Made by a program: the position numbers and the translations under genes. From Cupriavidus agavae (lineage in GTDB: Bacteria; Pseudomonadota; Gammaproteobacteria; Burkholderiales; Burkholderiaceae), in NCBI RefSeq assembly GCF_004217045.1, contig NZ_SGXM01000007.1, positions 1 through 64,000 on the forward strand: a stretch of 64,000 bases of DNA, in the 5' to 3' direction. Positions 1 to 64,000 of the stretch are shown here, piece after piece. Position 1 is the stretch's first letter. Each line of letters starts with the position of its first letter. The notes under the pieces are model-generated. The model did not search any database. It saw nothing but the letters and a program-made list of their open reading frames with translations, and was not told the DNA's origin.

Positions 1-267
1 CTGCAAACCCTCGCAACCCCCGCCACTGCTGCCTCGCAACCCTTGTCGCTGCTGCGTTTGCAGCGCGGTTTGTGTTGCGAGGGGGCGAATATTAGGCCCG
101 ATCCGGAAGGTTTGCAACACGTATGTCACCGAGCCGTGCTGCGAACCCTCCCACTGGAGATTCAAACCCTTGATTCGAAAGGAAAACAGGGCTTCAAAAT
201 AACTCTCGGAAGTCCCGGGATAACCCCGTGGTTTCCTCGGGTATTCCCTATATTCGCCCTTCCGGAC
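1..267. other. Gene-free left edge with inverted repeats
   Basis: No convincing gene is seen here; open frames crossing it are shadows. It lies just downstream of paaF. It holds several short related repeats: TCGCAACCC occurs at 11-19 and 34-42, CCCTCGCAAC at 8-17 is the inverse of GTTGCGAGGG at 74-83, and CTGCAAAC at 1-8 is the inverse of GTTTGCAG at 56-63. They could fold as a 3' structure of an upstream transcript, but there is no run of T typical of a terminator. Confidence 0.5.
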
Positions 268-1044
268 TCAACGATGCTTGAAATCAGGCGCCCTTTTCTC
301 CACAAAAGCGGCCATGCCTTCCTTCTGGTCCTCGGTGGCGAAGGTGGCATGGAACAGCCGGCGCTCGAAATGGACGCCTTCATTGAGCGTTGTCTCATAG
401 GCCGCGTTGACCGATTCCTTGATCATCATGACCACGGGCAGGGAGTAGCCAGCAATGGTGTCGGCAGCGCCGATGGCTTCGTCCAGCAGCTTTTCGGCCG
501 GGACGATGCGCGAGACCAGGCCGGCGCGCTCGGCCTCGGCGGCGTCCATCATGCGGGCGGTCAGGCACAGGTCCATCGCCTTGGCCTTGGAGACCGCGCG
601 CGGCAGCCGCTGGGTGCCCCCGGCGCCGGGCATGGTGCCGAGCTTGACCTCGGGCTGGCCGAACTTCGCGCTGTCGGCGGCGATGACGATATCGCACATC
701 ATGGCCAGCTCGCAGCCACCGCCCAGCGCGTAGCCAGCCACCGCCGCGATCACGGGCTTGCGGATGCGGCGGATGGTTTCCCAGTTGCGGGTGATGTAGT
801 CGCCCTTGTAGACATCCATATAGGAGTACTTCGCCATCATGCCGATGTCGGCGCCGGCTGCGAACGCCCGCTCGCTGCCGGTGATGACGATGCAGCCCAC
901 GGCCTCGTCGGCGTCGAAGGCGGTCAGCGCGGTGCCCAGTTCGTCCATGAGGGCGTCGTTGAGCGCGTTCAGCGCCTTGGGGCGATGCAGCGTCACCAGG
1001 CCCACGCGGCCGCGGGTTTCCACCAGGATGTTCTCGTACGGCAT
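268..1044 (-). CDS. paaF: Enoyl-CoA hydratase PaaF (phenylacetate pathway)
   Basis: Crotonase-fold protein of 258 aa, the normal family length. It probably hydrates 2,3-dehydroadipyl-CoA in the lower part of phenylacetyl-CoA degradation; the neighbouring paaG, paaI and paaK support this over a general fatty-acid hydratase. Both hydratase glutamates appear to be present, in [11 protein letters not shown] and in [14 protein letters not shown]. The start was set at the ATG ending at 1044 (protein begins MPYENILV) because AGGAGA lies 5 bases upstream; an in-frame ATG 72 bases further out lacks such a site. It is transcribed away from paaG, with a palindromic operator in the shared intergenic region. 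A general short-chain enoyl-CoA hydratase remains possible. Confidence 0.85.
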
Positions 1045-1154
1045 GTCTTCTCCTATGTCAGGGCGTCTTGTTGGCTTGCGGAACCGATACTCCACTGCCA
1101 CCGCGACGCCGGTCAAGGCTTGCGCCGCGCGGCCATCCCCTCTACTATTTGCCG

Positions 1155-1168
1155 ACCGACTGGTCGGT
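1155..1168. promoter_or_regulatory. Putative PaaR (TetR-type) operator
   Basis: ACCGAC-TG-GTCGGT is a perfect 6-bp inverted repeat with a 2-base centre, located between the divergent paaF and paaG. TetR-family PaaR proteins control paa genes in betaproteobacteria through palindromes of this general type. A -10-like TACAAT lies at 1193-1198, about 35 bp before paaG. No paaR gene is in the window, so the assignment is inferred from position and symmetry. Confidence 0.55.
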
Positions 1169-1233
1169 TTATTAAATTGTCGCGGCGCTCTCTACAATGG
1201 CTCACGCGACCCATCCGACCTGGAGAACAAAAT

Positions 1234-2076
1234 ATGGCGCAGGAGACAACCATGCCCCCCAACGCGGCGCAAACCCATCCGCGCGGTACTCTCGATGCCG
1301 GTCCGATCCTGCTGCGCTGGCAGGGCGATGTGGCCGTGATCACGCTGAACCGGCCCGACAAGCTCAACAGTTTCACGCGCGAGATGCACCGGGCGCTGGT
1401 ACGGGCGCTCGACGAGGTGGAAGCAGGCGGCGCGCGGGCGCTGCTGCTGACCGGTGCGGGGCGCGGCTTCTGCGCGGGGCAGGATCTGGCCGATCTCGAC
1501 TTCACGCCCGAAAACGCCACCGATCTCGGCGAACTGATCGACACCTGGTTCAACCCGCTCGTGCGCCGGCTGCAGGCGCTGCCGCTGCCGGTGCTGGCCG
1601 CCGTGAACGGCACCGCTGCCGGGGCTGGCGCCAACCTGGCGCTGGCCTGCGACATCGTGCTGGCGGCACGCTCGGCCAGCTTCATCCAGGCCTTCGTCAA
1701 GATCGGCCTCGTGCCGGATTCCGGGGGTACCTGGCTGCTGCCGAAGCGGCTCGGCATGGCGCGGGCGATGGGGCTGGCGATGACCGGCGACAAGCTTTCG
1801 GCCGAAGACGCCGAGAAGTGGGGCCTGATCTGGGAGGCGATGGACGATCCGCTGCTGCCCGAGCAGGCCATGGCGCTGGCCACGCACCTGGCCGCCCAGC
1901 CCACGCGGGCGCTGGCGGCGATCAAGCAGGCCTTCCACGCCAGCACCACCAACACCCTGGACACCCAGCTCGACCTGGAGCGCGATCTCCAGCGCAACCT
2001 GGGCCGCTCGCACGACTACACCGAGGGCGTGAACGCCTTCCTCGAAAAGCGCGCGCCGCGTTTCACCGGCGCCTGA
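1234..2076 (+). CDS. paaG: PaaG 1,2-epoxyphenylacetyl-CoA isomerase
   Basis: Crotonase-superfamily protein that converts the ring 1,2-epoxide of phenylacetyl-CoA to the oxepin (ring-expansion step of aerobic phenylacetate degradation). It differs from the hydratase paaF at the active site: the first hydratase Glu is missing (GTAAGAGANLALACD) and an Asp is present in VPDSGGTWLLPK, as in PaaG isomerases. Two starts are possible: ATG 1234 with GGAG 8 bases upstream (280 aa), or the in-frame ATG 1252 with a better AGGAG 6 bases upstream (274 aa). It heads a plus-strand run paaG-paaI-paaK with short gaps, probably one operon controlled by the palindrome at 1155. Confidence 0.88.
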   Translation: MAQETTMPPNAAQTHPRGTLDAGPILLRWQGDVAVITLNRPDKLNSFTREMHRALVRALDEVEAGGARALLLTGAGRGFCAGQDLADLDFTPENATDLGELIDTWFNPLVRRLQALPLPVLAAVNGTAAGAGANLALACDIVLAARSASFIQAFVKIGLVPDSGGTWLLPKRLGMARAMGLAMTGDKLSAEDAEKWGLIWEAMDDPLLPEQAMALATHLAAQPTRALAAIKQAFHASTTNTLDTQLDLERDLQRNLGRSHDYTEGVNAFLEKRAPRFTGA

Positions 2077-2117
2077 CCCGAACCAGACCTGTTCCCCGCT
2101 GCGGCAAGGAGTTGCGC

Positions 2118-2576
2118 TTGACCCCCGAATCCCACGGTTCCCAAGATCCCCAGGCCCTGGCCGAGGCCGCCGCCCGTGCCATGTACGAATCAGACGCCTG
2201 CAGCCGCTGGCTGGGCATGTCGGTCGACGAGGTGCGGCCCGGATACGCGCGGCTATCGATGACGGTGCGCCCCGAATTCCTGAACGGCCACGCCATTTGC
2301 CATGGCGGGCTGATGTTCACGCTCGCCGATTCAGCGTTCGCCTTTGCCTGCAACAGCCACAATATCAATACCGTGGCGTCGGGCTGCTCGATCGAGTTCC
2401 TGCGCCCGGTGCACGGCGGCGACGTGCTGACGGCCGAGGCCGAGGAGCAGATCCTGTCCGGCCGGCACGGCGTCTACGACATCAAGGTGACCAACCGTGC
2501 CGGCGAGCCGGTGGCGATGTTCCGCGGCAAGTCGGCCCAGATCAAGGGCCATGTCGTACCGCCGCCCGACGCCTGA
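2118..2576 (+). CDS. paaI: PaaI hotdog-fold acyl-CoA thioesterase
   Basis: Hotdog-fold thioesterase of 152 aa that releases CoA from dead-end aryl-CoA intermediates and protects the phenylacetate pathway from CoA trapping. The conserved block NGHAICHGGLMFTLADSAFA (around residues 55-75), with the HGG turn and catalytic-type Asp, is typical of PaaI. The start is a TTG at 2118 with AAGGAG (2106-2111) six bases upstream; the next in-frame ATG (2181) would delete the N-terminal helix. It sits 41 bp after paaG and 76 bp before paaK. Confidence 0.87.
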   Translation: MTPESHGSQDPQALAEAAARAMYESDACSRWLGMSVDEVRPGYARLSMTVRPEFLNGHAICHGGLMFTLADSAFAFACNSHNINTVASGCSIEFLRPVHGGDVLTAEAEEQILSGRHGVYDIKVTNRAGEPVAMFRGKSAQIKGHVVPPPDA

Positions 2577-2652
2577 CCCCTCGCAGCCTCGCCAGACATC
2601 CGCCCAAGCCCGCGCCAACGTAGCGCACCGATCCCGGAATGTGGAGACATCG

Positions 2653-3957
2653 ATGAGTACCCGCCCCACCGATCTGCCGCTCGAGCCGATCGAGCACGCC
2701 AGCCGGCAGGAGCTGCAGGCGCTGCAGCTGGACCGCCTGAAATGGTCGTTGCGCCATGCCTATGACAACTCGCCCGTCTACCGGCGCAAGTTCGACGAGG
2801 CCGGCGTGCATCCCGACCAGGTGCAGTCTCTGGCCGATCTGGCGCGCTTCCCGTTCACGACCAAGCAGGACCTGCGCGCCAACTACCCGTTCGGGATGTT
2901 CGCCGTGCCCCAGGACCGCGTCGCGCGCATCCACGCGTCGTCGGGCACCACCGGCAAGCCGACGGTGGTGGGCTACACACTGCGCGACATCGACACCTGG
3001 GCCACCGTCATGGCGCGCTCGATCCGGGCTTCGGGGGCGCGGCGCGGCGACAAGGTGCACATCAGCTACGGCTACGGGCTGTTCACGGGCGGGCTGGGCG
3101 CCCACTACGGCGTGGAGAAGGCCGGGCTGACCGCGATCCCGTTCGGCGGCGGCCAGACCGAGCGGCAGGTGCAGCTGATCCAGGATTTCAAGCCCGAGAT
3201 CATCATGGTGACGCCAAGCTACATGCTGGCGATTGCCGACGAACTGGAGCGCCAGGGCATCGACCCGGCCTCCACCTCGCTGCGCATCGGCATCTTCGGC
3301 GCCGAGCCGTGGACGCCCGAGATGCGCACGGCCATCGAGAAGCGCATGAACATCTCGGCCGTCGATATCTACGGGCTGTCCGAGGTCATGGGCCCCGGCG
3401 TGGCCAACGAGTGCGCCGAGACCAAGGATGGCCCCACCATCTGGGAAGACCATTTCTACCCCGAGATCATCGATCCCGACACCGGCGCGGTGCTGCCCGA
3501 CGGCGAGTTCGGCGAGCTGGTCTTCACCTCGCTGACCAAGGAGGCGATGCCCGTGGTGCGCTATCGCACCCGCGACCTGACCCGGCTGCTGCCCGGCACG
3601 GCGCGGGCCGCCTTCCGCCGCATGGAGAAGATCACGGGGCGTACCGACGACATGATGATCGTGCGCGGCGTGAACGTGTTCCCGTCGCAGATCGAGGAAC
3701 TGATCCTCAAGCATGGCGAGTTGGCGCCGCACTACCAGTGCGTGCTGACCAAGGACGGGCCGCTGGACACGCTGACCGTGCGCGTGGAGTGCGCGCATGG
3801 CGCCGATCCATCCGTGGCTGGCCAGGCGCAGTCGCTGCTGGCCCATGACATCAAGGCGTACATCGGCGTGACGGCCGGGATCGAGATCCTGCCCGAGGGC
3901 GGCGTGGAGCGCTCGGTGGGCAAGGCGCGGCGCATCGTCGACAACCGGCCGCGCTAG
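2653..3957 (+). CDS. paaK: Phenylacetate-CoA ligase PaaK
   Basis: AMP-forming adenylate enzyme (434 aa, normal length) that activates phenylacetate to phenylacetyl-CoA, the first step of the pathway. The ATP-binding signature SSGTTGKPTVVGYT, the YGLSEVMGPGVA motif and the C-terminal GRTDDMMIVRGVNVFPSQIE hinge motif are all present. GGAG lies six bases before the ATG. Its stop codon overlaps the end of the convergent norR by 4 bp, so the paa run ends here; the oxygenase genes paaABCDE are not in the window. Confidence 0.93.
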   Translation: MSTRPTDLPLEPIEHASRQELQALQLDRLKWSLRHAYDNSPVYRRKFDEAGVHPDQVQSLADLARFPFTTKQDLRANYPFGMFAVPQDRVARIHASSGTTGKPTVVGYTLRDIDTWATVMARSIRASGARRGDKVHISYGYGLFTGGLGAHYGVEKAGLTAIPFGGGQTERQVQLIQDFKPEIIMVTPSYMLAIADELERQGIDPASTSLRIGIFGAEPWTPEMRTAIEKRMNISAVDIYGLSEVMGPGVANECAETKDGPTIWEDHFYPEIIDPDTGAVLPDGEFGELVFTSLTKEAMPVVRYRTRDLTRLLPGTARAAFRRMEKITGRTDDMMIVRGVNVFPSQIEELILKHGELAPHYQCVLTKDGPLDTLTVRVECAHGADPSVAGQAQSLLAHDIKAYIGVTAGIEILPEGGVERSVGKARRIVDNRPR

Positions 3958-5543
3958 GCGGCCCGCCGGGCGGGGCGCTGGCTCCGGCCGGCGTCTTCGC
4001 GCCGGAAGCCCAGGCGGCGTGCCAGCTTGTGGAGGTTGCTGGCGTCCACGCCCAGTTGCCGGGCGGCGCCAGCCCAATTGCCGCCGTGCGCAGCCAGCGC
4101 CCGTTCGATGCAGGCGCGCTGGCACGCATCCACGGCCTCGCGCAGCGTTGCCGCCAGCATGTCGGCGGCGCCGGGTAGCGGTTGCGGCGCGGGGGCTTCG
4201 CCCGGTACCGGCGCGCCGAGCCCATCGGCGAACAGATCGGCGAACAGGTCGGCATCGAGCGTGGCAATTTCATTGCGGCTGGCGCCCCGGCTGACGAGCT
4301 TCAGCGCGGCGCGGCTGATCACGTGCTCCAGTTCGCGCACATTGCCGGGCCACGGATAGCGCCGCAGCGCCACCTGGGCGGCGGCCGACAGCCGCAGGCT
4401 GCGCAGCCCCAGCCGCGCCCGGTTCAGTTCGAGAAAGTGCCCGGCCAGCAGCAACACGTCGTTGTCGCGCTCGCGCAGCGGCGGGATGGGGACCGGATAG
4501 ACCGACAGCCGGTGATAGAGGTCGGCCCGGAACGAGCCGGCGCGCACGTGCTCGCGCAGGTGCCGGTTGGTGGCGGCGATCACGCGCACATCCACGCGGC
4601 GCGGGCGGTCCGAGCCGAGCCGCTGGATCTCGCCGTTCTGCAGCGTGCGCAGCAGCTTGGCCTGGATGGACAGCGGCAACTCCCCTACCTCATCGAGAAA
4701 CAGCGTGCCGCCGTCGGCGGCCTCGAAGCGGCCCGGGCGCTCGCCCGTGGCGCCCGAGAAGGCGCCGCGCACATGGCCGAACAGTTCGCTCTCGGCCAGC
4801 GATTCGGGCAGCGCGGCGCAGTTCACGTGAATCAGCGGCCGGTTGCGGCGGCGCGACTGGCGGTGCAGCCGGTGCGCGAACAGCTCCTTGCCCACCCCGG
4901 TCTCGCCCAGCAGCAGCACGGGCAGTTCGGAATCGGCCACTACCCGCAACTCGTGCAGCAGATGGGCGATGGCCTCGCTCTGGCCGATGATCTCGCCATC
5001 GTCGCGTACCACCTCGCCCGCCGGCGCGTCGGCGCGGCTCTGGCGCAGCGCGCGGATCTCGGCTTCGAGCCGGGTAATGCGCAGCGCCGCCTCGATGACC
5101 GGCGTCAGCCGCTGCAGCGCCGCCTGCGCGGCCTCGGTGAAGGTGCCAACCTCCAGCGCGTCGAGCGTCAGCACGCCCCACGGCTTGCCTTCCACATGGA
5201 GGCTGACGCCCATGCAGTCATGCACGGGCAGCGGCTCGCCCACGCGTTCGTCGATCAGGCCGTCGTAGGGGTCGGGCAGTGTGCTGTCGTGGTGGAAGCA
5301 GGTAACGCCGCGCCGCGCCACGATGGCGGCCAGGCGCGGGTGCAGCCCGGCAGCAAAGCGTCGGCCCAGCGCATCGCGCACCAGCCCATCGACCGCCACG
5401 GGCCGCAGATGGTCTTCCTCATGCTGCAACAGCGCCACGGCCCCGCAGCGGAACTGCGCCCGCAGGCTGACCACCATCCGCTGCATGCGCACGGCGGGTG
5501 GCAGGTCAGCACAGAGGTCGGCCAGGAGAAGCTCGCCAATCAT
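3954..5543 (-). CDS. norR: NorR, nitric-oxide-responsive sigma-54 activator
   Basis: Enhancer-binding protein of about 529 aa with three parts: an N-terminal GAF domain (senses NO through a non-heme iron in the family), a central AAA+ domain with Walker A GETGVGKE, and a C-terminal Fis-type HTH ([20 protein letters not shown]). The sigma-54 contact loop reads GAFSGA rather than the usual GAFTGA, a conservative change. The start is set at ATG 5543; AAGGGG lies 11 bases upstream. A GTG at 5555 would add four residues but would place the first NorR site inside the gene. It is divergent from norA-norB, its expected targets. Confidence 0.9.
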
Positions 5544-5601
5544 GGTTGAAAACACCCCTTAATGGTTGATTTCACCACGCCCGGCGATGGTTCGAACAAC
5601 C
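5544..5601. promoter_or_regulatory. Three NorR binding sites (GGT-N7-ACC)
   Basis: Three matches to the known NorR core GGT-N7-ACC occur at 5544-5556, 5564-5576 and 5589-5601, spaced 20 and 25 bp apart. They lie upstream of a sigma-54-like promoter for norA. Triple enhancer sites of this form are the known arrangement for NorR activation. The first site directly abuts the norR start codon, so it could also allow autoregulation. Confidence 0.8.
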
Positions 5602-5642
5602 CGGCGCGGCAGTAAATCGTTGAATCTTTAGAGATTTCTACT

Positions 5643-5658
5643 CGGCACGAGAATCGCA
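5643..5658 (+). promoter_or_regulatory. Sigma-54 promoter for norA-norB
   Basis: CGGCACGAGAATCGCA has GG (5644-5645) and GC (5656-5657) separated by exactly 10 bases, as in the -24/-12 consensus TGGCAC-N5-TTGC, with two mismatches. It lies 42 bp downstream of the last NorR site and about 37 bp before the norA start, fitting activation by the adjacent norR. Confidence 0.7.
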
Positions 5659-5694
5659 CAGGAGTTGCCTGCCTTTATTGAGAAGGAGCAAATC

Positions 5695-6207
5695 ATGAGC
5701 ACGCAAGACTGGCGCGACGCGCCTGCCGTGGAGCTGATCGCGCACATCCTGTCGCGCTTCCACGACCGGCACCGGGAGCAACTGCCCGAATTGATCCGGC
5801 TGGCGCAACGCGTGGAGACGGTGCACGGCGACCGGCCCGATTGTCCAAATGGCCTGGCCAGCCATCTCGCCGTCATGCAGCAGGAGCTGCTGAGCCATAT
5901 GCAGAAGGAGGAGCAGGTGCTCTTTCCGATGCTCGCGCGCGGCATGGGCGCAATGGCCGCGGCGCCGATCACCGTCATGCGCATGGAGCACGACGACCAT
6001 GGCGCGGCGTTGCAGCGCCTGGCCGAACTGACCGGCGGCCTGACACTGCCGGCCGAAGCCTGCAACACATGGCGCGCGCTTTACGACGGCCTGCAGGCGT
6101 TCTGCGACGACCTGCAGGCCCATATCGAACTGGAGAACGACGTGCTGTTCGAGAACGCCGTCCGGCCAGCCGCCCAGCCGGCCCACCCGGCCCATCCCGG
6201 CCACTGA
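5695..6207 (+). CDS. norA: Hemerythrin-like di-iron protein (NorA/YtfE type)
   Basis: Protein of 170 aa with a hemerythrin-like four-helix pattern: His23, His57, His68/Glu72, His99, His102 and His143/Glu147 are spaced as di-iron ligands. Such proteins next to nitric oxide reductases bind NO or repair iron-sulfur clusters damaged by NO in the cytoplasm. It corresponds to the C-terminal part of YtfE/ScdA/NorA; the usual N-terminal ScdA_N segment is absent. Start ATG has AAGGAG six bases upstream. It is the first gene of the NorR-controlled norA-norB unit, 72 bp before norB. The tail is His/Pro-rich. Confidence 0.8.
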   Translation: MSTQDWRDAPAVELIAHILSRFHDRHREQLPELIRLAQRVETVHGDRPDCPNGLASHLAVMQQELLSHMQKEEQVLFPMLARGMGAMAAAPITVMRMEHDDHGAALQRLAELTGGLTLPAEACNTWRALYDGLQAFCDDLQAHIELENDVLFENAVRPAAQPAHPAHPGH

Positions 6208-6279
6208 ACGCCGCCTGACTCCAGCGCGGCGCTGCCTGCCGCACCCCACTCACCCAATCGCGCGTCCCGCGCACCCATC

Positions 6280-8559
6280 ATGGGCCCCTACAAGAAACTA
6301 TGGTTCACGCTGATCGCCGTGCTGGCGGTCACGTTTTCGTTACTCGGCTACTACGGCGCCGAGGTCTACCGGCAGCAGCCGCCCATCCCCGCCAGGGTGG
6401 CCACGCCCGACGGCGCCACGCTGTTCACCTCCGAAGACATCCTCGACGGCCAGACCGCCTGGCAATCGGTGGGCGGCATGCAGCTTGGCTCGGTCTGGGG
6501 CCACGGCGCCTACCAGGCGCCGGACTGGACCGCCGACTGGCTGCACCGCGAGCTGACCGCCTGGCTCGACCTGGCAGCGCGCGAGGCGTCCGGCAAGGAC
6601 TACGCCGCGCTCGGCGTGGGCGAGCAGGCGGCGCTGCGCGCTCAGCTCAAGGCCGAATATCGCGGCAACCAGGCCGACCCGGACAGCAACGTGCTGACCG
6701 TCTCGCCCCGCCGCGCCAAGGCCATCGCGGTCACGGCCAACTACTACTCGCGCCTGTTCTCCGATGCGCCCGAGCTGCGCGGCAGCCGCGAGAGCTTTGC
6801 GATGAAGGAAAACACGCTGCCCTCGGCCGAGCGCCGCGCCAGCCTGACGCAGTTCTTCTTCTGGACGGCATGGGCCGCCGCCACCGACCGTCCCGGCCAC
6901 ACGGCCACCTACACCAACAACTGGCCGCACGAGCCGCTGATCGACAACCGGCCCACCGCCGAGAACGTGGTCTGGTCAGTGGCCAGCGTGGTGGTGCTGC
7001 TGGCCGGCGTGGGGCTGCTGATCTGGGCCTGGGCGTTCCTGCGCGGCAAGGAGGAGCCGCTGCCGGCGCCGCCGGCGCGCGATCCGCTGACCACGTTCGC
7101 GCTGACACCGTCGCAACGCGCGCTCGGCAAGTACCTGTTCCTGGTGGTGGCGCTGTTCGCCTTCCAGGTGCTGATCGGCGGTTTCACCGCGCACTACACC
7201 GTGGAGGGCCAGAAATTCTACGGCGTCGATGTCTCGCAATGGTTCCCGTACGCACTGACGCGCACCTGGCATATCCAGAGCGCGCTGTTCTGGATTGCCA
7301 CCGGCTTCCTGGCTGCCGGACTGTTCCTGGCCCCGCTGATCAACGGCGGCAAGGACCCGAAGTTCCAGCGGCTCGGCGTAGATGTGCTGTTTTGGGCGCT
7401 TGTGGTCGTGGTGGTCGGATCGTTCGTCGGCAACTACCTGGCCATCGCCCAGAAGATGCCGGCCAACCTGAACTTCTGGCTCGGCCATCAGGGCTATGAA
7501 TATGTGGATCTGGGCCGGCTGTGGCAGATCGGCAAGCTGGCCGGGATCGTGATCTGGCTCGTGCTGATGATGCGCTGCATCGCCCCGGCCCTGCGCTCGC
7601 GCGGCGCCGGCGACAAGAACCTGCTGGCGCTGCTGACCTCGTCGGTGGTCGCCATCGGCCTGTTCTACGGCGCCGGGCTGTTCTACGGCGAGCGCACCAG
7701 CCTGACCGTGATGGAGTACTGGCGCTGGTGGGTGGTCCACCTCTGGGTGGAAGGCTTCTTCGAGGTGTTCGCCACCACCGCGCTGGCGTTCATCTTCTCG
7801 ACGCTCGGGCTGGTCTCGCGCCCGATGGCCACCGCCGCGAGCCTGGCCTCGGCGTCGCTGTTCATGCTCGGCGGCATTCCGGGCACGTTCCATCATCTGT
7901 ACTTCGCCGGCACGACCACGCCGGTGATGGCGATCGGGGCCACGTTTTCGGCACTGGAAGTCATGCCGCTGATCGTGCTCGGGCACGAGGCCTGGGAGAA
8001 CTGGCGCCTGAAGGCCCGCGCGCCGTGGATGGCCAACCTGCGCTGGCCGGTGATGTGCTTCACGGCCGTGGCGTTCTGGAACATGCTCGGGGCCGGCGTG
8101 TTCGGCTTCATGATCAACCCGCCAATCTCGCTGTATTACGTGCAGGGGCTCAACACCACGCCAGTGCACGCCCACGCGGCGCTGTTCGGTGTCTACGGCT
8201 TCCTGGCGCTGGGCTTCACGCTGCTGGTGCTGCGCTACGTGCGGCCGGCGTACGCGCCCGGCGAGCGCATGATGTCGATGGCGTTCTGGGGCCTCAACGG
8301 CGGGCTGGTGCTGATGATCGGCACGAGCCTGCTGCCGGTAGGCATCATCCAGGCGCTGGCCAGCATCAGCGAGGGGCTGTGGTACGCCCGCAGCGAAGCG
8401 TTCGTGCAGCAGCCGCTGCTGCAGACGCTGCGCTGGGTGCGGACCTTCGGCGATGTGGTGTTCCTGGTGGCGGCGCTGATGTTCGCGTGGCAGGTGGTGC
8501 GCGGCGTGGTGTCGCGGGGGCCGAGGGAGGTGGCGGCGGGGCGGCTGGCGCGGCAGTAG
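6280..8559 (+). CDS. norB: Quinol-dependent nitric oxide reductase (qNor)
   Basis: Integral membrane enzyme (759 aa) reducing 2 NO to N2O with quinol electrons. After an N-terminal membrane helix comes a periplasmic domain of about 200 residues, with no CxxCH heme motif, fused to a 12-helix catalytic core; this fusion distinguishes single-subunit qNor from cNor (NorCB). Metal-ligand histidines are visible in RTWHIQSALFW, VVHLWVEGFFEVFATT and TFHHLYFAG, and PVHAHAALFGVYG is conserved. It follows norA and precedes a palindromic repeat that may end the transcript. The Shine-Dalgarno sequence is weak, suggesting coupling to norA. Confidence 0.92.
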   Translation: MGPYKKLWFTLIAVLAVTFSLLGYYGAEVYRQQPPIPARVATPDGATLFTSEDILDGQTAWQSVGGMQLGSVWGHGAYQAPDWTADWLHRELTAWLDLAAREASGKDYAALGVGEQAALRAQLKAEYRGNQADPDSNVLTVSPRRAKAIAVTANYYSRLFSDAPELRGSRESFAMKENTLPSAERRASLTQFFFWTAWAAATDRPGHTATYTNNWPHEPLIDNRPTAENVVWSVASVVVLLAGVGLLIWAWAFLRGKEEPLPAPPARDPLTTFALTPSQRALGKYLFLVVALFAFQVLIGGFTAHYTVEGQKFYGVDVSQWFPYALTRTWHIQSALFWIATGFLAAGLFLAPLINGGKDPKFQRLGVDVLFWALVVVVVGSFVGNYLAIAQKMPANLNFWLGHQGYEYVDLGRLWQIGKLAGIVIWLVLMMRCIAPALRSRGAGDKNLLALLTSSVVAIGLFYGAGLFYGERTSLTVMEYWRWWVVHLWVEGFFEVFATTALAFIFSTLGLVSRPMATAASLASASLFMLGGIPGTFHHLYFAGTTTPVMAIGATFSALEVMPLIVLGHEAWENWRLKARAPWMANLRWPVMCFTAVAFWNMLGAGVFGFMINPPISLYYVQGLNTTPVHAHAALFGVYGFLALGFTLLVLRYVRPAYAPGERMMSMAFWGLNGGLVLMIGTSLLPVGIIQALASISEGLWYARSEAFVQQPLLQTLRWVRTFGDVVFLVAALMFAWQVVRGVVSRGPREVAAGRLARQ

Positions 8560-8564
8560 GTTGT

Positions 8565-8688
8565 CTCCCCTCTCCCGCAAGGCGGGAGAGGGGTCGGGGG
8601 AGAGGGTCAGCGGTTCAAATTGCGGCCAGTCGGCAAGCAGAACCGCCAGCCCTCACCCCCTGCCCCTCTTCCGCATGCGGGAGAGGGG
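8565..8688. repeat. REP-like palindromic repeat pair, copy A
   Basis: Two hairpins in tandem: CCCCTCTCCCGC (8567-8578), loop AAG, and its exact inverse (8582-8593); then CCCCTCTTCCGC (8663-8674), loop AT, and GCGGGAGAGGGG (8677-8688). Related hairpins occur near 17921, 27797, 27895 and 31056. It lies between the converging norB and nirE, and its right part is translated as the nirE C-terminal tail. Confidence 0.85.
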
Positions 8689-9409
8689 CGCAAGACGCCG
8701 CCATCGCCACCACCTCCCCCACCATGATGATCGCCGGGCTCTCCAGCCCGGCGGCCAGCGCCTCGGCCAGCGTCTCCAGTGTCCCGGCCCACTGCCGTTC
8801 GTCACGGCAACTGGCGTGCATTACCACCGCCGCCGGCATGTCCGCGCGCATTCCCGCCTGCAGCAGCGCATCGCGGATTGCCGCGATCCTGAGCATTCCC
8901 ATATAGATCACCAGCGTGGTGCCGCTGGCGGCCAGCGCGCGCCAGTCGGGGTCGCCGTCGTCGCGGGTATGGGCGGTCACGAACGTCACGCCGTGGCAGT
9001 AGGCGCGATGGGTCAGGGCGATGCCGAGCGCCTGCGCCGCCGCCAGCCCGCTGCTGATGCCGTTGACGACCTCCACCTCGATGCCGTGTTCGCGCAGGAA
9101 GGCGGCCTCTTCGCCGCCCCGGCCGAATGTCAGCGGGTCGCCGCCTTTCACGCGCGCCACGCAGTGCCCGGCCTGCGCATGCGCCAGCGTCTGGGCCTGG
9201 ATGCTGGCCTGGCTGACCGAGCAGCGGCCGCCGCGCTTGCCCACTGGCACCATCTGCGTGCCGGGGCTCGCGTAGCACTGCATCGCGGCGGGCACCAGGT
9301 CGTCGACGAGCCAGACGCGGGCCTCCGCCAAGGCGCGCGCCGCCTTGACCGTCACCAGTTCGGGGTCGCCCGGACCCACGCCGACGAGCCAGACTTTTCC
9401 GGGTTGCAT
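8615..9409 (-). CDS. nirE: Uroporphyrinogen-III C-methyltransferase NirE
   Basis: SAM-dependent methyltransferase (CobA/NirE family, 264 aa) making precorrin-2 from uroporphyrinogen III, the branch to heme d1. Family motifs are VWLVGVGPGDPELVTVKA at the N terminus and ARVKGGDPLTFGRGGEE near residue 90. ATG 9409 is chosen because AGGAG is four bases upstream; a start 15 bases earlier lacks one. The last ~25 residues (CAPLPHAEEGQGVRAGG...) come from the palindromic repeat, so the ancestral stop was probably overrun. It is the last gene of the nir operon, so nirE is preferred over cobA. Confidence 0.85.
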   Translation of the reverse strand: MQPGKVWLVGVGPGDPELVTVKAARALAEARVWLVDDLVPAAMQCYASPGTQMVPVGKRGGRCSVSQASIQAQTLAHAQAGHCVARVKGGDPLTFGRGGEEAAFLREHGIEVEVVNGISSGLAAAQALGIALTHRAYCHGVTFVTAHTRDDGDPDWRALAASGTTLVIYMGMLRIAAIRDALLQAGMRADMPAAVVMHASCRDERQWAGTLETLAEALAAGLESPAIIMVGEVVAMAASCAPLPHAEEGQGVRAGGSACRLAAI

Positions 9410-9439
9410 TTCGCTCCTATCCATCGTCGTTTATCCAAT

Positions 9440-10945
9440 TCAGTGACTTGTGCCCGAAGAACGCGTGGTCTTGTTGAACACGTTGTACTTGCCGACTGGC
9501 CGGTCCATCGGCAGCCGTTTGATCTCGCGCCAGGTTGCCGCGTCATAGACGACGATGGCGCCCTCGGGCTCCATCAGGCTGACCAGCGCATGGCGGCCAT
9601 CGCGCGTGAACTCCACGTGGGCGGCCGTGCGGCCCGGCGACGGGGTCACGGTGCCCACCACCTTCAGAGACTGCTTGTCGATGATCTGCAGCGTATCGCG
9701 GCGTGGGCTCATCATCGCGTCGGTCCACGCATAGGGCGTGGCATCGTGGCTGCGGATGAAGAAGCCGGGGCCGTTGGTCGGTATCGTCGCCACGGTCTGC
9801 CAGCTTTTCATGTCGATCACGCTCAGCAGGCCCTGCCTGAGGTTGGGTGAAACCATCACGTCGCGGCCGTCGCGCTGCCAGGTGATGCCGCTGCCGAGGT
9901 GCGGCATGCCGGTCAGGGCGAGATCCGCCACCTTGCGGCCGGCGTCGAGATCAACCACCTGCCCGCCGCCCGCCCGCGACGCGCCGAGGATGTGCCGGTA
10001 GGGCTGGTCGAAGAAGAAATCGTCGAGCCGGTCTTCGAGCAGGATCCGGCGCGGGACCAGCGTGGCGTACGGAATTTCCCAGACTTCCGGGATGTCGCGC
10101 AGCGCCGCGATGAAGGCGCCGCGTGGCGCGGCATCGTAAACCGCCGAGACGCGCGACGGCACCCCGCCCTGCCCCAGCACCGGAAAGATCCGCGCCAGCG
10201 CCAGATCGTCGGCGCGCAGCAACACCATGGTCTGCGGCAGCGTGTTGCCAGCGAGCACCCACTGGCCGTCGTCGCTGACCGCCACGTTGCGCGTGTTCAG
10301 CCCGACTCGTATTTCCGCCACGAGCTGCAGGTTCCAGAGGTCGTACTTGCTGACCCAGCCGTCGCGGCTGGCCACGAACACGTAGCGGCCGTCGCGGCTG
10401 AACTTCGGCCCGCCGTGCAGCGCAAAACGCGTGGCGAAACGGTGGATCGGCTCCAGCCGGTCGCCGTCGAGCACGCTCAGGTGGTGCGTGCCGGACTCCA
10501 CCACCAGGAAGAGGTTCGACGGATCGGCGCTGAACACGGGACGGTCCGGCAGGCTGCCGGGCGCGTGGAACACGGTGCGCGACGCCCGGATCTCGTCCGC
10601 TTCCCAACGCGGGACATGCGACGGCGCGGTGCGCAGCCACGTCGCCAGCGCGGCGATCTGCGGCGCAGTCAGTGTCCCGGCAAAGCCCGGCATCTGCGTG
10701 GCGGGCCGGCCGTGGCGCAGCACGTCGAGCAGGGCGTCGGGCTTGAGCCGGTCGAGGCTCTCGGGCAGCAGCGCCGGGCCCATGCCGCCGAGGCGGTCGG
10801 CGCCGTGGCAGGCCGCGCACCGGCCGCCGTAGATACCGGCCACGTCCGGCTTTGCCGGGATGGCCGCCTCCGCCGCAGCGGGGCCGCCCGCAAGCATCGC
10901 CGCCAGCGTCATCAGCCCCAGCAGGCCGGCCAGAAGCGTTCTCAT
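9440..10945 (-). CDS. nirN: NirN, c-type cytochrome/d1-propeller protein
   Basis: Periplasmic protein of 501 aa with a signal peptide, a CxxCH heme c motif (Cys43-Cys46-His47) and a C-terminal eight-bladed d1-type beta-propeller similar to NirS. In other denitrifiers NirN performs the last dehydrogenation of dihydro-heme d1 and passes the cofactor to NirS. The start ATG overlaps the stop of nirJ (ATGA) and has GGAGG seven bases upstream. Similarity to NirS is clear, but the position in the assembly part of the operon and the lower conservation point to NirN. Confidence 0.87.
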   Translation of the reverse strand: MRTLLAGLLGLMTLAAMLAGGPAAAEAAIPAKPDVAGIYGGRCAACHGADRLGGMGPALLPESLDRLKPDALLDVLRHGRPATQMPGFAGTLTAPQIAALATWLRTAPSHVPRWEADEIRASRTVFHAPGSLPDRPVFSADPSNLFLVVESGTHHLSVLDGDRLEPIHRFATRFALHGGPKFSRDGRYVFVASRDGWVSKYDLWNLQLVAEIRVGLNTRNVAVSDDGQWVLAGNTLPQTMVLLRADDLALARIFPVLGQGGVPSRVSAVYDAAPRGAFIAALRDIPEVWEIPYATLVPRRILLEDRLDDFFFDQPYRHILGASRAGGGQVVDLDAGRKVADLALTGMPHLGSGITWQRDGRDVMVSPNLRQGLLSVIDMKSWQTVATIPTNGPGFFIRSHDATPYAWTDAMMSPRRDTLQIIDKQSLKVVGTVTPSPGRTAAHVEFTRDGRHALVSLMEPEGAIVVYDAATWREIKRLPMDRPVGKYNVFNKTTRSSGTSH

Positions 10946-12105
10946 CCCGCCACCTCCGCGCCCGGCACCTCGGCAATCTCCACATCCGACAGATAGCAGC
11001 CCGGATCCTCGGCCCACGGGTTGCCGCTGACCGCGAAGGCCCGCACCCGCGTGTTGCCATTGCAGATGTCGCGGTGCCGGCACGTCGCGCAGCGGCCTTC
11101 GAGCGGCCGGGGGCTGGACTTCAGGCCAGCCATCAGCGGGTGGGCACGGTCGGCCCAGATCTCGCCGAACGGCCGCTCGCGCACGTTGCCGAGCGAAACG
11201 TGCCACCACATCGTGTCCGGGTGGACGTTGCCGAGGTTGTCGATGTTCGCCACGCCCACGCCCGTGGCGTTGCCGCCCCAGTTCACCAGCCGCTCGCGCA
11301 TGTCGGCCAGCCGCCCCGGCTGGCGCCGCGCGATCCAGTACAGCAGCGCCACCCCGTCGGCATCGTTGTTGCCGGTCACGAAATCACCGGCCCGGCCCTG
11401 CAGCGTGCGCGCCCAGACATGGTCGAACAGCCAGTCCACGGCTACCCGCGTACGCGCGTGATGGGCATCGTCGCCGCGATGGTTGCTGCCGCGCCCCGCA
11501 TAGTTGAAATGCGAGAGATAGAACTTGTCGATCCCCTCGGCCTCGGCCAGCGCCACCACGTCGGGCAGCTCGTCGGCATTGGCTTCGGTCAGCGTCATCC
11601 GCACGCCGACGCGCAGCCCTGCGCGGCGCGCGGTGCGCAAGCCGGCGAGCGCCGTGTCGAAGGCGCCTTCACTGCGCCGGAAGCGGTCGTGCGTGGCGCG
11701 CAGCCCGTCCAGGCTGACGCCGACGTAGTCCACGCCGCAGGCCAGCAGCCGGGCGGCGTGCCGGGCGTCGAGCAGCGTGCCGTTGGACGACACCGAGACA
11801 TGGAAGCCCAGCCCGCTGGCCTCGGCGGCAATGTCGTATAGGTCCGGCCGCAGCAGCGGCTCGCCGCCGGACAGGATCAGCGCCGGCACGCGCGCCGCCT
11901 TGAGCTGGTGCAGCACGGCCAGCGCCTGCCCGGTCGACAGTTCGCCCTTGAAATCGGTATCGGCCGACGTCGAGTAGCAGTGCTTGCAGTTGAGGTTGCA
12001 GCGGCGGATCAGGTTCCAGATCACGACCGGGCCAGCGTGCCGGCGTGGTGCCGGCACGGCGCCGCCGTCGCGCAGCGCTTCCATGAAGCGGGACAGTCTA
12101 AACAT
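10942..12105 (-). CDS. nirJ: Radical SAM heme d1 synthesis protein NirJ
   Basis: Radical SAM enzyme of 387 aa with the cluster motif CNLNCKHC (Cys36, Cys40, Cys43). NirJ removes propionate side chains during heme d1 synthesis in the cytoplasm. A SPASM/Twitch-like C-terminal region with extra cysteines (CATCRHRDIC) is present, as in the family. Start ATG 12105 has GGAG eight bases upstream and overlaps the end of nirH by 8 bp; the nirN start overlaps its stop. Confidence 0.92.
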   Translation of the reverse strand: MFRLSRFMEALRDGGAVPAPRRHAGPVVIWNLIRRCNLNCKHCYSTSADTDFKGELSTGQALAVLHQLKAARVPALILSGGEPLLRPDLYDIAAEASGLGFHVSVSSNGTLLDARHAARLLACGVDYVGVSLDGLRATHDRFRRSEGAFDTALAGLRTARRAGLRVGVRMTLTEANADELPDVVALAEAEGIDKFYLSHFNYAGRGSNHRGDDAHHARTRVAVDWLFDHVWARTLQGRAGDFVTGNNDADGVALLYWIARRQPGRLADMRERLVNWGGNATGVGVANIDNLGNVHPDTMWWHVSLGNVRERPFGEIWADRAHPLMAGLKSSPRPLEGRCATCRHRDICNGNTRVRAFAVSGNPWAEDPGCYLSDVEIAEVPGAEVAG

Positions 12106-12634
12106 GGTGGGATCTCCCCGGCGCCGACAGCCGCAGGCCGGTTTTCTTGAGGATGCGGGTGGACCAGAGCACGTCATGGGCGCGGCAGGCGTGGCCGAGC
12201 AGCGCCCGGATCTGGTCGATCTGCGGCGCGGCCAGCTCGCGCGAGCGGGCGTGGACCATCGCAAACAGGTTGTACGGCCAGCCGGGCGCTCTCGGGCGCA
12301 GGTAGCAGTGGCTGACGAATGCGAGCGCGCCGACGCGTTCGCCCAGCCGTCCGGCCTCGGCATCGTCGACGTCCCAGACCGTCATGCCATTGGCGCGCCA
12401 GCCCAGCGCATAGTGGTTCGGCACGGCGCCGACGCGCCGCAGCAGCCCCGACTCGCGCATGGCGATGAAGCGCGCCAGCACCTGCGCCTCGCTCAGGCCC
12501 AGCGGTTCGCCAAGCACGCGCCACGGCGCCGGCACCAGTGGCAGGCCGGCCTGGGTGGCGGCGATCAGCGCGCGGTCGATGGGGTCGATCGGGTCGATCG
12601 GGTCAATGGGATCGATGGGGACGGGTCGGGGCAT
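12098..12634 (-). CDS. nirH: Siroheme decarboxylase subunit NirH
   Basis: AsnC/Lrp-like protein of 178 aa. NirD, NirL, NirG and NirH together decarboxylate siroheme to didecarboxysiroheme in heme d1 synthesis. The N-terminal winged helix and the block PYNLFAMVHARSRE are shared with the other paralogues in this operon. Start ATG is one base after the nirG stop. The N terminus carries an odd (Ile-Asp-Pro)x4 run encoded by a 9-bp tandem repeat (12575-12618), which the other paralogues lack. Confidence 0.88.
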   Translation of the reverse strand: MPRPVPIDPIDPIDPIDPIDRALIAATQAGLPLVPAPWRVLGEPLGLSEAQVLARFIAMRESGLLRRVGAVPNHYALGWRANGMTVWDVDDAEAGRLGERVGALAFVSHCYLRPRAPGWPYNLFAMVHARSRELAAPQIDQIRALLGHACRAHDVLWSTRILKKTGLRLSAPGRSHHV

Positions 12635-12635
12635 G

Positions 12636-13088
12636 TCAGGCGGGCAGGTACAGGTTGACGAAGAACTCGCGCTGCTTCGGGAACGGCAGGATCTCCACGC
12701 CCGCGCTGGCCGCGATGCGCGCCAGCGCTGCAGGCAGATCGGCCGCTGCTTCGAGCGCCACGACGAACCACAGGTTGAGCCGGTGCGTGCGTTCGTAGTG
12801 ATGGGCCACTTCCCGGTGCGCGTTGATCGCGGCAATCACTGCTTCCAGCCGCCCGGCCGGCGCGTGGCACGCGCACAGCACGAACTGGCCACCGGCGCGC
12901 TCGATCTGGAACAGCGGGCCAAAGCGCGTCAGCACGCCGCGCGCCAGCAGCGATGCCAGGCGCCGCAGCAGTTCGGCCTCGTCGATGCCGAGCCGCGCCG
13001 CGGCGTCGGCATACGGGCGCGGCGTCAGCGGCAGCCCGCGCTGCAGGGCGTTGACGACCTGGCGGTCGAGCGGATCGAGCGGCGTCAT
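12636..13088 (-). CDS. nirG: Siroheme decarboxylase subunit NirG
   Basis: AsnC/Lrp-like protein of 150 aa, the second single-domain paralogue of the siroheme decarboxylase set. Characteristic elements are the winged helix near residues 8-60 and the block YERTHRLNLWFVV. Its start overlaps the nirDL stop (ATGA). It ends PFPKQREFFVNLYLPA, similar to the first half of nirDL (PMEREYHIDLGFPM), so it is assigned as NirG by order between nirDL and nirH. Confidence 0.86.
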   Translation of the reverse strand: MTPLDPLDRQVVNALQRGLPLTPRPYADAAARLGIDEAELLRRLASLLARGVLTRFGPLFQIERAGGQFVLCACHAPAGRLEAVIAAINAHREVAHHYERTHRLNLWFVVALEAAADLPAALARIAASAGVEILPFPKQREFFVNLYLPA

Positions 13089-14077
13089 GCGCACACCGGC
13101 TCCCAGCTGTAGCGGGTGCCGCGCTGCCTGTAGCAAGTGCCGCTGCGCAGGACCAGGCCGGGCAGCGACGCCATGCCGGCCTGCCGGTCGAAGTGGTCGA
13201 GCGCCCCCTGCAATTCGGCTTCGCTGCGCGCATGGACCATCGCGTAGAGGTTGTAGCGCCAGACCGGGCCGCGGCGTGCGCGCCGGTAGCACAGGCTGAC
13301 CGGAGACACGCGGGCGAGCCGGGTGCCCACCGCATCCACGCGGTTGTCGGGCACATCCCAGACACACATCGCGTTGTTCCCGTAGCCGAAGCGCCGGTGG
13401 TGCAGGATGGCGCCAAAACGGCGGATCACGCCGCTGGCCTGCCATTGCGCGATGCGAGTCAGCACGCGGTGCAGCGGTATGCCGCTCTGGCGCGCCAGCG
13501 CATGGAACGGCTCCGGCGTCAGCGGCAGCCCGCGTTCCAGCGCCGCCACGAGCCGCCAGTCGGCGTCGTCGAGTGCTTCGGCCGCCACCGGCTGCCGGCG
13601 CGGGTTGCCCGCCGCGCCGCGCGCGCCCGACATCGGAAAACCCAGGTCGATGTGGTATTCGCGCTCCATCGGCAGGTCAAGTGGCGTCTGCCCCACTTCC
13701 TCGGCAATGTCCCGCAGCAGCGCGTCGAGCGCCGGGCGATGGCGGGCGCCCGCCACGAACCAGAGGTTGAAGCGGTGGCCGCTGCGGGCATAGTTGTGGC
13801 TGACGGCGCCGTGGGCGTTCACGCGGGCCGCCACCCGGGCCAGGTCGGCCCGGTCCACGGCCAGCGCGGCCAGCGTGCTGGCGCCGATCACGTTCGGCGC
13901 GAAAACGGCGCCAATCCGGCTGACACGGCCCGCGCCCACATCGCGCGCCAGCAGGCTCAGCACCGCATGCTCGGTCAGGTTCAGCGGCGTGCCGGCGCTG
14001 CGGAAGGGGCGCGGCTCGATCGGGAATCCGCGCTGGATACTGTCGTAGAAGCGTTGCTCGTCCACCATGGCGCTCAC
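13085..14077 (-). CDS. nirDL: Fused siroheme decarboxylase NirDL
   Basis: Protein of about 330 aa with two AsnC/Lrp-like halves: residues ~1-155 resemble NirD and ~175-330 resemble NirL. Each half has a winged helix and a ligand-binding segment (YARSGHRFNLWFVAG in the first, VWRYNLYAMVHARSE in the second). The NirD-NirL fusion is known in several denitrifiers. Start: GTG 14077 overlaps the nirF stop (GTGA) like its neighbours; ATG 14068 three codons later is an alternative. Neither has a strong Shine-Dalgarno sequence, so translation is probably coupled. Confidence 0.87.
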   Translation of the reverse strand: MSAMVDEQRFYDSIQRGFPIEPRPFRSAGTPLNLTEHAVLSLLARDVGAGRVSRIGAVFAPNVIGASTLAALAVDRADLARVAARVNAHGAVSHNYARSGHRFNLWFVAGARHRPALDALLRDIAEEVGQTPLDLPMEREYHIDLGFPMSGARGAAGNPRRQPVAAEALDDADWRLVAALERGLPLTPEPFHALARQSGIPLHRVLTRIAQWQASGVIRRFGAILHHRRFGYGNNAMCVWDVPDNRVDAVGTRLARVSPVSLCYRRARRGPVWRYNLYAMVHARSEAELQGALDHFDRQAGMASLPGLVLRSGTCYRQRGTRYSWEPVCA

Positions 14078-15333
14078 ATGCCCATGCGCTGGGCGCGTGC
14101 GGTGAAGAAGATGCCCGAGGGCTGGTCGGCCGGCAGCGTGGCCACGCGCCGCAGCGTGGCGGTGTCGTAGATCTCCACGCGGTTGTCGTCGCGGCACGAC
14201 AGCCAGAGCGACTCGCCTTTCGGCGTGAACTCCATGTGCAGCACGCCCCGGCACGGCGTCAGCGTCTTCACCACGCGGCGCGTGGCGGTATCGATGACCT
14301 GCACCGTGTCGTTCTTCGGGAACGCGAAGTTGACCCAGACCTGGCGCCCGTCCGGCCGCGCCATCGCAAAGACGGGCTGCCCGGCCACGGGCACGCGGCC
14401 CTGTTCCTGCCAGCCCCGCGCCGGATCGGCCACGAGCAGTTCATGGCGCCCGATCGCCGGCAGCCACGCCTGGCCCTGCGCCATCGCCCAGCCGCGCAGG
14501 TGCGGCATCTTGTAGACCGGCAGCGGTGCCTCGCCCCGGCCATAGCCGGACAGCACCTTGCGCGCGGCCGGCGGCGCCTGCCAGAGATCGACCAGCGACA
14601 GGCCATCCTCGCCGAACAGGCCGGCCAGATACCAGCGGCCATCGGGCGTCACGAGGGCGTCGTACGGCTGCCTGCCGGCCGGCAGTTTCGTGACGGCGGG
14701 CTGGCGCGGGTCCGAGGCGTCGATGATCCAGATCTCGCCGGCCTCGAACAGGCTGGCGGCCAGCCGCTGCCCCGGCAGGTCGGCCAGGCCGACCACCTTG
14801 GACGGCCGCCCATCGGCGCCCGTTGCCGGAATCTCGGCCAGCAGTTCCAGCGTATCGGCATCGAACAGCTTGATCCCGCCCGGCGCGTAGTTCTGCGCCG
14901 CCACCACCCGGCCGTTCTGCAGGATGGCGCCGCCGATGCTGTTGCCGGCTTGCCTGATACGGTGGGTGATGGTCCGGGTCAGCAGGTCGATGCGCGTCAG
15001 GCCGCCGTCGCGGCCGAACACGTAGGCGTGGCGGCCGTCGCGCCCGAACACCACGCTCGCGTGCGACAGGTCGCCCAGCCCCTCGACCGTGCCGAGGTGC
15101 GTCCTGCCCGTGGTTTCCACCACCTGGATGCGGCCGGCGGCGCGCTCGATCACCACCCCGAGGTCACCGGTGCCCCGCAGGTCCGTGGGCGGCGCGAGCG
15201 GTGCGCACGCCGATGCGGCACAGGCCGCCGCGAGCCACGGCGCCGCGCGGCCGCTCAGTCGTACCAGTTGCCGTCGGAGAAGGCCGGCGGGACGGCGGGC
15301 GGGGTGCCGGCCTGAAGTCGATCGATCAGCCAT
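14074..15333 (-). CDS. nirF: Heme d1 biosynthesis protein NirF
   Basis: Beta-propeller protein homologous to the d1 domain of NirS but without a heme c domain; NirF binds a d1 precursor and acts late in synthesis in the periplasm. The nearest in-frame start is ATG 15333, overlapping nirC by 79 bp, giving 419 aa. The N terminus has a basic stretch, then a hydrophobic Ala-rich segment with cysteines (ASACAPLAPP) that may be a lipoprotein cleavage site, as reported for some NirF proteins. The long overlap is unusual for this tightly packed operon, and a start codon other than ATG/GTG/TTG cannot be excluded. Confidence 0.85.
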   Translation of the reverse strand: MADRSTSGRHPARRPAGLLRRQLVRLSGRAAPWLAAACAASACAPLAPPTDLRGTGDLGVVIERAAGRIQVVETTGRTHLGTVEGLGDLSHASVVFGRDGRHAYVFGRDGGLTRIDLLTRTITHRIRQAGNSIGGAILQNGRVVAAQNYAPGGIKLFDADTLELLAEIPATGADGRPSKVVGLADLPGQRLAASLFEAGEIWIIDASDPRQPAVTKLPAGRQPYDALVTPDGRWYLAGLFGEDGLSLVDLWQAPPAARKVLSGYGRGEAPLPVYKMPHLRGWAMAQGQAWLPAIGRHELLVADPARGWQEQGRVPVAGQPVFAMARPDGRQVWVNFAFPKNDTVQVIDTATRRVVKTLTPCRGVLHMEFTPKGESLWLSCRDDNRVEIYDTATLRRVATLPADQPSGIFFTARAQRMGM

Positions 15334-15623
15334 TGGGCTTCTTCCTGCGTCATGAACGGTTGCCAGGGCGGCATGGCGGTGCCGGGCCGGCCCAGCAGCA
15401 CGGTGGCCGCAAGGCCGTCGCGCGGCTTGCCGGCCAGCGCCTGCGCCGTCAGCGGCGAACCCAGCCCGCCCTGCAGCGTCATGCCGTGGCACGCGCCACA
15501 GTCATCGCGCAGCCAGCGGGCCAGTTGGGCCTGGCGGAGCGCGGCCGGCTCGGGCGGTGCAGCGGGCGCGCCGCCCGCGAGCACGGCCGCCGCCAGGCCC
15601 AGCCATGTGAGGCGCCGGGTCAT
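15255..15623 (-). CDS. nirC: Periplasmic cytochrome c NirC
   Basis: Small c-type cytochrome, 122 aa: signal peptide (MTRRLTWLGLAAAVLAGG), heme motif CGACH (Cys42, Cys45, His46), and a Met-containing distal segment GTAMPPW. NirC homologues can donate electrons to NirS or assist heme d1 maturation. It begins three bases after the nirM stop and its 3' end overlaps nirF. Confidence 0.88.
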   Translation of the reverse strand: MTRRLTWLGLAAAVLAGGAPAAPPEPAALRQAQLARWLRDDCGACHGMTLQGGLGSPLTAQALAGKPRDGLAATVLLGRPGTAMPPWQPFMTQEEAQWLIDRLQAGTPPAVPPAFSDGNWYD

Positions 15624-15626
15624 CGG

Positions 15627-15932
15627 TCAGAGGCCGAGTACCCACTTGGCCAGCGCGTTGGCGTCGGCCTCGCTGACGGCGTTCGGCGGCATCGGGATAC
15701 CGCCCCATCGGCCGCTGCTGCCCTTGAGGATGCTCTGCGCAATCTGCGCGGCGGCGCCCTTGTCGCTCTTGTACTTCGCGGCCACGTCCTTGAACGATGG
15801 CCCGAGGACCTTCTTGTCGACGGCGTGGCAAGCCATGCAGTTCTTGCTCTTGGCCAGTTCCGCGCTGGCCTGCGCGGACAGCGGCAGCGCCACGGCCAGC
15901 AGGGCGGCGCCGAGGACGGTTGCGGGATGCAT
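15627..15932 (-). CDS. nirM: Cytochrome c551 (NirM-type electron donor)
   Basis: Mature cytochrome c551-like protein, 101 aa, with signal peptide, CMACH (Cys32, Cys35, His36) and distal ligand Met81 in GIPMPPN. It is the expected periplasmic electron donor to cytochrome cd1. AGGAG is six bases before ATG. It follows nirS by 69 bp, the same order as in Pseudomonas nirSMC operons. Confidence 0.9.
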   Translation of the reverse strand: MHPATVLGAALLAVALPLSAQASAELAKSKNCMACHAVDKKVLGPSFKDVAAKYKSDKGAAAQIAQSILKGSSGRWGGIPMPPNAVSEADANALAKWVLGL

Positions 15933-16001
15933 AGTGTTCTCCTGAAAAAAGACCGATCGGAGCAGGCGGCCGGCGCCAGCGCGCCAGCCGCCCGCGCCGG
16001 A

Positions 16002-17714
<1,713 letters not shown>

Positions 17715-17741
17715 TCATCGTGATAAAGCGAGAAAGCGGGA

Positions 17742-17755
17742 TTGATGGCCGTCAA
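17742..17755 (-). promoter_or_regulatory. Dnr/FNR-type box upstream of nirS
   Basis: On the minus strand TTGAC-GGCC-ATCAA matches the FNR/Dnr consensus TTGAT-N4-ATCAA with one mismatch. It is centred 94 bp upstream of the nirS start. A -10-like GATGAT (minus strand, 17714-17719) lies where expected if the box is at -41.5. This suggests activation under low oxygen, with NO if a Dnr-type regulator is used. Confidence 0.7.
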
Positions 17756-17920
17756 CTGCGGCAGAGGTGGTCAGGAACTTCGCAGATGGGCCGCCGCGCA
17801 TGGCCGCAGATGGCCCAGGAACTGTTGGAGAAACGGGATGCCGGACCGCGTGGAGGGCAAAAGACCCTATGCGGGGAAAGGGTAAGCGGTGCTGGAGCGT
17901 GCGGTGCTGCTTCTCTTGCG

Positions 17921-17949
17921 CCCCCCTCCCGCCAGGCGCGAGAGGGGAG
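17921..17949. repeat. REP-like palindromic repeat, copy B
   Basis: A degenerate single hairpin, CCCCCCTCCCGCC followed by GCGCGAGAGGGG, related to copies A, C and D. It lies between the end of mltA and the nirS promoter. The rest of 17655-17980 holds the Dnr box and no convincing gene. Confidence 0.7.
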
Positions 17950-17980
17950 CACCCAATTGGGTGATGTGGATGCCGGAGAC

Positions 17981-19138
17981 TTATCCTCGCGGCATCAGCA
18001 CCCACATGCGGCCGCCCTGCTTCATGCGGCCGGCGGTTTCGCCGGCGGCGTCGCCGGCGCCCCAGAAGAAGTCGGCGCGGACGCCGCCCTTGATGGCGGA
18101 GCCGGTGTCCTGGGCGAACATCAGCCGCTGGATGGGTTCCGTCGAGAGCGGGCGGGTGGTGGAGAGGAAGACCGGCACGCCGAGCGGGATCGTAGCGGGG
18201 TCCACGGCGATCGAGCGTTCGGCGGTCAGCGGCACGCCGAGGGCGCCCACCGGACCGTCGTTGTTCGGGGGCAGTTCGCGGAAGAACACGAAGCGCGGGT
18301 TCACGTTGAGCATTTCCTCGACGCGCGCCGGGTTGGCCTTCGCCCACGCCTTGATGCCCTGCATCGTGGCCTGGGACGCCGTGATCTCGCCCCGGTCGAG
18401 CAGCCATTTGCCGAACGAGCGGAACGGCTGGTCGTTGGTGCCGCCGAAGCCCACGCGCATGATCTTGCCGTCGGGCAGGCGGATGCGGCCCGAGCCCTGG
18501 ATCTGCAGGAAGGCCGCTTCCACGGCGTCATCCACGTAGACCAGTTCGCTGCCGCGCATCGCCGGGTTCTGCAGCAGTTCGCCGCGTGCCGGCAACGCGC
18601 CCTTGCCCAGTTGCGGCGGGCGGCGGTACAGCGGCACCTGGTACGCCCCCTGGCGCACGCGCGAGCCGTGCAGGATGGGTTCGTAATAGCCGGTGATCAG
18701 GCCGCTGTCGGTGCCGTCGAGGTTGACCACCCGGTACGGCTGGAAATGGGTCTCGAAATAGGTGCGCAGCGCCGGCAGGTCGCCGGCATCGACCATCAGC
18801 CCGACCGTGCACACGCGGTTCCACTCGGGCTTCTTCTTCAGCGCCTGGCAGCTGGCCTGCAGCGCGGGCCAGGCGGCGCGCACGTCGTCCTGGCTCCAGC
18901 CGCCGATGTCGGCCCAGCTCGCCGGTTGCAGCCGGCCGGCAGTGGGCGAGGTGGACGGCGGCGTGGTGCCCGTGCCGCCCGGCGGCAGGATGCGCGGCGG
19001 CGGGCCGCTCATGCAGCCGGCCAGCAGCGCGGCGCCGAGCGCCGCGCCGGCCAGGCCGGGCCAGCCACGCGAGGCTGCGCCGGCACTGGCAGTCGAAGGG
19101 GTTGCGCGGGTTCCGCGCAGGGAAAACTGATAAGCCAT
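17981..19138 (-). CDS. mltA: Membrane-bound lytic transglycosylase MltA
   Basis: Outer-membrane lipoprotein, 385 aa, cleaving peptidoglycan glycan strands. It has a signal peptide with lipobox LLAGC, the MltA barrel domain (GLITGYYEPILHGS) and a C-terminal 3D domain where conserved Asp residues appear in LMFAQDTGSAIKGGVRADFF. The ATG at 19138 is chosen because it starts the signal peptide (MAYQFSLRG); further upstream the frame is not signal-like. It is divergent from a small membrane protein gene. Confidence 0.93.
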   Translation of the reverse strand: MAYQFSLRGTRATPSTASAGAASRGWPGLAGAALGAALLAGCMSGPPPRILPPGGTGTTPPSTSPTAGRLQPASWADIGGWSQDDVRAAWPALQASCQALKKKPEWNRVCTVGLMVDAGDLPALRTYFETHFQPYRVVNLDGTDSGLITGYYEPILHGSRVRQGAYQVPLYRRPPQLGKGALPARGELLQNPAMRGSELVYVDDAVEAAFLQIQGSGRIRLPDGKIMRVGFGGTNDQPFRSFGKWLLDRGEITASQATMQGIKAWAKANPARVEEMLNVNPRFVFFRELPPNNDGPVGALGVPLTAERSIAVDPATIPLGVPVFLSTTRPLSTEPIQRLMFAQDTGSAIKGGVRADFFWGAGDAAGETAGRMKQGGRMWVLMPRG

Positions 19139-19247
19139 CGTGTTCGATTCTTCCGCATGGCGGGCGGCGCAGCGCGTCCCGCATGTCCTACAATCTGAAG
19201 CCGTTCCGTCGATTTCCCCGGCTTTCCAGGGGCGCCCCCATACCGCG

Positions 19248-19445
19248 ATGAGCCAGTTCTTCGAAAACCATCCCACGCTGCTGCTGGCCGCCGAGGCCGG
19301 GCTGGCGCTGCTGCTGCTGATCTTCATCGTGGTCTGGACGATGGGGACGGCGAAGAAGCATCCCCGCCCCACGCGCGCCCCGGAAGACCACCCGTCGCGC
19401 GCCGGCCAGGCGCCGAAGGAAGCAGACCGCACGCCGGACGCATAG
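19248..19445 (+). CDS. Small single-pass membrane protein, unknown function
   Basis: Predicted 65 aa: a short polar N terminus, a hydrophobic helix (LLLAAEAGLALLLLIFIVVW, residues ~11-31), then a basic Pro/Arg-rich cytoplasmic tail. No function recognised. It is placed between mltA (divergent) and apaG (convergent). The start is the ATG at 19248 because the protein becomes membrane-protein-like from there; the upstream frame is overlapped by the mltA promoter area. Confidence 0.6.
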   Translation: MSQFFENHPTLLLAAEAGLALLLLIFIVVWTMGTAKKHPRPTRAPEDHPSRAGQAPKEADRTPDA

Positions 19446-19463
19446 GTTCCGGCGCCGCGCGCC

Positions 19464-19838
19464 TCAATGGAGCATGCGCGGCAGCACCAGGGCGAATTCG
19501 GGGATCGGCACCTCGAAGCGGTGGCCATCCTCGGCCACGCAGAAGTACTCGCCCTTCATCGATCCCACGGGGGTCGAGATCGTGGCCCAGCTCGAATACT
19601 CGAAATGCTCGCCCGGCTTGAGCAGCGGCTGGTGCCCCACCACGCCGAGCCCGGCCACTTCCTGCGTGCCGTTGTCGCTGTCGGTGATGATCCAGTGGCG
19701 CGAGATCAGCTGCGCGGCCACCTCGCCGGTGTTGTGGATCGTGATCGTATAGGCGAACGCATAGCGTCCACGGTCGGGGTCCGACTGGTCGGGCAGATAC
19801 TGCGTGCGCACGGCCACGGAAAAAGCGTACTCGCTCAT
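19464..19838 (-). CDS. apaG: ApaG domain protein
   Basis: ApaG-family immunoglobulin-like protein (124 aa, normal length) linked to magnesium/cobalt tolerance; exact activity unknown. The conserved core includes GRYAFAYTITIHNTGEVAAQ, RHWIITDSDNG and GVVGHQPLLKPGEHFEYSS. It begins MSEYAFSV at ATG 19838. It faces rpe, with about 210 bp between the two start codons. Confidence 0.95.
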   Translation of the reverse strand: MSEYAFSVAVRTQYLPDQSDPDRGRYAFAYTITIHNTGEVAAQLISRHWIITDSDNGTQEVAGLGVVGHQPLLKPGEHFEYSSWATISTPVGSMKGEYFCVAEDGHRFEVPIPEFALVLPRMLH

Positions 19839-20052
19839 GGGTCGACGGGTGAGGATGGTCGGCAGGCCGCCCCCGTGGGGCGCGGCTCGGGTGTCCGCAT
19901 TGTGCGGCAAGCCCTTGGCAGCGGCAAGCGGGGCATTCTCCGGGCGGCCGGCCCCGGCCGGGCAGGATGGGCGCCGTTGGGCGTAAAATACGCGCCATTC
20001 CCGCGGCGGATGCCGCGCCGGCCCCGTGCCGCCCCGCTTCCAGAGCCTAGCC

Positions 20053-20754
20053 ATGAGCCACCCCACCTACCGTATCGCCCCGTCCATCCTGTCCGCCGAC
20101 TTCGCCCGCCTGGGCGAGGAAGTGCGCCGCGTCACCGAAGCCGGCGCCGACTGGATCCACTTCGACGTGATGGACAACCACTATGTGCCCAACCTGACCG
20201 TGGGCCCGCTGGTCTGCGAGGCCATCCGCCCGCACGTGACCGCCCCGATCGACGTGCACCTGATGGTGCGCCCGGTGGACCGCATCATCCCGGACTTTGC
20301 CAAGGCCGGCGCCAACATCATCACGTTCCACCCGGAAGCCAGCGATCACATCGACCGCTCGCTGGCGCTGATCCGCGACCACGGCTGCCAGGCCGGCCTG
20401 GTGTTCAACCCGGCCACGCCGCTGCACCACCTGGACCACGTGATGGACCGCCTGGACGTGATCCTGCTGATGAGCGTCAACCCGGGCTTCGGCGGCCAGT
20501 CGTTCATCCCCGAGACGCTGGTCAAGCTGCGCGCCGTGCGGGCCCGCATCGATGAATACACGGCCCGCACCGGCCGCCAGATCCTGCTGGAAGTGGACGG
20601 CGGCGTGAAGCCCGACAACATCGCCGAGATCGCCGCGGCCGGCGCCGACACCTTCGTGGCCGGCTCCGCCGTATTCGGCAAGCCGGATGCCGACGGCGGC
20701 TACCAGGGCATCATCCGGACGTTCCGCGACAAGCTGGCGACGGTTGGCAAGTAA
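20053..20754 (+). CDS. rpe: Ribulose-phosphate 3-epimerase
   Basis: TIM-barrel epimerase interconverting ribulose 5-phosphate and xylulose 5-phosphate (pentose phosphate/Calvin cycle), 233 aa. Metal-binding residues are in [13 protein letters not shown] and DVHLMV, and the phosphate site is in [10 protein letters not shown] and FVAGSAVFG. The ATG at 20053 is preferred to one 27 bp upstream because the protein starts with the conserved [11 protein letters not shown]. It is followed after 1 bp by gph. Confidence 0.97.
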
Positions 20755-20755
20755 G

Positions 20756-21490
20756 ATGGCCGACGAAATCCTGCGCCGCACGGACTGGAGCGGCATCCAG
20801 GCGGTGATCGTCGACCTGGACGGCACCATGGTCGATACCGCCGGCGACTTCCACGCCGCCGTCAACGCGATGCTGCTGGCGCTGGCGCACCAGCACCCGC
20901 ACCTGGGGTCCGTGGCGCCGATGTCGGCCGCCGAGATCGTCAGCTTCGTCGGCAAGGGCTCGGAAAACCTGATCCGCCGCGTGCTGGACGCCCGCTTCAG
21001 CCCGCTGCACGCCAACGGCCTGTTCGCGGACGCCTACGCGCTCTACGACCGCGAGTACGTGCGCATCAACGGGCAGTTCTCCAATGTCTACCCGAATGTG
21101 CGCGAGGGCCTGGCGGCGCTCAAGCGGCTGGGACTGCGCATGGCCTGCGTGACGAACAAGCCCTGGAACTTCACCGAGCCGCTGCTGGCCAAGACCGGCC
21201 TGGCCCAGTATTTCGAGGTGGTCTACGGCGGCGATGCCTTCGCGCTGCGCAAGCCCGACCCGTTCCCGCTGCTCAAGGTGGCCGAGGCATTCCGGCTCGA
21301 TCCGGCGGCCGTGCTGGCCATCGGCGACTCCGAAAACGACGCCCGGGCGGCCCGCGCAGCCGGCATGGGGGTGCTGTTGATGCCCTATGGCTACAACCAT
21401 GGCAACCCTGTACAAGCCGTTGACGCCGATGGTATAGTCCCCGACATCGTTCGCGTTGCGGCCCTGCTGGGTGCGCAGCGTCGAATCTGA
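20756..21490 (+). CDS. gph: Phosphoglycolate phosphatase
   Basis: HAD-superfamily hydrolase, 244 aa, clearing 2-phosphoglycolate. Motif I DLDGTMVDT (nucleophile Asp), motif II VTNKPW and motif IV GDSENDARAARAAG are present, with an alpha-helical cap. It starts one base after the rpe stop, a common pairing. Its TGA stop overlaps the first possible start of the Trp-rich leader peptide. Confidence 0.94.
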   Translation: MADEILRRTDWSGIQAVIVDLDGTMVDTAGDFHAAVNAMLLALAHQHPHLGSVAPMSAAEIVSFVGKGSENLIRRVLDARFSPLHANGLFADAYALYDREYVRINGQFSNVYPNVREGLAALKRLGLRMACVTNKPWNFTEPLLAKTGLAQYFEVVYGGDAFALRKPDPFPLLKVAEAFRLDPAAVLAIGDSENDARAARAAGMGVLLMPYGYNHGNPVQAVDADGIVPDIVRVAALLGAQRRI

Positions 21491-21525
21491 TGCTGATGAC
21501 TTCCTCCGAAGCCGAACACCAATCA

Positions 21526-21612
21526 ATGTTCCTCAACCGCAAACGCATCTTTTCTGGCAGTGATCGGCAGGCCTGGCCCTGGCGTCGCTGGCGCGCCTCT
21601 GAACAGGCGTAA
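21526..21612 (+). CDS. trpL: Putative trp operon leader peptide (Trp-rich)
   Basis: A 28-codon frame in the 468-bp gap before trpE contains three Trp codons within six codons (WPWRRW at residues 17-22) and stops at 21612. This is the hallmark of a ribosome-mediated attenuation leader. It can be extended in frame to ATG 21490, which overlaps the gph stop (40 aa total). No Shine-Dalgarno sequence is strong at either start. A GC-rich hairpin at about 21862-21878 lies downstream, but without a T run, so the exact terminator is not proven. Confidence 0.6.
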   Translation: MFLNRKRIFSGSDRQAWPWRRWRASEQA

Positions 21613-21958
21613 AGTGCGTTCGCGAGTTTCCTGACGGGCTTGCCGGGCATTGCCGATCCGCGCCACCACGCGCGGAATTGCGCGGCCCGCAGGCTCCGCC
21701 GGACCGGTCCCCCTCCCAGGCGGCGACCGGCCTTCCCGGCAGAATCCTCCGCCAGCACCGTAGTCCGGCTCGCGCTTGTGCGCCTGTGCTACGGTTAGCC
21801 TCGAGAACGCGCCACACGCCACCCCCTGGCCGTGTGCGCGGCATTGTCATGTGCACCACGGACCGCCCCAGGGGCGGGTTGTCGCCTGCCCCGCCGACAC
21901 AGCATCCCGGTGCCGCCTGACCCGACCTGACCGGCCGGCGCCGCAAGAGAGGAACGAC

Positions 21959-23479
21959 ATGACCGAACTCGAATTCAAATCGCTGGCCGACCAGGGCTAC
22001 AACCGCATTCCGATCATCGCCGAGGCGCTGGCGGACCTGGAAACGCCGCTGTCGCTGTACCTGAAGCTGGCCCAGTCGCAGACACGCGGCGTGAACACCT
22101 TCCTGCTGGAATCGGTGGTCGGCGGCGAGCGCTTCGGCCGCTACTCGTTCATCGGCCTGCACGCCCGCACGCTGATCCGCGCCTACGGCCAGCGCGCCGA
22201 GGTGGTCACCGACGGCAAGGTCGTGGAAACCCATGAGGGCAACCCGCTCGACTTCATCGCCGCGTTCGAGCAGCGCTTCAAGGTGGCGCTGCGCCCGGGC
22301 CTGCCCCGCTTCTGCGGCGGCCTGGCCGGCTACTTCGGCTACGACGCCGTCCGCTATATAGAGAAGAAGCTGGCCGACACGCAGAAGCCCGACGACCTGG
22401 GCCTGCCCGACATCCAGCTGCTGCTGTGCGAGGAACTGGCGGTCATCGACAACCTCTCCGGCAAGCTCTACCTGATCGTCTACGCCGACCCGACCACGCC
22501 CGAGGCCTATCCGCGCGCCCGCCAGCGCCTGCGCGAGCTGCGCATGAAGCTGCGCCAGCCGGTGGACGTGCCCGTGACGAGCCCCTCGGTGCAGACCGAC
22601 GTCTACCGCGAGTTCGCCAAGGCCGACTACCTGAGCGCCGTGCACAAGGCCAAGGAGTACATCATGGCCGGCGACATGATGCAGGTGCAGGTGGGCCAGC
22701 GCCTGATGAAGCCGTACCGCGACTCGCCGCTGTCGCTGTACCGCGCGCTGCGCTCGCTGAACCCGTCGCCGTACATGTATTTCTACAACTTCGGCGATTT
22801 CCAGGTGGTGGGCGCCTCGCCCGAGATCCTGGTGCGGCAGGAGACACGCAAGGTGGGCGGCACGAACGGCGACGGCGACACCGCGCGCATCGTCACGATC
22901 CGCCCGCTGGCCGGCACCCGCCCGCGCGGCAGCACGCCCGAGCGCGACGCCCAACTGGCCCACGAACTGCTCAACGACCCGAAGGAGATCGCCGAACACG
23001 TGATGCTGATCGACCTGGCGCGCAACGACATCGGCCGGATTGCCGAGACCGGCACGGTCAAGGTCACCGACAAGATGGTGATCGAGAAGTACTCGCACGT
23101 GCAGCACATCGTCAGCTCGGTGGAAGGCACGCTGCGCGACGGCATCAGCAACCTCGACGTGCTGCGCGCCACGTTCCCGGCCGGCACGCTGTCCGGCGCG
23201 CCGAAGGTGCACGCCATGGAAATCATCGACGAGCTGGAACCGCGCAAGCGCGGCATCTACGGCGGCGCCGTGGGCTACCTCTCGTTCGGCGGCGAAATGG
23301 ACCTGGCAATCGCCATCCGGACCGGCGTGATCAAGGACGGCAACCTCTATGTGCAGGCCGCCGCCGGCATCGTGGCGGATTCCGACCCCGAAGCCGAATG
23401 GAAGGAAACCGAAGCCAAGGCGCGTGCCGTGATCCGCGCCGCAGAACAGGTCCAGGACGGCCTGGACGCCGACCTCTGA
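21959..23479 (+). CDS. trpE: Anthranilate synthase component I
   Basis: Chorismate-binding enzyme, 506 aa, making anthranilate from chorismate with ammonia from TrpG. Conserved blocks include the Trp-feedback region [46 protein letters not shown] and [18 protein letters not shown] 21959 has GAGG six bases upstream; the frame runs further back through the leader but has no start signal there. It is the first structural gene of trpEGDC. Confidence 0.97.
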
Positions 23480-23496
23480 GCCCCGGGAGAGATGAC

Positions 23497-24066
<570 letters not shown>

Positions 24067-24131
24067 GGCGCGCCGACTTCACCGCCTACGCCCCCTCCGC
24101 CGCCCCTGCCCAAAAAATTGAAGAAACCGCC

Positions 24132-25160
24132 ATGTCCATCACGCCCCAGGAAGCGCTGACCCGCTGCATCGAGCACCGCGAGATCTTTCATGACGAGATG
24201 CTGCATCTGATGCGGCAGATCATGCAGGGCCAGATCAGCCCGGTGATGGCCGCCGCCATCCTGACCGGCCTGCGCGTCAAGAAAGAGACGATCGGCGAGA
24301 TCTCGGCCGCCGCGCAGGTCATGCGCGAGTTCGCCAACCATGTGAGCGTCAGCGACCGCGAGAACTTCGTCGACATCGTGGGCACCGGCGGCGACGGCTC
24401 GCACACGTTCAACATCTCCACGGCGTCGATGTTCGTGGCCGCCGCCGCTGGCGCGAAGATCGCCAAGCACGGCAACCGTGGCGTTTCGTCCAAATCGGGC
24501 AGCGCGGACGTGCTCGAAGCGCTCGGCGTGAACATCCTGCTGACGCCCGACCAGGTGGGCCAGTGCATCGAGCAGACCGGCATTGGCTTCATGTTCGCGC
24601 CCACGCACCACCCGGCCATGAAGAACGTGGCGCCGATCCGCAAGGAGATGGGCGTGCGCACGATCTTCAACATCCTGGGGCCGCTGACCAACCCGGCCGA
24701 TGCGCCAAACATCCTGATGGGCGTGTTCCACCCCGACCTGGTCGGTATCCAGGTGCGCGTGATGGAACGGCTGGGCGCCAGGCACGCGATCGTGGTCTAC
24801 GGCAAGGACGGCATGGACGAGGTCTCGCTGGGCGCCGCCACGCTGGTGGGCGAACTCAAGGACGGCGAGGTGCGCGAGTACGAGATCCATCCGGAAGACT
24901 TCGGCCTGTCGATGATCTCGAACCGGGGCCTGAAGGTGGCCGACGCCACGGAATCAAAGGAAATGCTATTGGAAGCGCTCGGCAACGTGCCGGGAACGCC
25001 GCGCGAGATCGTCACGCTGAATGCCGGCACGGCGCTGTACGCCGCCAACGTGGCCAGCTCGATCGAAGACGGCATCGAACGCGCCCGCGAGGCCATCGCC
25101 AGCGGCGCCGCCCGCGAGAAGCTCGACCAGTTCGTGCGCGCCACGCAGCAATTCAAGTAA
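24132..25160 (+). CDS. trpD: Anthranilate phosphoribosyltransferase
   Basis: Transfers phosphoribose from PRPP to anthranilate; 342 aa. The PRPP site [17 protein letters not shown] and [21 protein letters not shown] are complete. The ATG at 24132 starts the conserved N terminus ([19 protein letters not shown]); the frame open upstream through trpG is a shadow. It starts 65 bp after trpG and 6 bp precede trpC. Confidence 0.97.
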
Positions 25161-25166
25161 ATCGCC

Positions 25167-25970
25167 ATGTCCGACATTCTCGACAAGATCCTGGCCGTCA
25201 AGGCCGACGAAGTGAACGCCGCGCGCAAGAAGCGCGATCTCCCCAGCCTGCGCGCCGAGGCCGAAGCGCTGCGCGCCGAACCGGGCCTGGCGCCGCGCGG
25301 CTTCGAACGCGCGCTGCGCGACAAGATCGCCGCCGGCCACGCCGGGGTGATCGCCGAGGTCAAGAAGGCGTCGCCGTCCAAGGGCGTGCTGCGCGAGAAC
25401 TTCGTGCCCGAAGCCATCGCCGAAAGCTACGCCACGCACGGCGCGGCCTGCCTCTCGGTGCTGACCGACGTCAATTTCTTCCAGGGCCACGCCGATTTCC
25501 TGAAGCGCGCCCGGGGTGCCTGCCCGCTGCCCGCGCTGCGCAAGGACTTCATGGTTGACCTGTATCAGGTCTACGAGGCCCGCACCTGGGGGGCCGACGC
25601 CATCCTGCTGATCGTGGCCGCGCTCGACCACGGCCTGATGGCCGAACTCGAAGCCTGCGCGCACGAACTGGGCATGGACGTGCTCGTGGAAGTTCACGGC
25701 GCCGACGAACTCGACGCCGCGCTGCGCCTCCGGACGCCGCTGGTGGGCGTGAACAACCGCAACCTGCGCACGTTCGAGGTGTCGCTCGACAACACGCTGG
25801 CCCTGCTGCCGCAGATGCCGGCGGAGCGGCTGGTGGTGACCGAATCGGGCATCCTCGGCCCGGCCGATGTCCAGCGCATGCGTGATGCCAACGTCAACGC
25901 GTTCCTGGTGGGCGAGGCGTTCATGCGCGCGCCGGAACCGGGCGTGGAACTGGCGCGGCTGTTTGCCTGA
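25167..25970 (+). CDS. trpC: Indole-3-glycerol phosphate synthase
   Basis: TIM-barrel enzyme, 267 aa, closing the indole ring. Conserved elements are [12 protein letters not shown] (catalytic Lys), [41 protein letters not shown] and VTESGI. It is the last trp gene here; trpF, trpB and trpA are not in the window. Confidence 0.97.
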
Positions 25971-25982
25971 GCGGTTGCATCG

Positions 25983-26615
25983 ATGGCCATCGAACTCGAA
26001 CTGAAACTCGCCGTCCCGGACGCCGCGCTGGCCGCCGTGGCCGCGTGGCTCGACGCCAACGGGCAGGCGCGGGGCGAAACGACGCTGCTGAACGTCTACC
26101 TCGACACGCCCGCGCGCGATCTGGCGCGGGCCCGCGCCGCGCTGCGGCTGCGCAAGAAGGGCCAGCAGTGGCTGCAGACACTGAAGACGGCGGGCACCAG
26201 CAGCGGCGGGCTGGCTGCGCGCCACGAGTGGGAAACCGAGATCGGCGGCGAAGCGATCGACCTCGACCGCTTTCCGGACGAGGCGCGCGCCGTGCTGGCG
26301 CCGTTGCAGGGCCTGGCGCCGGTGTTCCGGACCGATTTCACACGCCGCATCTGGATCGTGGAACAGGATGGCGAGCGCATCGAGGCGGCGCTCGATACCG
26401 GCTCGATCACGGCGCCCGGCAACGGGAGCGCCGAGCGCATCCAGGAACTCGAACTCGAATGGCTGCCGCGCGATGGCGCTGACGATGCCACCGGCGTGGC
26501 CGCGCTGCGCGCCCTCGGCGAACGGCTCGGCCAGGCGGCCGCGCTGACGCCCTCCGACCTCAGCAAGGCCGCACGCGGCTACCGGCTCTCCGATCCTTCC
26601 TCCCCTTCCGCCTGA
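25983..26615 (+). CDS. CYTH-domain triphosphatase
   Basis: CYTH-domain protein, 210 aa, with the ExExK signature at the N terminus (ELELKL) and the charged tunnel residues seen in LNVYLDTPARDL and RLRKKGQQWLQTLKT. The family hydrolyses inorganic triphosphate or thiamine triphosphate. Only the CYTH part is present, without the CHAD domain found in YgiF-like proteins. It starts 12 bp after trpC and 8 bp precede ung, so the three are probably co-transcribed. Confidence 0.87.
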   Translation: MAIELELKLAVPDAALAAVAAWLDANGQARGETTLLNVYLDTPARDLARARAALRLRKKGQQWLQTLKTAGTSSGGLAARHEWETEIGGEAIDLDRFPDEARAVLAPLQGLAPVFRTDFTRRIWIVEQDGERIEAALDTGSITAPGNGSAERIQELELEWLPRDGADDATGVAALRALGERLGQAAALTPSDLSKAARGYRLSDPSSPSA

Positions 26616-26623
26616 GCCGTTCG

Positions 26624-27391
26624 ATGCAGACCGATCTTTTCGCCACCGACACCCCGCTTTCCTCCCCCGCCGCAGCGGTGGCCAGCCTGCAGGAACAGGT
26701 CGATGCCCTGCCCGCCGGCTGGCGCAAGCTGCTGGCCCCCTGCCTCGGCAATGCCGACTGGCGGGCGCTCTGCGCCTTTGTCGATGGCGAACGCGCGGCC
26801 GGCAAGCCAGTGTTCCCGCATACGGTCTTCCACGCGCTGCACCTGACGCCGCCCGAGGCGGTGCAGGTGGTGATCCTCGGCCAGGACCCGTATCACGGCA
26901 CCGGCACGGTGGGCGGCAAGGAAATCCCGCAGGCCCACGGGCTGGCGTTTTCGGTGCCCGACGGCATCAAGGTGCCGCCGAGCCTGCGCAACATCTTCAA
27001 GGAAATCGGCGCCGAATACGGCGTGGAACCAGTGCGCGCCTCGGGCAACCTCGAAGGCTGGGCGCGCCAGGGTGTGCTGCTGCTCAACACGGTGCTGACC
27101 GTCGAGCAAGCCAACGCGGCCAGCCACGCCAAGCGCGGCTGGGAAGCGGTGACCGACTGCCTGATCCACGCGCTGGCCGCCGCGCGCCCTAACCTCGTCT
27201 TCATGCTCTGGGGCAGCCATGCGCAGGCCAAGCGGGCGTTGCTCGCCGGGCAAACCCACTGCGTGCTCGAAGCGCCGCATCCGTCGCCGCTGTCAGCGCA
27301 TCGCGGGTTCCTGGGATGCGGGCATTTCCGGCAGGCCAATCAGTGGCTGGAAGGGCATGGGCGGCCGGGGATTGACTGGCTGAATGCCTAG
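26624..27391 (+). CDS. ung: Uracil-DNA glycosylase
   Basis: Family 1 UDG, 255 aa, removing uracil from DNA. The water-activating motif GQDPYHG (residues 86-92) and the DNA-intercalating loop HPSPLSAHRGF are both present, as is LLLNTVLTV. It is slightly longer than the Escherichia coli enzyme at the N terminus. Its stop overlaps the convergent acyP by 4 bp. Confidence 0.97.
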   Translation: MQTDLFATDTPLSSPAAAVASLQEQVDALPAGWRKLLAPCLGNADWRALCAFVDGERAAGKPVFPHTVFHALHLTPPEAVQVVILGQDPYHGTGTVGGKEIPQAHGLAFSVPDGIKVPPSLRNIFKEIGAEYGVEPVRASGNLEGWARQGVLLLNTVLTVEQANAASHAKRGWEAVTDCLIHALAAARPNLVFMLWGSHAQAKRALLAGQTHCVLEAPHPSPLSAHRGFLGCGHFRQANQWLEGHGRPGIDWLNA

Positions 27392-27675
27392 GCGGTCGGG
27401 CCGAAGGTGAACGCGGCGAAGGTTTGGGGCGCCACGCTTTCCTGATCGACCTTCGCCACCTCCGCCGCCGGCGGCCCCTGTTCCATCCAGCGCCGCAGCG
27501 CCGCCAGTTGGTCCGGCGACCCCGTGGCGACCACTTCCACCGTGCCATCGGTGCGATTCCTGACCCACCCCGTCAGACCGAGTGACGTGGCGCATGCCTC
27601 ACACGCGGCGCGATAGCCGACGCCCTGCACGCGGCCGTGGGCGAACAGGTGCCAGGTTTCCGAGGGGGCTGTCAT
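27388..27675 (-). CDS. acyP: Acylphosphatase
   Basis: Small alpha/beta enzyme, 95 aa, hydrolysing acyl phosphates. The phosphate loop GRVQGVGYR (catalytic Arg22) and WVRNRTDG (catalytic Asn40) are complete. It is convergent with ung, overlapping it by 4 bp. Its promoter region faces the palindromic repeat pair. Confidence 0.95.
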   Translation of the reverse strand: MTAPSETWHLFAHGRVQGVGYRAACEACATSLGLTGWVRNRTDGTVEVVATGSPDQLAALRRWMEQGPPAAEVAKVDQESVAPQTFAAFTFGPTA

Positions 27676-27794
27676 GAAAAACTCCTTACCTAGGTAAACT
27701 ACCTAGTCGGTTTGGGCGTTAGGGTTGGGGCAGGTGTCAGGAGCATACGACGCCTTGGCCCTCACCCCCAGCCGCCTCGCGCACCGTTGGTGGT

Positions 27795-27921
27795 CTCCCC
27801 TCTCCCGGCCTGCGGGAGAGGGGCGGGGGAGAGGGCAAGCCGTACGTTCTTGGCCACGCTGGTCAGGGCTGGATGCGCTGGCCCTCTCCCCCAACCCCTC
27901 TCCCGCCTTGCGTGAGAGGGG
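27795..27921. repeat. REP-like palindromic repeat pair, copy C
   Basis: Two hairpins: CCCCTCTCCCG (27797-27807) paired with CGGGAGAGGGG (27813-27823), and CCCCTCTCCCGC (27895-27906) paired with GCGTGAGAGGGG (27910-27921). They fill most of the 267-bp gap between the divergent acyP and the ABC permease, ending about 20 bp before the permease start. Confidence 0.85.
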
Positions 27922-27942
27922 AGCAAACCCAAAGGCGTATCG

Positions 27943-29685
27943 ATGCCACCAACGCCCCGCACCCCGCCCCCGGGCTACACCGCCCCGCTGCTGACCGCGC
28001 CGCCGAACCGGTTCGACTTCGCGCTGCTGCCGATCATCCTGGCCGTGATCGTGATCGTCGCGTACGCCGCGCAGCAGATGCACGTGCCCTACCAGCCCGG
28101 CCAGGACCTGGCCATCCACCTCGAACCCGGCTGGCTGCCCTACTACCTGATGCGCACCAGCATCCGCATGCTCGCGGCGCTGGGAGCCTCGCTGGTGTTC
28201 TCGTTCGCGTTCGCCGCACTGGCCACGCGCAGCCGCACCGCCGAGAAGATCATGGTGCCGGCGCTGGACATCCTGCAGTCCATTCCGGTGCTCGGCTTCC
28301 TGTCCGTCACCGTGACCGGCTTCATCGCGCTGTTCCCGGGCAACCTCGCCGGGGTGGAGTGCGCGGCAATCTTCGCCATCTTCACCTCGCAGGCGTGGAA
28401 CATGGCGTTCAGCCTGTACCAGTCGTTCCGCACCATCCCGGGAGACCTGCTCGAAGCCGCCACGATGTTCCGGCTCTCGGCATGGCAGCGCTTCTGGCGG
28501 CTCGAAGTGCCGTACGCCATGCCGGGCCTGCTCTGGAACATGATGATGTCGATGTCGGGCGGCTGGTTCTTCGTGGTGGCGTCCGAGGCCATTTCCGTCT
28601 CGGGCCGCGACATCCGCCTGCCCGGCATCGGGTCGTACATTGCGCTGGCGATCCAGCAGCAGGACCTGGCCGCCATCGGCTGGGCAATCCTGGCCATGCT
28701 GGTGGGCATCCTGATCTACGACCAGTTCCTGTTCCGGCCGCTCGTGGCCTGGGCCGACCGGTTCCGCTTCGAGACGCTGGCGCAGGACGCCGCCCCGCAA
28801 TCGTGGCTGCTGAACCTGCTGCGCCGCTCGGCCTGGGTCCACGCGCTGCTCGCGCGCACCGCCGCGCTGGCCGCACGCACGCTGGCGTGGAGTGCACGCC
28901 GGCGCCGCGTGGTGGCCCGGCCCCAGGTTTCCGCCCGATGGCACCCGTGGCTCGACCGCCTGCGCGACGCACTGATCGTCGCCGTGGCGCTGGCCGCACT
29001 CTGGCGCGTGGTGCTTTTCGTCCAGGGCGAGGTGGGCTGGGCCGAGGCCCTGCACGTGCTCTGGCTCGGCGCGCTGACGATGCTGCGCGTGGTGGTGCTG
29101 ATCGCGCTGGCGGCGCTGGTCTGGGTGCCGATCGGCATCCGCATCGGCCTGAACCCCGCCGCCGCGCGCATTGCCCAGCCCATCGCGCAGTTCATGGCGG
29201 CGTTCCCGGCCAACCTGATGTTCCCGCTGGCGGTGATGGCAATCGTCCGGTTCGGCCTGAACCCCGAGATCTGGCTCAGCCCGCTGATGATCTTCGGCAC
29301 CCAGTGGTACATCCTGTTCAACGTGGTGGCCGGCGCGTCGGGCATCCCGGCCGAGCTGCGGCTGGCCGCGCGCAACTTCGGGCTGCGGGGCTGGCTGCTG
29401 TGGCGGCGCTTCCTGATCCCGGCCGTGTTCCCGAGCCTGCTGACCGGGCTGGTCACGGCGGCGGGGGGCTCGTGGAACGCGAGCATCGTGTCCGAGTACG
29501 TGACCTGGGGCGACCGCACGCTCGTGGCCACCGGCCTCGGCAGCTACATCGCCGAGATGACGGCGCGCGGCGACTTTCCGCGCATCGCGCTGGGCATCTG
29601 CGTGATGGCGCTGTTCGTGGTGGGCTGCAACCGGCTGGTCTGGAACCGGCTGTTCGACCTCGCCCAGTCACGCAACCGGCTCTGA
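27943..29685 (+). CDS. ABC transporter permease, two fused membrane domains
   Basis: Protein of 580 aa holding two complete binding-protein-dependent permease domains in one chain (about residues 60-280 and 340-570). Each half has an EAA-type loop: IPGDLLEAATMFRLSAWQRF and IPAELRLAARNFGLRGW. This fits the nitrate/taurine/sulfonate-type (NitT/TauT) family, where such double permeases occur. The substrate is unknown; no periplasmic binding protein gene is adjacent. It is followed by its ATPase after 25 bp. Confidence 0.85.
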   Translation: MPPTPRTPPPGYTAPLLTAPPNRFDFALLPIILAVIVIVAYAAQQMHVPYQPGQDLAIHLEPGWLPYYLMRTSIRMLAALGASLVFSFAFAALATRSRTAEKIMVPALDILQSIPVLGFLSVTVTGFIALFPGNLAGVECAAIFAIFTSQAWNMAFSLYQSFRTIPGDLLEAATMFRLSAWQRFWRLEVPYAMPGLLWNMMMSMSGGWFFVVASEAISVSGRDIRLPGIGSYIALAIQQQDLAAIGWAILAMLVGILIYDQFLFRPLVAWADRFRFETLAQDAAPQSWLLNLLRRSAWVHALLARTAALAARTLAWSARRRRVVARPQVSARWHPWLDRLRDALIVAVALAALWRVVLFVQGEVGWAEALHVLWLGALTMLRVVVLIALAALVWVPIGIRIGLNPAAARIAQPIAQFMAAFPANLMFPLAVMAIVRFGLNPEIWLSPLMIFGTQWYILFNVVAGASGIPAELRLAARNFGLRGWLLWRRFLIPAVFPSLLTGLVTAAGGSWNASIVSEYVTWGDRTLVATGLGSYIAEMTARGDFPRIALGICVMALFVVGCNRLVWNRLFDLAQSRNRL

Positions 29686-29710
29686 AGCGCCAAGTTTTAA
29701 GGAAACGACG

Positions 29711-31036
29711 ATGGCTCTGCATGACAACACCCAGGCAGCCCCGGTCATTGCGCTCGAGGGGGTGGGCAAGATGTTCCGCACGGCCGACGGTGCCGACCGC
29801 GCGGTGCTCGAAGGCGTGGACCTGACGCTGCGCGAGGGCGAGATCGTGGCGATGCTCGGCAAATCCGGCTCGGGCAAATCGACGTTGCTGCGGATCATGG
29901 CCGGGCTGGTCGGCGCGGACCGTGGCACCGTGCAGTTCCGGGGCCGGCCGCTGCAGGGGGCGGCCGAGGGGATCGCCATGGTGTTCCAGTCGTTCGCGCT
30001 GTTCCCGTGGCTGACGGTGCAGCAGAACGTCGAACTCGGCCTCGAAGCCCAGGGCGTGGCCGGGCCGGAGCGCACGCGGCGGGCCGAGGCGGCGATCGAC
30101 ATGATCGGCCTGTCGGGCTTCAACAGCGCCCTGCCGCGCGAGCTGTCGGGCGGCATGCGCCAGCGCGTGGGCATTGCCCGGGCGCTGGTGACCGAGCCGG
30201 ACCTGTTGCTGATGGACGAAGCCTTCTCGGCGCTCGACGTGCTGACCGGCGAGACGCTGCGCGACGAGATGCTGGGCCTGTGGCAGTCAGGGCGCGCCAA
30301 CATCCGCAGCATCCTGATCGTCTCGCACAACATCGAGGAAGCGGTGATGATGGCGGATCGCATCGTGATCCTGTCGAGCGATCCGGGCCGCGTGCGTGCC
30401 GAGGTGCCCGTGCCGTTCCCGCGCCCCCGCAACCGCGACGACGCCCAGGTGCGCGCGCTGGTCGACGAGGTCTACACGCTGATGACCTCGCCGGCCACGC
30501 CGGGGCCGCGGGTGCCGGCCGCCACCGCCGCGCAGGCGCTGGGCTATCGCCTGCCCGACGCCGACATCGGCCAGATGGAAGCCGTGCTCGACCTGCTCCA
30601 CGAATCCCCGTTCTTCGGCCGCGCCGACCTGCCGCACCTGGCCGCCGAAGCGGGCCTGACCGACGACGACCTGCTGCCCGCCTGCGAAGCCATGCAACTG
30701 CTCGGCCTGGCGCACATCGAACGCGGCGACATCTCGGCCACCGCGCTGGGCCGCGTCTACTATCAGACCCCGCCGCCCGAACGCAAGGTGCTGTTCGGCA
30801 AGCAGTTGCTGGCCCACGTGGCGCTGGCCGCCCATATCCGCCGCGAACTGGAGGAAAGTGAGCACGGGGAAGTGGGCGAGGAAGCGGTACTGCGCGAACT
30901 GGAGGCGTACCTGAAGCCCGAGGAAGCCGAAACCGTGCTGCGCATCGCCATCGATTGGGGACGCTTCGGCGAGGTGTACGGGTATTCGCTGCACAGCGGC
31001 ATGCTGATGCTGCCCGATCTGGTGCCTTCGGCGTAA
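29711..31036 (+). CDS. ABC transporter ATPase with C-terminal AAA_assoc domain
   Basis: Protein of 441 aa. The N-terminal ATPase has Walker A GKSGSGKS, Q-loop VFQSFALFPW, signature LSGGMRQR and Walker B LLLMDEAFSALD. Residues ~280-430 form an AAA-associated C-terminal domain common in ATPases paired with NitT/TauT-type double permeases, thought to be regulatory. It works with the upstream permease; the substrate is not evident from sequence. Confidence 0.88.
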   Translation: MALHDNTQAAPVIALEGVGKMFRTADGADRAVLEGVDLTLREGEIVAMLGKSGSGKSTLLRIMAGLVGADRGTVQFRGRPLQGAAEGIAMVFQSFALFPWLTVQQNVELGLEAQGVAGPERTRRAEAAIDMIGLSGFNSALPRELSGGMRQRVGIARALVTEPDLLLMDEAFSALDVLTGETLRDEMLGLWQSGRANIRSILIVSHNIEEAVMMADRIVILSSDPGRVRAEVPVPFPRPRNRDDAQVRALVDEVYTLMTSPATPGPRVPAATAAQALGYRLPDADIGQMEAVLDLLHESPFFGRADLPHLAAEAGLTDDDLLPACEAMQLLGLAHIERGDISATALGRVYYQTPPPERKVLFGKQLLAHVALAAHIRRELEESEHGEVGEEAVLRELEAYLKPEEAETVLRIAIDWGRFGEVYGYSLHSGMLMLPDLVPSA

Positions 31037-31055
31037 GTCTGGCGCTGGCTTGCGG

Positions 31056-31085
31056 CCCTCTCTCCCGCAACGCGGCAGAGGGGAG
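31056..31085. repeat. REP-like palindromic repeat, copy D
   Basis: A degenerate single hairpin, CCCTCTCTCCCGC, AA, CGCGGCAGAGGGG, in the 73-bp gap between the converging ABC ATPase and FUSC genes. Confidence 0.7.
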
Positions 31086-31109
31086 AAAACAAAAGCGGTG
31101 GGACGAACG

Positions 31110-33524
31110 CTACCGCTTCCGCAGCGGCGTCCTGACCGCGTGGCCGATGGCCCCGGTCCGCAGCGCGATCTTGGCCGTGTCCTCGCGCAGCGCGCGCAAC
31201 CGGCGCTCCAGCAGCGCGTTGGCGGCGCGGCCGGACGAACTGGCCTTGGAGGCCGCGCTTTCTTCCTGCGATTTCTGTAGCGGCTCGTCCGCGCCAATCT
31301 CCCCGGCGGCGGCGGCCTGCACCAGTTCGTCGGCGCGGCGGCGATCGGCGGAGTCGGCGATGCGGGCGCGGCGCTCGCTGGCGTCGTCGGCGGCGGCATC
31401 GGCGGCCGTGGACGGCGCGGTCTCGTGCACCAGATCCACCCCGGCCACGGCAGCCTCGGCCGGGCTGCGCACGAACCCCACGCCGGTCGATTCATGCCGC
31501 GCCTCGCCCGCCAGCCGCTCGCTGGCCAGCGTCAGCGATCGCAGCGCGGCGTCGGTAGCCTGCACGATGGCAGCCTCGGCGGCCGGGATATCCAGCTCGC
31601 CGTAGTACTGCCGCACCTGGATGCGCGCCGCGGCCACGTGCGCGGCCACCAGATAGTTCTGGTTGATGAAGCGGCTCAGGTTGTCGGCGGCCCGGTGGTG
31701 GCTGCGCGGCTCGTCGAGCATGCGCTGGACCGAGCCGATCAGCGTCGAGAGGTTGTCCATGAACTGCTTGCGCTGCACCCGGTACGCAAAGTCGTCGGGC
31801 GCCTTGCGGGTCAGCAGGTCGCGCGTGGCGGCAATGTAGCGGCGGTTGGCCTGCAGCACGTTCTCCACGAGCTTGGGAATCGAGCGGTACTCCCAGCTCG
31901 GCAGCACGAAGCTGAAAACCGACGCGATCACGCCGCCGATGATCGTGTCCACCAGCCGTTCGCCCACTACGGTCTGGCTGCCCGGCAGCAGCAGGTTGAT
32001 CTGGATCAGCACCTGCACGCACGAGGCAATGGCCGAGTAGCGGTACTTGATCGTCACGAACGCCATGCTGGCGGCCAGCGCCACGTACAGGATGCCGATC
32101 AGCACCAGCGGCGCCTGCACCCAGCGCAGCACCGCCACGCTGATCACGCAGCCGATCAGCGTGCCGATCAGCCGGTCCTTGTAGCGCTGGCGCGTCATGC
32201 TGAAGTTGGGCTTCAGGATCACCACGATGGTCAGCAGGATCCAGTAGCCGTGTGATGAATAAGGCAGGCGCTCACCGATCCAGAGTCCCACCGCCACCGC
32301 CAGCGTGATGCGCATGGCGAAGCGGAAGGCCGGCGAGCGCCAGTGCAGGTTGTCGCGGATCACGCCCAGCTCGTAGCGCTGCCGCGTCAGGAACGGCGTC
32401 ATGTCCGAGCCGGGCAGGACCTGCGCCGGCTCCACCGGCGTGCGCGACGCCTCGTGCAGTTGCCCCAGCAGCGTGATGGCGCCGCGGATCATCTCCAGCG
32501 TCTCCTGCAGTGCAGCCATCGCCACCGGCGACACATGGTGGTGGCGCAACTGGTCGATCTCCGACTCGACGGCGCGCAGGTCCGCGCCGTAGTCGAACGC
32601 GCTGTACGACGGCTTGCCGCGCGTGATGTCGTAGGCGATCTCTTCCAGGTCCTTGCCCAGCCCCTGCACCAGCCGGCGCAGGCCGTCCAGCACCGGCGTG
32701 CCGCCGAACGTCTGGCGCAGCAGCGGATAGTCGGTATTGGTCGACAGCAGGAATTCGTAGAGGTCGAGCATGCGCAGGTGCACCTGCACCAGCAGGCCGT
32801 CATGCCGGGTGCGGTTGCCGCGCAGCACCATGTCGCGCGCCGCCTGCTGGCGCTCGGCCACCACGCTCTGCTGGCGTACCAGCCGGTTGAACTGTTCCTC
32901 GTAATCGGTACCGGCGTCGTAGAAGGCCGCCTTGATGTCGAGGAAGCTCGCCATCTCGTAGAGCGATTCGGCCAGCACCTGCTGGCGCGTGCGGCGCTCG
33001 GTGACCCAGCTCACCCCCATCGCATAGACGAGGTACGACAGGGCGCCGATCCCGAACTGGGCCGAATGCACCAGCGCCTGCTCCACGCCCAGTTCCTCGC
33101 CGCTGGTCAGCGTCATGACGAACAGCATCGAGAACTGCAGCGACATGGTCTTGTTGCCGTACACCGTCAGCATGCCGGCCATGAACGTGACCAGCACCAG
33201 CACGAACGGCAGCGCATGCTGGAACGGCGTGACCAGCGCCACCATCGCCGTGACCGCCGTGCACAGCAGCACGCTGGCCAGCATCTCGTTGAACTTGTGG
33301 TTCAGCGGGTTCGGCAGGTCCATCAGGCTCGTGCAGAGCGCCCCGACCGACACCACCATGGCGCTGGGCAGGTCGAGGAACTGCATGGCGGCCAGCGTGA
33401 TGCCGATCACGCCCGTGGCCGAGCGCAGACCCCGGTAGAGGTAGTGCGAGTAGAGGAACGTGCGGGGATCGTGCGCGTATTCCATGAAACGATGCGGCCG
33501 GTGAATGGGTGCAGATACCGTCAC
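31110..33524 (-). CDS. FUSC/YccS-family inner-membrane protein
   Basis: Large membrane protein of 804 aa with two blocks of membrane helices (about residues 28-170 and 400-540), each followed by a long helical cytoplasmic region, the layout of the fusaric acid resistance/YccS family. It is probably a transporter or efflux-type protein; substrate unknown. The tail is Ala/Glu-rich and low in complexity. The start is uncertain: GTG 33524 has GAGG directly adjacent (poor spacing), and ATG 33485 (MEYAHDPRTF) has no visible ribosome site. Confidence 0.82.
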   Translation of the reverse strand: MTVSAPIHRPHRFMEYAHDPRTFLYSHYLYRGLRSATGVIGITLAAMQFLDLPSAMVVSVGALCTSLMDLPNPLNHKFNEMLASVLLCTAVTAMVALVTPFQHALPFVLVLVTFMAGMLTVYGNKTMSLQFSMLFVMTLTSGEELGVEQALVHSAQFGIGALSYLVYAMGVSWVTERRTRQQVLAESLYEMASFLDIKAAFYDAGTDYEEQFNRLVRQQSVVAERQQAARDMVLRGNRTRHDGLLVQVHLRMLDLYEFLLSTNTDYPLLRQTFGGTPVLDGLRRLVQGLGKDLEEIAYDITRGKPSYSAFDYGADLRAVESEIDQLRHHHVSPVAMAALQETLEMIRGAITLLGQLHEASRTPVEPAQVLPGSDMTPFLTRQRYELGVIRDNLHWRSPAFRFAMRITLAVAVGLWIGERLPYSSHGYWILLTIVVILKPNFSMTRQRYKDRLIGTLIGCVISVAVLRWVQAPLVLIGILYVALAASMAFVTIKYRYSAIASCVQVLIQINLLLPGSQTVVGERLVDTIIGGVIASVFSFVLPSWEYRSIPKLVENVLQANRRYIAATRDLLTRKAPDDFAYRVQRKQFMDNLSTLIGSVQRMLDEPRSHHRAADNLSRFINQNYLVAAHVAAARIQVRQYYGELDIPAAEAAIVQATDAALRSLTLASERLAGEARHESTGVGFVRSPAEAAVAGVDLVHETAPSTAADAAADDASERRARIADSADRRRADELVQAAAAGEIGADEPLQKSQEESAASKASSSGRAANALLERRLRALREDTAKIALRTGAIGHAVRTPLRKR

Positions 33525-33554
33525 CTCGCGGGCGACGGCACCCCGACAGGCAGG

Positions 33555-35369
33555 TTACTGGCCGAGCCAGCGCGAGCGTCCCGCATGCTTGTCAGCCTCG
33601 ACGGACACCTTGTACTGCACAGCCGGCTCGCGCGCCAGCGTCACCGGCAGCACGTGCAGCTCGTCGCGCCGGAACACGTGCAGCGCCACGTCATCGCCCG
33701 GACGGTAGCGCCCCAGCAGCTTGTCGAGCTGGCCCGGTGCCACGCGCAGGCCATCCACGGCGGCCAGCAGGTCGCCGGCCGACAGTCCGCCCCGCTGCCC
33801 CGCACCGTTGTCGAGCACCTGCGTCACGCGCACCCAGCCATCCTCGGTGCGGGTCTTGATGCCCAGCGCCGCCGTGGCCGCCGGCTTCTGCGTCTCGGCC
33901 CGGATGCCGAACGCGCGGAACAGCGGCGCCAGGCCGATCTCGCCCGTTCCCTCGGTCAGCGCGCGCAGCAGGCTGCCGAGCTTCAGGCCCGAAATCTCGT
34001 CGAACAGCGCATGGACTTCGGCCTCGGTCACGCCGCGCTGGCGGGCGCCCGGCGCGTAGAAGTCGCGCCCGTACCGTTGCCAGAGCGCGCGCATCACATC
34101 GTCCAGCGATTTGCGGCCACGCGTCTTCTCGCGGATCGTCAGGTCCAGCGCCAGTGCCACCAGCGACCCCTTGGTGTAGTAGCTGACGATGGCGTTCGGC
34201 GCGTTCTCGTCCTGGCGATAGTATTTCGTCCACGCGTCGAAGGCGCTCTCGGCCACGCTCTGCTTGGTCCGGCCGTTGCCGCGCAGCACGCCGTTCCAGG
34301 TCTTGGCCAGCATGTCCACGTACTGCTTCTCGGTGACCAGCCCGGTGCGGACCAGGATCAGGTCGTCGTAGTAGCTCGTAAAACCTTCAAAAAGCCAGAG
34401 CAGCGGCGAATATGTTTCCTGCGCCAGCTGGTACGGCACATAGGCCGCCGGCTTGATCCGCTTGACGTTCCAGGTGTGGAAATATTCGTGGCTGCACAGG
34501 CCCAGGAACGTGCGATAGCCTTCGCTCTGTTCGCTGCTGCCCTTGACCGGCAGATCGTTGCGGGCGCACATCAGCGCCGTGCTGGCGCGGTGTTCCAGTC
34601 CGCCGTAGCCATCGGTCGTGACCATGGTCATGAACACGTAGCGGCGGTTGCTGTCGAGCATCGGCGCCCGGGCGGTGCGCGGTTCGAACAGCCGGATCTG
34701 CGCCTCGCAGATCTGCTTCAGGTCGCGGCACACGCGCTGGATGTCGAGCTGCGGCACGCGGCCCGTGAACACCACGTCGTGCTGCACGCCGCAGGCCCGG
34801 AAGCTGGCCAGCTCGAACGTGCCCATCTCCACGGGGTGGTCGATCAGTTCGTCGTAGTCGGCGGCCTGGTAGCGGCCGAAGCCGTAGCGGCGCGCGCCGC
34901 CCTGACCCCTGGCCTCGGGCAGCGACGTGGCCACGCGCCAGTCGGCAAAGCGCTCGCCGGCCGGGGCGTGGATGTCCACCGTGCACGGCTGGTCGTCCTG
35001 GCCCACCACGCGCAGGAACACCGAGCTGCCGTTGTAGAAGCCGTGCGTGGTGTCCAGGTGTGCGGCGCGCACCGACAAATCCCAGGCGTAGACCTCGTAG
35101 CTCAGCGTCAGCGGACCGGCACCGGCGGCCAGCGGCGCGGCCTGCCAGGTCTGCTTGTCGAGCTTGGTCAGCGGCACGGGCACGCCGCCGGCATCGGCGC
35201 GGATGCGCACGATGTTGCGGGCGAAATCCCGGATCATGTAGCTGCCGGGAATCCACGCGGGTAGCGTGAAGACCTGGCCGGCAGCGTCGGGAACATCCAC
35301 CGTCACGGTGACGGCGAACAGGTGGGCTTCGGGTTGAAGCGGGGCGATGGCGTAGCGGATCGGCGTCAT
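33555..35369 (-). CDS. M61-family metallopeptidase with PDZ domain
   Basis: Glycyl-aminopeptidase-type peptidase, 604 aa. The zinc motif is HEYFH (His294, Glu295, His298) with WLFEGFTSYYDDL supplying the third ligand Glu. An N-terminal beta domain precedes it and a C-terminal PDZ domain (about residues 490-570, VTQVLDNGAGQRGGLSAGD) follows. The start ATG begins MTPIRYAIAPLQ. No signal peptide is obvious, so it may act in the cytoplasm. Confidence 0.9.
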   Translation of the reverse strand: MTPIRYAIAPLQPEAHLFAVTVTVDVPDAAGQVFTLPAWIPGSYMIRDFARNIVRIRADAGGVPVPLTKLDKQTWQAAPLAAGAGPLTLSYEVYAWDLSVRAAHLDTTHGFYNGSSVFLRVVGQDDQPCTVDIHAPAGERFADWRVATSLPEARGQGGARRYGFGRYQAADYDELIDHPVEMGTFELASFRACGVQHDVVFTGRVPQLDIQRVCRDLKQICEAQIRLFEPRTARAPMLDSNRRYVFMTMVTTDGYGGLEHRASTALMCARNDLPVKGSSEQSEGYRTFLGLCSHEYFHTWNVKRIKPAAYVPYQLAQETYSPLLWLFEGFTSYYDDLILVRTGLVTEKQYVDMLAKTWNGVLRGNGRTKQSVAESAFDAWTKYYRQDENAPNAIVSYYTKGSLVALALDLTIREKTRGRKSLDDVMRALWQRYGRDFYAPGARQRGVTEAEVHALFDEISGLKLGSLLRALTEGTGEIGLAPLFRAFGIRAETQKPAATAALGIKTRTEDGWVRVTQVLDNGAGQRGGLSAGDLLAAVDGLRVAPGQLDKLLGRYRPGDDVALHVFRRDELHVLPVTLAREPAVQYKVSVEADKHAGRSRWLGQ

Positions 35370-35437
35370 GGTTGCGAATTGTAGCGCCCCGTTCCGAAAG
35401 GCGGCGGGAACGTCGCTCCGCGCAGACTCTGTCGCGG

Positions 35438-36439
35438 TCAGCCGTTCACGTCCACCACCACGCGGCCGCGCATGCCGCCCTCCACGATCTTGCGGCCGGC
35501 GTCGGCGGCCTCGGCCAGCCTGATCTCGCGCGTGATGGCCTGCAGCCGGTCGGGGGCAAGGTCCTGCGCCAGCCGCTTCCACGCGGTCTCGCGCAGCGGC
35601 ATCGCCGCCATCACGCTGTCGATGCCGGCCAGCGTCACGCCGCGCAGGATGAACGGCGCCACCGACGCCGGGAAGTCCATGCCCTGCGCCAGCCCGCACG
35701 CCGTGACCACGCCGCCGTAGCGCACCTGCGCGCACGCATTGACCAGCGTGTGCGAGCCGACCGAATCGACCACCGCCGCCCAGCGCTCCTTCTGCAGCGG
35801 CTTGCCCGGCACGCCCAGTTCGGCACGGTCGATGACCTCGGCGGCGCCCAGCGCGCGCAGGAAATCGGCCTCGCCGGTCTTGCCGGTCGAGGCGGTCACG
35901 CGATAGCCAAGCTTCGACAGGATGGCAATCGCCACCGATCCCACCCCGCCCGAGGCGCCCGTGACCAGCACGTCGCCATCGCCGGGCCGCACCGGGCCGT
36001 TCACGCCGCCGCGCTCCAGTGCGAGCACCGACAGCATCGCCGTGTAGCCGGCCGTGCCGATCGCCATCGCCTGGCGCGTGGTGAACGCGTCGGGCAGCTT
36101 CACGAGCCACTCGCCCTTGAGCTTCGCGCGCTGCGCCAGGCAGCCCCAGTGGGTCTCGCCCACGCCGTAGCCGTTCAGCACCACGCGCTCGCCGGTCTTC
36201 CAGCGCGGATCGTCCGAGGACAGCACCGTGCCGGCGCCGTCGATACCGGCCACCATCGGCCATTTGCGCACCACCGGCGAGCGGCCCGTGATCGCCAGTC
36301 CGTCCTTGAAGTTGATCGTCGAATAATCGACGGCCACGAGCACGTTGCCGTCCTCGGGCAGCTGGTTTTCGTCGATCCGCGTCACTTCCGCCTGCGTCTT
36401 GCCATCGGCCTGGGTCAGCAGCAGTGCCTGGAACGTCAT
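35438..36439 (-). CDS. acuI: Acrylyl-CoA reductase (AcuI/YhdH family)
   Basis: Medium-chain dehydrogenase/reductase, 333 aa, without zinc ligands, with NADPH-binding motif VTGASGGVGSVAIAILSKLG. The AcuI/YhdH family reduces acryloyl-CoA to propionyl-CoA. Conserved family pieces are YSTINFKDGLAITGRSPVV and GIDGAGTV. Substrate is inferred from family only; other enoyl reductases are possible. Confidence 0.85.
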   Translation of the reverse strand: MTFQALLLTQADGKTQAEVTRIDENQLPEDGNVLVAVDYSTINFKDGLAITGRSPVVRKWPMVAGIDGAGTVLSSDDPRWKTGERVVLNGYGVGETHWGCLAQRAKLKGEWLVKLPDAFTTRQAMAIGTAGYTAMLSVLALERGGVNGPVRPGDGDVLVTGASGGVGSVAIAILSKLGYRVTASTGKTGEADFLRALGAAEVIDRAELGVPGKPLQKERWAAVVDSVGSHTLVNACAQVRYGGVVTACGLAQGMDFPASVAPFILRGVTLAGIDSVMAAMPLRETAWKRLAQDLAPDRLQAITREIRLAEAADAGRKIVEGGMRGRVVVDVNG

Positions 36440-36534
36440 GTCGGTGTCTCCGTTATGAATATGTGGTGCGCGTCGCCATGCAAAACGGCCGGACTGGTCC
36501 GGCCGCTTCGGGCAGCCGGATCAGTCCGGCATCG

Positions 36535-37293
36535 TTATTTCTTCAAACTGGCGAGCTTGCGTTCGAGCGTGGCGGCGTCGGCCGCGCCGGGAATGCGCGT
36601 GCCGTCGGTGAAGAACACCGCCGGCGTGCCATTGATGTTCAGGCTCTGCCCCAGCGCCAGGTTCTGGTCGACCGGCGTGCTGCAACTGCCGTTGCCGCTC
36701 AGCGCGGTGTGGTTCAGCATCCAGTCGCGCCAGGCCTTGGTGCGGTCCGCCGAGCACCAGACCTGCCTGGACTTGACCGTCGAATCGGGCGACAGCACCG
36801 GGTACAGGAAGGTGTAGACCGTGATGTTGTCCATCTGCTGGAAGGTCTGCTCGATCTTCTTGCAATACCCGCAGTTCGGATCGGAGAACACCGCCACGGT
36901 GCGGCTGCCATCGCCCTTTGTCCATTTGATGGCGCGCGCCAGCGGCAGGTCGGCCCACTTGATCTTGTTGATCTCGGCCAGGCGCTCTTCGGTCAGGTTC
37001 GTATTGGTCCTGGTGTCGATCAGCTCGCCGTTGAGGATATAGCGGCCGCTGGCGTCGGTATAGACGATCTGGCCCGAGACATTGACCTCGTACAGGCCCG
37101 GCAGCGGCGATTTGGTCACGCCCTTGACCTCGGCGCGGCCGCCCAGCATCTTCTGGATCGACGCCTTGATCTTGTCCGTACCCGGCTCGTCCGCGGCCAG
37201 CGCGTGAAGGGCGTATCCGGCGGCGGCCACACCGCCCGCCAGCGCGGCGAGGGTGGCAACGCGGGCGGATCGGCGGCGGAACAGTTGCAGCAT
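36535..37293 (-). CDS. dsbC: Thiol:disulfide interchange protein DsbC
   Basis: Periplasmic disulfide isomerase, 252 aa. N-terminal signal sequence, small dimerisation domain (residues ~40-100), then a thioredoxin fold with active site CGYC (Cys141-Cys144) and cis-Pro in NGTPAVFFTDG. A second cysteine pair (WCSADRT and GNGSCSTP) is conserved in DsbC. Confidence 0.95.
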   Translation of the reverse strand: MLQLFRRRSARVATLAALAGGVAAAGYALHALAADEPGTDKIKASIQKMLGGRAEVKGVTKSPLPGLYEVNVSGQIVYTDASGRYILNGELIDTRTNTNLTEERLAEINKIKWADLPLARAIKWTKGDGSRTVAVFSDPNCGYCKKIEQTFQQMDNITVYTFLYPVLSPDSTVKSRQVWCSADRTKAWRDWMLNHTALSGNGSCSTPVDQNLALGQSLNINGTPAVFFTDGTRIPGAADAATLERKLASLKK

Positions 37294-37394
37294 AGTGACT
37301 CCAGTTTCGGAAGGCCGGTCAGGCGCCGGCCCGGATAGATCGGTGATTCGGAAGGCGGCGGGCCGCCACGGCGGCCCCTGCCGGGATTGTCCGC

Positions 37395-38657
37395 CTAGCC
37401 CAGCGCCCGGCCAATCAGAAAACGCTTAAGCAGCCCCTGACCGCCCACGGCGCGCATGCCCAGGTTGCGCACCATCCGGGCCGGCGTGCCGGGCAGCGAG
37501 AACAGCCGGTGCAGCCCATCGGTGGCGGCGGTCAGCGAGAGCAGGTCCGTGGCGCGCGCCCGCTCGTAGCGGCGCAGCAGGCGCAGGTCGCCCTCGGGGC
37601 GGAACGATTCTTTGTCGGCCATCACGCGGCCAAGTTCCACCACGTCGCGCAGGCCCAGGTTCATGCCCTGCCCGGCCAGCGGATGCACCACATGCGCCGC
37701 ATCGCCCACCAGCGCGATATGCGGCATCACGAACTGCTCGGCACGCTGCAGCACCAGCGGAAAACCTTGCGCCGGCGTGATGCAACGCAAGGCGCCGAAC
37801 CGTGCGCCCACGGCGCCGCTGGCCATCTGCGCCACCGTGGCGGCCAGTGCCTCGGGCGACAGCGCCAGCAGATCGCGCGCATGGGCCTCGTCGGCGGACC
37901 AGACCATCGACACGCGGTTGCCGGGCAGCGGCAGCATCGCCAGGATCTCGCCGTTGGCGGGCTCCTCGTCGGCCATCAGCTTCTCGGGCGCGCCCAGGAA
38001 CCATTGCCACGCCGTTTCCTGATGGGGCAATTCGCAAGTAAAGTTGGCCACCACGCCCAGTTGGCGATAGCGCCGCTGCGTGGTGGCGATGTGGCACTGC
38101 TGCCGCACCCAGGACCGCGCCCCGTCGGCGCCCACCACGCAGTTGGCGCGCACCCGGGCGCCGCTGGCCAGCGTCAGCGTGACACCGTCGATATCGCGCG
38201 CCAGCTCGTCGGCGGTCTCGTCGAACCATTTCACCTGGTGCTGGAAGCGCAGCGCGGTATCGAGCACCCGCTCGACGTGGCCCGATTCGATGATCCATGC
38301 CAGTTGCGGCACGGCGGCGGCATAGGCCGAGAAATGAAGGTCGCCATGCGGCGACGGCCGGTCCTCGCCGGCGCTCTCGTCGCCAAAGATGCGCATGTCG
38401 CGCACCGGCTGGACCCGCGCCGGGTCGAGGGCCTCCCAGACCCTCAGCCGTTCGAGCAGCGCCTGCGAACTGGCCGAGAACGCGTAGATGCGGCTGTCCC
38501 AGTCGTCCTCGCCGGTCCGGGCGGTGCCGGCCACGGGCCGGGGCGCCACCAGCGCCACCTGCATGCCCTGCTGGGCCAGCAACAGCGCGCACGCCTTGCC
38601 GACAATGCCACCGCCGACGACGGCGATCTGGAAGCGGGAGGTTGGATTCGACGACAT
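37395..38657 (-). CDS. UbiH/UbiF/VisC-family FAD hydroxylase
   Basis: FAD-dependent monooxygenase, 420 aa. It has an N-terminal dinucleotide fold (FQIAVVGGGIVGKACALLLA), the DG motif GADGARSWVR and the GD motif LVGDAAHVVHPLAGQGMNLG typical of ubiquinone ring hydroxylases. It probably hydroxylates a ubiquinone precursor; which of UbiH, UbiF or UbiI it represents cannot be decided here. The ATG at 38657 is used; a possible ATG at 38702 lies right after a -10-like TATAAT (minus strand, 38709-38714), which argues for the inner start. Confidence 0.85.
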   Translation of the reverse strand: MSSNPTSRFQIAVVGGGIVGKACALLLAQQGMQVALVAPRPVAGTARTGEDDWDSRIYAFSASSQALLERLRVWEALDPARVQPVRDMRIFGDESAGEDRPSPHGDLHFSAYAAAVPQLAWIIESGHVERVLDTALRFQHQVKWFDETADELARDIDGVTLTLASGARVRANCVVGADGARSWVRQQCHIATTQRRYRQLGVVANFTCELPHQETAWQWFLGAPEKLMADEEPANGEILAMLPLPGNRVSMVWSADEAHARDLLALSPEALAATVAQMASGAVGARFGALRCITPAQGFPLVLQRAEQFVMPHIALVGDAAHVVHPLAGQGMNLGLRDVVELGRVMADKESFRPEGDLRLLRRYERARATDLLSLTAATDGLHRLFSLPGTPARMVRNLGMRAVGGQGLLKRFLIGRALG

Positions 38658-38819
38658 ATATATGGCGGCGGCGCGAGGCGCCGGCGCGGCGGGTCCGGAC
38701 ATGGCTGGATTATAGCGACGTGACGGGGGCGGCATTGCGCAGGGCGCCCCGCGCAAACCCCCTCGGCCGGGGACGCCCATCCGCTAGAATACGGGTTTCG
38801 CCATTTCCAGCCTGACACC

Positions 38820-39911
<1,092 letters not shown>

Positions 39912-39922
39912 TTCGAGCAAAC

Positions 39923-40021
39923 CATTTCAGGCGATTGCATCTGCTTGCAGATGCATCACTGAAATTGACGCAAAGCCCCGTAGATACGGGGCTTTTTCAT
40001 TTCAGCTCGTTGCATGCAACG
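39923..40021. other. Palindrome-rich junction, possible left attachment region
   Basis: Between ychF and the integrase are GCATCTGC-TT-GCAGATGC (39937-39954), framed by ATTTCAG (39924-39930) and CTGAAAT (39959-39965), the terminator, a direct repeat CATTTCAG (39923-39930 and 39998-40005) and the perfect palindrome CGTTGCATGCAACG (40008-40021). Integrases of this type act next to their own gene, so attL is expected here. No tRNA is found in this stretch, and the matching right end lies outside the window. Confidence 0.4.
39972..39997 (+). terminator. Rho-independent terminator of ychF
   Basis: AAAGCCCCGTA and TACGGGGCTTT form an 11-bp stem with a two-base gap (probably opening to a four-base loop), followed by a T run, 61 bp after the ychF stop. 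This is a clear intrinsic terminator. Confidence 0.9.
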
Positions 40022-40129
40022 ACACCTGATGGCGCTGCGTAAGTGAATACGGGCGTGTATATGAATCTTGCGCCAGGCCGAAGAAGATGTATACGATGAA
40101 GCCCTGAGGACGAACAGGAGAGCTTCACG

Positions 40130-41317
40130 ATGCTGACAGACGCCCAGTGCAGAGCCGCCAAGCCCAGAGAAGGCATCTACCGCCTCAATGACTACAAGGG
40201 GCTATACCTAGAAATCAAACCCAACGGCATCAAGGCTTGGCGCTATCGCTTCAAGCTCAATGACAAGGCCTCGTGGTTCGCGCTTGGCGACTACCCTGGC
40301 GTGACGCTCGGTGAGGCCAGAGATAAGTGCGAGGCGGCGCGGAAGCTGGTCAGGGAGGGCATCAATCCCGTCCAGAATCGCCAGATCGAACGCATCAAGC
40401 GCGAGCAAGACTCAGCGAATACATTCGAGGCCATTGCCAAAGAGTGGCTGGCCCTGAAGGACTGGGAGGAAGTAACCAAGAAGCGCCGGCTCGACATGCT
40501 GGAGCGCGTGGTCTTCCCGTCGATTGGCAAGCTGCCGGTACGTCAGATCACTCCGGCCCATGTCCTCGACATTCTCAACAAGACGGTCAAGCGGGGTGCC
40601 CCCACCGTAGCGGCTGAAGCCAAGCGCACCATGTCTGGCGTGTTCGAGCATGCAGTCGCGACGCTACGGGCGGACACTGACCCCGTTTGGCCGGTTCGCA
40701 AAGCGCTGCCGCCCAACAAGACGCAACATAAGCGCGCCCTCGGCGCGGAGGAAGTCGGCCAGCTGCTGAACGACTTTGATGGCCATGGCGGCAACTTCCA
40801 GACCATCAAGGCCTTCCAGCTGATGTGGCTGACGCTCAGCCGCCCAAATGAATCCGTCCAAGCAGAGTGGGTCGAGTTCGACCTGGACAAGGCGCTGTGG
40901 ACCATTCCTGCACGTCGGATGAAGGCGCGGCGAGAGCACGTCGTTCCGCTACCGACTCAGGCGGTCGAACTCCTCAAGGCCATGCATCCAATCACGGGTC
41001 ACACGAAATTCGTTTTCCCGAACCGCGATGACCGCCAGCGGCCCATGGCCGACGCGGCCTTGAGACAGGCCCTCAAGAAGCTCGGTTGGGCAACCAAGTA
41101 CAGCCCACATGGCACGCGCACCACGGGCAGCACCCGGCTCAATGAACTGGGCTATCGGCCTGACGCCATTGAGGCCCAGCTTGCACATGCGGAGCCGAAT
41201 AGTGTTCGGCGCACATACAACCATGCCACCTACCTGGACGAGCGGCGAGTCATGATGCAAGACTGGGTGGATAAGCTGGACGGGTGGAAGACTTCGGCTC
41301 TCGGTCAAACTGCCTGA
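40130..41317 (+). CDS. int: P4-type tyrosine recombinase (integrase)
   Basis: Integrase of 395 aa. The N-terminal DUF4102-type arm-binding domain (residues ~1-90: GIYRLNDYKGLYLEIKPNG, ALGDYPGVTLGEAR) is followed by a core-binding domain and the catalytic domain with Arg238 (LSRPNE), His327/Arg330 (HGTR) and Tyr363 in RRTYNH. It integrates and excises the element to its right. AGGAG is upstream. Its 3' end overlaps drmC by 13 bp in convergent orientation. Confidence 0.93.
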   Translation: MLTDAQCRAAKPREGIYRLNDYKGLYLEIKPNGIKAWRYRFKLNDKASWFALGDYPGVTLGEARDKCEAARKLVREGINPVQNRQIERIKREQDSANTFEAIAKEWLALKDWEEVTKKRRLDMLERVVFPSIGKLPVRQITPAHVLDILNKTVKRGAPTVAAEAKRTMSGVFEHAVATLRADTDPVWPVRKALPPNKTQHKRALGAEEVGQLLNDFDGHGGNFQTIKAFQLMWLTLSRPNESVQAEWVEFDLDKALWTIPARRMKARREHVVPLPTQAVELLKAMHPITGHTKFVFPNRDDRQRPMADAALRQALKKLGWATKYSPHGTRTTGSTRLNELGYRPDAIEAQLAHAEPNSVRRTYNHATYLDERRVMMQDWVDKLDGWKTSALGQTA

Positions 41318-42066
41318 ACGGTCCTCGTGTTGACCAACGAAGTTAAATGGTCTTCAACTAGGCTTGGGATGCGTCCACCAGAAAGTAGTACGCCTGCTTC
41401 CATGTTCTTTGCCATGGCGTACCCGGTCAAATTGGCGCTGGTGATGAAGCACATCTTGCCATCCGCCACGGCAACTTTGGCATGTACTCGACCGTCGGCG
41501 AACTCATCTGTTTTGTTCAGCCAGCCGTAGAGCCGCGCAGCCGGAACAAGGTTTCGCATCTTGCCAATCACATCCATGGAAATGCTGCCTCCGTGCTCTT
41601 GTGACGATTCGAGCAGCATCGAGATAGACACCCCACGCCCGCTGGCGGCATTCAACGCGGCGACGATGCTGGATACGTCGTAAGCAACAAAGCTGGTGAT
41701 GAACAAGGTCGAATGAGCAGAATCGATCACCTGCAAAAGAGCCTGTTCAGTGCGCCGCGCTGAAACGAAAGGAGTGGTTGGCCCTGTCCAAACAAGCTCG
41801 GCGCATTGCTCACGCGCAGCCTTGGTGACGACATGGCTGGAAACGAGAAGCATAGACGCCAACTCGTCTGCGCCGATCGAGGTACTTCTCCATGCCTCGA
41901 TAAGGCGTTCGACGGCGGCAGCAGCCACCGGTGTGCCGAGCACGCCGGAAAGTGCTGTTCCAACCTTCTCTGGACCAGTCTGGCGTATCCGCGCAGCGAT
42001 TGCCTTGACCTTTTCAGGGGAAACCAAGCTCGCAATGACTGCAACGGCATCCAATAGAGCTTCCAT
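41305..42066 (-). CDS. drmC: DrmC, phospholipase-D-fold DISARM protein
   Basis: Protein of 253 aa with an N-terminal helical region and one HKD-type motif, His195-x-Lys197-x4-Asp202 (VHAKVAVADGKMCFITSANL). This is the PLD-fold component of DISARM. In studied DISARM systems DrmC is part of the conserved core, although it was reported as not strictly required for defence. It follows drmB directly (adjacent, no gap) and is the last gene of the operon. Confidence 0.9.
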   Translation of the reverse strand: MEALLDAVAVIASLVSPEKVKAIAARIRQTGPEKVGTALSGVLGTPVAAAAVERLIEAWRSTSIGADELASMLLVSSHVVTKAAREQCAELVWTGPTTPFVSARRTEQALLQVIDSAHSTLFITSFVAYDVSSIVAALNAASGRGVSISMLLESSQEHGGSISMDVIGKMRNLVPAARLYGWLNKTDEFADGRVHAKVAVADGKMCFITSANLTGYAMAKNMEAGVLLSGGRIPSLVEDHLTSLVNTRTVQAV

Positions 42067-43929
42067 TCACGAGCCTTGGAAGAACGCGGCGTCAGCACAA
42101 TCAAGCGTCGGCACGAGCAATGAGCGGTCCAAGTAGCGGTTCCCTCGCTCACATGAAGTCTCAGCCACCAACGAACAGGCGTGACATGCCGCTCCATGCA
42201 AGGAGCGATCCTTGCAGGGATCGTGTTCGGAGCAAAGTGGGTCCGATGAGCAAATCTTCGCCCGATCAAGGGCTTGTCCCAGCAAGCGGCCGAGGTTTTC
42301 CGGCTTGCCCAGATCGACGAGACCGCCTAGCGTCCCATCCGAATCGGCTGCCGCCGTGTAGATGAGAATGCCGGCCTGCGAGTCATCCCCATCCGTATCT
42401 GCGTAGATGCGCTCACGGATGCTGGCCGCGTTGTACCCACACTCCAGGGCTAGCTCACGGATCAACAAGTGCGACAGGGTGTGCAGCATGGCGTAACGTA
42501 TTCCCGGATAGCCATCGTCTGGGTTCAGGTGCCGCGCGTTTCGCCATCCACGATGACCACCTCGTAGCCTTTGGTCGAGCCGCTCAACCCCCTTTCGGCC
42601 CTCCCAGGTTTTGAGCGCCTGCTCATCGAACTGGATGAAAATTCCTTCGCCATGCACCTGATTGGCAGGCACCCAATCGGGTTTGCTGCGAGCAAGGTCG
42701 GCCATCGGGGCACGCTCATCGGGATCGGATGATTCCTCTGGCGCTTCCACCCGTGTGAACCCCAGCAGGGCGTTCACTTCCCGCAAGCGCTCCAACAACA
42801 ACACCCGAGCGATCAGCTTTTCTAGTCCGCCAGGCACCTCCACCTGCTTACTCAAAAAATGGGGGTAGTCGGTCGGGGGATTGGCCTCGGTCAGCACCGC
42901 CCATTCGGGGCCTTTGATGTCCGATTCGGCGACGGCGGCCTGCGACGTGCCCGACCGATGCGCCTCTATCGCCGCCCAGACGGCCTCTGGTTCATGCTTG
43001 TCGATCCCTTGCGCTTCTCCACGCTTTTTGAGTGCCTTGATGGTGCCCTTCAATTCCGAGATGTCTTCGACATCTGCGAAGTCGTCCCAGTAGTCGATGA
43101 CGATCTGATGGAGCGGTGACACGTTCGGCTGTGGAATCGCGAGCGCCGACACGGTGATCGGGAACCAACTGTTCGTCGCGCCGAGCAGCACTGCACGCGC
43201 CTCCTCATCACAATCGTGCTCGAACTGGTCGAGATGTGGATGTCGGCCACGGCAGGCCGGCAGATTCTCTTTGCCGATCTTGCCGAACGCATGTGCCATG
43301 CTTCGCGAGACGCCGCAGGTATCGCACTTCACCCACAGATTCTCGGTCTGCAAAGACGCTCCGCTTTCGAAGAAGCGCAAGGTGCCCTTGCAGTCGCTGG
43401 GACCGCCATGGACGAAGTAGTGCCAAGGGAAGTCATCCAAGTGGCCGTTCCGACAGGCCAGCAGAAAACGTGCCGGTACCGCATCGGCGTCCTTCGCTTT
43501 GTCGGCACCCTTGGAGCCCGTGCAACCGGCGTGCACGAAGCGCGTTCGTTCCGGCCGATAGCGGTTTTCTTTCAGCGTGAACAAGCCGCCGTCGTATGGC
43601 GCGAGCAGGCCGCACTTCACGCAACGCAGCCAGCGCGGAAAGGGGCGCACTGGCACGCCGATGTTGGCCTCGGCAGACCATACATCCGCCGGTTCCCCCT
43701 TCTGGAACGGCGGCATGCGCAAACTTTCCACCTGCTGACCCAACACTTTTCGCACGGCAGATAACAACCGCGCCTCTTGGATGGGCTGGCAGCGATCTTT
43801 TTCCCATCGATCGATGCCCAATGTGACCACAGACAAGCTGGGCAAATCGATCAATGCGCCAGGACCATAAGTCCACAGCAGTTGGCTTGGCCGCACCTCA
43901 CCGACTGGAGTTTTTTCTTGTATCGCCAT
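42067..43929 (-). CDS. drmB: DrmB, DUF1998 DISARM protein
   Basis: Protein of 620 aa with the C-terminal DUF1998 domain that defines DrmB. Several Cys clusters are visible: CVKCG near residue 100, CDTCG around 205, and a C-terminal CSSDPLCSEHDPC...CHAC set, suggesting bound zinc. In DISARM DrmB forms a complex with the DrmA helicase. The start MAIQEKTPVG, two bases after the drmA stop, is preferred; a GTG 39 bases upstream would overlap drmA. Confidence 0.93.
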   Translation of the reverse strand: MAIQEKTPVGEVRPSQLLWTYGPGALIDLPSLSVVTLGIDRWEKDRCQPIQEARLLSAVRKVLGQQVESLRMPPFQKGEPADVWSAEANIGVPVRPFPRWLRCVKCGLLAPYDGGLFTLKENRYRPERTRFVHAGCTGSKGADKAKDADAVPARFLLACRNGHLDDFPWHYFVHGGPSDCKGTLRFFESGASLQTENLWVKCDTCGVSRSMAHAFGKIGKENLPACRGRHPHLDQFEHDCDEEARAVLLGATNSWFPITVSALAIPQPNVSPLHQIVIDYWDDFADVEDISELKGTIKALKKRGEAQGIDKHEPEAVWAAIEAHRSGTSQAAVAESDIKGPEWAVLTEANPPTDYPHFLSKQVEVPGGLEKLIARVLLLERLREVNALLGFTRVEAPEESSDPDERAPMADLARSKPDWVPANQVHGEGIFIQFDEQALKTWEGRKGVERLDQRLRGGHRGWRNARHLNPDDGYPGIRYAMLHTLSHLLIRELALECGYNAASIRERIYADTDGDDSQAGILIYTAAADSDGTLGGLVDLGKPENLGRLLGQALDRAKICSSDPLCSEHDPCKDRSLHGAACHACSLVAETSCERGNRYLDRSLLVPTLDCADAAFFQGS

Positions 43930-43931
43930 AG

Positions 43932-46900
43932 TCAGTCTTCGTCCTTCGTTGCCGGACGAGGCTTCCATTCGTAGTCGTCCGAAATACGCCCCGTGTTCAT
44001 GATCAACTTCACGCCCGGCTCCACCTCGCGCATCGACATGGGCACGGTCCAGTTATCCCAAGCCTGAATGCCGGGAGACTTGATGAGGGCAACGGTCGTA
44101 TCTTTGTTTGGACCGCGCTTTTCATAGGCCAGCAGACGGCCGCCTTTGCTAACCTCCTTGGCCCACTCGTCTGCACGTTCCTTCAGCTCTTGTTGTGCGC
44201 GTGTCTTCGTGGATGCTTGCTCACTCACGTTCCAGGCGCGGTTTACCAGAATGCCGATAGCGTCCGTGATTTCCGGCCTGTTCGCCTTGTCGAGCCTCTC
44301 CGCGCCCTCATTCGGGCTGAACGCCCCATGTTCCAGACGCATCAAGCTCAGAAGTGCGCCAGTCAGCCCGCGATCCATGGCGCGCGGCGAGAACGGCGTT
44401 ACCGATTGCGCTTCGACGTGCTTGTAGAACGTCGCGTGGTAGTGCTCGAAAGTCTCGTAGTGAGACAGGTCTCGCGGGCGAGCCCAGGTCAGCACCGTAC
44501 AGACCAAGCCAGGGAATGATCGACCCACGCGACTGGTAGCCTGGATGTACTCTGCGGTGCCCTTGGGTTGCCCATTGACGGTCATCAAGCCCAGGCGGTT
44601 CACATCCACCCCGACGGACAGCATGTTGGTAGCCAAGACCACGTCGATGGCCCTGCTATCACCTTCCTGCCAGCGGCAAACGTACTTCCCTGCCGTGTCG
44701 TCGAACTGCGCCTTGAACTTCACCTCCAGCTCATCCAAGTACTTCGGAATGTCCTGGTTCGATACCCGTGAGGTCAGTTCCCGGATATTGCTGACACTGC
44801 GCTGTGCAAGTGCTGGTCGCTGCACCATGCTCATCTGGACGCGATAAGAACGAGTTTGTACGTCGTCCTCCGCCAAGCGTTTCATGCCCCCAAGTTCACG
44901 CAGCGAGTTGAAATAACCAACCGTGGTCATGTACGGATCGGCTGCGGCACCGAAGCGATCGAATAGTGCCTGGGCTGCCGTCAAGAACGCGGTGTACACG
45001 CGGATCAGCATTGCGGGACGGCTACTGCCCGGTGAGCACACCCCGACATAGCGTCTGCCTGGTTTGTCGTCGATGGCGCGTTGCACCGAGAAGAAGTTGT
45101 CTTCGACATCGAGGCCGGACGGTGGAAAGACCGCCACTCGCCGCATGAACACGTTGTTCACCTGTTGCTGTGCTTTGCGTACCGTCGCAGTCGATGCAAT
45201 GACTTTGGGCTTGACCACCCGATCATCTAGCCGCCAGCTACAGAGCTCATCTACGGCAGATTCATACAGCCCCACCATGGTGCCAAGCGGGCCGCTGATC
45301 AGGTGGAATTCATCCTGGATGATCAAATCGGGCGGACGTATGGGAGAGATGGCTTTGACCTTAGTCGCTGGCCCCGTCTTGCCAGCCGTATGGTTGCCAG
45401 TGCAGCTAGCACCGGGCCACAACAAGCCGTGGCGAGGACACTCCTCACTCACGCGCCCGAACAAAGTGCGAACCTGCCCCCGCCACGCCATCATGGCGAA
45501 CTTATCGACTGTCGCGATCATCATCGTCGGCGGACGGTGGTAAATCTCTTCATCGACGGTGAGAACGGGCAGACCGGGATGCGGCTGCTTGCTCGACTTG
45601 CCCTCGGAAAAATCGCAGCGCCCCTTTTTGTCGCCGCAATACACCAACGTCCGCCCGCCATCCTTGTCCTTTTCGACTTTGATGTCGCGGCCGGGGGCGA
45701 TTTCGGACCCGCACCAAGGGCAGCTCGTCAGTTGAGCCGGCGAGGCAAAGCTCGCCTTGTTTCGATCCGGATTGCGGATGGCCTCAATGGCTTGCGCACT
45801 TTCATCGGTCGTGCCGGGAGTGACTTTGTTGCCGACCCATAGCCCGATGGTGAAAGGCTCGGTGCCGAGCGACATGTCGCCCTTGGCAACGGCCTCTCTC
45901 CGCAATACTTCCATCGCGCAGATCAGGGCCGTGGCACGTTGGAACTGCTGCAAGGTCAGTAGCCGCAGGGTGTAGCGCATGACCACCGCCAGACCGCGAG
46001 AGCCGTCATAGCCACCCAGCTTGCCCTGCATGCGGCGGATTGCCATCGTGAATGCAGCGACGCCGAGATACGCTTCCGTCTTGCCGCCGCCAGTCGGGAA
46101 CCACAGCAGGTCAGCAAATGCTTCGACGGGCTGCGTTCGATCCGGATGCATCGGGTCGGCGAGCGAGGGTACCGACAGCAACAAGAAGGCAAGCTGGAAA
46201 GGACGCCAACTCCGATTTCTCGCCACATCGAAATCGGCCAGTGCCTTGTTCTCTCCACGGCGCATCGCAAGGCTATAGATGCTTCGTACACGCTGGGTTG
46301 CCATGGCGCGGTTGGCGAATCGGAACGCAGCAAGCGCCTTGTCGTCTCGACCTAGCGTCTCGATACCGCTTCGCAAGCGCGCCAATATTTCTTCGCAATG
46401 ATCGAGCGTTTGGCCCGCCTGTGCGTCGTAGCCGACCACCTCGGAGCCGATACGTGCCCGCTGCTCTGCGATCCAGGCAGCGTAATCCGTGGTCAACGTA
46501 TTCAGCGCCGCGACCAATCCAGCCTTGTCGATCTCGGCCAGGCGTTGCATGTCGAGCAAGCCGCTTTTGACCAGCTCGCGCATGGCCGGCCTGTCGGCTG
46601 GATCGAGCCCTGGCGTTTCGGTGACCTGGACCTCATATTGCGGCATGACGACCGTGCGTATTTCGGTTGCTAGCGTCACATCGGCCGCCGATTCGGCATG
46701 CACTGCGACGCCATGACCTACCGCGAACTCCACCCGGTTGCGATAGATCATCTCCAGCGCTTCGCGCTCCATGTCCATGCCAGTAGCGTCCAGCACCGGC
46801 TTGCGCCGGAAGATGGCCGTATTGCGTGAATCCGGCGCCGCGCGTACCGAAAGCTCGGGCTGGAACAGCCAAGCGGAATCGCGATTGGTCTCTGGATCGT

Positions 46901-47936
46901 CCTGCGCGTTGACGAGAAAGAGGGTCACCAATCGGTCGCCGTTGGCATTGGGGGCACGAACGTTGCCCTGCACTCGCACTGCTGGCCGATCGCCGTCTGG
47001 TGCGCGATGATGAATCGGCCCCTCCGTCAGCGGCACGACCAGCTTGCCACCACACGGAATACGCTGCCAGACCTTGGCTTTCTTGCCATCACGTTTCAGA
47101 TACTCGTGATCGTCGCGGGACAGCGGCTCATAGCGTCCCCAGCTCGCTTCCACTTCGATTCGATCCACGTCGCCTGCGACGCAAAACGTCATGCCGAAAC
47201 TGGAAGGGACCAGCGACTGGTTACTCGCGGCGTCGATCTCGTCGGAGGCATCCGTCTCGGGCTCAACCCGCCCCGTAGCACCGCCGAACTCCGCGCCGGG
47301 CTCATGCCGACCAGGGACAATGGGTGCATCGGGGACTTCTGGAGTTTCGTCGGCGAGTGGACCTTCCAACCCTTCGATTCCACCCTGTGCCGAGTCACGC
47401 GGGGCGAGCTTGCCAACCAGATACCGGTCGCGCACCCCCATGTCCACGATGTGCTCATGTGGTTCCCCTGCCGGCCCCAACAAGTCGTCCGTGACGGCCA
47501 GTTGTAGCAGTTCGCGAATGTAGGCGAGTTCGTGTGGATCGCTGTTTGCACCGATCAGCGGCACTCGGCCGATTGGTGTATGGAGCACGCCATCCAAGGT
47601 CGCCAGTAAGTCGCTCCATTGAACTCGTCCCACGCTACCTGAAGCCGGGAGCGAGAGTGTGGTCAGGCCCAGTGAAATCGGCTCACGCAACTGCAGCAGC
47701 CGGTCGAAATAGAGCGTAGTGGTCGTGAGGTCTGAACGAATCCGCAGTACGCGGCCCACGCGAGTGATACCGCCATTGCCATTCACTACTAGTACCCAGT
47801 GATCGGCTGCGACTGCCTGATACAGAGAGCGGTCGCCCGTCAGAGTGAGTTGAAATCGTGCGAACCGGCTGATTGTGGCGAGTCCAGCATCGACCGTGAT
47901 CCAGGCTTCGGAAGTATTCTGCATGCTCATCGTCAT
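43932..47936 (-). CDS. drmA: DrmA, DISARM SF2 helicase
   Basis: Very large superfamily 2 helicase, 1334 aa. Walker A is WFPTGGGKTEAYLG (Lys619) and motif II is DEFH (Asp875). Motif VI-like EYIQATSRVGRSFPG is present in the C-terminal helicase lobe. An inserted Cys group (SCPWCGSEI, CGDKKGRC) between Walker A and motif II looks like a zinc finger. About 500 residues precede the motor domain. The start codon directly follows the GHKL gene stop. Together with DrmB it is the conserved centre of DISARM. Confidence 0.93.
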   Translation of the reverse strand: MTMSMQNTSEAWITVDAGLATISRFARFQLTLTGDRSLYQAVAADHWVLVVNGNGGITRVGRVLRIRSDLTTTTLYFDRLLQLREPISLGLTTLSLPASGSVGRVQWSDLLATLDGVLHTPIGRVPLIGANSDPHELAYIRELLQLAVTDDLLGPAGEPHEHIVDMGVRDRYLVGKLAPRDSAQGGIEGLEGPLADETPEVPDAPIVPGRHEPGAEFGGATGRVEPETDASDEIDAASNQSLVPSSFGMTFCVAGDVDRIEVEASWGRYEPLSRDDHEYLKRDGKKAKVWQRIPCGGKLVVPLTEGPIHHRAPDGDRPAVRVQGNVRAPNANGDRLVTLFLVNAQDDPETNRDSAWLFQPELSVRAAPDSRNTAIFRRKPVLDATGMDMEREALEMIYRNRVEFAVGHGVAVHAESAADVTLATEIRTVVMPQYEVQVTETPGLDPADRPAMRELVKSGLLDMQRLAEIDKAGLVAALNTLTTDYAAWIAEQRARIGSEVVGYDAQAGQTLDHCEEILARLRSGIETLGRDDKALAAFRFANRAMATQRVRSIYSLAMRRGENKALADFDVARNRSWRPFQLAFLLLSVPSLADPMHPDRTQPVEAFADLLWFPTGGGKTEAYLGVAAFTMAIRRMQGKLGGYDGSRGLAVVMRYTLRLLTLQQFQRATALICAMEVLRREAVAKGDMSLGTEPFTIGLWVGNKVTPGTTDESAQAIEAIRNPDRNKASFASPAQLTSCPWCGSEIAPGRDIKVEKDKDGGRTLVYCGDKKGRCDFSEGKSSKQPHPGLPVLTVDEEIYHRPPTMMIATVDKFAMMAWRGQVRTLFGRVSEECPRHGLLWPGASCTGNHTAGKTGPATKVKAISPIRPPDLIIQDEFHLISGPLGTMVGLYESAVDELCSWRLDDRVVKPKVIASTATVRKAQQQVNNVFMRRVAVFPPSGLDVEDNFFSVQRAIDDKPGRRYVGVCSPGSSRPAMLIRVYTAFLTAAQALFDRFGAAADPYMTTVGYFNSLRELGGMKRLAEDDVQTRSYRVQMSMVQRPALAQRSVSNIRELTSRVSNQDIPKYLDELEVKFKAQFDDTAGKYVCRWQEGDSRAIDVVLATNMLSVGVDVNRLGLMTVNGQPKGTAEYIQATSRVGRSFPGLVCTVLTWARPRDLSHYETFEHYHATFYKHVEAQSVTPFSPRAMDRGLTGALLSLMRLEHGAFSPNEGAERLDKANRPEITDAIGILVNRAWNVSEQASTKTRAQQELKERADEWAKEVSKGGRLLAYEKRGPNKDTTVALIKSPGIQAWDNWTVPMSMREVEPGVKLIMNTGRISDDYEWKPRPATKDED

Positions 47937-49904
47937 TTAGATTCCACTGACTATCTTTTCGAGCTTGTCGAACTTCTTGCTCCGTTCGAGATACTCGGAA
48001 TAGGACGCCTGAGCGCCATGAATCAGCGTGTCGTAGTGGACGATGCGGCTTCCTGGCGACACGCTCGCCATTGCGTATTTCACTCTGTCCGGGTTGGTCA
48101 TCTCGTCCTCCACTGGCTTACCAAGGACGAACACAACTTCGATATTCGGCGACGACTCGTTCTGCGCGGCGAGGATCTTCTTGAGCTTGTCAACGTACAG
48201 ACGGCCTTGCTGCTCCAGCTCGTGCAGCGCCATTCGCCTTCCTGCCTTTTTGAGTTCAACGACGATGTGCTTTCCGGCGGTCGTCCGGTACTTGATATCA
48301 ACCCGCCCGAGCTTTTCCTTCTCAGTAAGGTCGTCAACGATGATGCCTTCCTCCGTAAGCCGCTTCTCCATGAGCTCGCTGCCCGATGCACGCTCCCACG
48401 ACGGGTCCAGCAGCCAAAGGTGATCGAACAGATACTGCTGCAATACCTTTTCCTTGGCGTCCTCATCTACAAGTCCCGTGAATTTGTCGATCGCCTCAAG
48501 TCTGGATTTCACGATGTCCCGATAGAGGGAAGCCTCCAATGCATCCCGATCGGCCAGGAGTTTCAGCAGCTTGTCGAGGCTGTCGATACTGGCCGCAAGC
48601 TCCTCCGTGGAACCTCGGAGTTTCATTCGTTCAAAAGCCAGCACCCCATGCCGATACAAGAGCTTGCGATCCTCCTCTTCATCGACAGGAAGGGCGCTGA
48701 GCTTGGCGATGAGCGTTTCTGCACTCTTCCGATACCCCGCTCCAAGCGAGTCCAGCCAATCTTTCAATGCAGGAGAAGTTGCTTTGGCTTGCTCGACCTC
48801 ATGCTTTCGCCGCCACTCGTTCCACTTCTTTTCGATTTGATTCAAGCTGGAACGGAGGAAAGCAATCAATTGGACGTAACGCTCGTCGTCCTCCTGTACT
48901 CGTTGACGATCGCTCGTCGCGATGTCCGGTTGATCGTCGGCATCCAAAAAGTCAGCCTCAATCTGGCCCGTCAAATATTTGGTGTACAGGCGTCCATCAT
49001 TGAGCCGATCGAGAACGTTCTCATGGAACAACCGCCCTCTGGCGAACACGACGATGCCATTGAGATTGCCGGCTTCGTCATCGTCGAGGTCTTTGGGCTT
49101 GCGAGCAGTGCCGAGCCATCCGCTAACGCGCCACGTCGAATCCCAAGCCTCGAACCGCGCGGGGAGCGATTCACGTTCGAGCACATGAGAGATCGTCGAA
49201 GCCTCTGGTTCATTCCCCTCGAAGGTCCAAAGAAATTGCACTTTCGGTAGATCACCGCGATCGGCTGCCGTGATGGGTACACCATCGATCTCGATCTTGA
49301 AGCCACTAGCCTCGCCGATAATCGAAAATCGACGAGCAAGGCGTTTGCGCAAGGCGACCATACCTTTTCCAAGTCGCTGCCTCTTGATGTCGCTGAGGAC
49401 GATCTTGGTCCCACGAGTGACCACTACGGCACTGCCAGCGAGCGGTTCTGGGTGATAGGACTCTTTTCTCGAAACAGCGCGATGAATGCCGTCGACACTC
49501 ATTCGGAAGCCATGTGCCTGCCCGTCTTTGGACGACTGAACTTCGATAACGTTGGCGATAGAGAATAGGGACAGCTTCCCCAAGCCTTTACGCCCCATGA
49601 CCGCGCGGCCTTTAGCAGTTTTCCGGCCATGCTCCGTATCCTCATCCCGGCGGCGGTAACCTACACGAAGGTACTTCGCATTCAAATCTTCGACCGACAT
49701 ACCAATGCCGTCGTCTTCGATTTCTATTCGATCATTACTAGCGCTGACCTTGATACTGACGGTCTCGGCATCCGCGTCCCAAGCATTGGCGACGGCTTCC
49801 GTCAAAACGGCTGCGATATTGCTGTAAAGGTTGATGCCCAAATGGTCGAGTACATTCAGATCGACCGTCATCTCGAACGTCGGTGCGGCGCTGCCTTGGC
49901 TCAT
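47937..49904 (-). CDS. GHKL ATPase fused to PD-(D/E)XK nuclease
   Basis: Protein of 655 aa, not part of the described five-gene DISARM core. The N-terminal Hsp90/MutL/MORC-type ATPase has all motifs: N box LTEAVANAWDADA (Glu36, Asn40), G1 DDGIGMS and G2 GRKGLGKLS. A middle helical region follows. The C-terminal ~150 residues carry a PD-(D/E)XK-like signature, Asp536 then Glu550-x-Lys552 (GRVDIKYR ... VVELKKAG), with general resemblance to Shedu/DUF4263-type nucleases. MORC/MutL-like ATPases are known in restriction-type operons. Its start overlaps the drmMI stop (ATGA). Function is inferred as an ATP-gated DNA nuclease. Confidence 0.8.
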   Translation of the reverse strand: MSQGSAAPTFEMTVDLNVLDHLGINLYSNIAAVLTEAVANAWDADAETVSIKVSASNDRIEIEDDGIGMSVEDLNAKYLRVGYRRRDEDTEHGRKTAKGRAVMGRKGLGKLSLFSIANVIEVQSSKDGQAHGFRMSVDGIHRAVSRKESYHPEPLAGSAVVVTRGTKIVLSDIKRQRLGKGMVALRKRLARRFSIIGEASGFKIEIDGVPITAADRGDLPKVQFLWTFEGNEPEASTISHVLERESLPARFEAWDSTWRVSGWLGTARKPKDLDDDEAGNLNGIVVFARGRLFHENVLDRLNDGRLYTKYLTGQIEADFLDADDQPDIATSDRQRVQEDDERYVQLIAFLRSSLNQIEKKWNEWRRKHEVEQAKATSPALKDWLDSLGAGYRKSAETLIAKLSALPVDEEEDRKLLYRHGVLAFERMKLRGSTEELAASIDSLDKLLKLLADRDALEASLYRDIVKSRLEAIDKFTGLVDEDAKEKVLQQYLFDHLWLLDPSWERASGSELMEKRLTEEGIIVDDLTEKEKLGRVDIKYRTTAGKHIVVELKKAGRRMALHELEQQGRLYVDKLKKILAAQNESSPNIEVVFVLGKPVEDEMTNPDRVKYAMASVSPGSRIVHYDTLIHGAQASYSEYLERSKKFDKLEKIVSGI

Positions 49905-52900
49905 TCCGAAGCCTCCCCGGTTTGTGTCTTTTGTGATTTTGCGCTGTAACGCGCCCCTCGCCGTTCCCCTTGACGGTCGGCCTTGCCGCTGGCGATCAAG
50001 TCGGCAATCGCAGTGTTCCATTGCCCGTCCGTGATGCCGGTAGCTGCGAGGATGTCTGCCTTGGCGTGCCAGCCGACGTGTGTGCTCAGGAAACTGAGGA
50101 TTGATGTGGCTGGCATCGCGCCATTGATGGTGGTCGTGGCACCCTCGAAGTCAAATGAGGGTTGAGTCGCAGCGACATCGATAGCGCGATTGGTACGCGG
50201 AACACGGGTTGAAACACGCGGATTGGAGCCTGCATGCTCCCGTCTGACAATTTCTTCCTCGTAACGTTGACGATTCAACTCCGACAGTCGCCGCAGCACT
50301 TCTGCGCGCGCAGGCTCAGAGATCGTGAAACGAACTCGATCGTTCTCCGGGAGATATGGCACTTCGTGGTACCCATGCCCAAGTGAAATGTCACCCCACC
50401 CATATGCCTTGGCAACGGCGCGATCCACCTCCACGTGGAGGCTGCGCAATTCTTCGACATTTCCAGACGCCTCGTGATAGAGGTTATACAATTTGGTTAG
50501 CCCACCAGAAATCTCAGTGCAAAGCCTCTTTCTTGTCAGGTGCAAGCGCTCTCCAAGTTCTAGCAATATCTTTCGATTCTCCGCGTCAATTATTGGGCAA
50601 GGGAATGTTTCAAACAGATCAGTTTGGGCGTATCTCAGCCCTACGACACCAACGCCCCTGGTTGACCGGTACTGCCATGCCCATGCATGGTGTATCGCCG
50701 AATCAAGTAGGGTCTGCCAGCCAACATCGGGCACCGCAAACACGACAATCTGATCAGAGGCGACGAAATCGTTCGGAAGCTGGCTGAATGTTAGAAATTT
50801 TGAAAGTCGCGCAGTGCCTAGAGCAATTGAACGTCCCTGCTGAGTCGACCAGTCCTCTGGATGGCGCTCGAAGTTTTGCCCGCGACCTATGGCGTGATAA
50901 AGCGCTGGGCGCTTATCGGCGTATTGCCACCAACGTTCAGGAAGTGGCTTGCGCAACACGTATTCACCCCGATCATTGCGACGTTGCCTTTCAGGCTGGA
51001 CGCGTTCACTTATCCACTTCCAGGGCAGTTCGTATTGACGCGCTCGTTCCTCTGACCAGTCCCAGAAGTTAATTACCCAGCGACTCGGGCGTTGTTCTGA
51101 ATTTGAATTGAGGTCATCACCGTTAATATAAGGGAAGATTACCTCCACATTCTTTGGATCGGCATCTAGCATCCGACGTGCTTCCTCCTGAGAAAGCACG
51201 AACCCCATACCGAGCACAATCGAACCCTGATAGGCGATACTCTCGTTGGCTTTTAGCAGTTTGGGGCTCCACTCCTCCCGATTAGAAAGAAACGCCGATA
51301 TATAGGGAGCCGGTCGCCCCAGTAGCGAGCGTTCGCCACGCCACTCACCCTTGTAGACATGAACTCGACTGGTGACAACCGCAGCTTTGCCAGGCCAGGG
51401 TTCATTCGGATAGGCGGCATAGATGACGGCGCCCGCGCCGACCATCGCCTCCAATCCGACCTGCCGCGTGTCACCTTCCGCAATGGTATTGACGGCGAGT
51501 AGCCCGAAACTACAGCCATCGTGCAACAGGGTCCATGCGCGCAGGAAAAAGTAGGCGACCAGATCCGCAGAGCCACGTCGCCCCTCGGCGATATGCGTGA
51601 CCAGCCAATCACGGAATGCCGTGCCCGCGACACCGGTGATGCGTTTCCCTCCCAAGAAGGGCGGATTGCCGACGATCGCATCGAAGCCACCGCGCTCAAG
51701 CGCGAACACTTCCGGAAACTCCAACGGCCAATGGAATGGCCGGCGCGCAGCCTTGTCGGCGGGCAGATCAGTTGCGAGTGCTGAAGAGGCTCTCCTGCGC
51801 AACGAGGCGAACACCTCTTGATCTCCCTCGATAGCCTCCCCAGCCCGAATGGATAGTGATGCCAACTTGTGCCCCAATGCTGGCCCATTGCTAGTGGACG
51901 TAAAAACTTCGCCAATGAAAGCGTCGGCAATGGACTCCGGCACTTCGAGCCTACGTCGGGCTTCGGCATCCAGATGCGCCATGGCTTCCACGTCACGAAT
52001 GTCTCGGATGGGCATCTCGCGTAAGTGGAGCCGAAGTTCGATCGCTTCACGCACGGCCTGCTCGATGTTCTGGCCGAACAGGCGTAGTTGGCCTTGGGCA
52101 TTGGGCGTCATCGAGAGCTGGGTGATTTGGTCCAGCCGATGGATGCCGAGCAGACTGTCGCCACAGCGCAGGTTGTGATCGAGAAAGCCGAACGGTCGAT
52201 CTTTCGCGAGCGTCACCAGCCAAATCGAGAGCTTGGCGAGTTCCACTGCCAGCGGGTTCAAGTCCACGCCATACAGGCAACGCTCGGCAACGAGACGGCG
52301 AGCGATGATGATGCGCTCCTCGGCATCGCGAGGCAGCAGTTCTTGTGTCGCCCCATTCGGCAGTGCTTCGCCATCGACGCTTACGACTTGACCGGCGTCC
52401 TCGGCTCGCGACCAGGCTTCCGCCAGGCGTTCAGCCAGCCAGCGGCAGGCTTGTACCAGGAAGGCGCCCGACCCCATCGCAGGGTCGCAAATTTTGAGGT
52501 CGAGCAGTTCGGCCGGCGACTTGAGTCGCCACTCTGCGCGCGGCAGCCCCTCGGCGGGACCGACATAGGCGATCGGCGTCAACGTTTCGGCGACGATGGC
52601 CTCGGTCAGCGATTTGGGAGTGTAGTGGGTGCCAGTCTCGCGCCTGTCGGAGCCCGTTGTGACCACGAACGCGCCCTTCGGATAGACCAACGGATAGCCC
52701 CAAGGATCGGTGCGCAGCAGATGCCCATAAGGCTTGATGCGACCGAGGAGTTCTGTATCGCCGAGGCAGGCCGTCAACAGCCTTTCGGACAAGGCATCAT
52801 CGACGGGCTTCGCCAAGTCGTTTCGCACCCTGCTTTCGGAACTACCGGAGCGTTCCCGCAGTAGCGCCACCAGCCGATCTTTTCCGTCGAGCTTGGCCGA

Positions 52901-54274
52901 TTCGAGTTCGGCCAACGTCACCAACGGCTTTTCCGCTTTCAGCGTCGCACCGATGTCCAGAGTGACATTGGCCGTCCGTTTGACCGTGCGTTCGAGCAGG
53001 CCCTCGTACACATAGCCGATCTGCTCCACGTCGAGCGCACGGTACGAGAGCGTGCGTCCCTGGAATTGCTGGATGGCCTCCAAGAGCAACAAGACCGTGC
53101 GGTTGTCGATGGGGAGTGGTTTGGCTGGATCAGTGCGCCATGTCGTGCCGGCGCTGCGCCCCTCCAGGAACGGGAAGCGATCCGGATCGAACAGAGAGCC
53201 GCCGAGCGCTGGCAGGCGCAGGTTTTCATGCTCGATTCCACCGAATACGGCGCGGAAGGTGGCGAGCAGGCGTGACCAAGCATCCTTGCGCTTCTCCAGG
53301 ATTTCCGGCTCTTCGACCACCAGTTGAGATCGCAGCGTCGAGATGGCGTAATGGGCTTCGTACTTGCCGTCTCCCATCAGGAGAAGTCCGCGCTCCTCTG
53401 CCGACAGCAAGAACACAAGCCGCATCATCACCGTCAGTGCGGCTTCATACAGTTCCGGCTCGGAGATGCCGCGCAAAAGTTCGCGGCCACGGTCTTGGTC
53501 GGCCTTGTCCAATGCCTGGATCAACACTTCGACCGCGCGGCGGACCTGATCGCCAAGGGCGTCGGTCACCTCGTCCTGGAACCTCAAGGACCGGTCGATG
53601 AGCGCCGGCAGCTTTGCGTCATCGTTGCCGAAGAAGCGACCGCATCGCAGCAGATGGACGAAAGCCTGCAAAGTGACGGGCTCTTGTACCCAGAGACGGG
53701 CATACCAGCTCGCAAAGCTGGTGACAGCTCCAACAGGCGCATCGACCAGCATCCATCGCTCACCGTTGGTGGCCAGGCCGATGCGGCAGCCCTTGGCCCG
53801 GCACAGTGCCACCATGCGCTCGGCGGGCGTGGCGGTCCAACCGTCGAATTTCTGCGCATCGTTCAGATCGACATCAGGTGCATACCGGTGGACGAACATC
53901 AGTGGCGCGTCGTCCTTTTGCTCATCGACCACGGCATAGTCCGGGGCGATGCCGACCCCGTGCTCAATCAGCGTGGTGGCGAGATGTGCTGCACACCACT
54001 CCATGCGCTTCAGTACGTCTCCCTTGCCGTCTTCATCGAGCTCCAGCGTGCGCGCCAACACCTCATCGATCCACGCCGTATGCAGCGCGTCGATCAGCTC
54101 ATCGCCGCTTTCGACCGCATCACACCATTCCTCATAGGTTTGTCGCAGCCGCTTGCGCTTGCCGGGATCTAGCTCTTCCAATCCTTGCGGGAAGACTTCC
54201 TTTAATACGGGCTCGGCCAGGAATGGGCCGGAAATCTCGATCAGCGAGAGCCAGTCTGAAGTTTGATGTGTCAT
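49901..54274 (-). CDS. drmMI: DrmMI, giant adenine-specific DNA methyltransferase
   Basis: Eco57I/PglX-like N6-adenine methylase of 1457 aa. SAM motif I is DPAMGSGAFLVQA (Asp597) and the catalytic motif is NPPF (Asn870). A long N-terminal region (~550 aa) precedes it and a target-recognition-like segment follows; the last ~90 residues look like a winged helix (LSFLSTHVGWHAKADILAAT). In class 1 DISARM DrmMI marks self DNA. PglX-type methylases of BREX are similar, but the drmA/drmB/drmC/drmD context decides for DISARM. Its start overlaps the upstream nuclease gene by 4 bp. Confidence 0.92.
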   Translation of the reverse strand: MTHQTSDWLSLIEISGPFLAEPVLKEVFPQGLEELDPGKRKRLRQTYEEWCDAVESGDELIDALHTAWIDEVLARTLELDEDGKGDVLKRMEWCAAHLATTLIEHGVGIAPDYAVVDEQKDDAPLMFVHRYAPDVDLNDAQKFDGWTATPAERMVALCRAKGCRIGLATNGERWMLVDAPVGAVTSFASWYARLWVQEPVTLQAFVHLLRCGRFFGNDDAKLPALIDRSLRFQDEVTDALGDQVRRAVEVLIQALDKADQDRGRELLRGISEPELYEAALTVMMRLVFLLSAEERGLLLMGDGKYEAHYAISTLRSQLVVEEPEILEKRKDAWSRLLATFRAVFGGIEHENLRLPALGGSLFDPDRFPFLEGRSAGTTWRTDPAKPLPIDNRTVLLLLEAIQQFQGRTLSYRALDVEQIGYVYEGLLERTVKRTANVTLDIGATLKAEKPLVTLAELESAKLDGKDRLVALLRERSGSSESRVRNDLAKPVDDALSERLLTACLGDTELLGRIKPYGHLLRTDPWGYPLVYPKGAFVVTTGSDRRETGTHYTPKSLTEAIVAETLTPIAYVGPAEGLPRAEWRLKSPAELLDLKICDPAMGSGAFLVQACRWLAERLAEAWSRAEDAGQVVSVDGEALPNGATQELLPRDAEERIIIARRLVAERCLYGVDLNPLAVELAKLSIWLVTLAKDRPFGFLDHNLRCGDSLLGIHRLDQITQLSMTPNAQGQLRLFGQNIEQAVREAIELRLHLREMPIRDIRDVEAMAHLDAEARRRLEVPESIADAFIGEVFTSTSNGPALGHKLASLSIRAGEAIEGDQEVFASLRRRASSALATDLPADKAARRPFHWPLEFPEVFALERGGFDAIVGNPPFLGGKRITGVAGTAFRDWLVTHIAEGRRGSADLVAYFFLRAWTLLHDGCSFGLLAVNTIAEGDTRQVGLEAMVGAGAVIYAAYPNEPWPGKAAVVTSRVHVYKGEWRGERSLLGRPAPYISAFLSNREEWSPKLLKANESIAYQGSIVLGMGFVLSQEEARRMLDADPKNVEVIFPYINGDDLNSNSEQRPSRWVINFWDWSEERARQYELPWKWISERVQPERQRRNDRGEYVLRKPLPERWWQYADKRPALYHAIGRGQNFERHPEDWSTQQGRSIALGTARLSKFLTFSQLPNDFVASDQIVVFAVPDVGWQTLLDSAIHHAWAWQYRSTRGVGVVGLRYAQTDLFETFPCPIIDAENRKILLELGERLHLTRKRLCTEISGGLTKLYNLYHEASGNVEELRSLHVEVDRAVAKAYGWGDISLGHGYHEVPYLPENDRVRFTISEPARAEVLRRLSELNRQRYEEEIVRREHAGSNPRVSTRVPRTNRAIDVAATQPSFDFEGATTTINGAMPATSILSFLSTHVGWHAKADILAATGITDGQWNTAIADLIASGKADRQGERRGARYSAKSQKTQTGEASE

Positions 54275-54930
54275 TCGGCTTCGTTTCCTTCAGTCGGCAA
54301 ATCGTCCCGCTCCTCGCGCAAGGTCAGGTTCATTCCATCCTGCGAGTTCTCCCATAGGTGACGGCACGTACATTCTTCGGTCTGTCCACGTGGAATTTCC
54401 AAGTAAGAGCCACATTCTTGGCACCAAGCGAACGAATACATACATGCACGACATTGACCGGCGAGCCACCAGAACAACAGGCCGTCTTCCGTGATCAGAG
54501 CCCCGTCTTGGTCGAGGACGATGCAGTCACGTTGGCAGCAAGGACACATCTCCCACTTGTCCGGTACGATCAAATCGAGAGCTTCTTCGAGAGAGAGAAT
54601 TCTCAGGTCACAGCCTGCATGACTTGCCTTGATCTCCGCAGGCGAGGTCCAGCCATTCGCCGCCACAATGACTGCCTTGCTAGCACCGACTGCATCAGCC
54701 AACGCCAAAACCGACTCGACCTCCCTGACATCGATGGGTTCAGAGTGGAATTTGGCATCGACGACGAGCTTGATGGAATGCCCCTTCGCTTCGAGCTCGA
54801 TCAGGACATCGATTTGGCGAGCGTGTCCGGTGACTTTGTCCGGGATCATCACGTTCCGGAGCACGTTGCCGAATCCATCCGCCTGCTCGTAGAGCACCGC
54901 AACCGCTTCCTGATATTCCTGCCAGTTCAT
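54271..54930 (-). CDS. Mrr-like restriction nuclease with zinc ribbon
   Basis: Protein of 219 aa. Residues ~1-120 show the restriction endonuclease fold of the Mrr type: Asp41 (QIDVLIE) and Asp58-Ala-Lys60 (LVVDAKFHSEPID), followed by ALADAVGASKAVIVA. Residues ~129-190 are rich in paired Cys (CPCC, CRAC, CQEC, CTC), likely zinc ribbons. It overlaps drmD and drmMI by 4 bp on either side, so it is an integral operon gene, yet no such gene is in the described DISARM core. It could cut modified DNA or act as an accessory nuclease. Confidence 0.78.
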   Translation of the reverse strand: MNWQEYQEAVAVLYEQADGFGNVLRNVMIPDKVTGHARQIDVLIELEAKGHSIKLVVDAKFHSEPIDVREVESVLALADAVGASKAVIVAANGWTSPAEIKASHAGCDLRILSLEEALDLIVPDKWEMCPCCQRDCIVLDQDGALITEDGLLFWWLAGQCRACMYSFAWCQECGSYLEIPRGQTEECTCRHLWENSQDGMNLTLREERDDLPTEGNEAE

Positions 54931-57900
54931 CTACTTCCCCCCTGGGCTGCTGACACAGGAACGATGAAGATGACGGCGACCGGGAAAGTGCGATCGACGA
55001 AGCCGGCAAAGCGCTTTTCGATCGCCTCGGTTTCTTGGGTACGTTCTTCCGGAATGCGGGCGAGTCGAGCTTCCAGGGCGGCGGTATCGCGTCGCAATTG
55101 AGTACGCTCGTCCTCAGAGAACAGGGAGAGCTGCTCGGGTTCTTCGTCTTTGCGGAGCTCTGCCCGGATCGCCTTTTCCAGTTCATCGAGCACAGTGGCG
55201 ATGTCTGCGATCTCTTTCTGCTTGCGCGTTTCGAGGGTGTTAGCCAAAAACTTCAGTCGGTCTTTCGAGCGGGCATCGACGGATTGGAGTACGGCCTCAC
55301 GCGCACGCTCGAACCGGACCCTCAACGCATCGAACAGTCCGGCATCAGCAATGATGGGTTCGCCACCGTCGAGCCATTGCTGAACGCGGGTCACGCTGTC
55401 CTCTCGACGGAAAGACTGGTCCCGCAGATAGCCCCCGGAGACGGTTAGTTCTTCGTGCAAGCGATGGTGATTGCCACCGGTAATCACTAGGCGGGAGACG
55501 ACGACCACGGCAGGGCCATCGACCAGACCGTCTGGTACGGCGCGCACCGTGACGCGATGCAACCTTTTCACGTCGTCCTGTGCCCAAATTTCCGCGCGCA
55601 GCAAGCGCAGGCACATCTGTACCAAGCGATGGTTGAGGTGGACCAGAACCACGTCATCGCGTCCGGCAGCGACCTCATGATCGAAGGTGATCGGGCGAGT
55701 GCGCTGCGTATGCGGATGACGTAGGCCTTCGGCGCAACGCGCCCAAGAGCCAGACAGAGCAGGCATCTTGAAGACGGTGCCGTTGAGTGCACCTTCGAGC
55801 TCGACCACTTCCAGCGGCGGTTTGTCGGCCAAGGCCAGGCCGGCTTTGACGGCCATGTAGATGTGGTCTGGGCTGAGGTGAAAATCCTGCTTCGTGGTCA
55901 GAAGGCGGTCGTGCAACTTGGCGACGCGATCCTTGAGCTCCCGTTCGGCGTGGACAAAACGCCGCGCCTTAGCGATCTTGGCTTCTGCGATACGAGTGTC
56001 GAGGTCTTTCAGAGAACCTTCGATCAAGCCGGACATCTGCGGAGCGATGACCGGGTTCACGCTGCCCATGTCGGCGCGCATCGAATCCAGCTTGCGCAGG
56101 GCCCGCAAGATGTCGTCGCCATGGCCGCCAATCGTTGCAGTGCCCGGCCCGCCGCCATCGACGGGATGCCAAATCAACACCTCTTTCTGCCGCTGCCCGT
56201 GGCGATCGATACGGCCGTTGCGCTGCTCCATCACATTGGGGTTGTACGGAATCTCAAGGTGGATGAGGCAGTTGCAATGATTTTGGAGGTCGATACCTTC
56301 GGATGCAGCGTCCGTAGCCAGCAGTATGCGAATGGGGGAGTCCTTGGGCGAAGCCTGGAACGCAGCCTTGACCTTCTCGCGTTCGCTTTGATCCATCCCG
56401 CCGTGCAAGATGGCCAAGCGTTCCGCACCGAAGCCGTGGCTGGCCAGGATTTCGTGCATCCACTGGTGTGTCGTGCGGTATTCGGTGAAAAGGATGACGC
56501 GCCGGTCGTTCCACTGTCCTTCCGGTTTGAGGCTGGACGACAGCCAGTCGAGTATGGTTTTGGCCTTCGAATCGGCTTGGTGCTTGGTTCGCTGCGCCCA
56601 CTGCTGCAGTTCTGCCAACATCTCTTGCTGCTCTGGCGTCAGCGGTGGAGCTTGGCAGGATGCTTCCTCGACTGCGTCGGACTGCGCTTCCTCGACATCC
56701 CGGTCATCGGCGTAGTCTTCTTCGATCCGAAGGATGGCTTTGCGCAGAATGCGCTCGGCCAACGGGTCTTTACCCCTCTTTTGCCTGCCCGCGGACAAGG
56801 TCGCAAGGTGCTTCTCCAAAGTGGCGGCGAACGCTGCCGGGGACGAGAACAGACGCTTCTTGAGGAGCTGATCGACGAACGAGACCCCGAATGACGACCC
56901 GCTGTCGTGGGCGCTCTGTTCGCGGCTGGCGCAGAAGTCGTTCAACTTGCTGTGCATCGCGCGCTCTTCCGGCGTATAGGCAACTTCGAGCGCCTGCAAC
57001 TTGCGTGTCGCATATAGCGGTTCGCCCTCGGCATCGACGAGCTCGCTCTTGAGGCGACGGATCATCACCTGCGCGAGTTGCTTCTCGTCCGGCAGGATGT
57101 TGCGAGCGAACCGCTGGTCGTCCAATAGTTCCAGCAGCGAGGTAAATGACTCTGTATAGCCGTTGTGCGGTGTGGCGGTCAGGAAAAGCCGGTGCTGGAA
57201 GTGAGGCCCGATAGAACGGATGAGCCGCGTGCGCTGACTCTCCAGGGCATAGTGAACGCTCGCGGCCGGCGCAACGTTGTGAGCCTCATCGACCACGAGT
57301 AAATCGAACTTTCGCGGGTAACCGAGATGCGGCGGCAGCACGTCGCGCAGGGCGCGCAAGCCTTCTCCGCCTTTGGCCCAGTCCATAGACGTGATCAGTC
57401 TTGGATAGGATGTCCACGGGTTGGCATGGATGCCGCGCTCACGCCGTAGCTGCTTGACGTAAGAGGTATCGACCACACGGAAATCAAGGCCGAACTTTTC
57501 GAGCATCTCCACACGCCATTTTTCTTGCAATGACGCGGGACATACGATCAGCACGGTTCGCGCCCGATGACGTAGCAACATCTCCTGAATGACGAGCCCG
57601 GCTTCGATGGTCTTGCCCAGACCGACATCGTCCGCGATCAGGAGGTTGACGCGGGCCATGTCGATGGCGCGCACCAATGGGTCGAGCTGGAAGTCCTCGA
57701 TGCTGACACCGCTACGGAATGGGGCTTGCAGAAAGCCCCGATCGGCGTTGGTTGCAGCGCCCCAGCGCACCGCGTCGAGGAACGCTTCCAGCGTCGAGGC
57801 TTCGTCTTGCCCGGTGATGCTCGGGAGACCAGCCCGCTCGATGACGGCAGCGCCGGGTTCGATCTCCCAGATCACTTCGAGCGTTTCGCCGAGGCCATCT

Positions 57901-58067
57901 TCGTCGATGGAAGACAGCGTGACGGCATTTTGTGGAGCCGTAGTCGCCTCCTGAGTGGAGGTGGCTACGTCGGCGACGACCCACTGCCTGCGCCGGACCT
58001 CGACCAATTGGCCAGGCTCGGGGCGAGCCGAGTACCGCTGGTTGGTTATTTCATTCGATGCTTCCAT
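54927..58067 (-). CDS. drmD: DrmD, SNF2-like DISARM helicase
   Basis: SWI2/SNF2 ATPase, 1046 aa, the marker of class 1 DISARM. Walker A is DDVGLGKT (Lys152), motif II is DEAH (Asp260-His263), and the C-terminal lobe has ATDAASEGIDLQ and QRNGRIDRHGQ (motifs V and VI). A long helical C terminus of ~350 aa follows. The start ATG (MEASNEITNQ) lies inside the end of vsr (17 bp overlap). Confidence 0.92.
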   Translation of the reverse strand: MEASNEITNQRYSARPEPGQLVEVRRRQWVVADVATSTQEATTAPQNAVTLSSIDEDGLGETLEVIWEIEPGAAVIERAGLPSITGQDEASTLEAFLDAVRWGAATNADRGFLQAPFRSGVSIEDFQLDPLVRAIDMARVNLLIADDVGLGKTIEAGLVIQEMLLRHRARTVLIVCPASLQEKWRVEMLEKFGLDFRVVDTSYVKQLRRERGIHANPWTSYPRLITSMDWAKGGEGLRALRDVLPPHLGYPRKFDLLVVDEAHNVAPAASVHYALESQRTRLIRSIGPHFQHRLFLTATPHNGYTESFTSLLELLDDQRFARNILPDEKQLAQVMIRRLKSELVDAEGEPLYATRKLQALEVAYTPEERAMHSKLNDFCASREQSAHDSGSSFGVSFVDQLLKKRLFSSPAAFAATLEKHLATLSAGRQKRGKDPLAERILRKAILRIEEDYADDRDVEEAQSDAVEEASCQAPPLTPEQQEMLAELQQWAQRTKHQADSKAKTILDWLSSSLKPEGQWNDRRVILFTEYRTTHQWMHEILASHGFGAERLAILHGGMDQSEREKVKAAFQASPKDSPIRILLATDAASEGIDLQNHCNCLIHLEIPYNPNVMEQRNGRIDRHGQRQKEVLIWHPVDGGGPGTATIGGHGDDILRALRKLDSMRADMGSVNPVIAPQMSGLIEGSLKDLDTRIAEAKIAKARRFVHAERELKDRVAKLHDRLLTTKQDFHLSPDHIYMAVKAGLALADKPPLEVVELEGALNGTVFKMPALSGSWARCAEGLRHPHTQRTRPITFDHEVAAGRDDVVLVHLNHRLVQMCLRLLRAEIWAQDDVKRLHRVTVRAVPDGLVDGPAVVVVSRLVITGGNHHRLHEELTVSGGYLRDQSFRREDSVTRVQQWLDGGEPIIADAGLFDALRVRFERAREAVLQSVDARSKDRLKFLANTLETRKQKEIADIATVLDELEKAIRAELRKDEEPEQLSLFSEDERTQLRRDTAALEARLARIPEERTQETEAIEKRFAGFVDRTFPVAVIFIVPVSAAQGGSR

Positions 58068-58545
58068 GCGATTGATCGGCTCCCTGTTCGGTGTGCGCAG
58101 CGCCTCTTGATGAGCGCGCTGCCTTCTTATGCTTTGCGTTGGTGACTTCCTGGGCGACGGTGGCCGCAGCTTCGACCGCAGACTCGTGACGCCAGATTCT
58201 CAGCACGGTCCATCCCGCCTCGCGCAGACGCTCGTTGGTGTCCGCATCGCGAGCCCGATTCGCTTCGATCTTCTGCTTCCAGAGCTCCGCGTTCCGTTTG
58301 GGCCAAGTGGCATGTATCGGGCAGCCATGCCAAAAACACCCATCGACGAAAACGGCGATCTTGAGGCCGGGGAAGGCAATGTCGGCGACGCGCCGAGGCT
58401 TCGACAACACCACGTAATCGACGCGGTAACGCAACCCGAGCCGGAAGAGTTCCCGGCGCAGCGCAATTTCCGCATCCGTGTCCTTTTGGCGCACCCGCGC
58501 CATGCGACGGCTGGCGTCTGCCGAGGATGGGGGTATGCGCGTCAT
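58051..58545 (-). CDS. vsr: Very short patch repair endonuclease Vsr
   Basis: Vsr-type nuclease, 164 aa. The catalytic block RVADIAFPGLKIAVFVDGCF (residues ~52-71, Asp55) followed by WHGCPIH is diagnostic. Vsr nicks at T:G mismatches made by deamination of 5-methylcytosine and is normally paired with a C5 methyltransferase, which here is the next gene upstream. The ATG at 58545 is used. The ~40 residues at the C terminus are longer and more polar than usual and overlap drmD. Confidence 0.92.
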   Translation of the reverse strand: MTRIPPSSADASRRMARVRQKDTDAEIALRRELFRLGLRYRVDYVVLSKPRRVADIAFPGLKIAVFVDGCFWHGCPIHATWPKRNAELWKQKIEANRARDADTNERLREAGWTVLRIWRHESAVEAAATVAQEVTNAKHKKAARSSRGAAHTEQGADQSHGSIE

Positions 58546-58566
58546 TCGATGCGTCCGCCCAAGCCA

Positions 58567-59610
58567 TCATTGCGCTGGCAGCGACTCAAGATGCCGCGAA
58601 ATGCTCTTCGCGATGGCGCGGCCGAGTTCGACGGGGACGGCGTTGCCGATCAATCGCCCGAGGGTGGTAAAGCTGACTTCGCCTTTCCGGGGAACGAACT
58701 TATAGGAGCGAGGAAAGCTCTGGAGGATGGCCGCCTCCCGCAACGAAATGGCACGGTGCTGTTCCGGATGCCCGAATCGGCCATTCCCGAACCCGTAGCA
58801 CTGCGTTGTCATCGTGGGAGAAGGTTTATCCCATTCCATGCGCCCATACACCCCAGGATAGGTTCGGCCGGTATCTGCCTTGTGGCAATCGGCGACCAAG
58901 TCCTCGGGCCAGTCCCGCCATGTGCCACCGGGGCGCGAATAAATAATGCGTCGCAGGTTTTTCTCGGTCAGGGATGCCGACGTGTGCAATTTATCCCGCT
59001 CCGCAGACTCGCCGGCCCGAAGGGGTTTCAGTCGGCCGATCGCTTGACGCACCGTCTTTGGCTTCTTCTGCATCGGCGGGATCATCTCGATGTCCCCGTG
59101 CCGCGACGCCAGTAGCACCATCCGTCGGCGCATCTGCGGCACCCCATATTGGGAGCTATCCACCACCTTGAACCACACCTTGTATTCGAGGCGTCTCAGC
59201 GTATCGACGAAATCGTGAAAGACCTCATGCTTCGCTACAGTCGGCACATTCTCCATGGTAATAATGTCCGGCTTGGTGTCTTCAGCGAGGCGGGCAAAAT
59301 GGTATAGCAAGCCCCATTTCCCTTCTTTGCCGTCAGTTTCGTAACGCTGTGCATATGTCGAAAATGGCTGACAGGGCGCGCAACCGGCCAAAATTCTTAT
59401 TTCGGAATCACCGAACAGCTTCGTCAATTCCTCACTAGTTAAATTTTTGACATCACATTCGATGAATTTCCCTGGATTGTTCGCTTCGTAGGGGTAACGG
59501 CATGCCGGGTCCAAGTCGATTCCTGCCATGACAGGAAGCCCCTCCAGAACGAACCCATGCGTGAGTCCGCCCGCCCCGCAAAACAAATCTACACAAGAAA
59601 TTCTCGCCAT
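58567..59610 (-). CDS. dcm: C5-cytosine DNA methyltransferase (Dcm type)
   Basis: DNA cytosine methyltransferase, 347 aa. Motif I ISCVDLFCGAGGLTHGF, motif IV GCAPCQPFS (catalytic Cys), motif VI MENVP, motif VIII QMRRRM and the C-terminal motif IX/X region (LGRLIGNAVPV) are complete. ATG 59610 is chosen because AGGA lies seven bases upstream; ATG 59676, which overlaps the HTH stop, would add 22 non-conserved residues. Its paired vsr follows. It might be the drmMII-like methylase of class 2 DISARM or an independent recruit; sequence alone cannot tell. Confidence 0.9.
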   Translation of the reverse strand: MARISCVDLFCGAGGLTHGFVLEGLPVMAGIDLDPACRYPYEANNPGKFIECDVKNLTSEELTKLFGDSEIRILAGCAPCQPFSTYAQRYETDGKEGKWGLLYHFARLAEDTKPDIITMENVPTVAKHEVFHDFVDTLRRLEYKVWFKVVDSSQYGVPQMRRRMVLLASRHGDIEMIPPMQKKPKTVRQAIGRLKPLRAGESAERDKLHTSASLTEKNLRRIIYSRPGGTWRDWPEDLVADCHKADTGRTYPGVYGRMEWDKPSPTMTTQCYGFGNGRFGHPEQHRAISLREAAILQSFPRSYKFVPRKGEVSFTTLGRLIGNAVPVELGRAIAKSISRHLESLPAQ

Positions 59611-59672
59611 ATCCGTTTCCTCAAGCGATCCTTCGGCACCAGCGTGCGGTGACCGCAAATCTTTAGATCTGC

Positions 59673-59879
59673 TCATGATTCGTTCGCCTTTATCGATGGC
59701 GCGTTATCCGCTGCACCGCCAGCCCGTACCCAGACATCCACATCTTCTTTTTTGAATTTCCAAAAGCGGCCGACTTTGTGCCCCGGCATCCCCTTGGACG
59801 TCACCCAGGTGTAAATGGTGTCTTTGGCTATGCCAAGGTAATCGGCGATTTCATCGACAGAGAGCCAGCGGTCGTCCAT
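59673..59879 (-). CDS. Small HTH DNA-binding protein (excisionase/MerR-like)
   Basis: Winged-helix HTH_17-type protein of 68 aa: WLSVDEIADYLGIAKDTIYT, then KVGRFWKFKKEDVDVWV. Such proteins act as excisionases or as small regulators. It is the first gene of the defence operon and the methyltransferase frame overlaps its stop. The ATG at 59879 is the only standard start before a TTG at 59909. Inverted repeats lie directly upstream, so a role as operon regulator is likely. Confidence 0.8.
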   Translation of the reverse strand: MDDRWLSVDEIADYLGIAKDTIYTWVTSKGMPGHKVGRFWKFKKEDVDVWVRAGGAADNAPSIKANES

Positions 59880-59901
59880 GTCTGCATCCAAACAGAAATG
59901 C

Positions 59902-59965
59902 GCCGCCAAAGTGGCGGCAACTGAACACAGTCTACGCCACTTTCAGCCAGTTCAATAGGGTTTGA
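59902..59965 (-). promoter_or_regulatory. Promoter and operator-like repeats of the DISARM operon
   Basis: On the minus strand TTGAAC (59950-59955) and TAGACT (59929-59934), 15 bp apart, form a possible promoter. GCCGCCA-AAG-TGGCGGC (59902-59918) is a perfect 7-bp inverted repeat just before the HTH gene. AAAGTGGCG (59908-59916) is the inverse of CGCCACTTT (59935-59943), the latter within the promoter spacer. GTTCAA-TAGGGT-TTGAAC (59950-59967) overlaps the -35. These are likely sites for the operon's own small HTH protein. Confidence 0.55.
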
Positions 59966-59981
59966 ACCTGTTTTGATCGGG

Positions 59982-60848
59982 TTAGGCCTTGTCAGGATCA
60001 TTTGAGTTGGGTGCGGGCGGCTCCAATCCCAACCTAGCTTCCAGTGCCAGAACGCGAGCCTCCCGCGCTTCCAGCTCCTTGATCAACAACTGCGCTTCGA
60101 GCATCGTCTTGTGCGCGAATGAGCGAAGCTGACGGTCACGCTCACCAGTCCCACGCGTGATCTCTCGCGCACGCTGGAGCAGCGCGGCCTGCGCCGCCAG
60201 CCCGAACTTCACCCGCGTCCACTGGGCACGACTCATGCGCTGTCGGCCCGGCCCCAAACGAGCGAGACCAGACGGCCCGGCAACGTGCTCCCAGAATCGG
60301 TCCTGAAATGCGCGCATCGCAGTGTTGTAGGCAAGCCGTTGCTCCTTGGGTGTTTGAGCGCCCTTTGCCGCGCGGAAGCCGGGGTGCAAGTCCTTGACGT
60401 TGCCACCGTCAGGATTGACGACATAGAAGTGGAGGTGCGGGTGCGCCTCATCGGTGTGCTCGACCACGGACCGGAGGTGCTCACCGAATTCGGTTTGCAG
60501 CCACTCCAAGGCGCTTTGCTTCCAGTAGCTGTACTCAATGCCGCCACGTGGATACGACGCTACGCCTGCCAGCAGGACGGACGCGTCCTTTCGCAAACGG
60601 CGACCAACTGCATCACGACTGCGCGCATGGATGGCGCCAACTTCGGCTTCCAGCTCAGCCAGGCTGGGGCCATAAAGCAGGATGGGTGGCTTCGGTCTCG
60701 GCACATGCAAGCAGGCTTGCGGCTCGCGGCTGGCCTCAGCTATCACGTCGCGCACTGCCCATTTTCGATCTGCTCCCCGCGAGGTTTTCTTCGGTGAGTG
60801 CAGCGAATAGACCGATATGTGAACAAACTGGATGCCGCCCGTGATCAT
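59982..60848 (-). CDS. MobV-type (Pre/Mob) relaxase
   Basis: Relaxase of about 288 aa. The motif HTDEAHPHLHFYVV (residues ~131-144) matches the metal-binding HxDE-PHxH motif of MOBV plasmid mobilisation enzymes. It would nick the transfer origin and lead DNA transfer with a helper conjugation system. The C terminus is a charged helical tail. The ATG at 60848 (MITGGIQFVH) is chosen; the frame open upstream crosses the iteron-like region. Confidence 0.82.
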   Translation of the reverse strand: MITGGIQFVHISVYSLHSPKKTSRGADRKWAVRDVIAEASREPQACLHVPRPKPPILLYGPSLAELEAEVGAIHARSRDAVGRRLRKDASVLLAGVASYPRGGIEYSYWKQSALEWLQTEFGEHLRSVVEHTDEAHPHLHFYVVNPDGGNVKDLHPGFRAAKGAQTPKEQRLAYNTAMRAFQDRFWEHVAGPSGLARLGPGRQRMSRAQWTRVKFGLAAQAALLQRAREITRGTGERDRQLRSFAHKTMLEAQLLIKELEAREARVLALEARLGLEPPAPNSNDPDKA

Positions 60849-60883
60849 GGGGTACCGTCGCTGGAAACATAGTGACCGACTAT

Positions 60884-61091
60884 ATTTATCGCCGCTGTCG
60901 CAACGATAAATGTCGGCCAGGGGAAAATCCCCTGGACCCCGCCGCGCAATGTGCGAACAGTGTGTTGAAACTGTGTGAACCAATGGGCGAAACTGTGTGA
61001 ATAACTGGCCGACTTGATGCCAACCATTGCGTGAACAGTGTGGCTACAATATGGGGGCACTGTGGCGAATATTGTGTAATCAGTGTGTGAG
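60884..61091. other. Iteron-like repeats and probable oriT
   Basis: The region between mob and the next gene holds ATTTATCG/CGATAAAT (60884-60891/60904-60911), CCAGGGG-AAAAT-CCCCTGG (60917-60935), and a series of C(A/T)GTGTG-like motifs at 60958, 60971, 60993, 61036, 61060 and 61081, mostly 21-24 bp or about twice that apart. AGTGTGTTGA at 60959 resembles the AGTG-TG/TT nick region of MobV plasmids. It may be an oriT, a replication origin, or both. Confidence 0.5.
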
Positions 61092-61478
61092 TTGCCCACG
61101 GCCTCTCCGCTGATTACCGAAAAGCTGGGTGAGCAGACCGTCGTTCGACAGGCTCTTCAACAACTCCGGCGCAATCAAATGGACTGGGGTTGATGGGACC
61201 TGCAACAGCCTTTCGATGACAGCATCGATTGGAAGCCGGGCCACATACTCGCGCAGCACGAAGCCGCTGTCCGTATATTCGATCAACGTGGTCTGATCGA
61301 GCGCAATGACACAAAGCCGCATGCATCGGTCGCCGCCGAGAGCTGGTTGCGGTATGCATTCAATATTGACCCTGCCCGTCGCCACGGTGCAGGTTTGCAT
61401 CCATCCCCAGCCAGCCCATTTGTCATCCGCCACGACATCTCGCCAAGCGAATCGGCTTTCCAAGTTTTTGCTGTTCAC
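61080..61478 (-). CDS. Hypothetical protein (132 aa)
   Basis: No family recognised. The protein is soluble-looking, begins MNSKNLESRFAWRDVV and ends with a basic stretch. Its start overlaps the stop of the upstream replication-type gene (ATGA), so the two are translationally coupled, and its end runs into the last iteron-like repeat. Coding is supported by this overlap and the spacing; function unknown. Confidence 0.6.
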   Translation of the reverse strand: MNSKNLESRFAWRDVVADDKWAGWGWMQTCTVATGRVNIECIPQPALGGDRCMRLCVIALDQTTLIEYTDSGFVLREYVARLPIDAVIERLLQVPSTPVHLIAPELLKSLSNDGLLTQLFGNQRRGRGQLTH

Positions 61479-62386
61479 GCCGCACCTCGTGGCATTGCCG
61501 ATGTGTGTGACTTCCTTGCCAGTTCATCACGCATCTGCTGGAGCCTTTCTCTGGCTTGAGCCCTGTCCACCGCTGGCCGATCCGTCACGAATGCTTGAGC
61601 GGGCTCGGCTGCGGCTTCCACGGCGCGTTGCCGCCTAATGATTTGGCGAAGGTCCCGTCGCAGCTCTGACCCAGCCGACAAGCTGAACTTGCCCTCGCGA
61701 GCCCTGCGCAGCAGGGAGGCAAGGAATTGGGGGACAGTCTTCCGGATGCTGTTTTGACGCTTGCATTCGAGGACTTCTGCCAAAACATCCAGGGCTACGG
61801 AGGTGGAGAGACCCGTGCATTGATCCCGCGTCTTTTGGGGTTCGAGTGATAGCTTTTGGCACAACCACAACCAGCACTCTTCATCCCCCTCGTCCACGAT
61901 CAAGGCCGGCGACTCGGCAGTGTCAGGTGGCGTGTCCTCTGGCCCGGTAGTGGTTGTTTTTGATGAATCCAATGTTTCTTTAAACCCAGTGTTTGTAGCC
62001 CCTTGATCGCCCTGAACTGGCTGATCCAGAGCTGGCTCTTCCACACGTGGGTTTTCAAGGTGTGGAGCCCAGTCCACAATCGGCTCATCACTGACAATCC
62101 ATCTGGATTGAATGAACCGCCCCGATGCCGAACGGTCGCGGACGATTCGCATGTAGTTCAGGCTCTCAAGCTGCTGGATGGCTGTTCGCATGGCCGTCTC
62201 CCCCTCCTTGCGTGCACTGCACAGACCTTCGAGGCTGATGCGATAGCATGGCGGGAGGGACAGCAAGTGCACGATTACCCCCAGTGCTTTCAGACTGAGA
62301 TGGTCGTTGCGAATCAGTGAGTTCGGAATCTGGGTGAAATTTCCCGCATGGCGACGCCGAACGATCAGCAACTGAGAGGCGTTCAT
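61475..62386 (-). CDS. HTH replication-type protein
   Basis: Protein of 303 aa. The N-terminal ~100 residues are a winged-helix domain (FTQIPNSLIRNDHLSLKALG, LCSARKEGETAMRTAIQQLE) of the kind seen in plasmid and element replication initiators or DnaD-like proteins. The rest is acidic then basic, without a clear domain. GGAG six bases before ATG 62386 supports that start over a GTG 12 bases upstream. Position near iteron-like repeats fits an initiator role, but this is inference. Confidence 0.65.
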   Translation of the reverse strand: MNASQLLIVRRRHAGNFTQIPNSLIRNDHLSLKALGVIVHLLSLPPCYRISLEGLCSARKEGETAMRTAIQQLESLNYMRIVRDRSASGRFIQSRWIVSDEPIVDWAPHLENPRVEEPALDQPVQGDQGATNTGFKETLDSSKTTTTGPEDTPPDTAESPALIVDEGDEECWLWLCQKLSLEPQKTRDQCTGLSTSVALDVLAEVLECKRQNSIRKTVPQFLASLLRRAREGKFSLSAGSELRRDLRQIIRRQRAVEAAAEPAQAFVTDRPAVDRAQARERLQQMRDELARKSHTSAMPRGAA

Positions 62387-62410
62387 GGGCGTCTCCACTG
62401 ACCTTCATGA

Positions 62411-62617
62411 TCAGCGGTCCACCCGTGCGGTAGCAGCTTGCTGGGCAATCCAGGCCTCGATTTCTTCAGCAAGAAATCCGATAGCCGCGTTGCGAGAGTT
62501 CCCCAGACGGATCGGGCGCGGAAAGGTTGGGTCTGTTCTCGTTCTGCGCCAGATAGTGACGCGGTTCATTCCCAACTGGGTTTCCAGATCGCTGTACCTG
62601 AGGATGCGGTTTTTCAT
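62411..62617 (-). CDS. AlpA-family regulatory protein
   Basis: Small winged-helix AlpA-type protein, about 68 aa: ILRYSDLETQLGMNRVTIWR, then PRPIRLGNSRNAAIGFLAEE. AlpA proteins regulate integrase or excision in P4-like elements. ATG 62617 has GGTGGG upstream; ATG 62632 would add five residues. It precedes the replication-type gene by 24 bp. Confidence 0.85.
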   Translation of the reverse strand: MKNRILRYSDLETQLGMNRVTIWRRTRTDPTFPRPIRLGNSRNAAIGFLAEEIEAWIAQQAATARVDR

Positions 62618-63087
62618 TTGATTGCCCACCATTTCGTGTAATGACAGGCAATTCTTCGTTCTGCGTTGTCGGCGTGTCCAGAGGCTCAGATTTTGGCCAT
62701 ATTCCGCGATTTACATGCAAAGTTCGGATAACCGATGCAATTGTCAAAAACATGCAGCGGCACGTTTTTGACCTTACTGGGAAACGCAAGCACTGCCGCC
62801 CCCAATGAAACGGACGGTTCAACTCGCATTGGTCGATTGACTTCCGCTCGGGCACGAATACGAAAGCAGCTTTTTCGGAAATCACCGACCAACGACCATT
62901 CACCACCGAATGTCGGATATGGAATCAGTTGTTTTGACTTAGAAGCTAGAAAACTGAATCGCGATCTTTTGAACTGGAAAATGTCTTTTATCAACAGCCA
63001 CTTGCGCGATTCGTAGATCGCGAGGGGACAGATGACGGCGCGAGCGAAATAAATCATCGCTCGTTGCATTTGCGCAACAATAAATGC
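62618..63087. other. AT-richer intergenic region with inverted repeat
   Basis: No convincing gene: short frames on both strands lack recognisable content and ribosome sites. It is clearly richer in A and T than its surroundings. A perfect repeat GTCAAAAAC (62743-62751) / GTTTTTGAC (62764-62772) with a 12-base loop is present. GCATTT...AAATGC and GAGCGA...TCGCTC hairpins near 63040-63085 may end the XRE gene transcript. It probably holds the alpA promoter. Confidence 0.5.
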
Positions 63088-63810
63088 CTATTTCTGGCTA
63101 TCCCGGGCTGCGGAGATCCAGTGAGCAATCGCGCTGGGCTCAAACCCATCATGCAGTGCTGCGCGTAGTGCTTGCTCCAGTTTTTGCCAACCGACGGGAG
63201 AACTGGTGTTGGTTGAGGCGGTCGGCCAATTGCTATTACCAAGCTGAAACAGCAGACTGTCCAACAGCTCGTCGTCGCCTACGTCATTTGCAGCTTGCTC
63301 AGCCAGCGTAAGCAATGCTTCACGCGTGCAACTTAACGGCTCGACAGGGATCGCAGCAAGAGGCTCAGCCAGCACGATCACACGGTGCGGCTTAATGACA
63401 TCGGCCAAGTCCTGTGCTGCAGCAACGCCCGCGATTAGCTCGACGCGAACAAGTACATCGCCAACTTGCAGGAACCGTATCTTGCTCAGGCCTGGCTGAC
63501 CATCCTGGTACAGCACGACGGCCTCAGAGCCGACAAGGGCGTTCAGCACCAGTCTCAGGTCATCCAAGGCACCAGCGTCCCGCCATTGGTGGAGGATGTC
63601 CGCGCGCAGGCTGCTCCCCTCCAGCCCTAGGTGATACATCAAAGTGGCCACGCGCTTGGCAGAAATGACCTGCTCTTTGCCCCTCAGCCAAACGGACAGG
63701 TTCGCGGGGCGGATGCCCGTGGCTGTACCCACAGCGCTCAGCGTATCGCCACGCAGGCGCATGAGTGCGGCTGCGATGGCACGCATTTGTTCGGCCTGAA
63801 GTGTCGACAT
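63088..63810 (-). CDS. XRE-type HTH regulator
   Basis: Protein of 240 aa with an N-terminal HTH (LRGDTLSAVGTATGIRPANL, LRGKEQVISAKRVATLMYHL), then a region of unknown fold with LVGSEAVVLYQDGQPG. It ends GFEPSAIAHWISAARDSQK. ATG 63810 begins MSTLQAEQMRA; the upstream frame crosses a likely operator. It is divergent from a gene starting at 63928 and probably represses both promoters. Confidence 0.72.
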   Translation of the reverse strand: MSTLQAEQMRAIAAALMRLRGDTLSAVGTATGIRPANLSVWLRGKEQVISAKRVATLMYHLGLEGSSLRADILHQWRDAGALDDLRLVLNALVGSEAVVLYQDGQPGLSKIRFLQVGDVLVRVELIAGVAAAQDLADVIKPHRVIVLAEPLAAIPVEPLSCTREALLTLAEQAANDVGDDELLDSLLFQLGNSNWPTASTNTSSPVGWQKLEQALRAALHDGFEPSAIAHWISAARDSQK

Positions 63811-63834
63811 CCGGCAATCTCGTTGCTCTAACAG

Positions 63835-63908
63835 TAAATCACTATAACAAAGCGACAACCTGCCAGCCAAGGCTTGGCCTGCTGACTTTTCATTGTTATA
63901 GTAATTTA
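63835..63908. promoter_or_regulatory. Large inverted repeat between divergent genes (operator)
   Basis: TAAATCACTATAACAA (63835-63850) and TTGTTATAGTAATTTA (63893-63908) are inverse copies with one mismatch, 42 bp apart. They lie between the XRE gene and the divergent gene at the right edge, so they are likely paired operators that could be bridged by a dimer or tetramer of the XRE protein. Confidence 0.6.
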
Positions 63909-63927
63909 TAGTTAAATGAGGGATGCC

Positions 63928-64000
63928 ATGCACAGCCTGCGACGACAGTACCGCCCCATGCGACGCCGAGAGTACCAAGAGGCCGTCGAAGAGCTGAAGC
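63928..64000 (+). CDS. Partial gene at right edge (divergent from XRE gene)
   Basis: ATG 63928 has GAGGG five bases upstream and opens a frame of at least 24 codons (MHSLRRQYRPMRRREYQ...) that runs off the window. The Arg-rich start is not recognisable. It is divergent from the XRE regulator across a strong inverted repeat, so it is probably the regulated gene. Confidence 0.45.
   Translation, partial: MHSLRRQYRPMRRREYQEAVEELK

Follow-up and report, generated by a model that had tools for sequence, protein, structure and literature searches.

The window, a 64,000-nt stretch of the Cupriavidus agavae genome, contains ten consecutive minus-strand genes arranged as one operon (41305–59879). The first encodes a small HTH_17 protein, a likely regulator (59673–59879; PF12728, 59 bits against 27). 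It is followed by genes for a C5 cytosine methyltransferase (58567–59676; PF00145, 194 bits; PADLOC MTase_II, 293.7 bits, and DrmMII, 292.4 bits), which would take the DrmMII role, and for the very-short-patch-repair endonuclease Vsr (58051–58545; TIGR00632, 110.1 bits against 97.85; PF03852). The remaining seven genes are drmD (54927–58067), an Mrr_cat nuclease gene (54271–54930), drmMI (49901–54274), a GHKL-nuclease gene (47937–50021, with a likely start at 49904), drmA (43932–47936), drmB (42067–43968) and drmC (41305–42066). Four-nucleotide ATGA overlaps, read directly in the DNA, link the HTH gene to the C5 gene, drmD to the Mrr gene and the Mrr gene to drmMI; the junction between drmMI and the GHKL gene is a fourth if the latter begins with the ATG at 49904, which has GGGGAGG in front of it. 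The GHKL gene and drmA abut exactly, as do drmB and drmC, and a 21-base gap separates the C5 gene from vsr. Overlaps at vsr–drmD and drmA–drmB arise only if the longest downstream ORFs are taken; the solved DrmB aligns from residue 14 of the drmB product onwards, and the methionine at this residue is the likely start.

The operon lies in a GC-poor island, with a G+C content of 0.53–0.63 in 2-kb steps against mostly 0.65–0.72 in the host. The drop begins near 40 kb, where a plus-strand tyrosine integrase gene (40130–41317; Phage_integrase and Arm-DNA-bind_3) marks the left edge, its 3′ end overlapping that of drmC. The right end appears to lie near 69–70 kb of the same contig, where the G+C content is back at 0.72, and the island also carries a relaxase-like gene. 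No word of 14 or more bases was shared between the left edge (39.7–40.3 kb) and the 42–84 kb region, and no tRNA gene was found in the window or at 60–84 kb. A megablast search of plasmids with the operon returned a single match, a Microvirga drmA at 71% identity, and the same search of Escherichia coli genomes returned none.

Class 1 DISARM is defined by drmD, drmMI, drmA, drmB and drmC in this order, which is the gene content and order found here. Four of the encoded proteins scored above curated NCBIfam cut-offs: the SNF2-like helicase DrmD (NF038317, 1405.9 bits against 610), the YprA-type SF2 helicase DrmA (NF038325, 1494.7 against 950), the DUF1998/MZB protein DrmB (NF038324, 774 against 240) and the PLD-family nuclease DrmC (NF038319, 249.5 against 133), which also matches PLDc_2 and retains the HxKx4D motif. 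DrmMI, an MmeI/Eco57I-like adenine methyltransferase with Eco57I and MmeI domains, scored 1895 bits with the PADLOC DrmMI profile, although its top PADLOC profile was that of a type IIG enzyme-methyltransferase (1969.7 bits). DrmA and DrmB align over almost their full length with the solved DISARM pair 7s9v (chain A, 2235.6 bits, residues 7–1334; chain B, 1095.9 bits, residues 14–632). On these profile and structure matches, the core of the operon is class 1 DISARM. An earlier sequence-only reading of this DNA had taken the ten genes for one unit built around such a core, and both points stand: the ORFs lie where it placed them, most junctions overlap or abut, and curated profiles, PADLOC and 7s9v agree on the core. 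The class definition itself is supported in part by published descriptions (PMC9142583; PMC12458937), and according to the available text of Bravo et al. (PMC9142583), DISARM operons contain DrmMI and/or DrmMII together with auxiliary genes.

The gene between drmMI and drmA encodes a GHKL ATPase fused to a C-terminal nuclease, which we take to be of the PD-(D/E)xK type. Its full length matches the BbrUII/HgiDII family profile well above the cut-off (NF050001, 871.6 bits against 550). In 25 of 25 aligned rows the ATPase part retains E36, N40, D45, D64, G66, G68 and the RKGxGK motif, and the nuclease part retains D536, E550 and K552 (D536...E550xK552). By profile, the protein therefore belongs to the BbrUII/HgiDII family of type II restriction enzymes. 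Free-standing members of the family usually have a C5 gene next to the enzyme gene; here the C5 gene of the same operon lies ~8.7 kb upstream, so we assign the protein to the enzyme family without classifying the locus as a standard HgiDII restriction-modification (R-M) system. M.HgiDII is reported to methylate GTCGAC (PMC5867850). Iyer et al. (2008; PMC2292703) describe, in the portion accessible to us, GHKL families including paraMORC3, with a C-terminal RE-fold nuclease, as neighbours of methylases, Vsr and helicases, and in our own reading the architecture of the present protein is paraMORC3-like.

The second inserted nuclease, between drmD and drmMI, combines the Mrr_cat domain (PF04471, E 9.3e-8) with a Cys-rich, zinc-ribbon-like C-terminal region; D41, D58xK60 and ten cysteines are invariant in all six aligned rows. 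No full-length relative outside DISARM was detected in 273 other genomes of the class, 72,556 plasmid records or IMG/VR. The N-terminal part alone matched in 2 of these 273 genomes, four plasmid records and no viral contig, and no PDB match to the family was obtained up to E 0.1. What this protein does in the operon can only be guessed from its family. Vsr usually repairs T:G mismatches that arise from 5mC deamination.

To place the operon among its relatives, a DrmMI alignment was scanned against one genome per species (84,980 species), yielding at least 498 confirmed relatives. We mapped 86 loci, comprising the best 80 of these relatives, four plasmid loci, one IMG/VR locus (L108) and the window; because the 80 were picked by DrmMI similarity, close kin are over-represented. 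The maps are based on mechanical ORF calls, with a minimum of 90 aa for unassigned genes, and the slot analysis excluded L001–L011 and L016–L018. Operon-strand insertions were found at the drmMI–drmA junction in 55 of the 80 loci that show both genes (including two short ORFs, one of 90 aa in L093 that is a piece of the Methyltransf_35 family and one of 107 aa in L097) and at drmD–drmMI in 13 of 80 (including a 98-aa ORF in L091). They occurred at drmA–drmB in only 2 of 73 loci and at drmB–drmC in 0 of 60. Upstream of drmD, 61 of the 68 loci with enough sequence carry a C5 gene (the unrelated one of L094 included), 30 carry vsr (some as fragments), 29 an HTH gene and 21 all three.

These counts bear on whether the ten genes are ordinary defence-island neighbours brought side by side by chance. 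Defence genes generally cluster, the operon shares its island with mobility genes, and in four DISARM loci (L013, L049, L091 and L092) HgiDII-type genes lie near the core but outside the drmMI–drmA slot. A chance origin is nevertheless very improbable, given the same-strand bias towards two junctions (55/80 and 13/80 against 2/73 and 0/60), the ATGA overlaps and a lineage of the enzyme confined to DISARM (see below). The claims that the additional genes share the DISARM operon, that two of them lie between core genes and that this exceeds chance are thus borne out, the two positions recurring in relatives. The C5 methylase, by contrast, should not have been counted among the extra genes, since it accompanies drmD in most relatives and DISARM with DrmMI and/or DrmMII has already been described.

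We then grouped the slot genes into families by BLAST clustering, naming each from one or two members by profile. At drmMI–drmA, HgiDII-type GHKL-nucleases of one clade (clade A) occupy 15 of 80 loci, and one separate relative is found in L025. The same junction holds a distinct GHKL family of ~626 aa (7 loci), a 473-aa GHKL protein paired with a Methyltransf_35 protein (12 loci), the PADLOC candidate PDC-S39 (8 loci), KAP ATPases resembling PifA (7 loci, or 8 counting L108, whose KAP gene was recognised from its size alone), a second DrmD-like helicase accompanied by an uncharacterised protein (6 loci), and AspBHI-like modification-dependent nucleases (6 loci). The drmD–drmMI junction holds the Mrr-like nuclease in seven loci, the window included, and Schlafen-type helicases (PDC-S41) in three. 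Representatives of most slot families match defence or restriction profiles. Genes of other defence types are thus embedded between DISARM core genes, on the same strand and at recurring positions.

Slot occupancy was compared with a DrmMI tree of 80 loci, using only those with the slot seen whole and 300 shuffles. Clade A required 13 changes against 14.0 after shuffling (as low in 80 of 300), of which well-supported branches force at least 11. The 473-aa pair required 11 against 11.3 (149 of 300 as low) and PDC-S39 required 7 against 7.7 (70 of 300). For the KAP, AspBHI and Mrr families the counts were 8 of 8, 6 of 6 and 6 of 6 changes, respectively, with all 300 shuffles as low. The ~626-aa GHKL family was the only one to cluster clearly (5 changes against 6.8; 1 of 300). 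Collinear pairs illustrate the same behaviour. In Roseomonas L037 and Nguyenibacter L040, the stretches from the HTH gene to drmMI and from drmA to drmC align collinearly at 86–87% DNA identity (one drmMI piece, 79%), yet the slot contents are unrelated, an HgiDII-type gene in one and the 473-aa pair in the other. Acidovorax L062 and Thiomonas L030 share 86–87% identity in the C5 gene, drmD, drmA and drmB and 79% in drmMI, but the contents of their two slots and their HTH genes differ. Across the 15 clade-A loci, the distances of core genes show correlations of 0.73–0.93 with one another, also across the slot (drmD–drmA, 0.93), whereas slot GHKL and core-gene distances correlate at just 0.25–0.56; several drmA rows in this comparison are fragments. 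The turnover of the main-slot contents is therefore nearly independent of the phylogeny of the core.

The sequence-only reading had suggested that the ten genes represent an undescribed DISARM subtype. Among the 86 mapped loci, no second case of the same ten genes was found. Three loci come nearest. Oryzomicrobium L023 agrees with this operon over the seven genes from HTH to GHKL, order included, but has a second SNF2 helicase and an uncharacterised gene before drmA; L034 is identical to L023 as far as its contig reaches, from the HTH gene into drmMI, where it ends. Burkholderia catarinensis L020 keeps the Mrr gene and has the GHKL gene replaced, and in Acidovorax L062 vsr was not called and a KAP ATPase is added. 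L092 carries the C5, Mrr, vsr and HgiDII-type GHKL genes in a different order, with vsr and GHKL behind drmC. A fixed subtype would agree with the tight operon, with the partial matches in L023 and L034, and with a hint that Mrr and HgiDII-type GHKL genes go together, the latter being present in 4 of 6 loci that have Mrr and in 16 of the 74 others (Fisher p 0.03, not corrected for relatedness), an association without a comparable counterpart for vsr. However, in relatives none of vsr, HTH, Mrr and GHKL is tied to the others, each being present both alongside them and without them, and changes of main-slot contents on the DrmMI tree are close to random, leaving a fixed subtype improbable. The earlier reading had named as evidence against itself that operons lacking the extra genes be the rule and those genes scattered at random; this holds by half, as relatives without the combination are indeed the rule, but the positions are not random. 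Of the subtype proposal, what survives is a possible Mrr–GHKL link, and since the exact set is unmatched and the accessory genes vary, the C. agavae operon is better described as one combination of swappable modules. Its two inserted nucleases sit where relatives place other defence genes, which favours a modular platform over a fixed subtype.

In a quick tree with SH-aLRT support, the 15 clade-A GHKL proteins of the slot, that of the window included, form a single fully supported clade containing 0 of 38 rows labelled as free-standing; these 38 still include the distant GHKL proteins L180–L182 and L184, as well as L018, and the tree omits five distant GHKL rows, seven family-B rows, six weak IMG/VR rows and near-copies. 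Locus L018 itself has drmA/B/C-like genes ~7.7 kb away. Identity within the clade is 71–79%, against ~50% or less for the nearest free-standing matches found. Free-standing HgiDII-type relatives were also found in plasmids, and the family is generally rare (2 of 397 other genomes of the phylum and 2 of 273 other genomes of the class). In IMG/VR, a C5 gene lies within 500 bases of the GHKL gene in 41 of 46 loci with a GHKL ORF above 550 aa, a count that takes in near-copies and distant rows, and no DISARM genes were found in the 50 new IMG/VR GHKL loci.

Such a DISARM-only clade, placed between drmMI and drmA, would also fit a GHKL protein that is an ATP-driven clamp or looping factor in the manner of MORC or MutL and acts as a part of the DISARM machine, with DrmA/DrmB directing its nuclease. 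Two more GHKL-type families use the same slot, and for MORC/paraMORC proteins encoded alongside helicases in R-M operons, DNA looping is proposed in the part of Iyer et al. (2008; PMC2292703) available to us. Against a subunit role, the protein matches a restriction-enzyme equivalog well above the cut-off with its nuclease and ATPase motifs invariant, and the clade is absent from the slot in 65 of 80 loci, turning over without the core following. We consider this role rather unlikely and retain the reading of the protein as a type II restriction enzyme.

The C5 methylases of clade-A DISARM loci resemble the partners of free-standing HgiDII enzymes. In a narrow stretch of the recognition region, the two groups share 0.53 identity (catalytic part, 0.48), against 0.25 with five outside C5 enzymes (catalytic part, 0.27). 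The wide stretch between motifs VIII and IX was rejected as a recognition domain, as DNMT1 alignments revealed that it is partly conserved in C5 enzymes generally; the comparison was therefore redone on the narrower stretch, where the excess conservation shrank. The main C5 alignments omit L016 and L117, the clade-A C5 group omits L094 and the group without GHKL omits L052. We also considered whether the C5, vsr and GHKL genes move as one R-M set and discarded this, as vsr shows no association with clade A and C5 enzymes from loci with and without GHKL are interleaved. On the C5 tree the GHKL state changes approximately 17 times, a count in which some rows without GHKL are incomplete loci (L034, L075, L082 and L095).

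Taken together, we consider it fairly probable that this class 1 DISARM operon is a modular platform with preferred docking junctions, carrying an HgiDII-type enzyme that uses the DISARM C5 mark. The constant part would be [C5 methylase–drmD–drmMI–drmA–drmB–drmC], with inserts on the operon strand docking chiefly at drmMI–drmA and more rarely at drmD–drmMI, frequently through overlapping junctions. Related operons would swap their slot genes, and homologous recombination within the conserved genes on either side would be the simplest route. In C. agavae, the main slot would hold the GHKL-ATPase/PD-(D/E)xK type II enzyme and the minor slot the rarer Mrr-type nuclease. The C5 methylase would mark host DNA, and this mark could serve as the self mark for the HgiDII-type enzyme, which would cut its target site wherever the mark is absent. 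The enzyme, which has no methylase of its own beside it, may live on the DISARM methyl mark. DNA that escapes would be engaged by DrmAB, while Vsr would repair T:G mismatches resulting from 5mC deamination and the HTH protein would presumably regulate the operon. The accessible text of Bravo et al. (PMC9142583) reports that 5mC DNA lowers the DrmAB ATPase rate in vitro relative to unmethylated DNA.

If this is true, DISARM would be a platform with defined docking sites rather than a gene list, and its variable ‘auxiliary’ genes would be explained. A search rule follows, whereby any gene lodged between drmMI and drmA is a candidate defence gene, and the operon would allow one to test directly if separate restriction machines rely on a common methyl mark. 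More tentatively, and with somewhat less than even confidence, DISARM may be a general docking platform in which the C5 mark acts as a shared password read by both the helicase complex and exchangeable effectors, in this operon a DISARM-specialised HgiDII-type enzyme; a slot swap would then re-arm the system and leave self-recognition unchanged. Defence genes embedded in DISARM and other systems are already published: the Shield paper (PMC10270631) mentions, in its available part, ~70 ShdA homologues inside DISARM-like operons, and the portions of PMC12629846 and PMC12255303 that we could consult cite a preprint by Payne et al. (2024) on genetically embedded defences. In the literature covered, which is thin for subscription papers and bioRxiv preprints, we recognised no report of an HgiDII-type enzyme in DISARM or of per-junction counts. 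The strongest new points are that insertions prefer particular slots, that the main slot turns over almost at random while the core stays stable, and that a type II enzyme has a DISARM-only lineage.

Among known systems, ARMADA and other systems with a YprA helicase share with this operon, as far as the accessible part of PMC12458937 describes them, a YprA helicase, a BrxHII-like helicase and a PglX-like methylase; here, however, DrmA and DrmB are split and fit class 1 DISARM profiles and structure. The five core proteins each match class 1 DISARM, for which DrmA/DrmB have been solved (PDB 7s9v and 7s9w), in curated or PADLOC profiles, and the C5 methylase stands in the DrmMII role, whereas the present operon adds two embedded nuclease genes, vsr and the HTH gene. 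With HgiDII/BbrUII type II R-M, in which a GHKL enzyme with an RE-fold nuclease adjoins a C5 methylase, it has in common the enzyme family and its motifs, and the C5 methylases also belong to one family in which the recognition region is co-conserved; it differs in that DISARM genes separate the methylase and enzyme genes by ~8.7 kb and the enzyme falls in a DISARM-only clade. Finally, like the embedded defences described by Payne et al. (2024; known to us through citing papers) and in the consulted part of the ShdA study (PMC10270631), it places defence genes within the operon of another system, but here the embedded gene encodes a type II restriction enzyme, insertions are counted per junction, and turnover is traced through trees and collinear pairs.

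Behind the class 1 DISARM core and its accessory genes (positions 59982–62632) lie a relaxase-like gene and a small AlpA-like ORF, the latter recognized by eye, and the island carrying the operon may be an integrative mobilizable element. Comparison of the left edge (39.7–40.3 kb) with 42–84 kb for shared words of at least 14 bases revealed no attachment repeat for the island. Near its far end lies a 384-aa gene (L134:1786–2940), whose start resembles Mrr-type nucleases by eye and which gave no Pfam match.

The PADLOC model PDLC02572, named DrmA, matches the DrmD helicase of the window (54927–58067) end to end with 1754.6 bits; this model is probably mislabelled.

In seven related loci (L022, L024, L027, L028, L047, L053 and L085), the slot between drmMI and drmA holds a second, separate GHKL family of ~626 aa, which scores under the HgiDII profile cut-off (210.9 vs 550 bits for L022). 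A second DrmD-like SNF2 helicase and a ~541–572 aa protein are inserted before drmA in L023, L026, L027, L035, L047 and L081, where drmA, when whole, is mostly of a shorter form (~1080–1290 aa). These six loci possibly represent a two-DrmD DISARM variant.

The operon stretch of L023, from a record titled Oryzomicrobium, is identical to that of L034 (Azoarcus), with 100% DNA identity over the extent of the shorter contig, reflecting either recent transfer between genera or contamination. On the Haloplanus plasmid of L018, a C5 methylase and HgiDII-type GHKL pair lies ~7.7 kb from drmA/B/C-like genes on the opposite strand.

AspBHI-like nucleases, methyl-directed going by their PADLOC name, occur inside the DISARM operons of L033, L057, L059, L061, L063 and L073, and a C5 methylase is present in several of these. 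If nuclease and methylase do not act in different target contexts, such co-occurrence in one operon could clash with the proposed self mark. The C5 methylase family seen with DISARM is also paired with DUF262 and MAE_28990/MAE_18760 HEPN genes in L127, L128, L130 and L132, and several effectors are therefore served by one methylase type.
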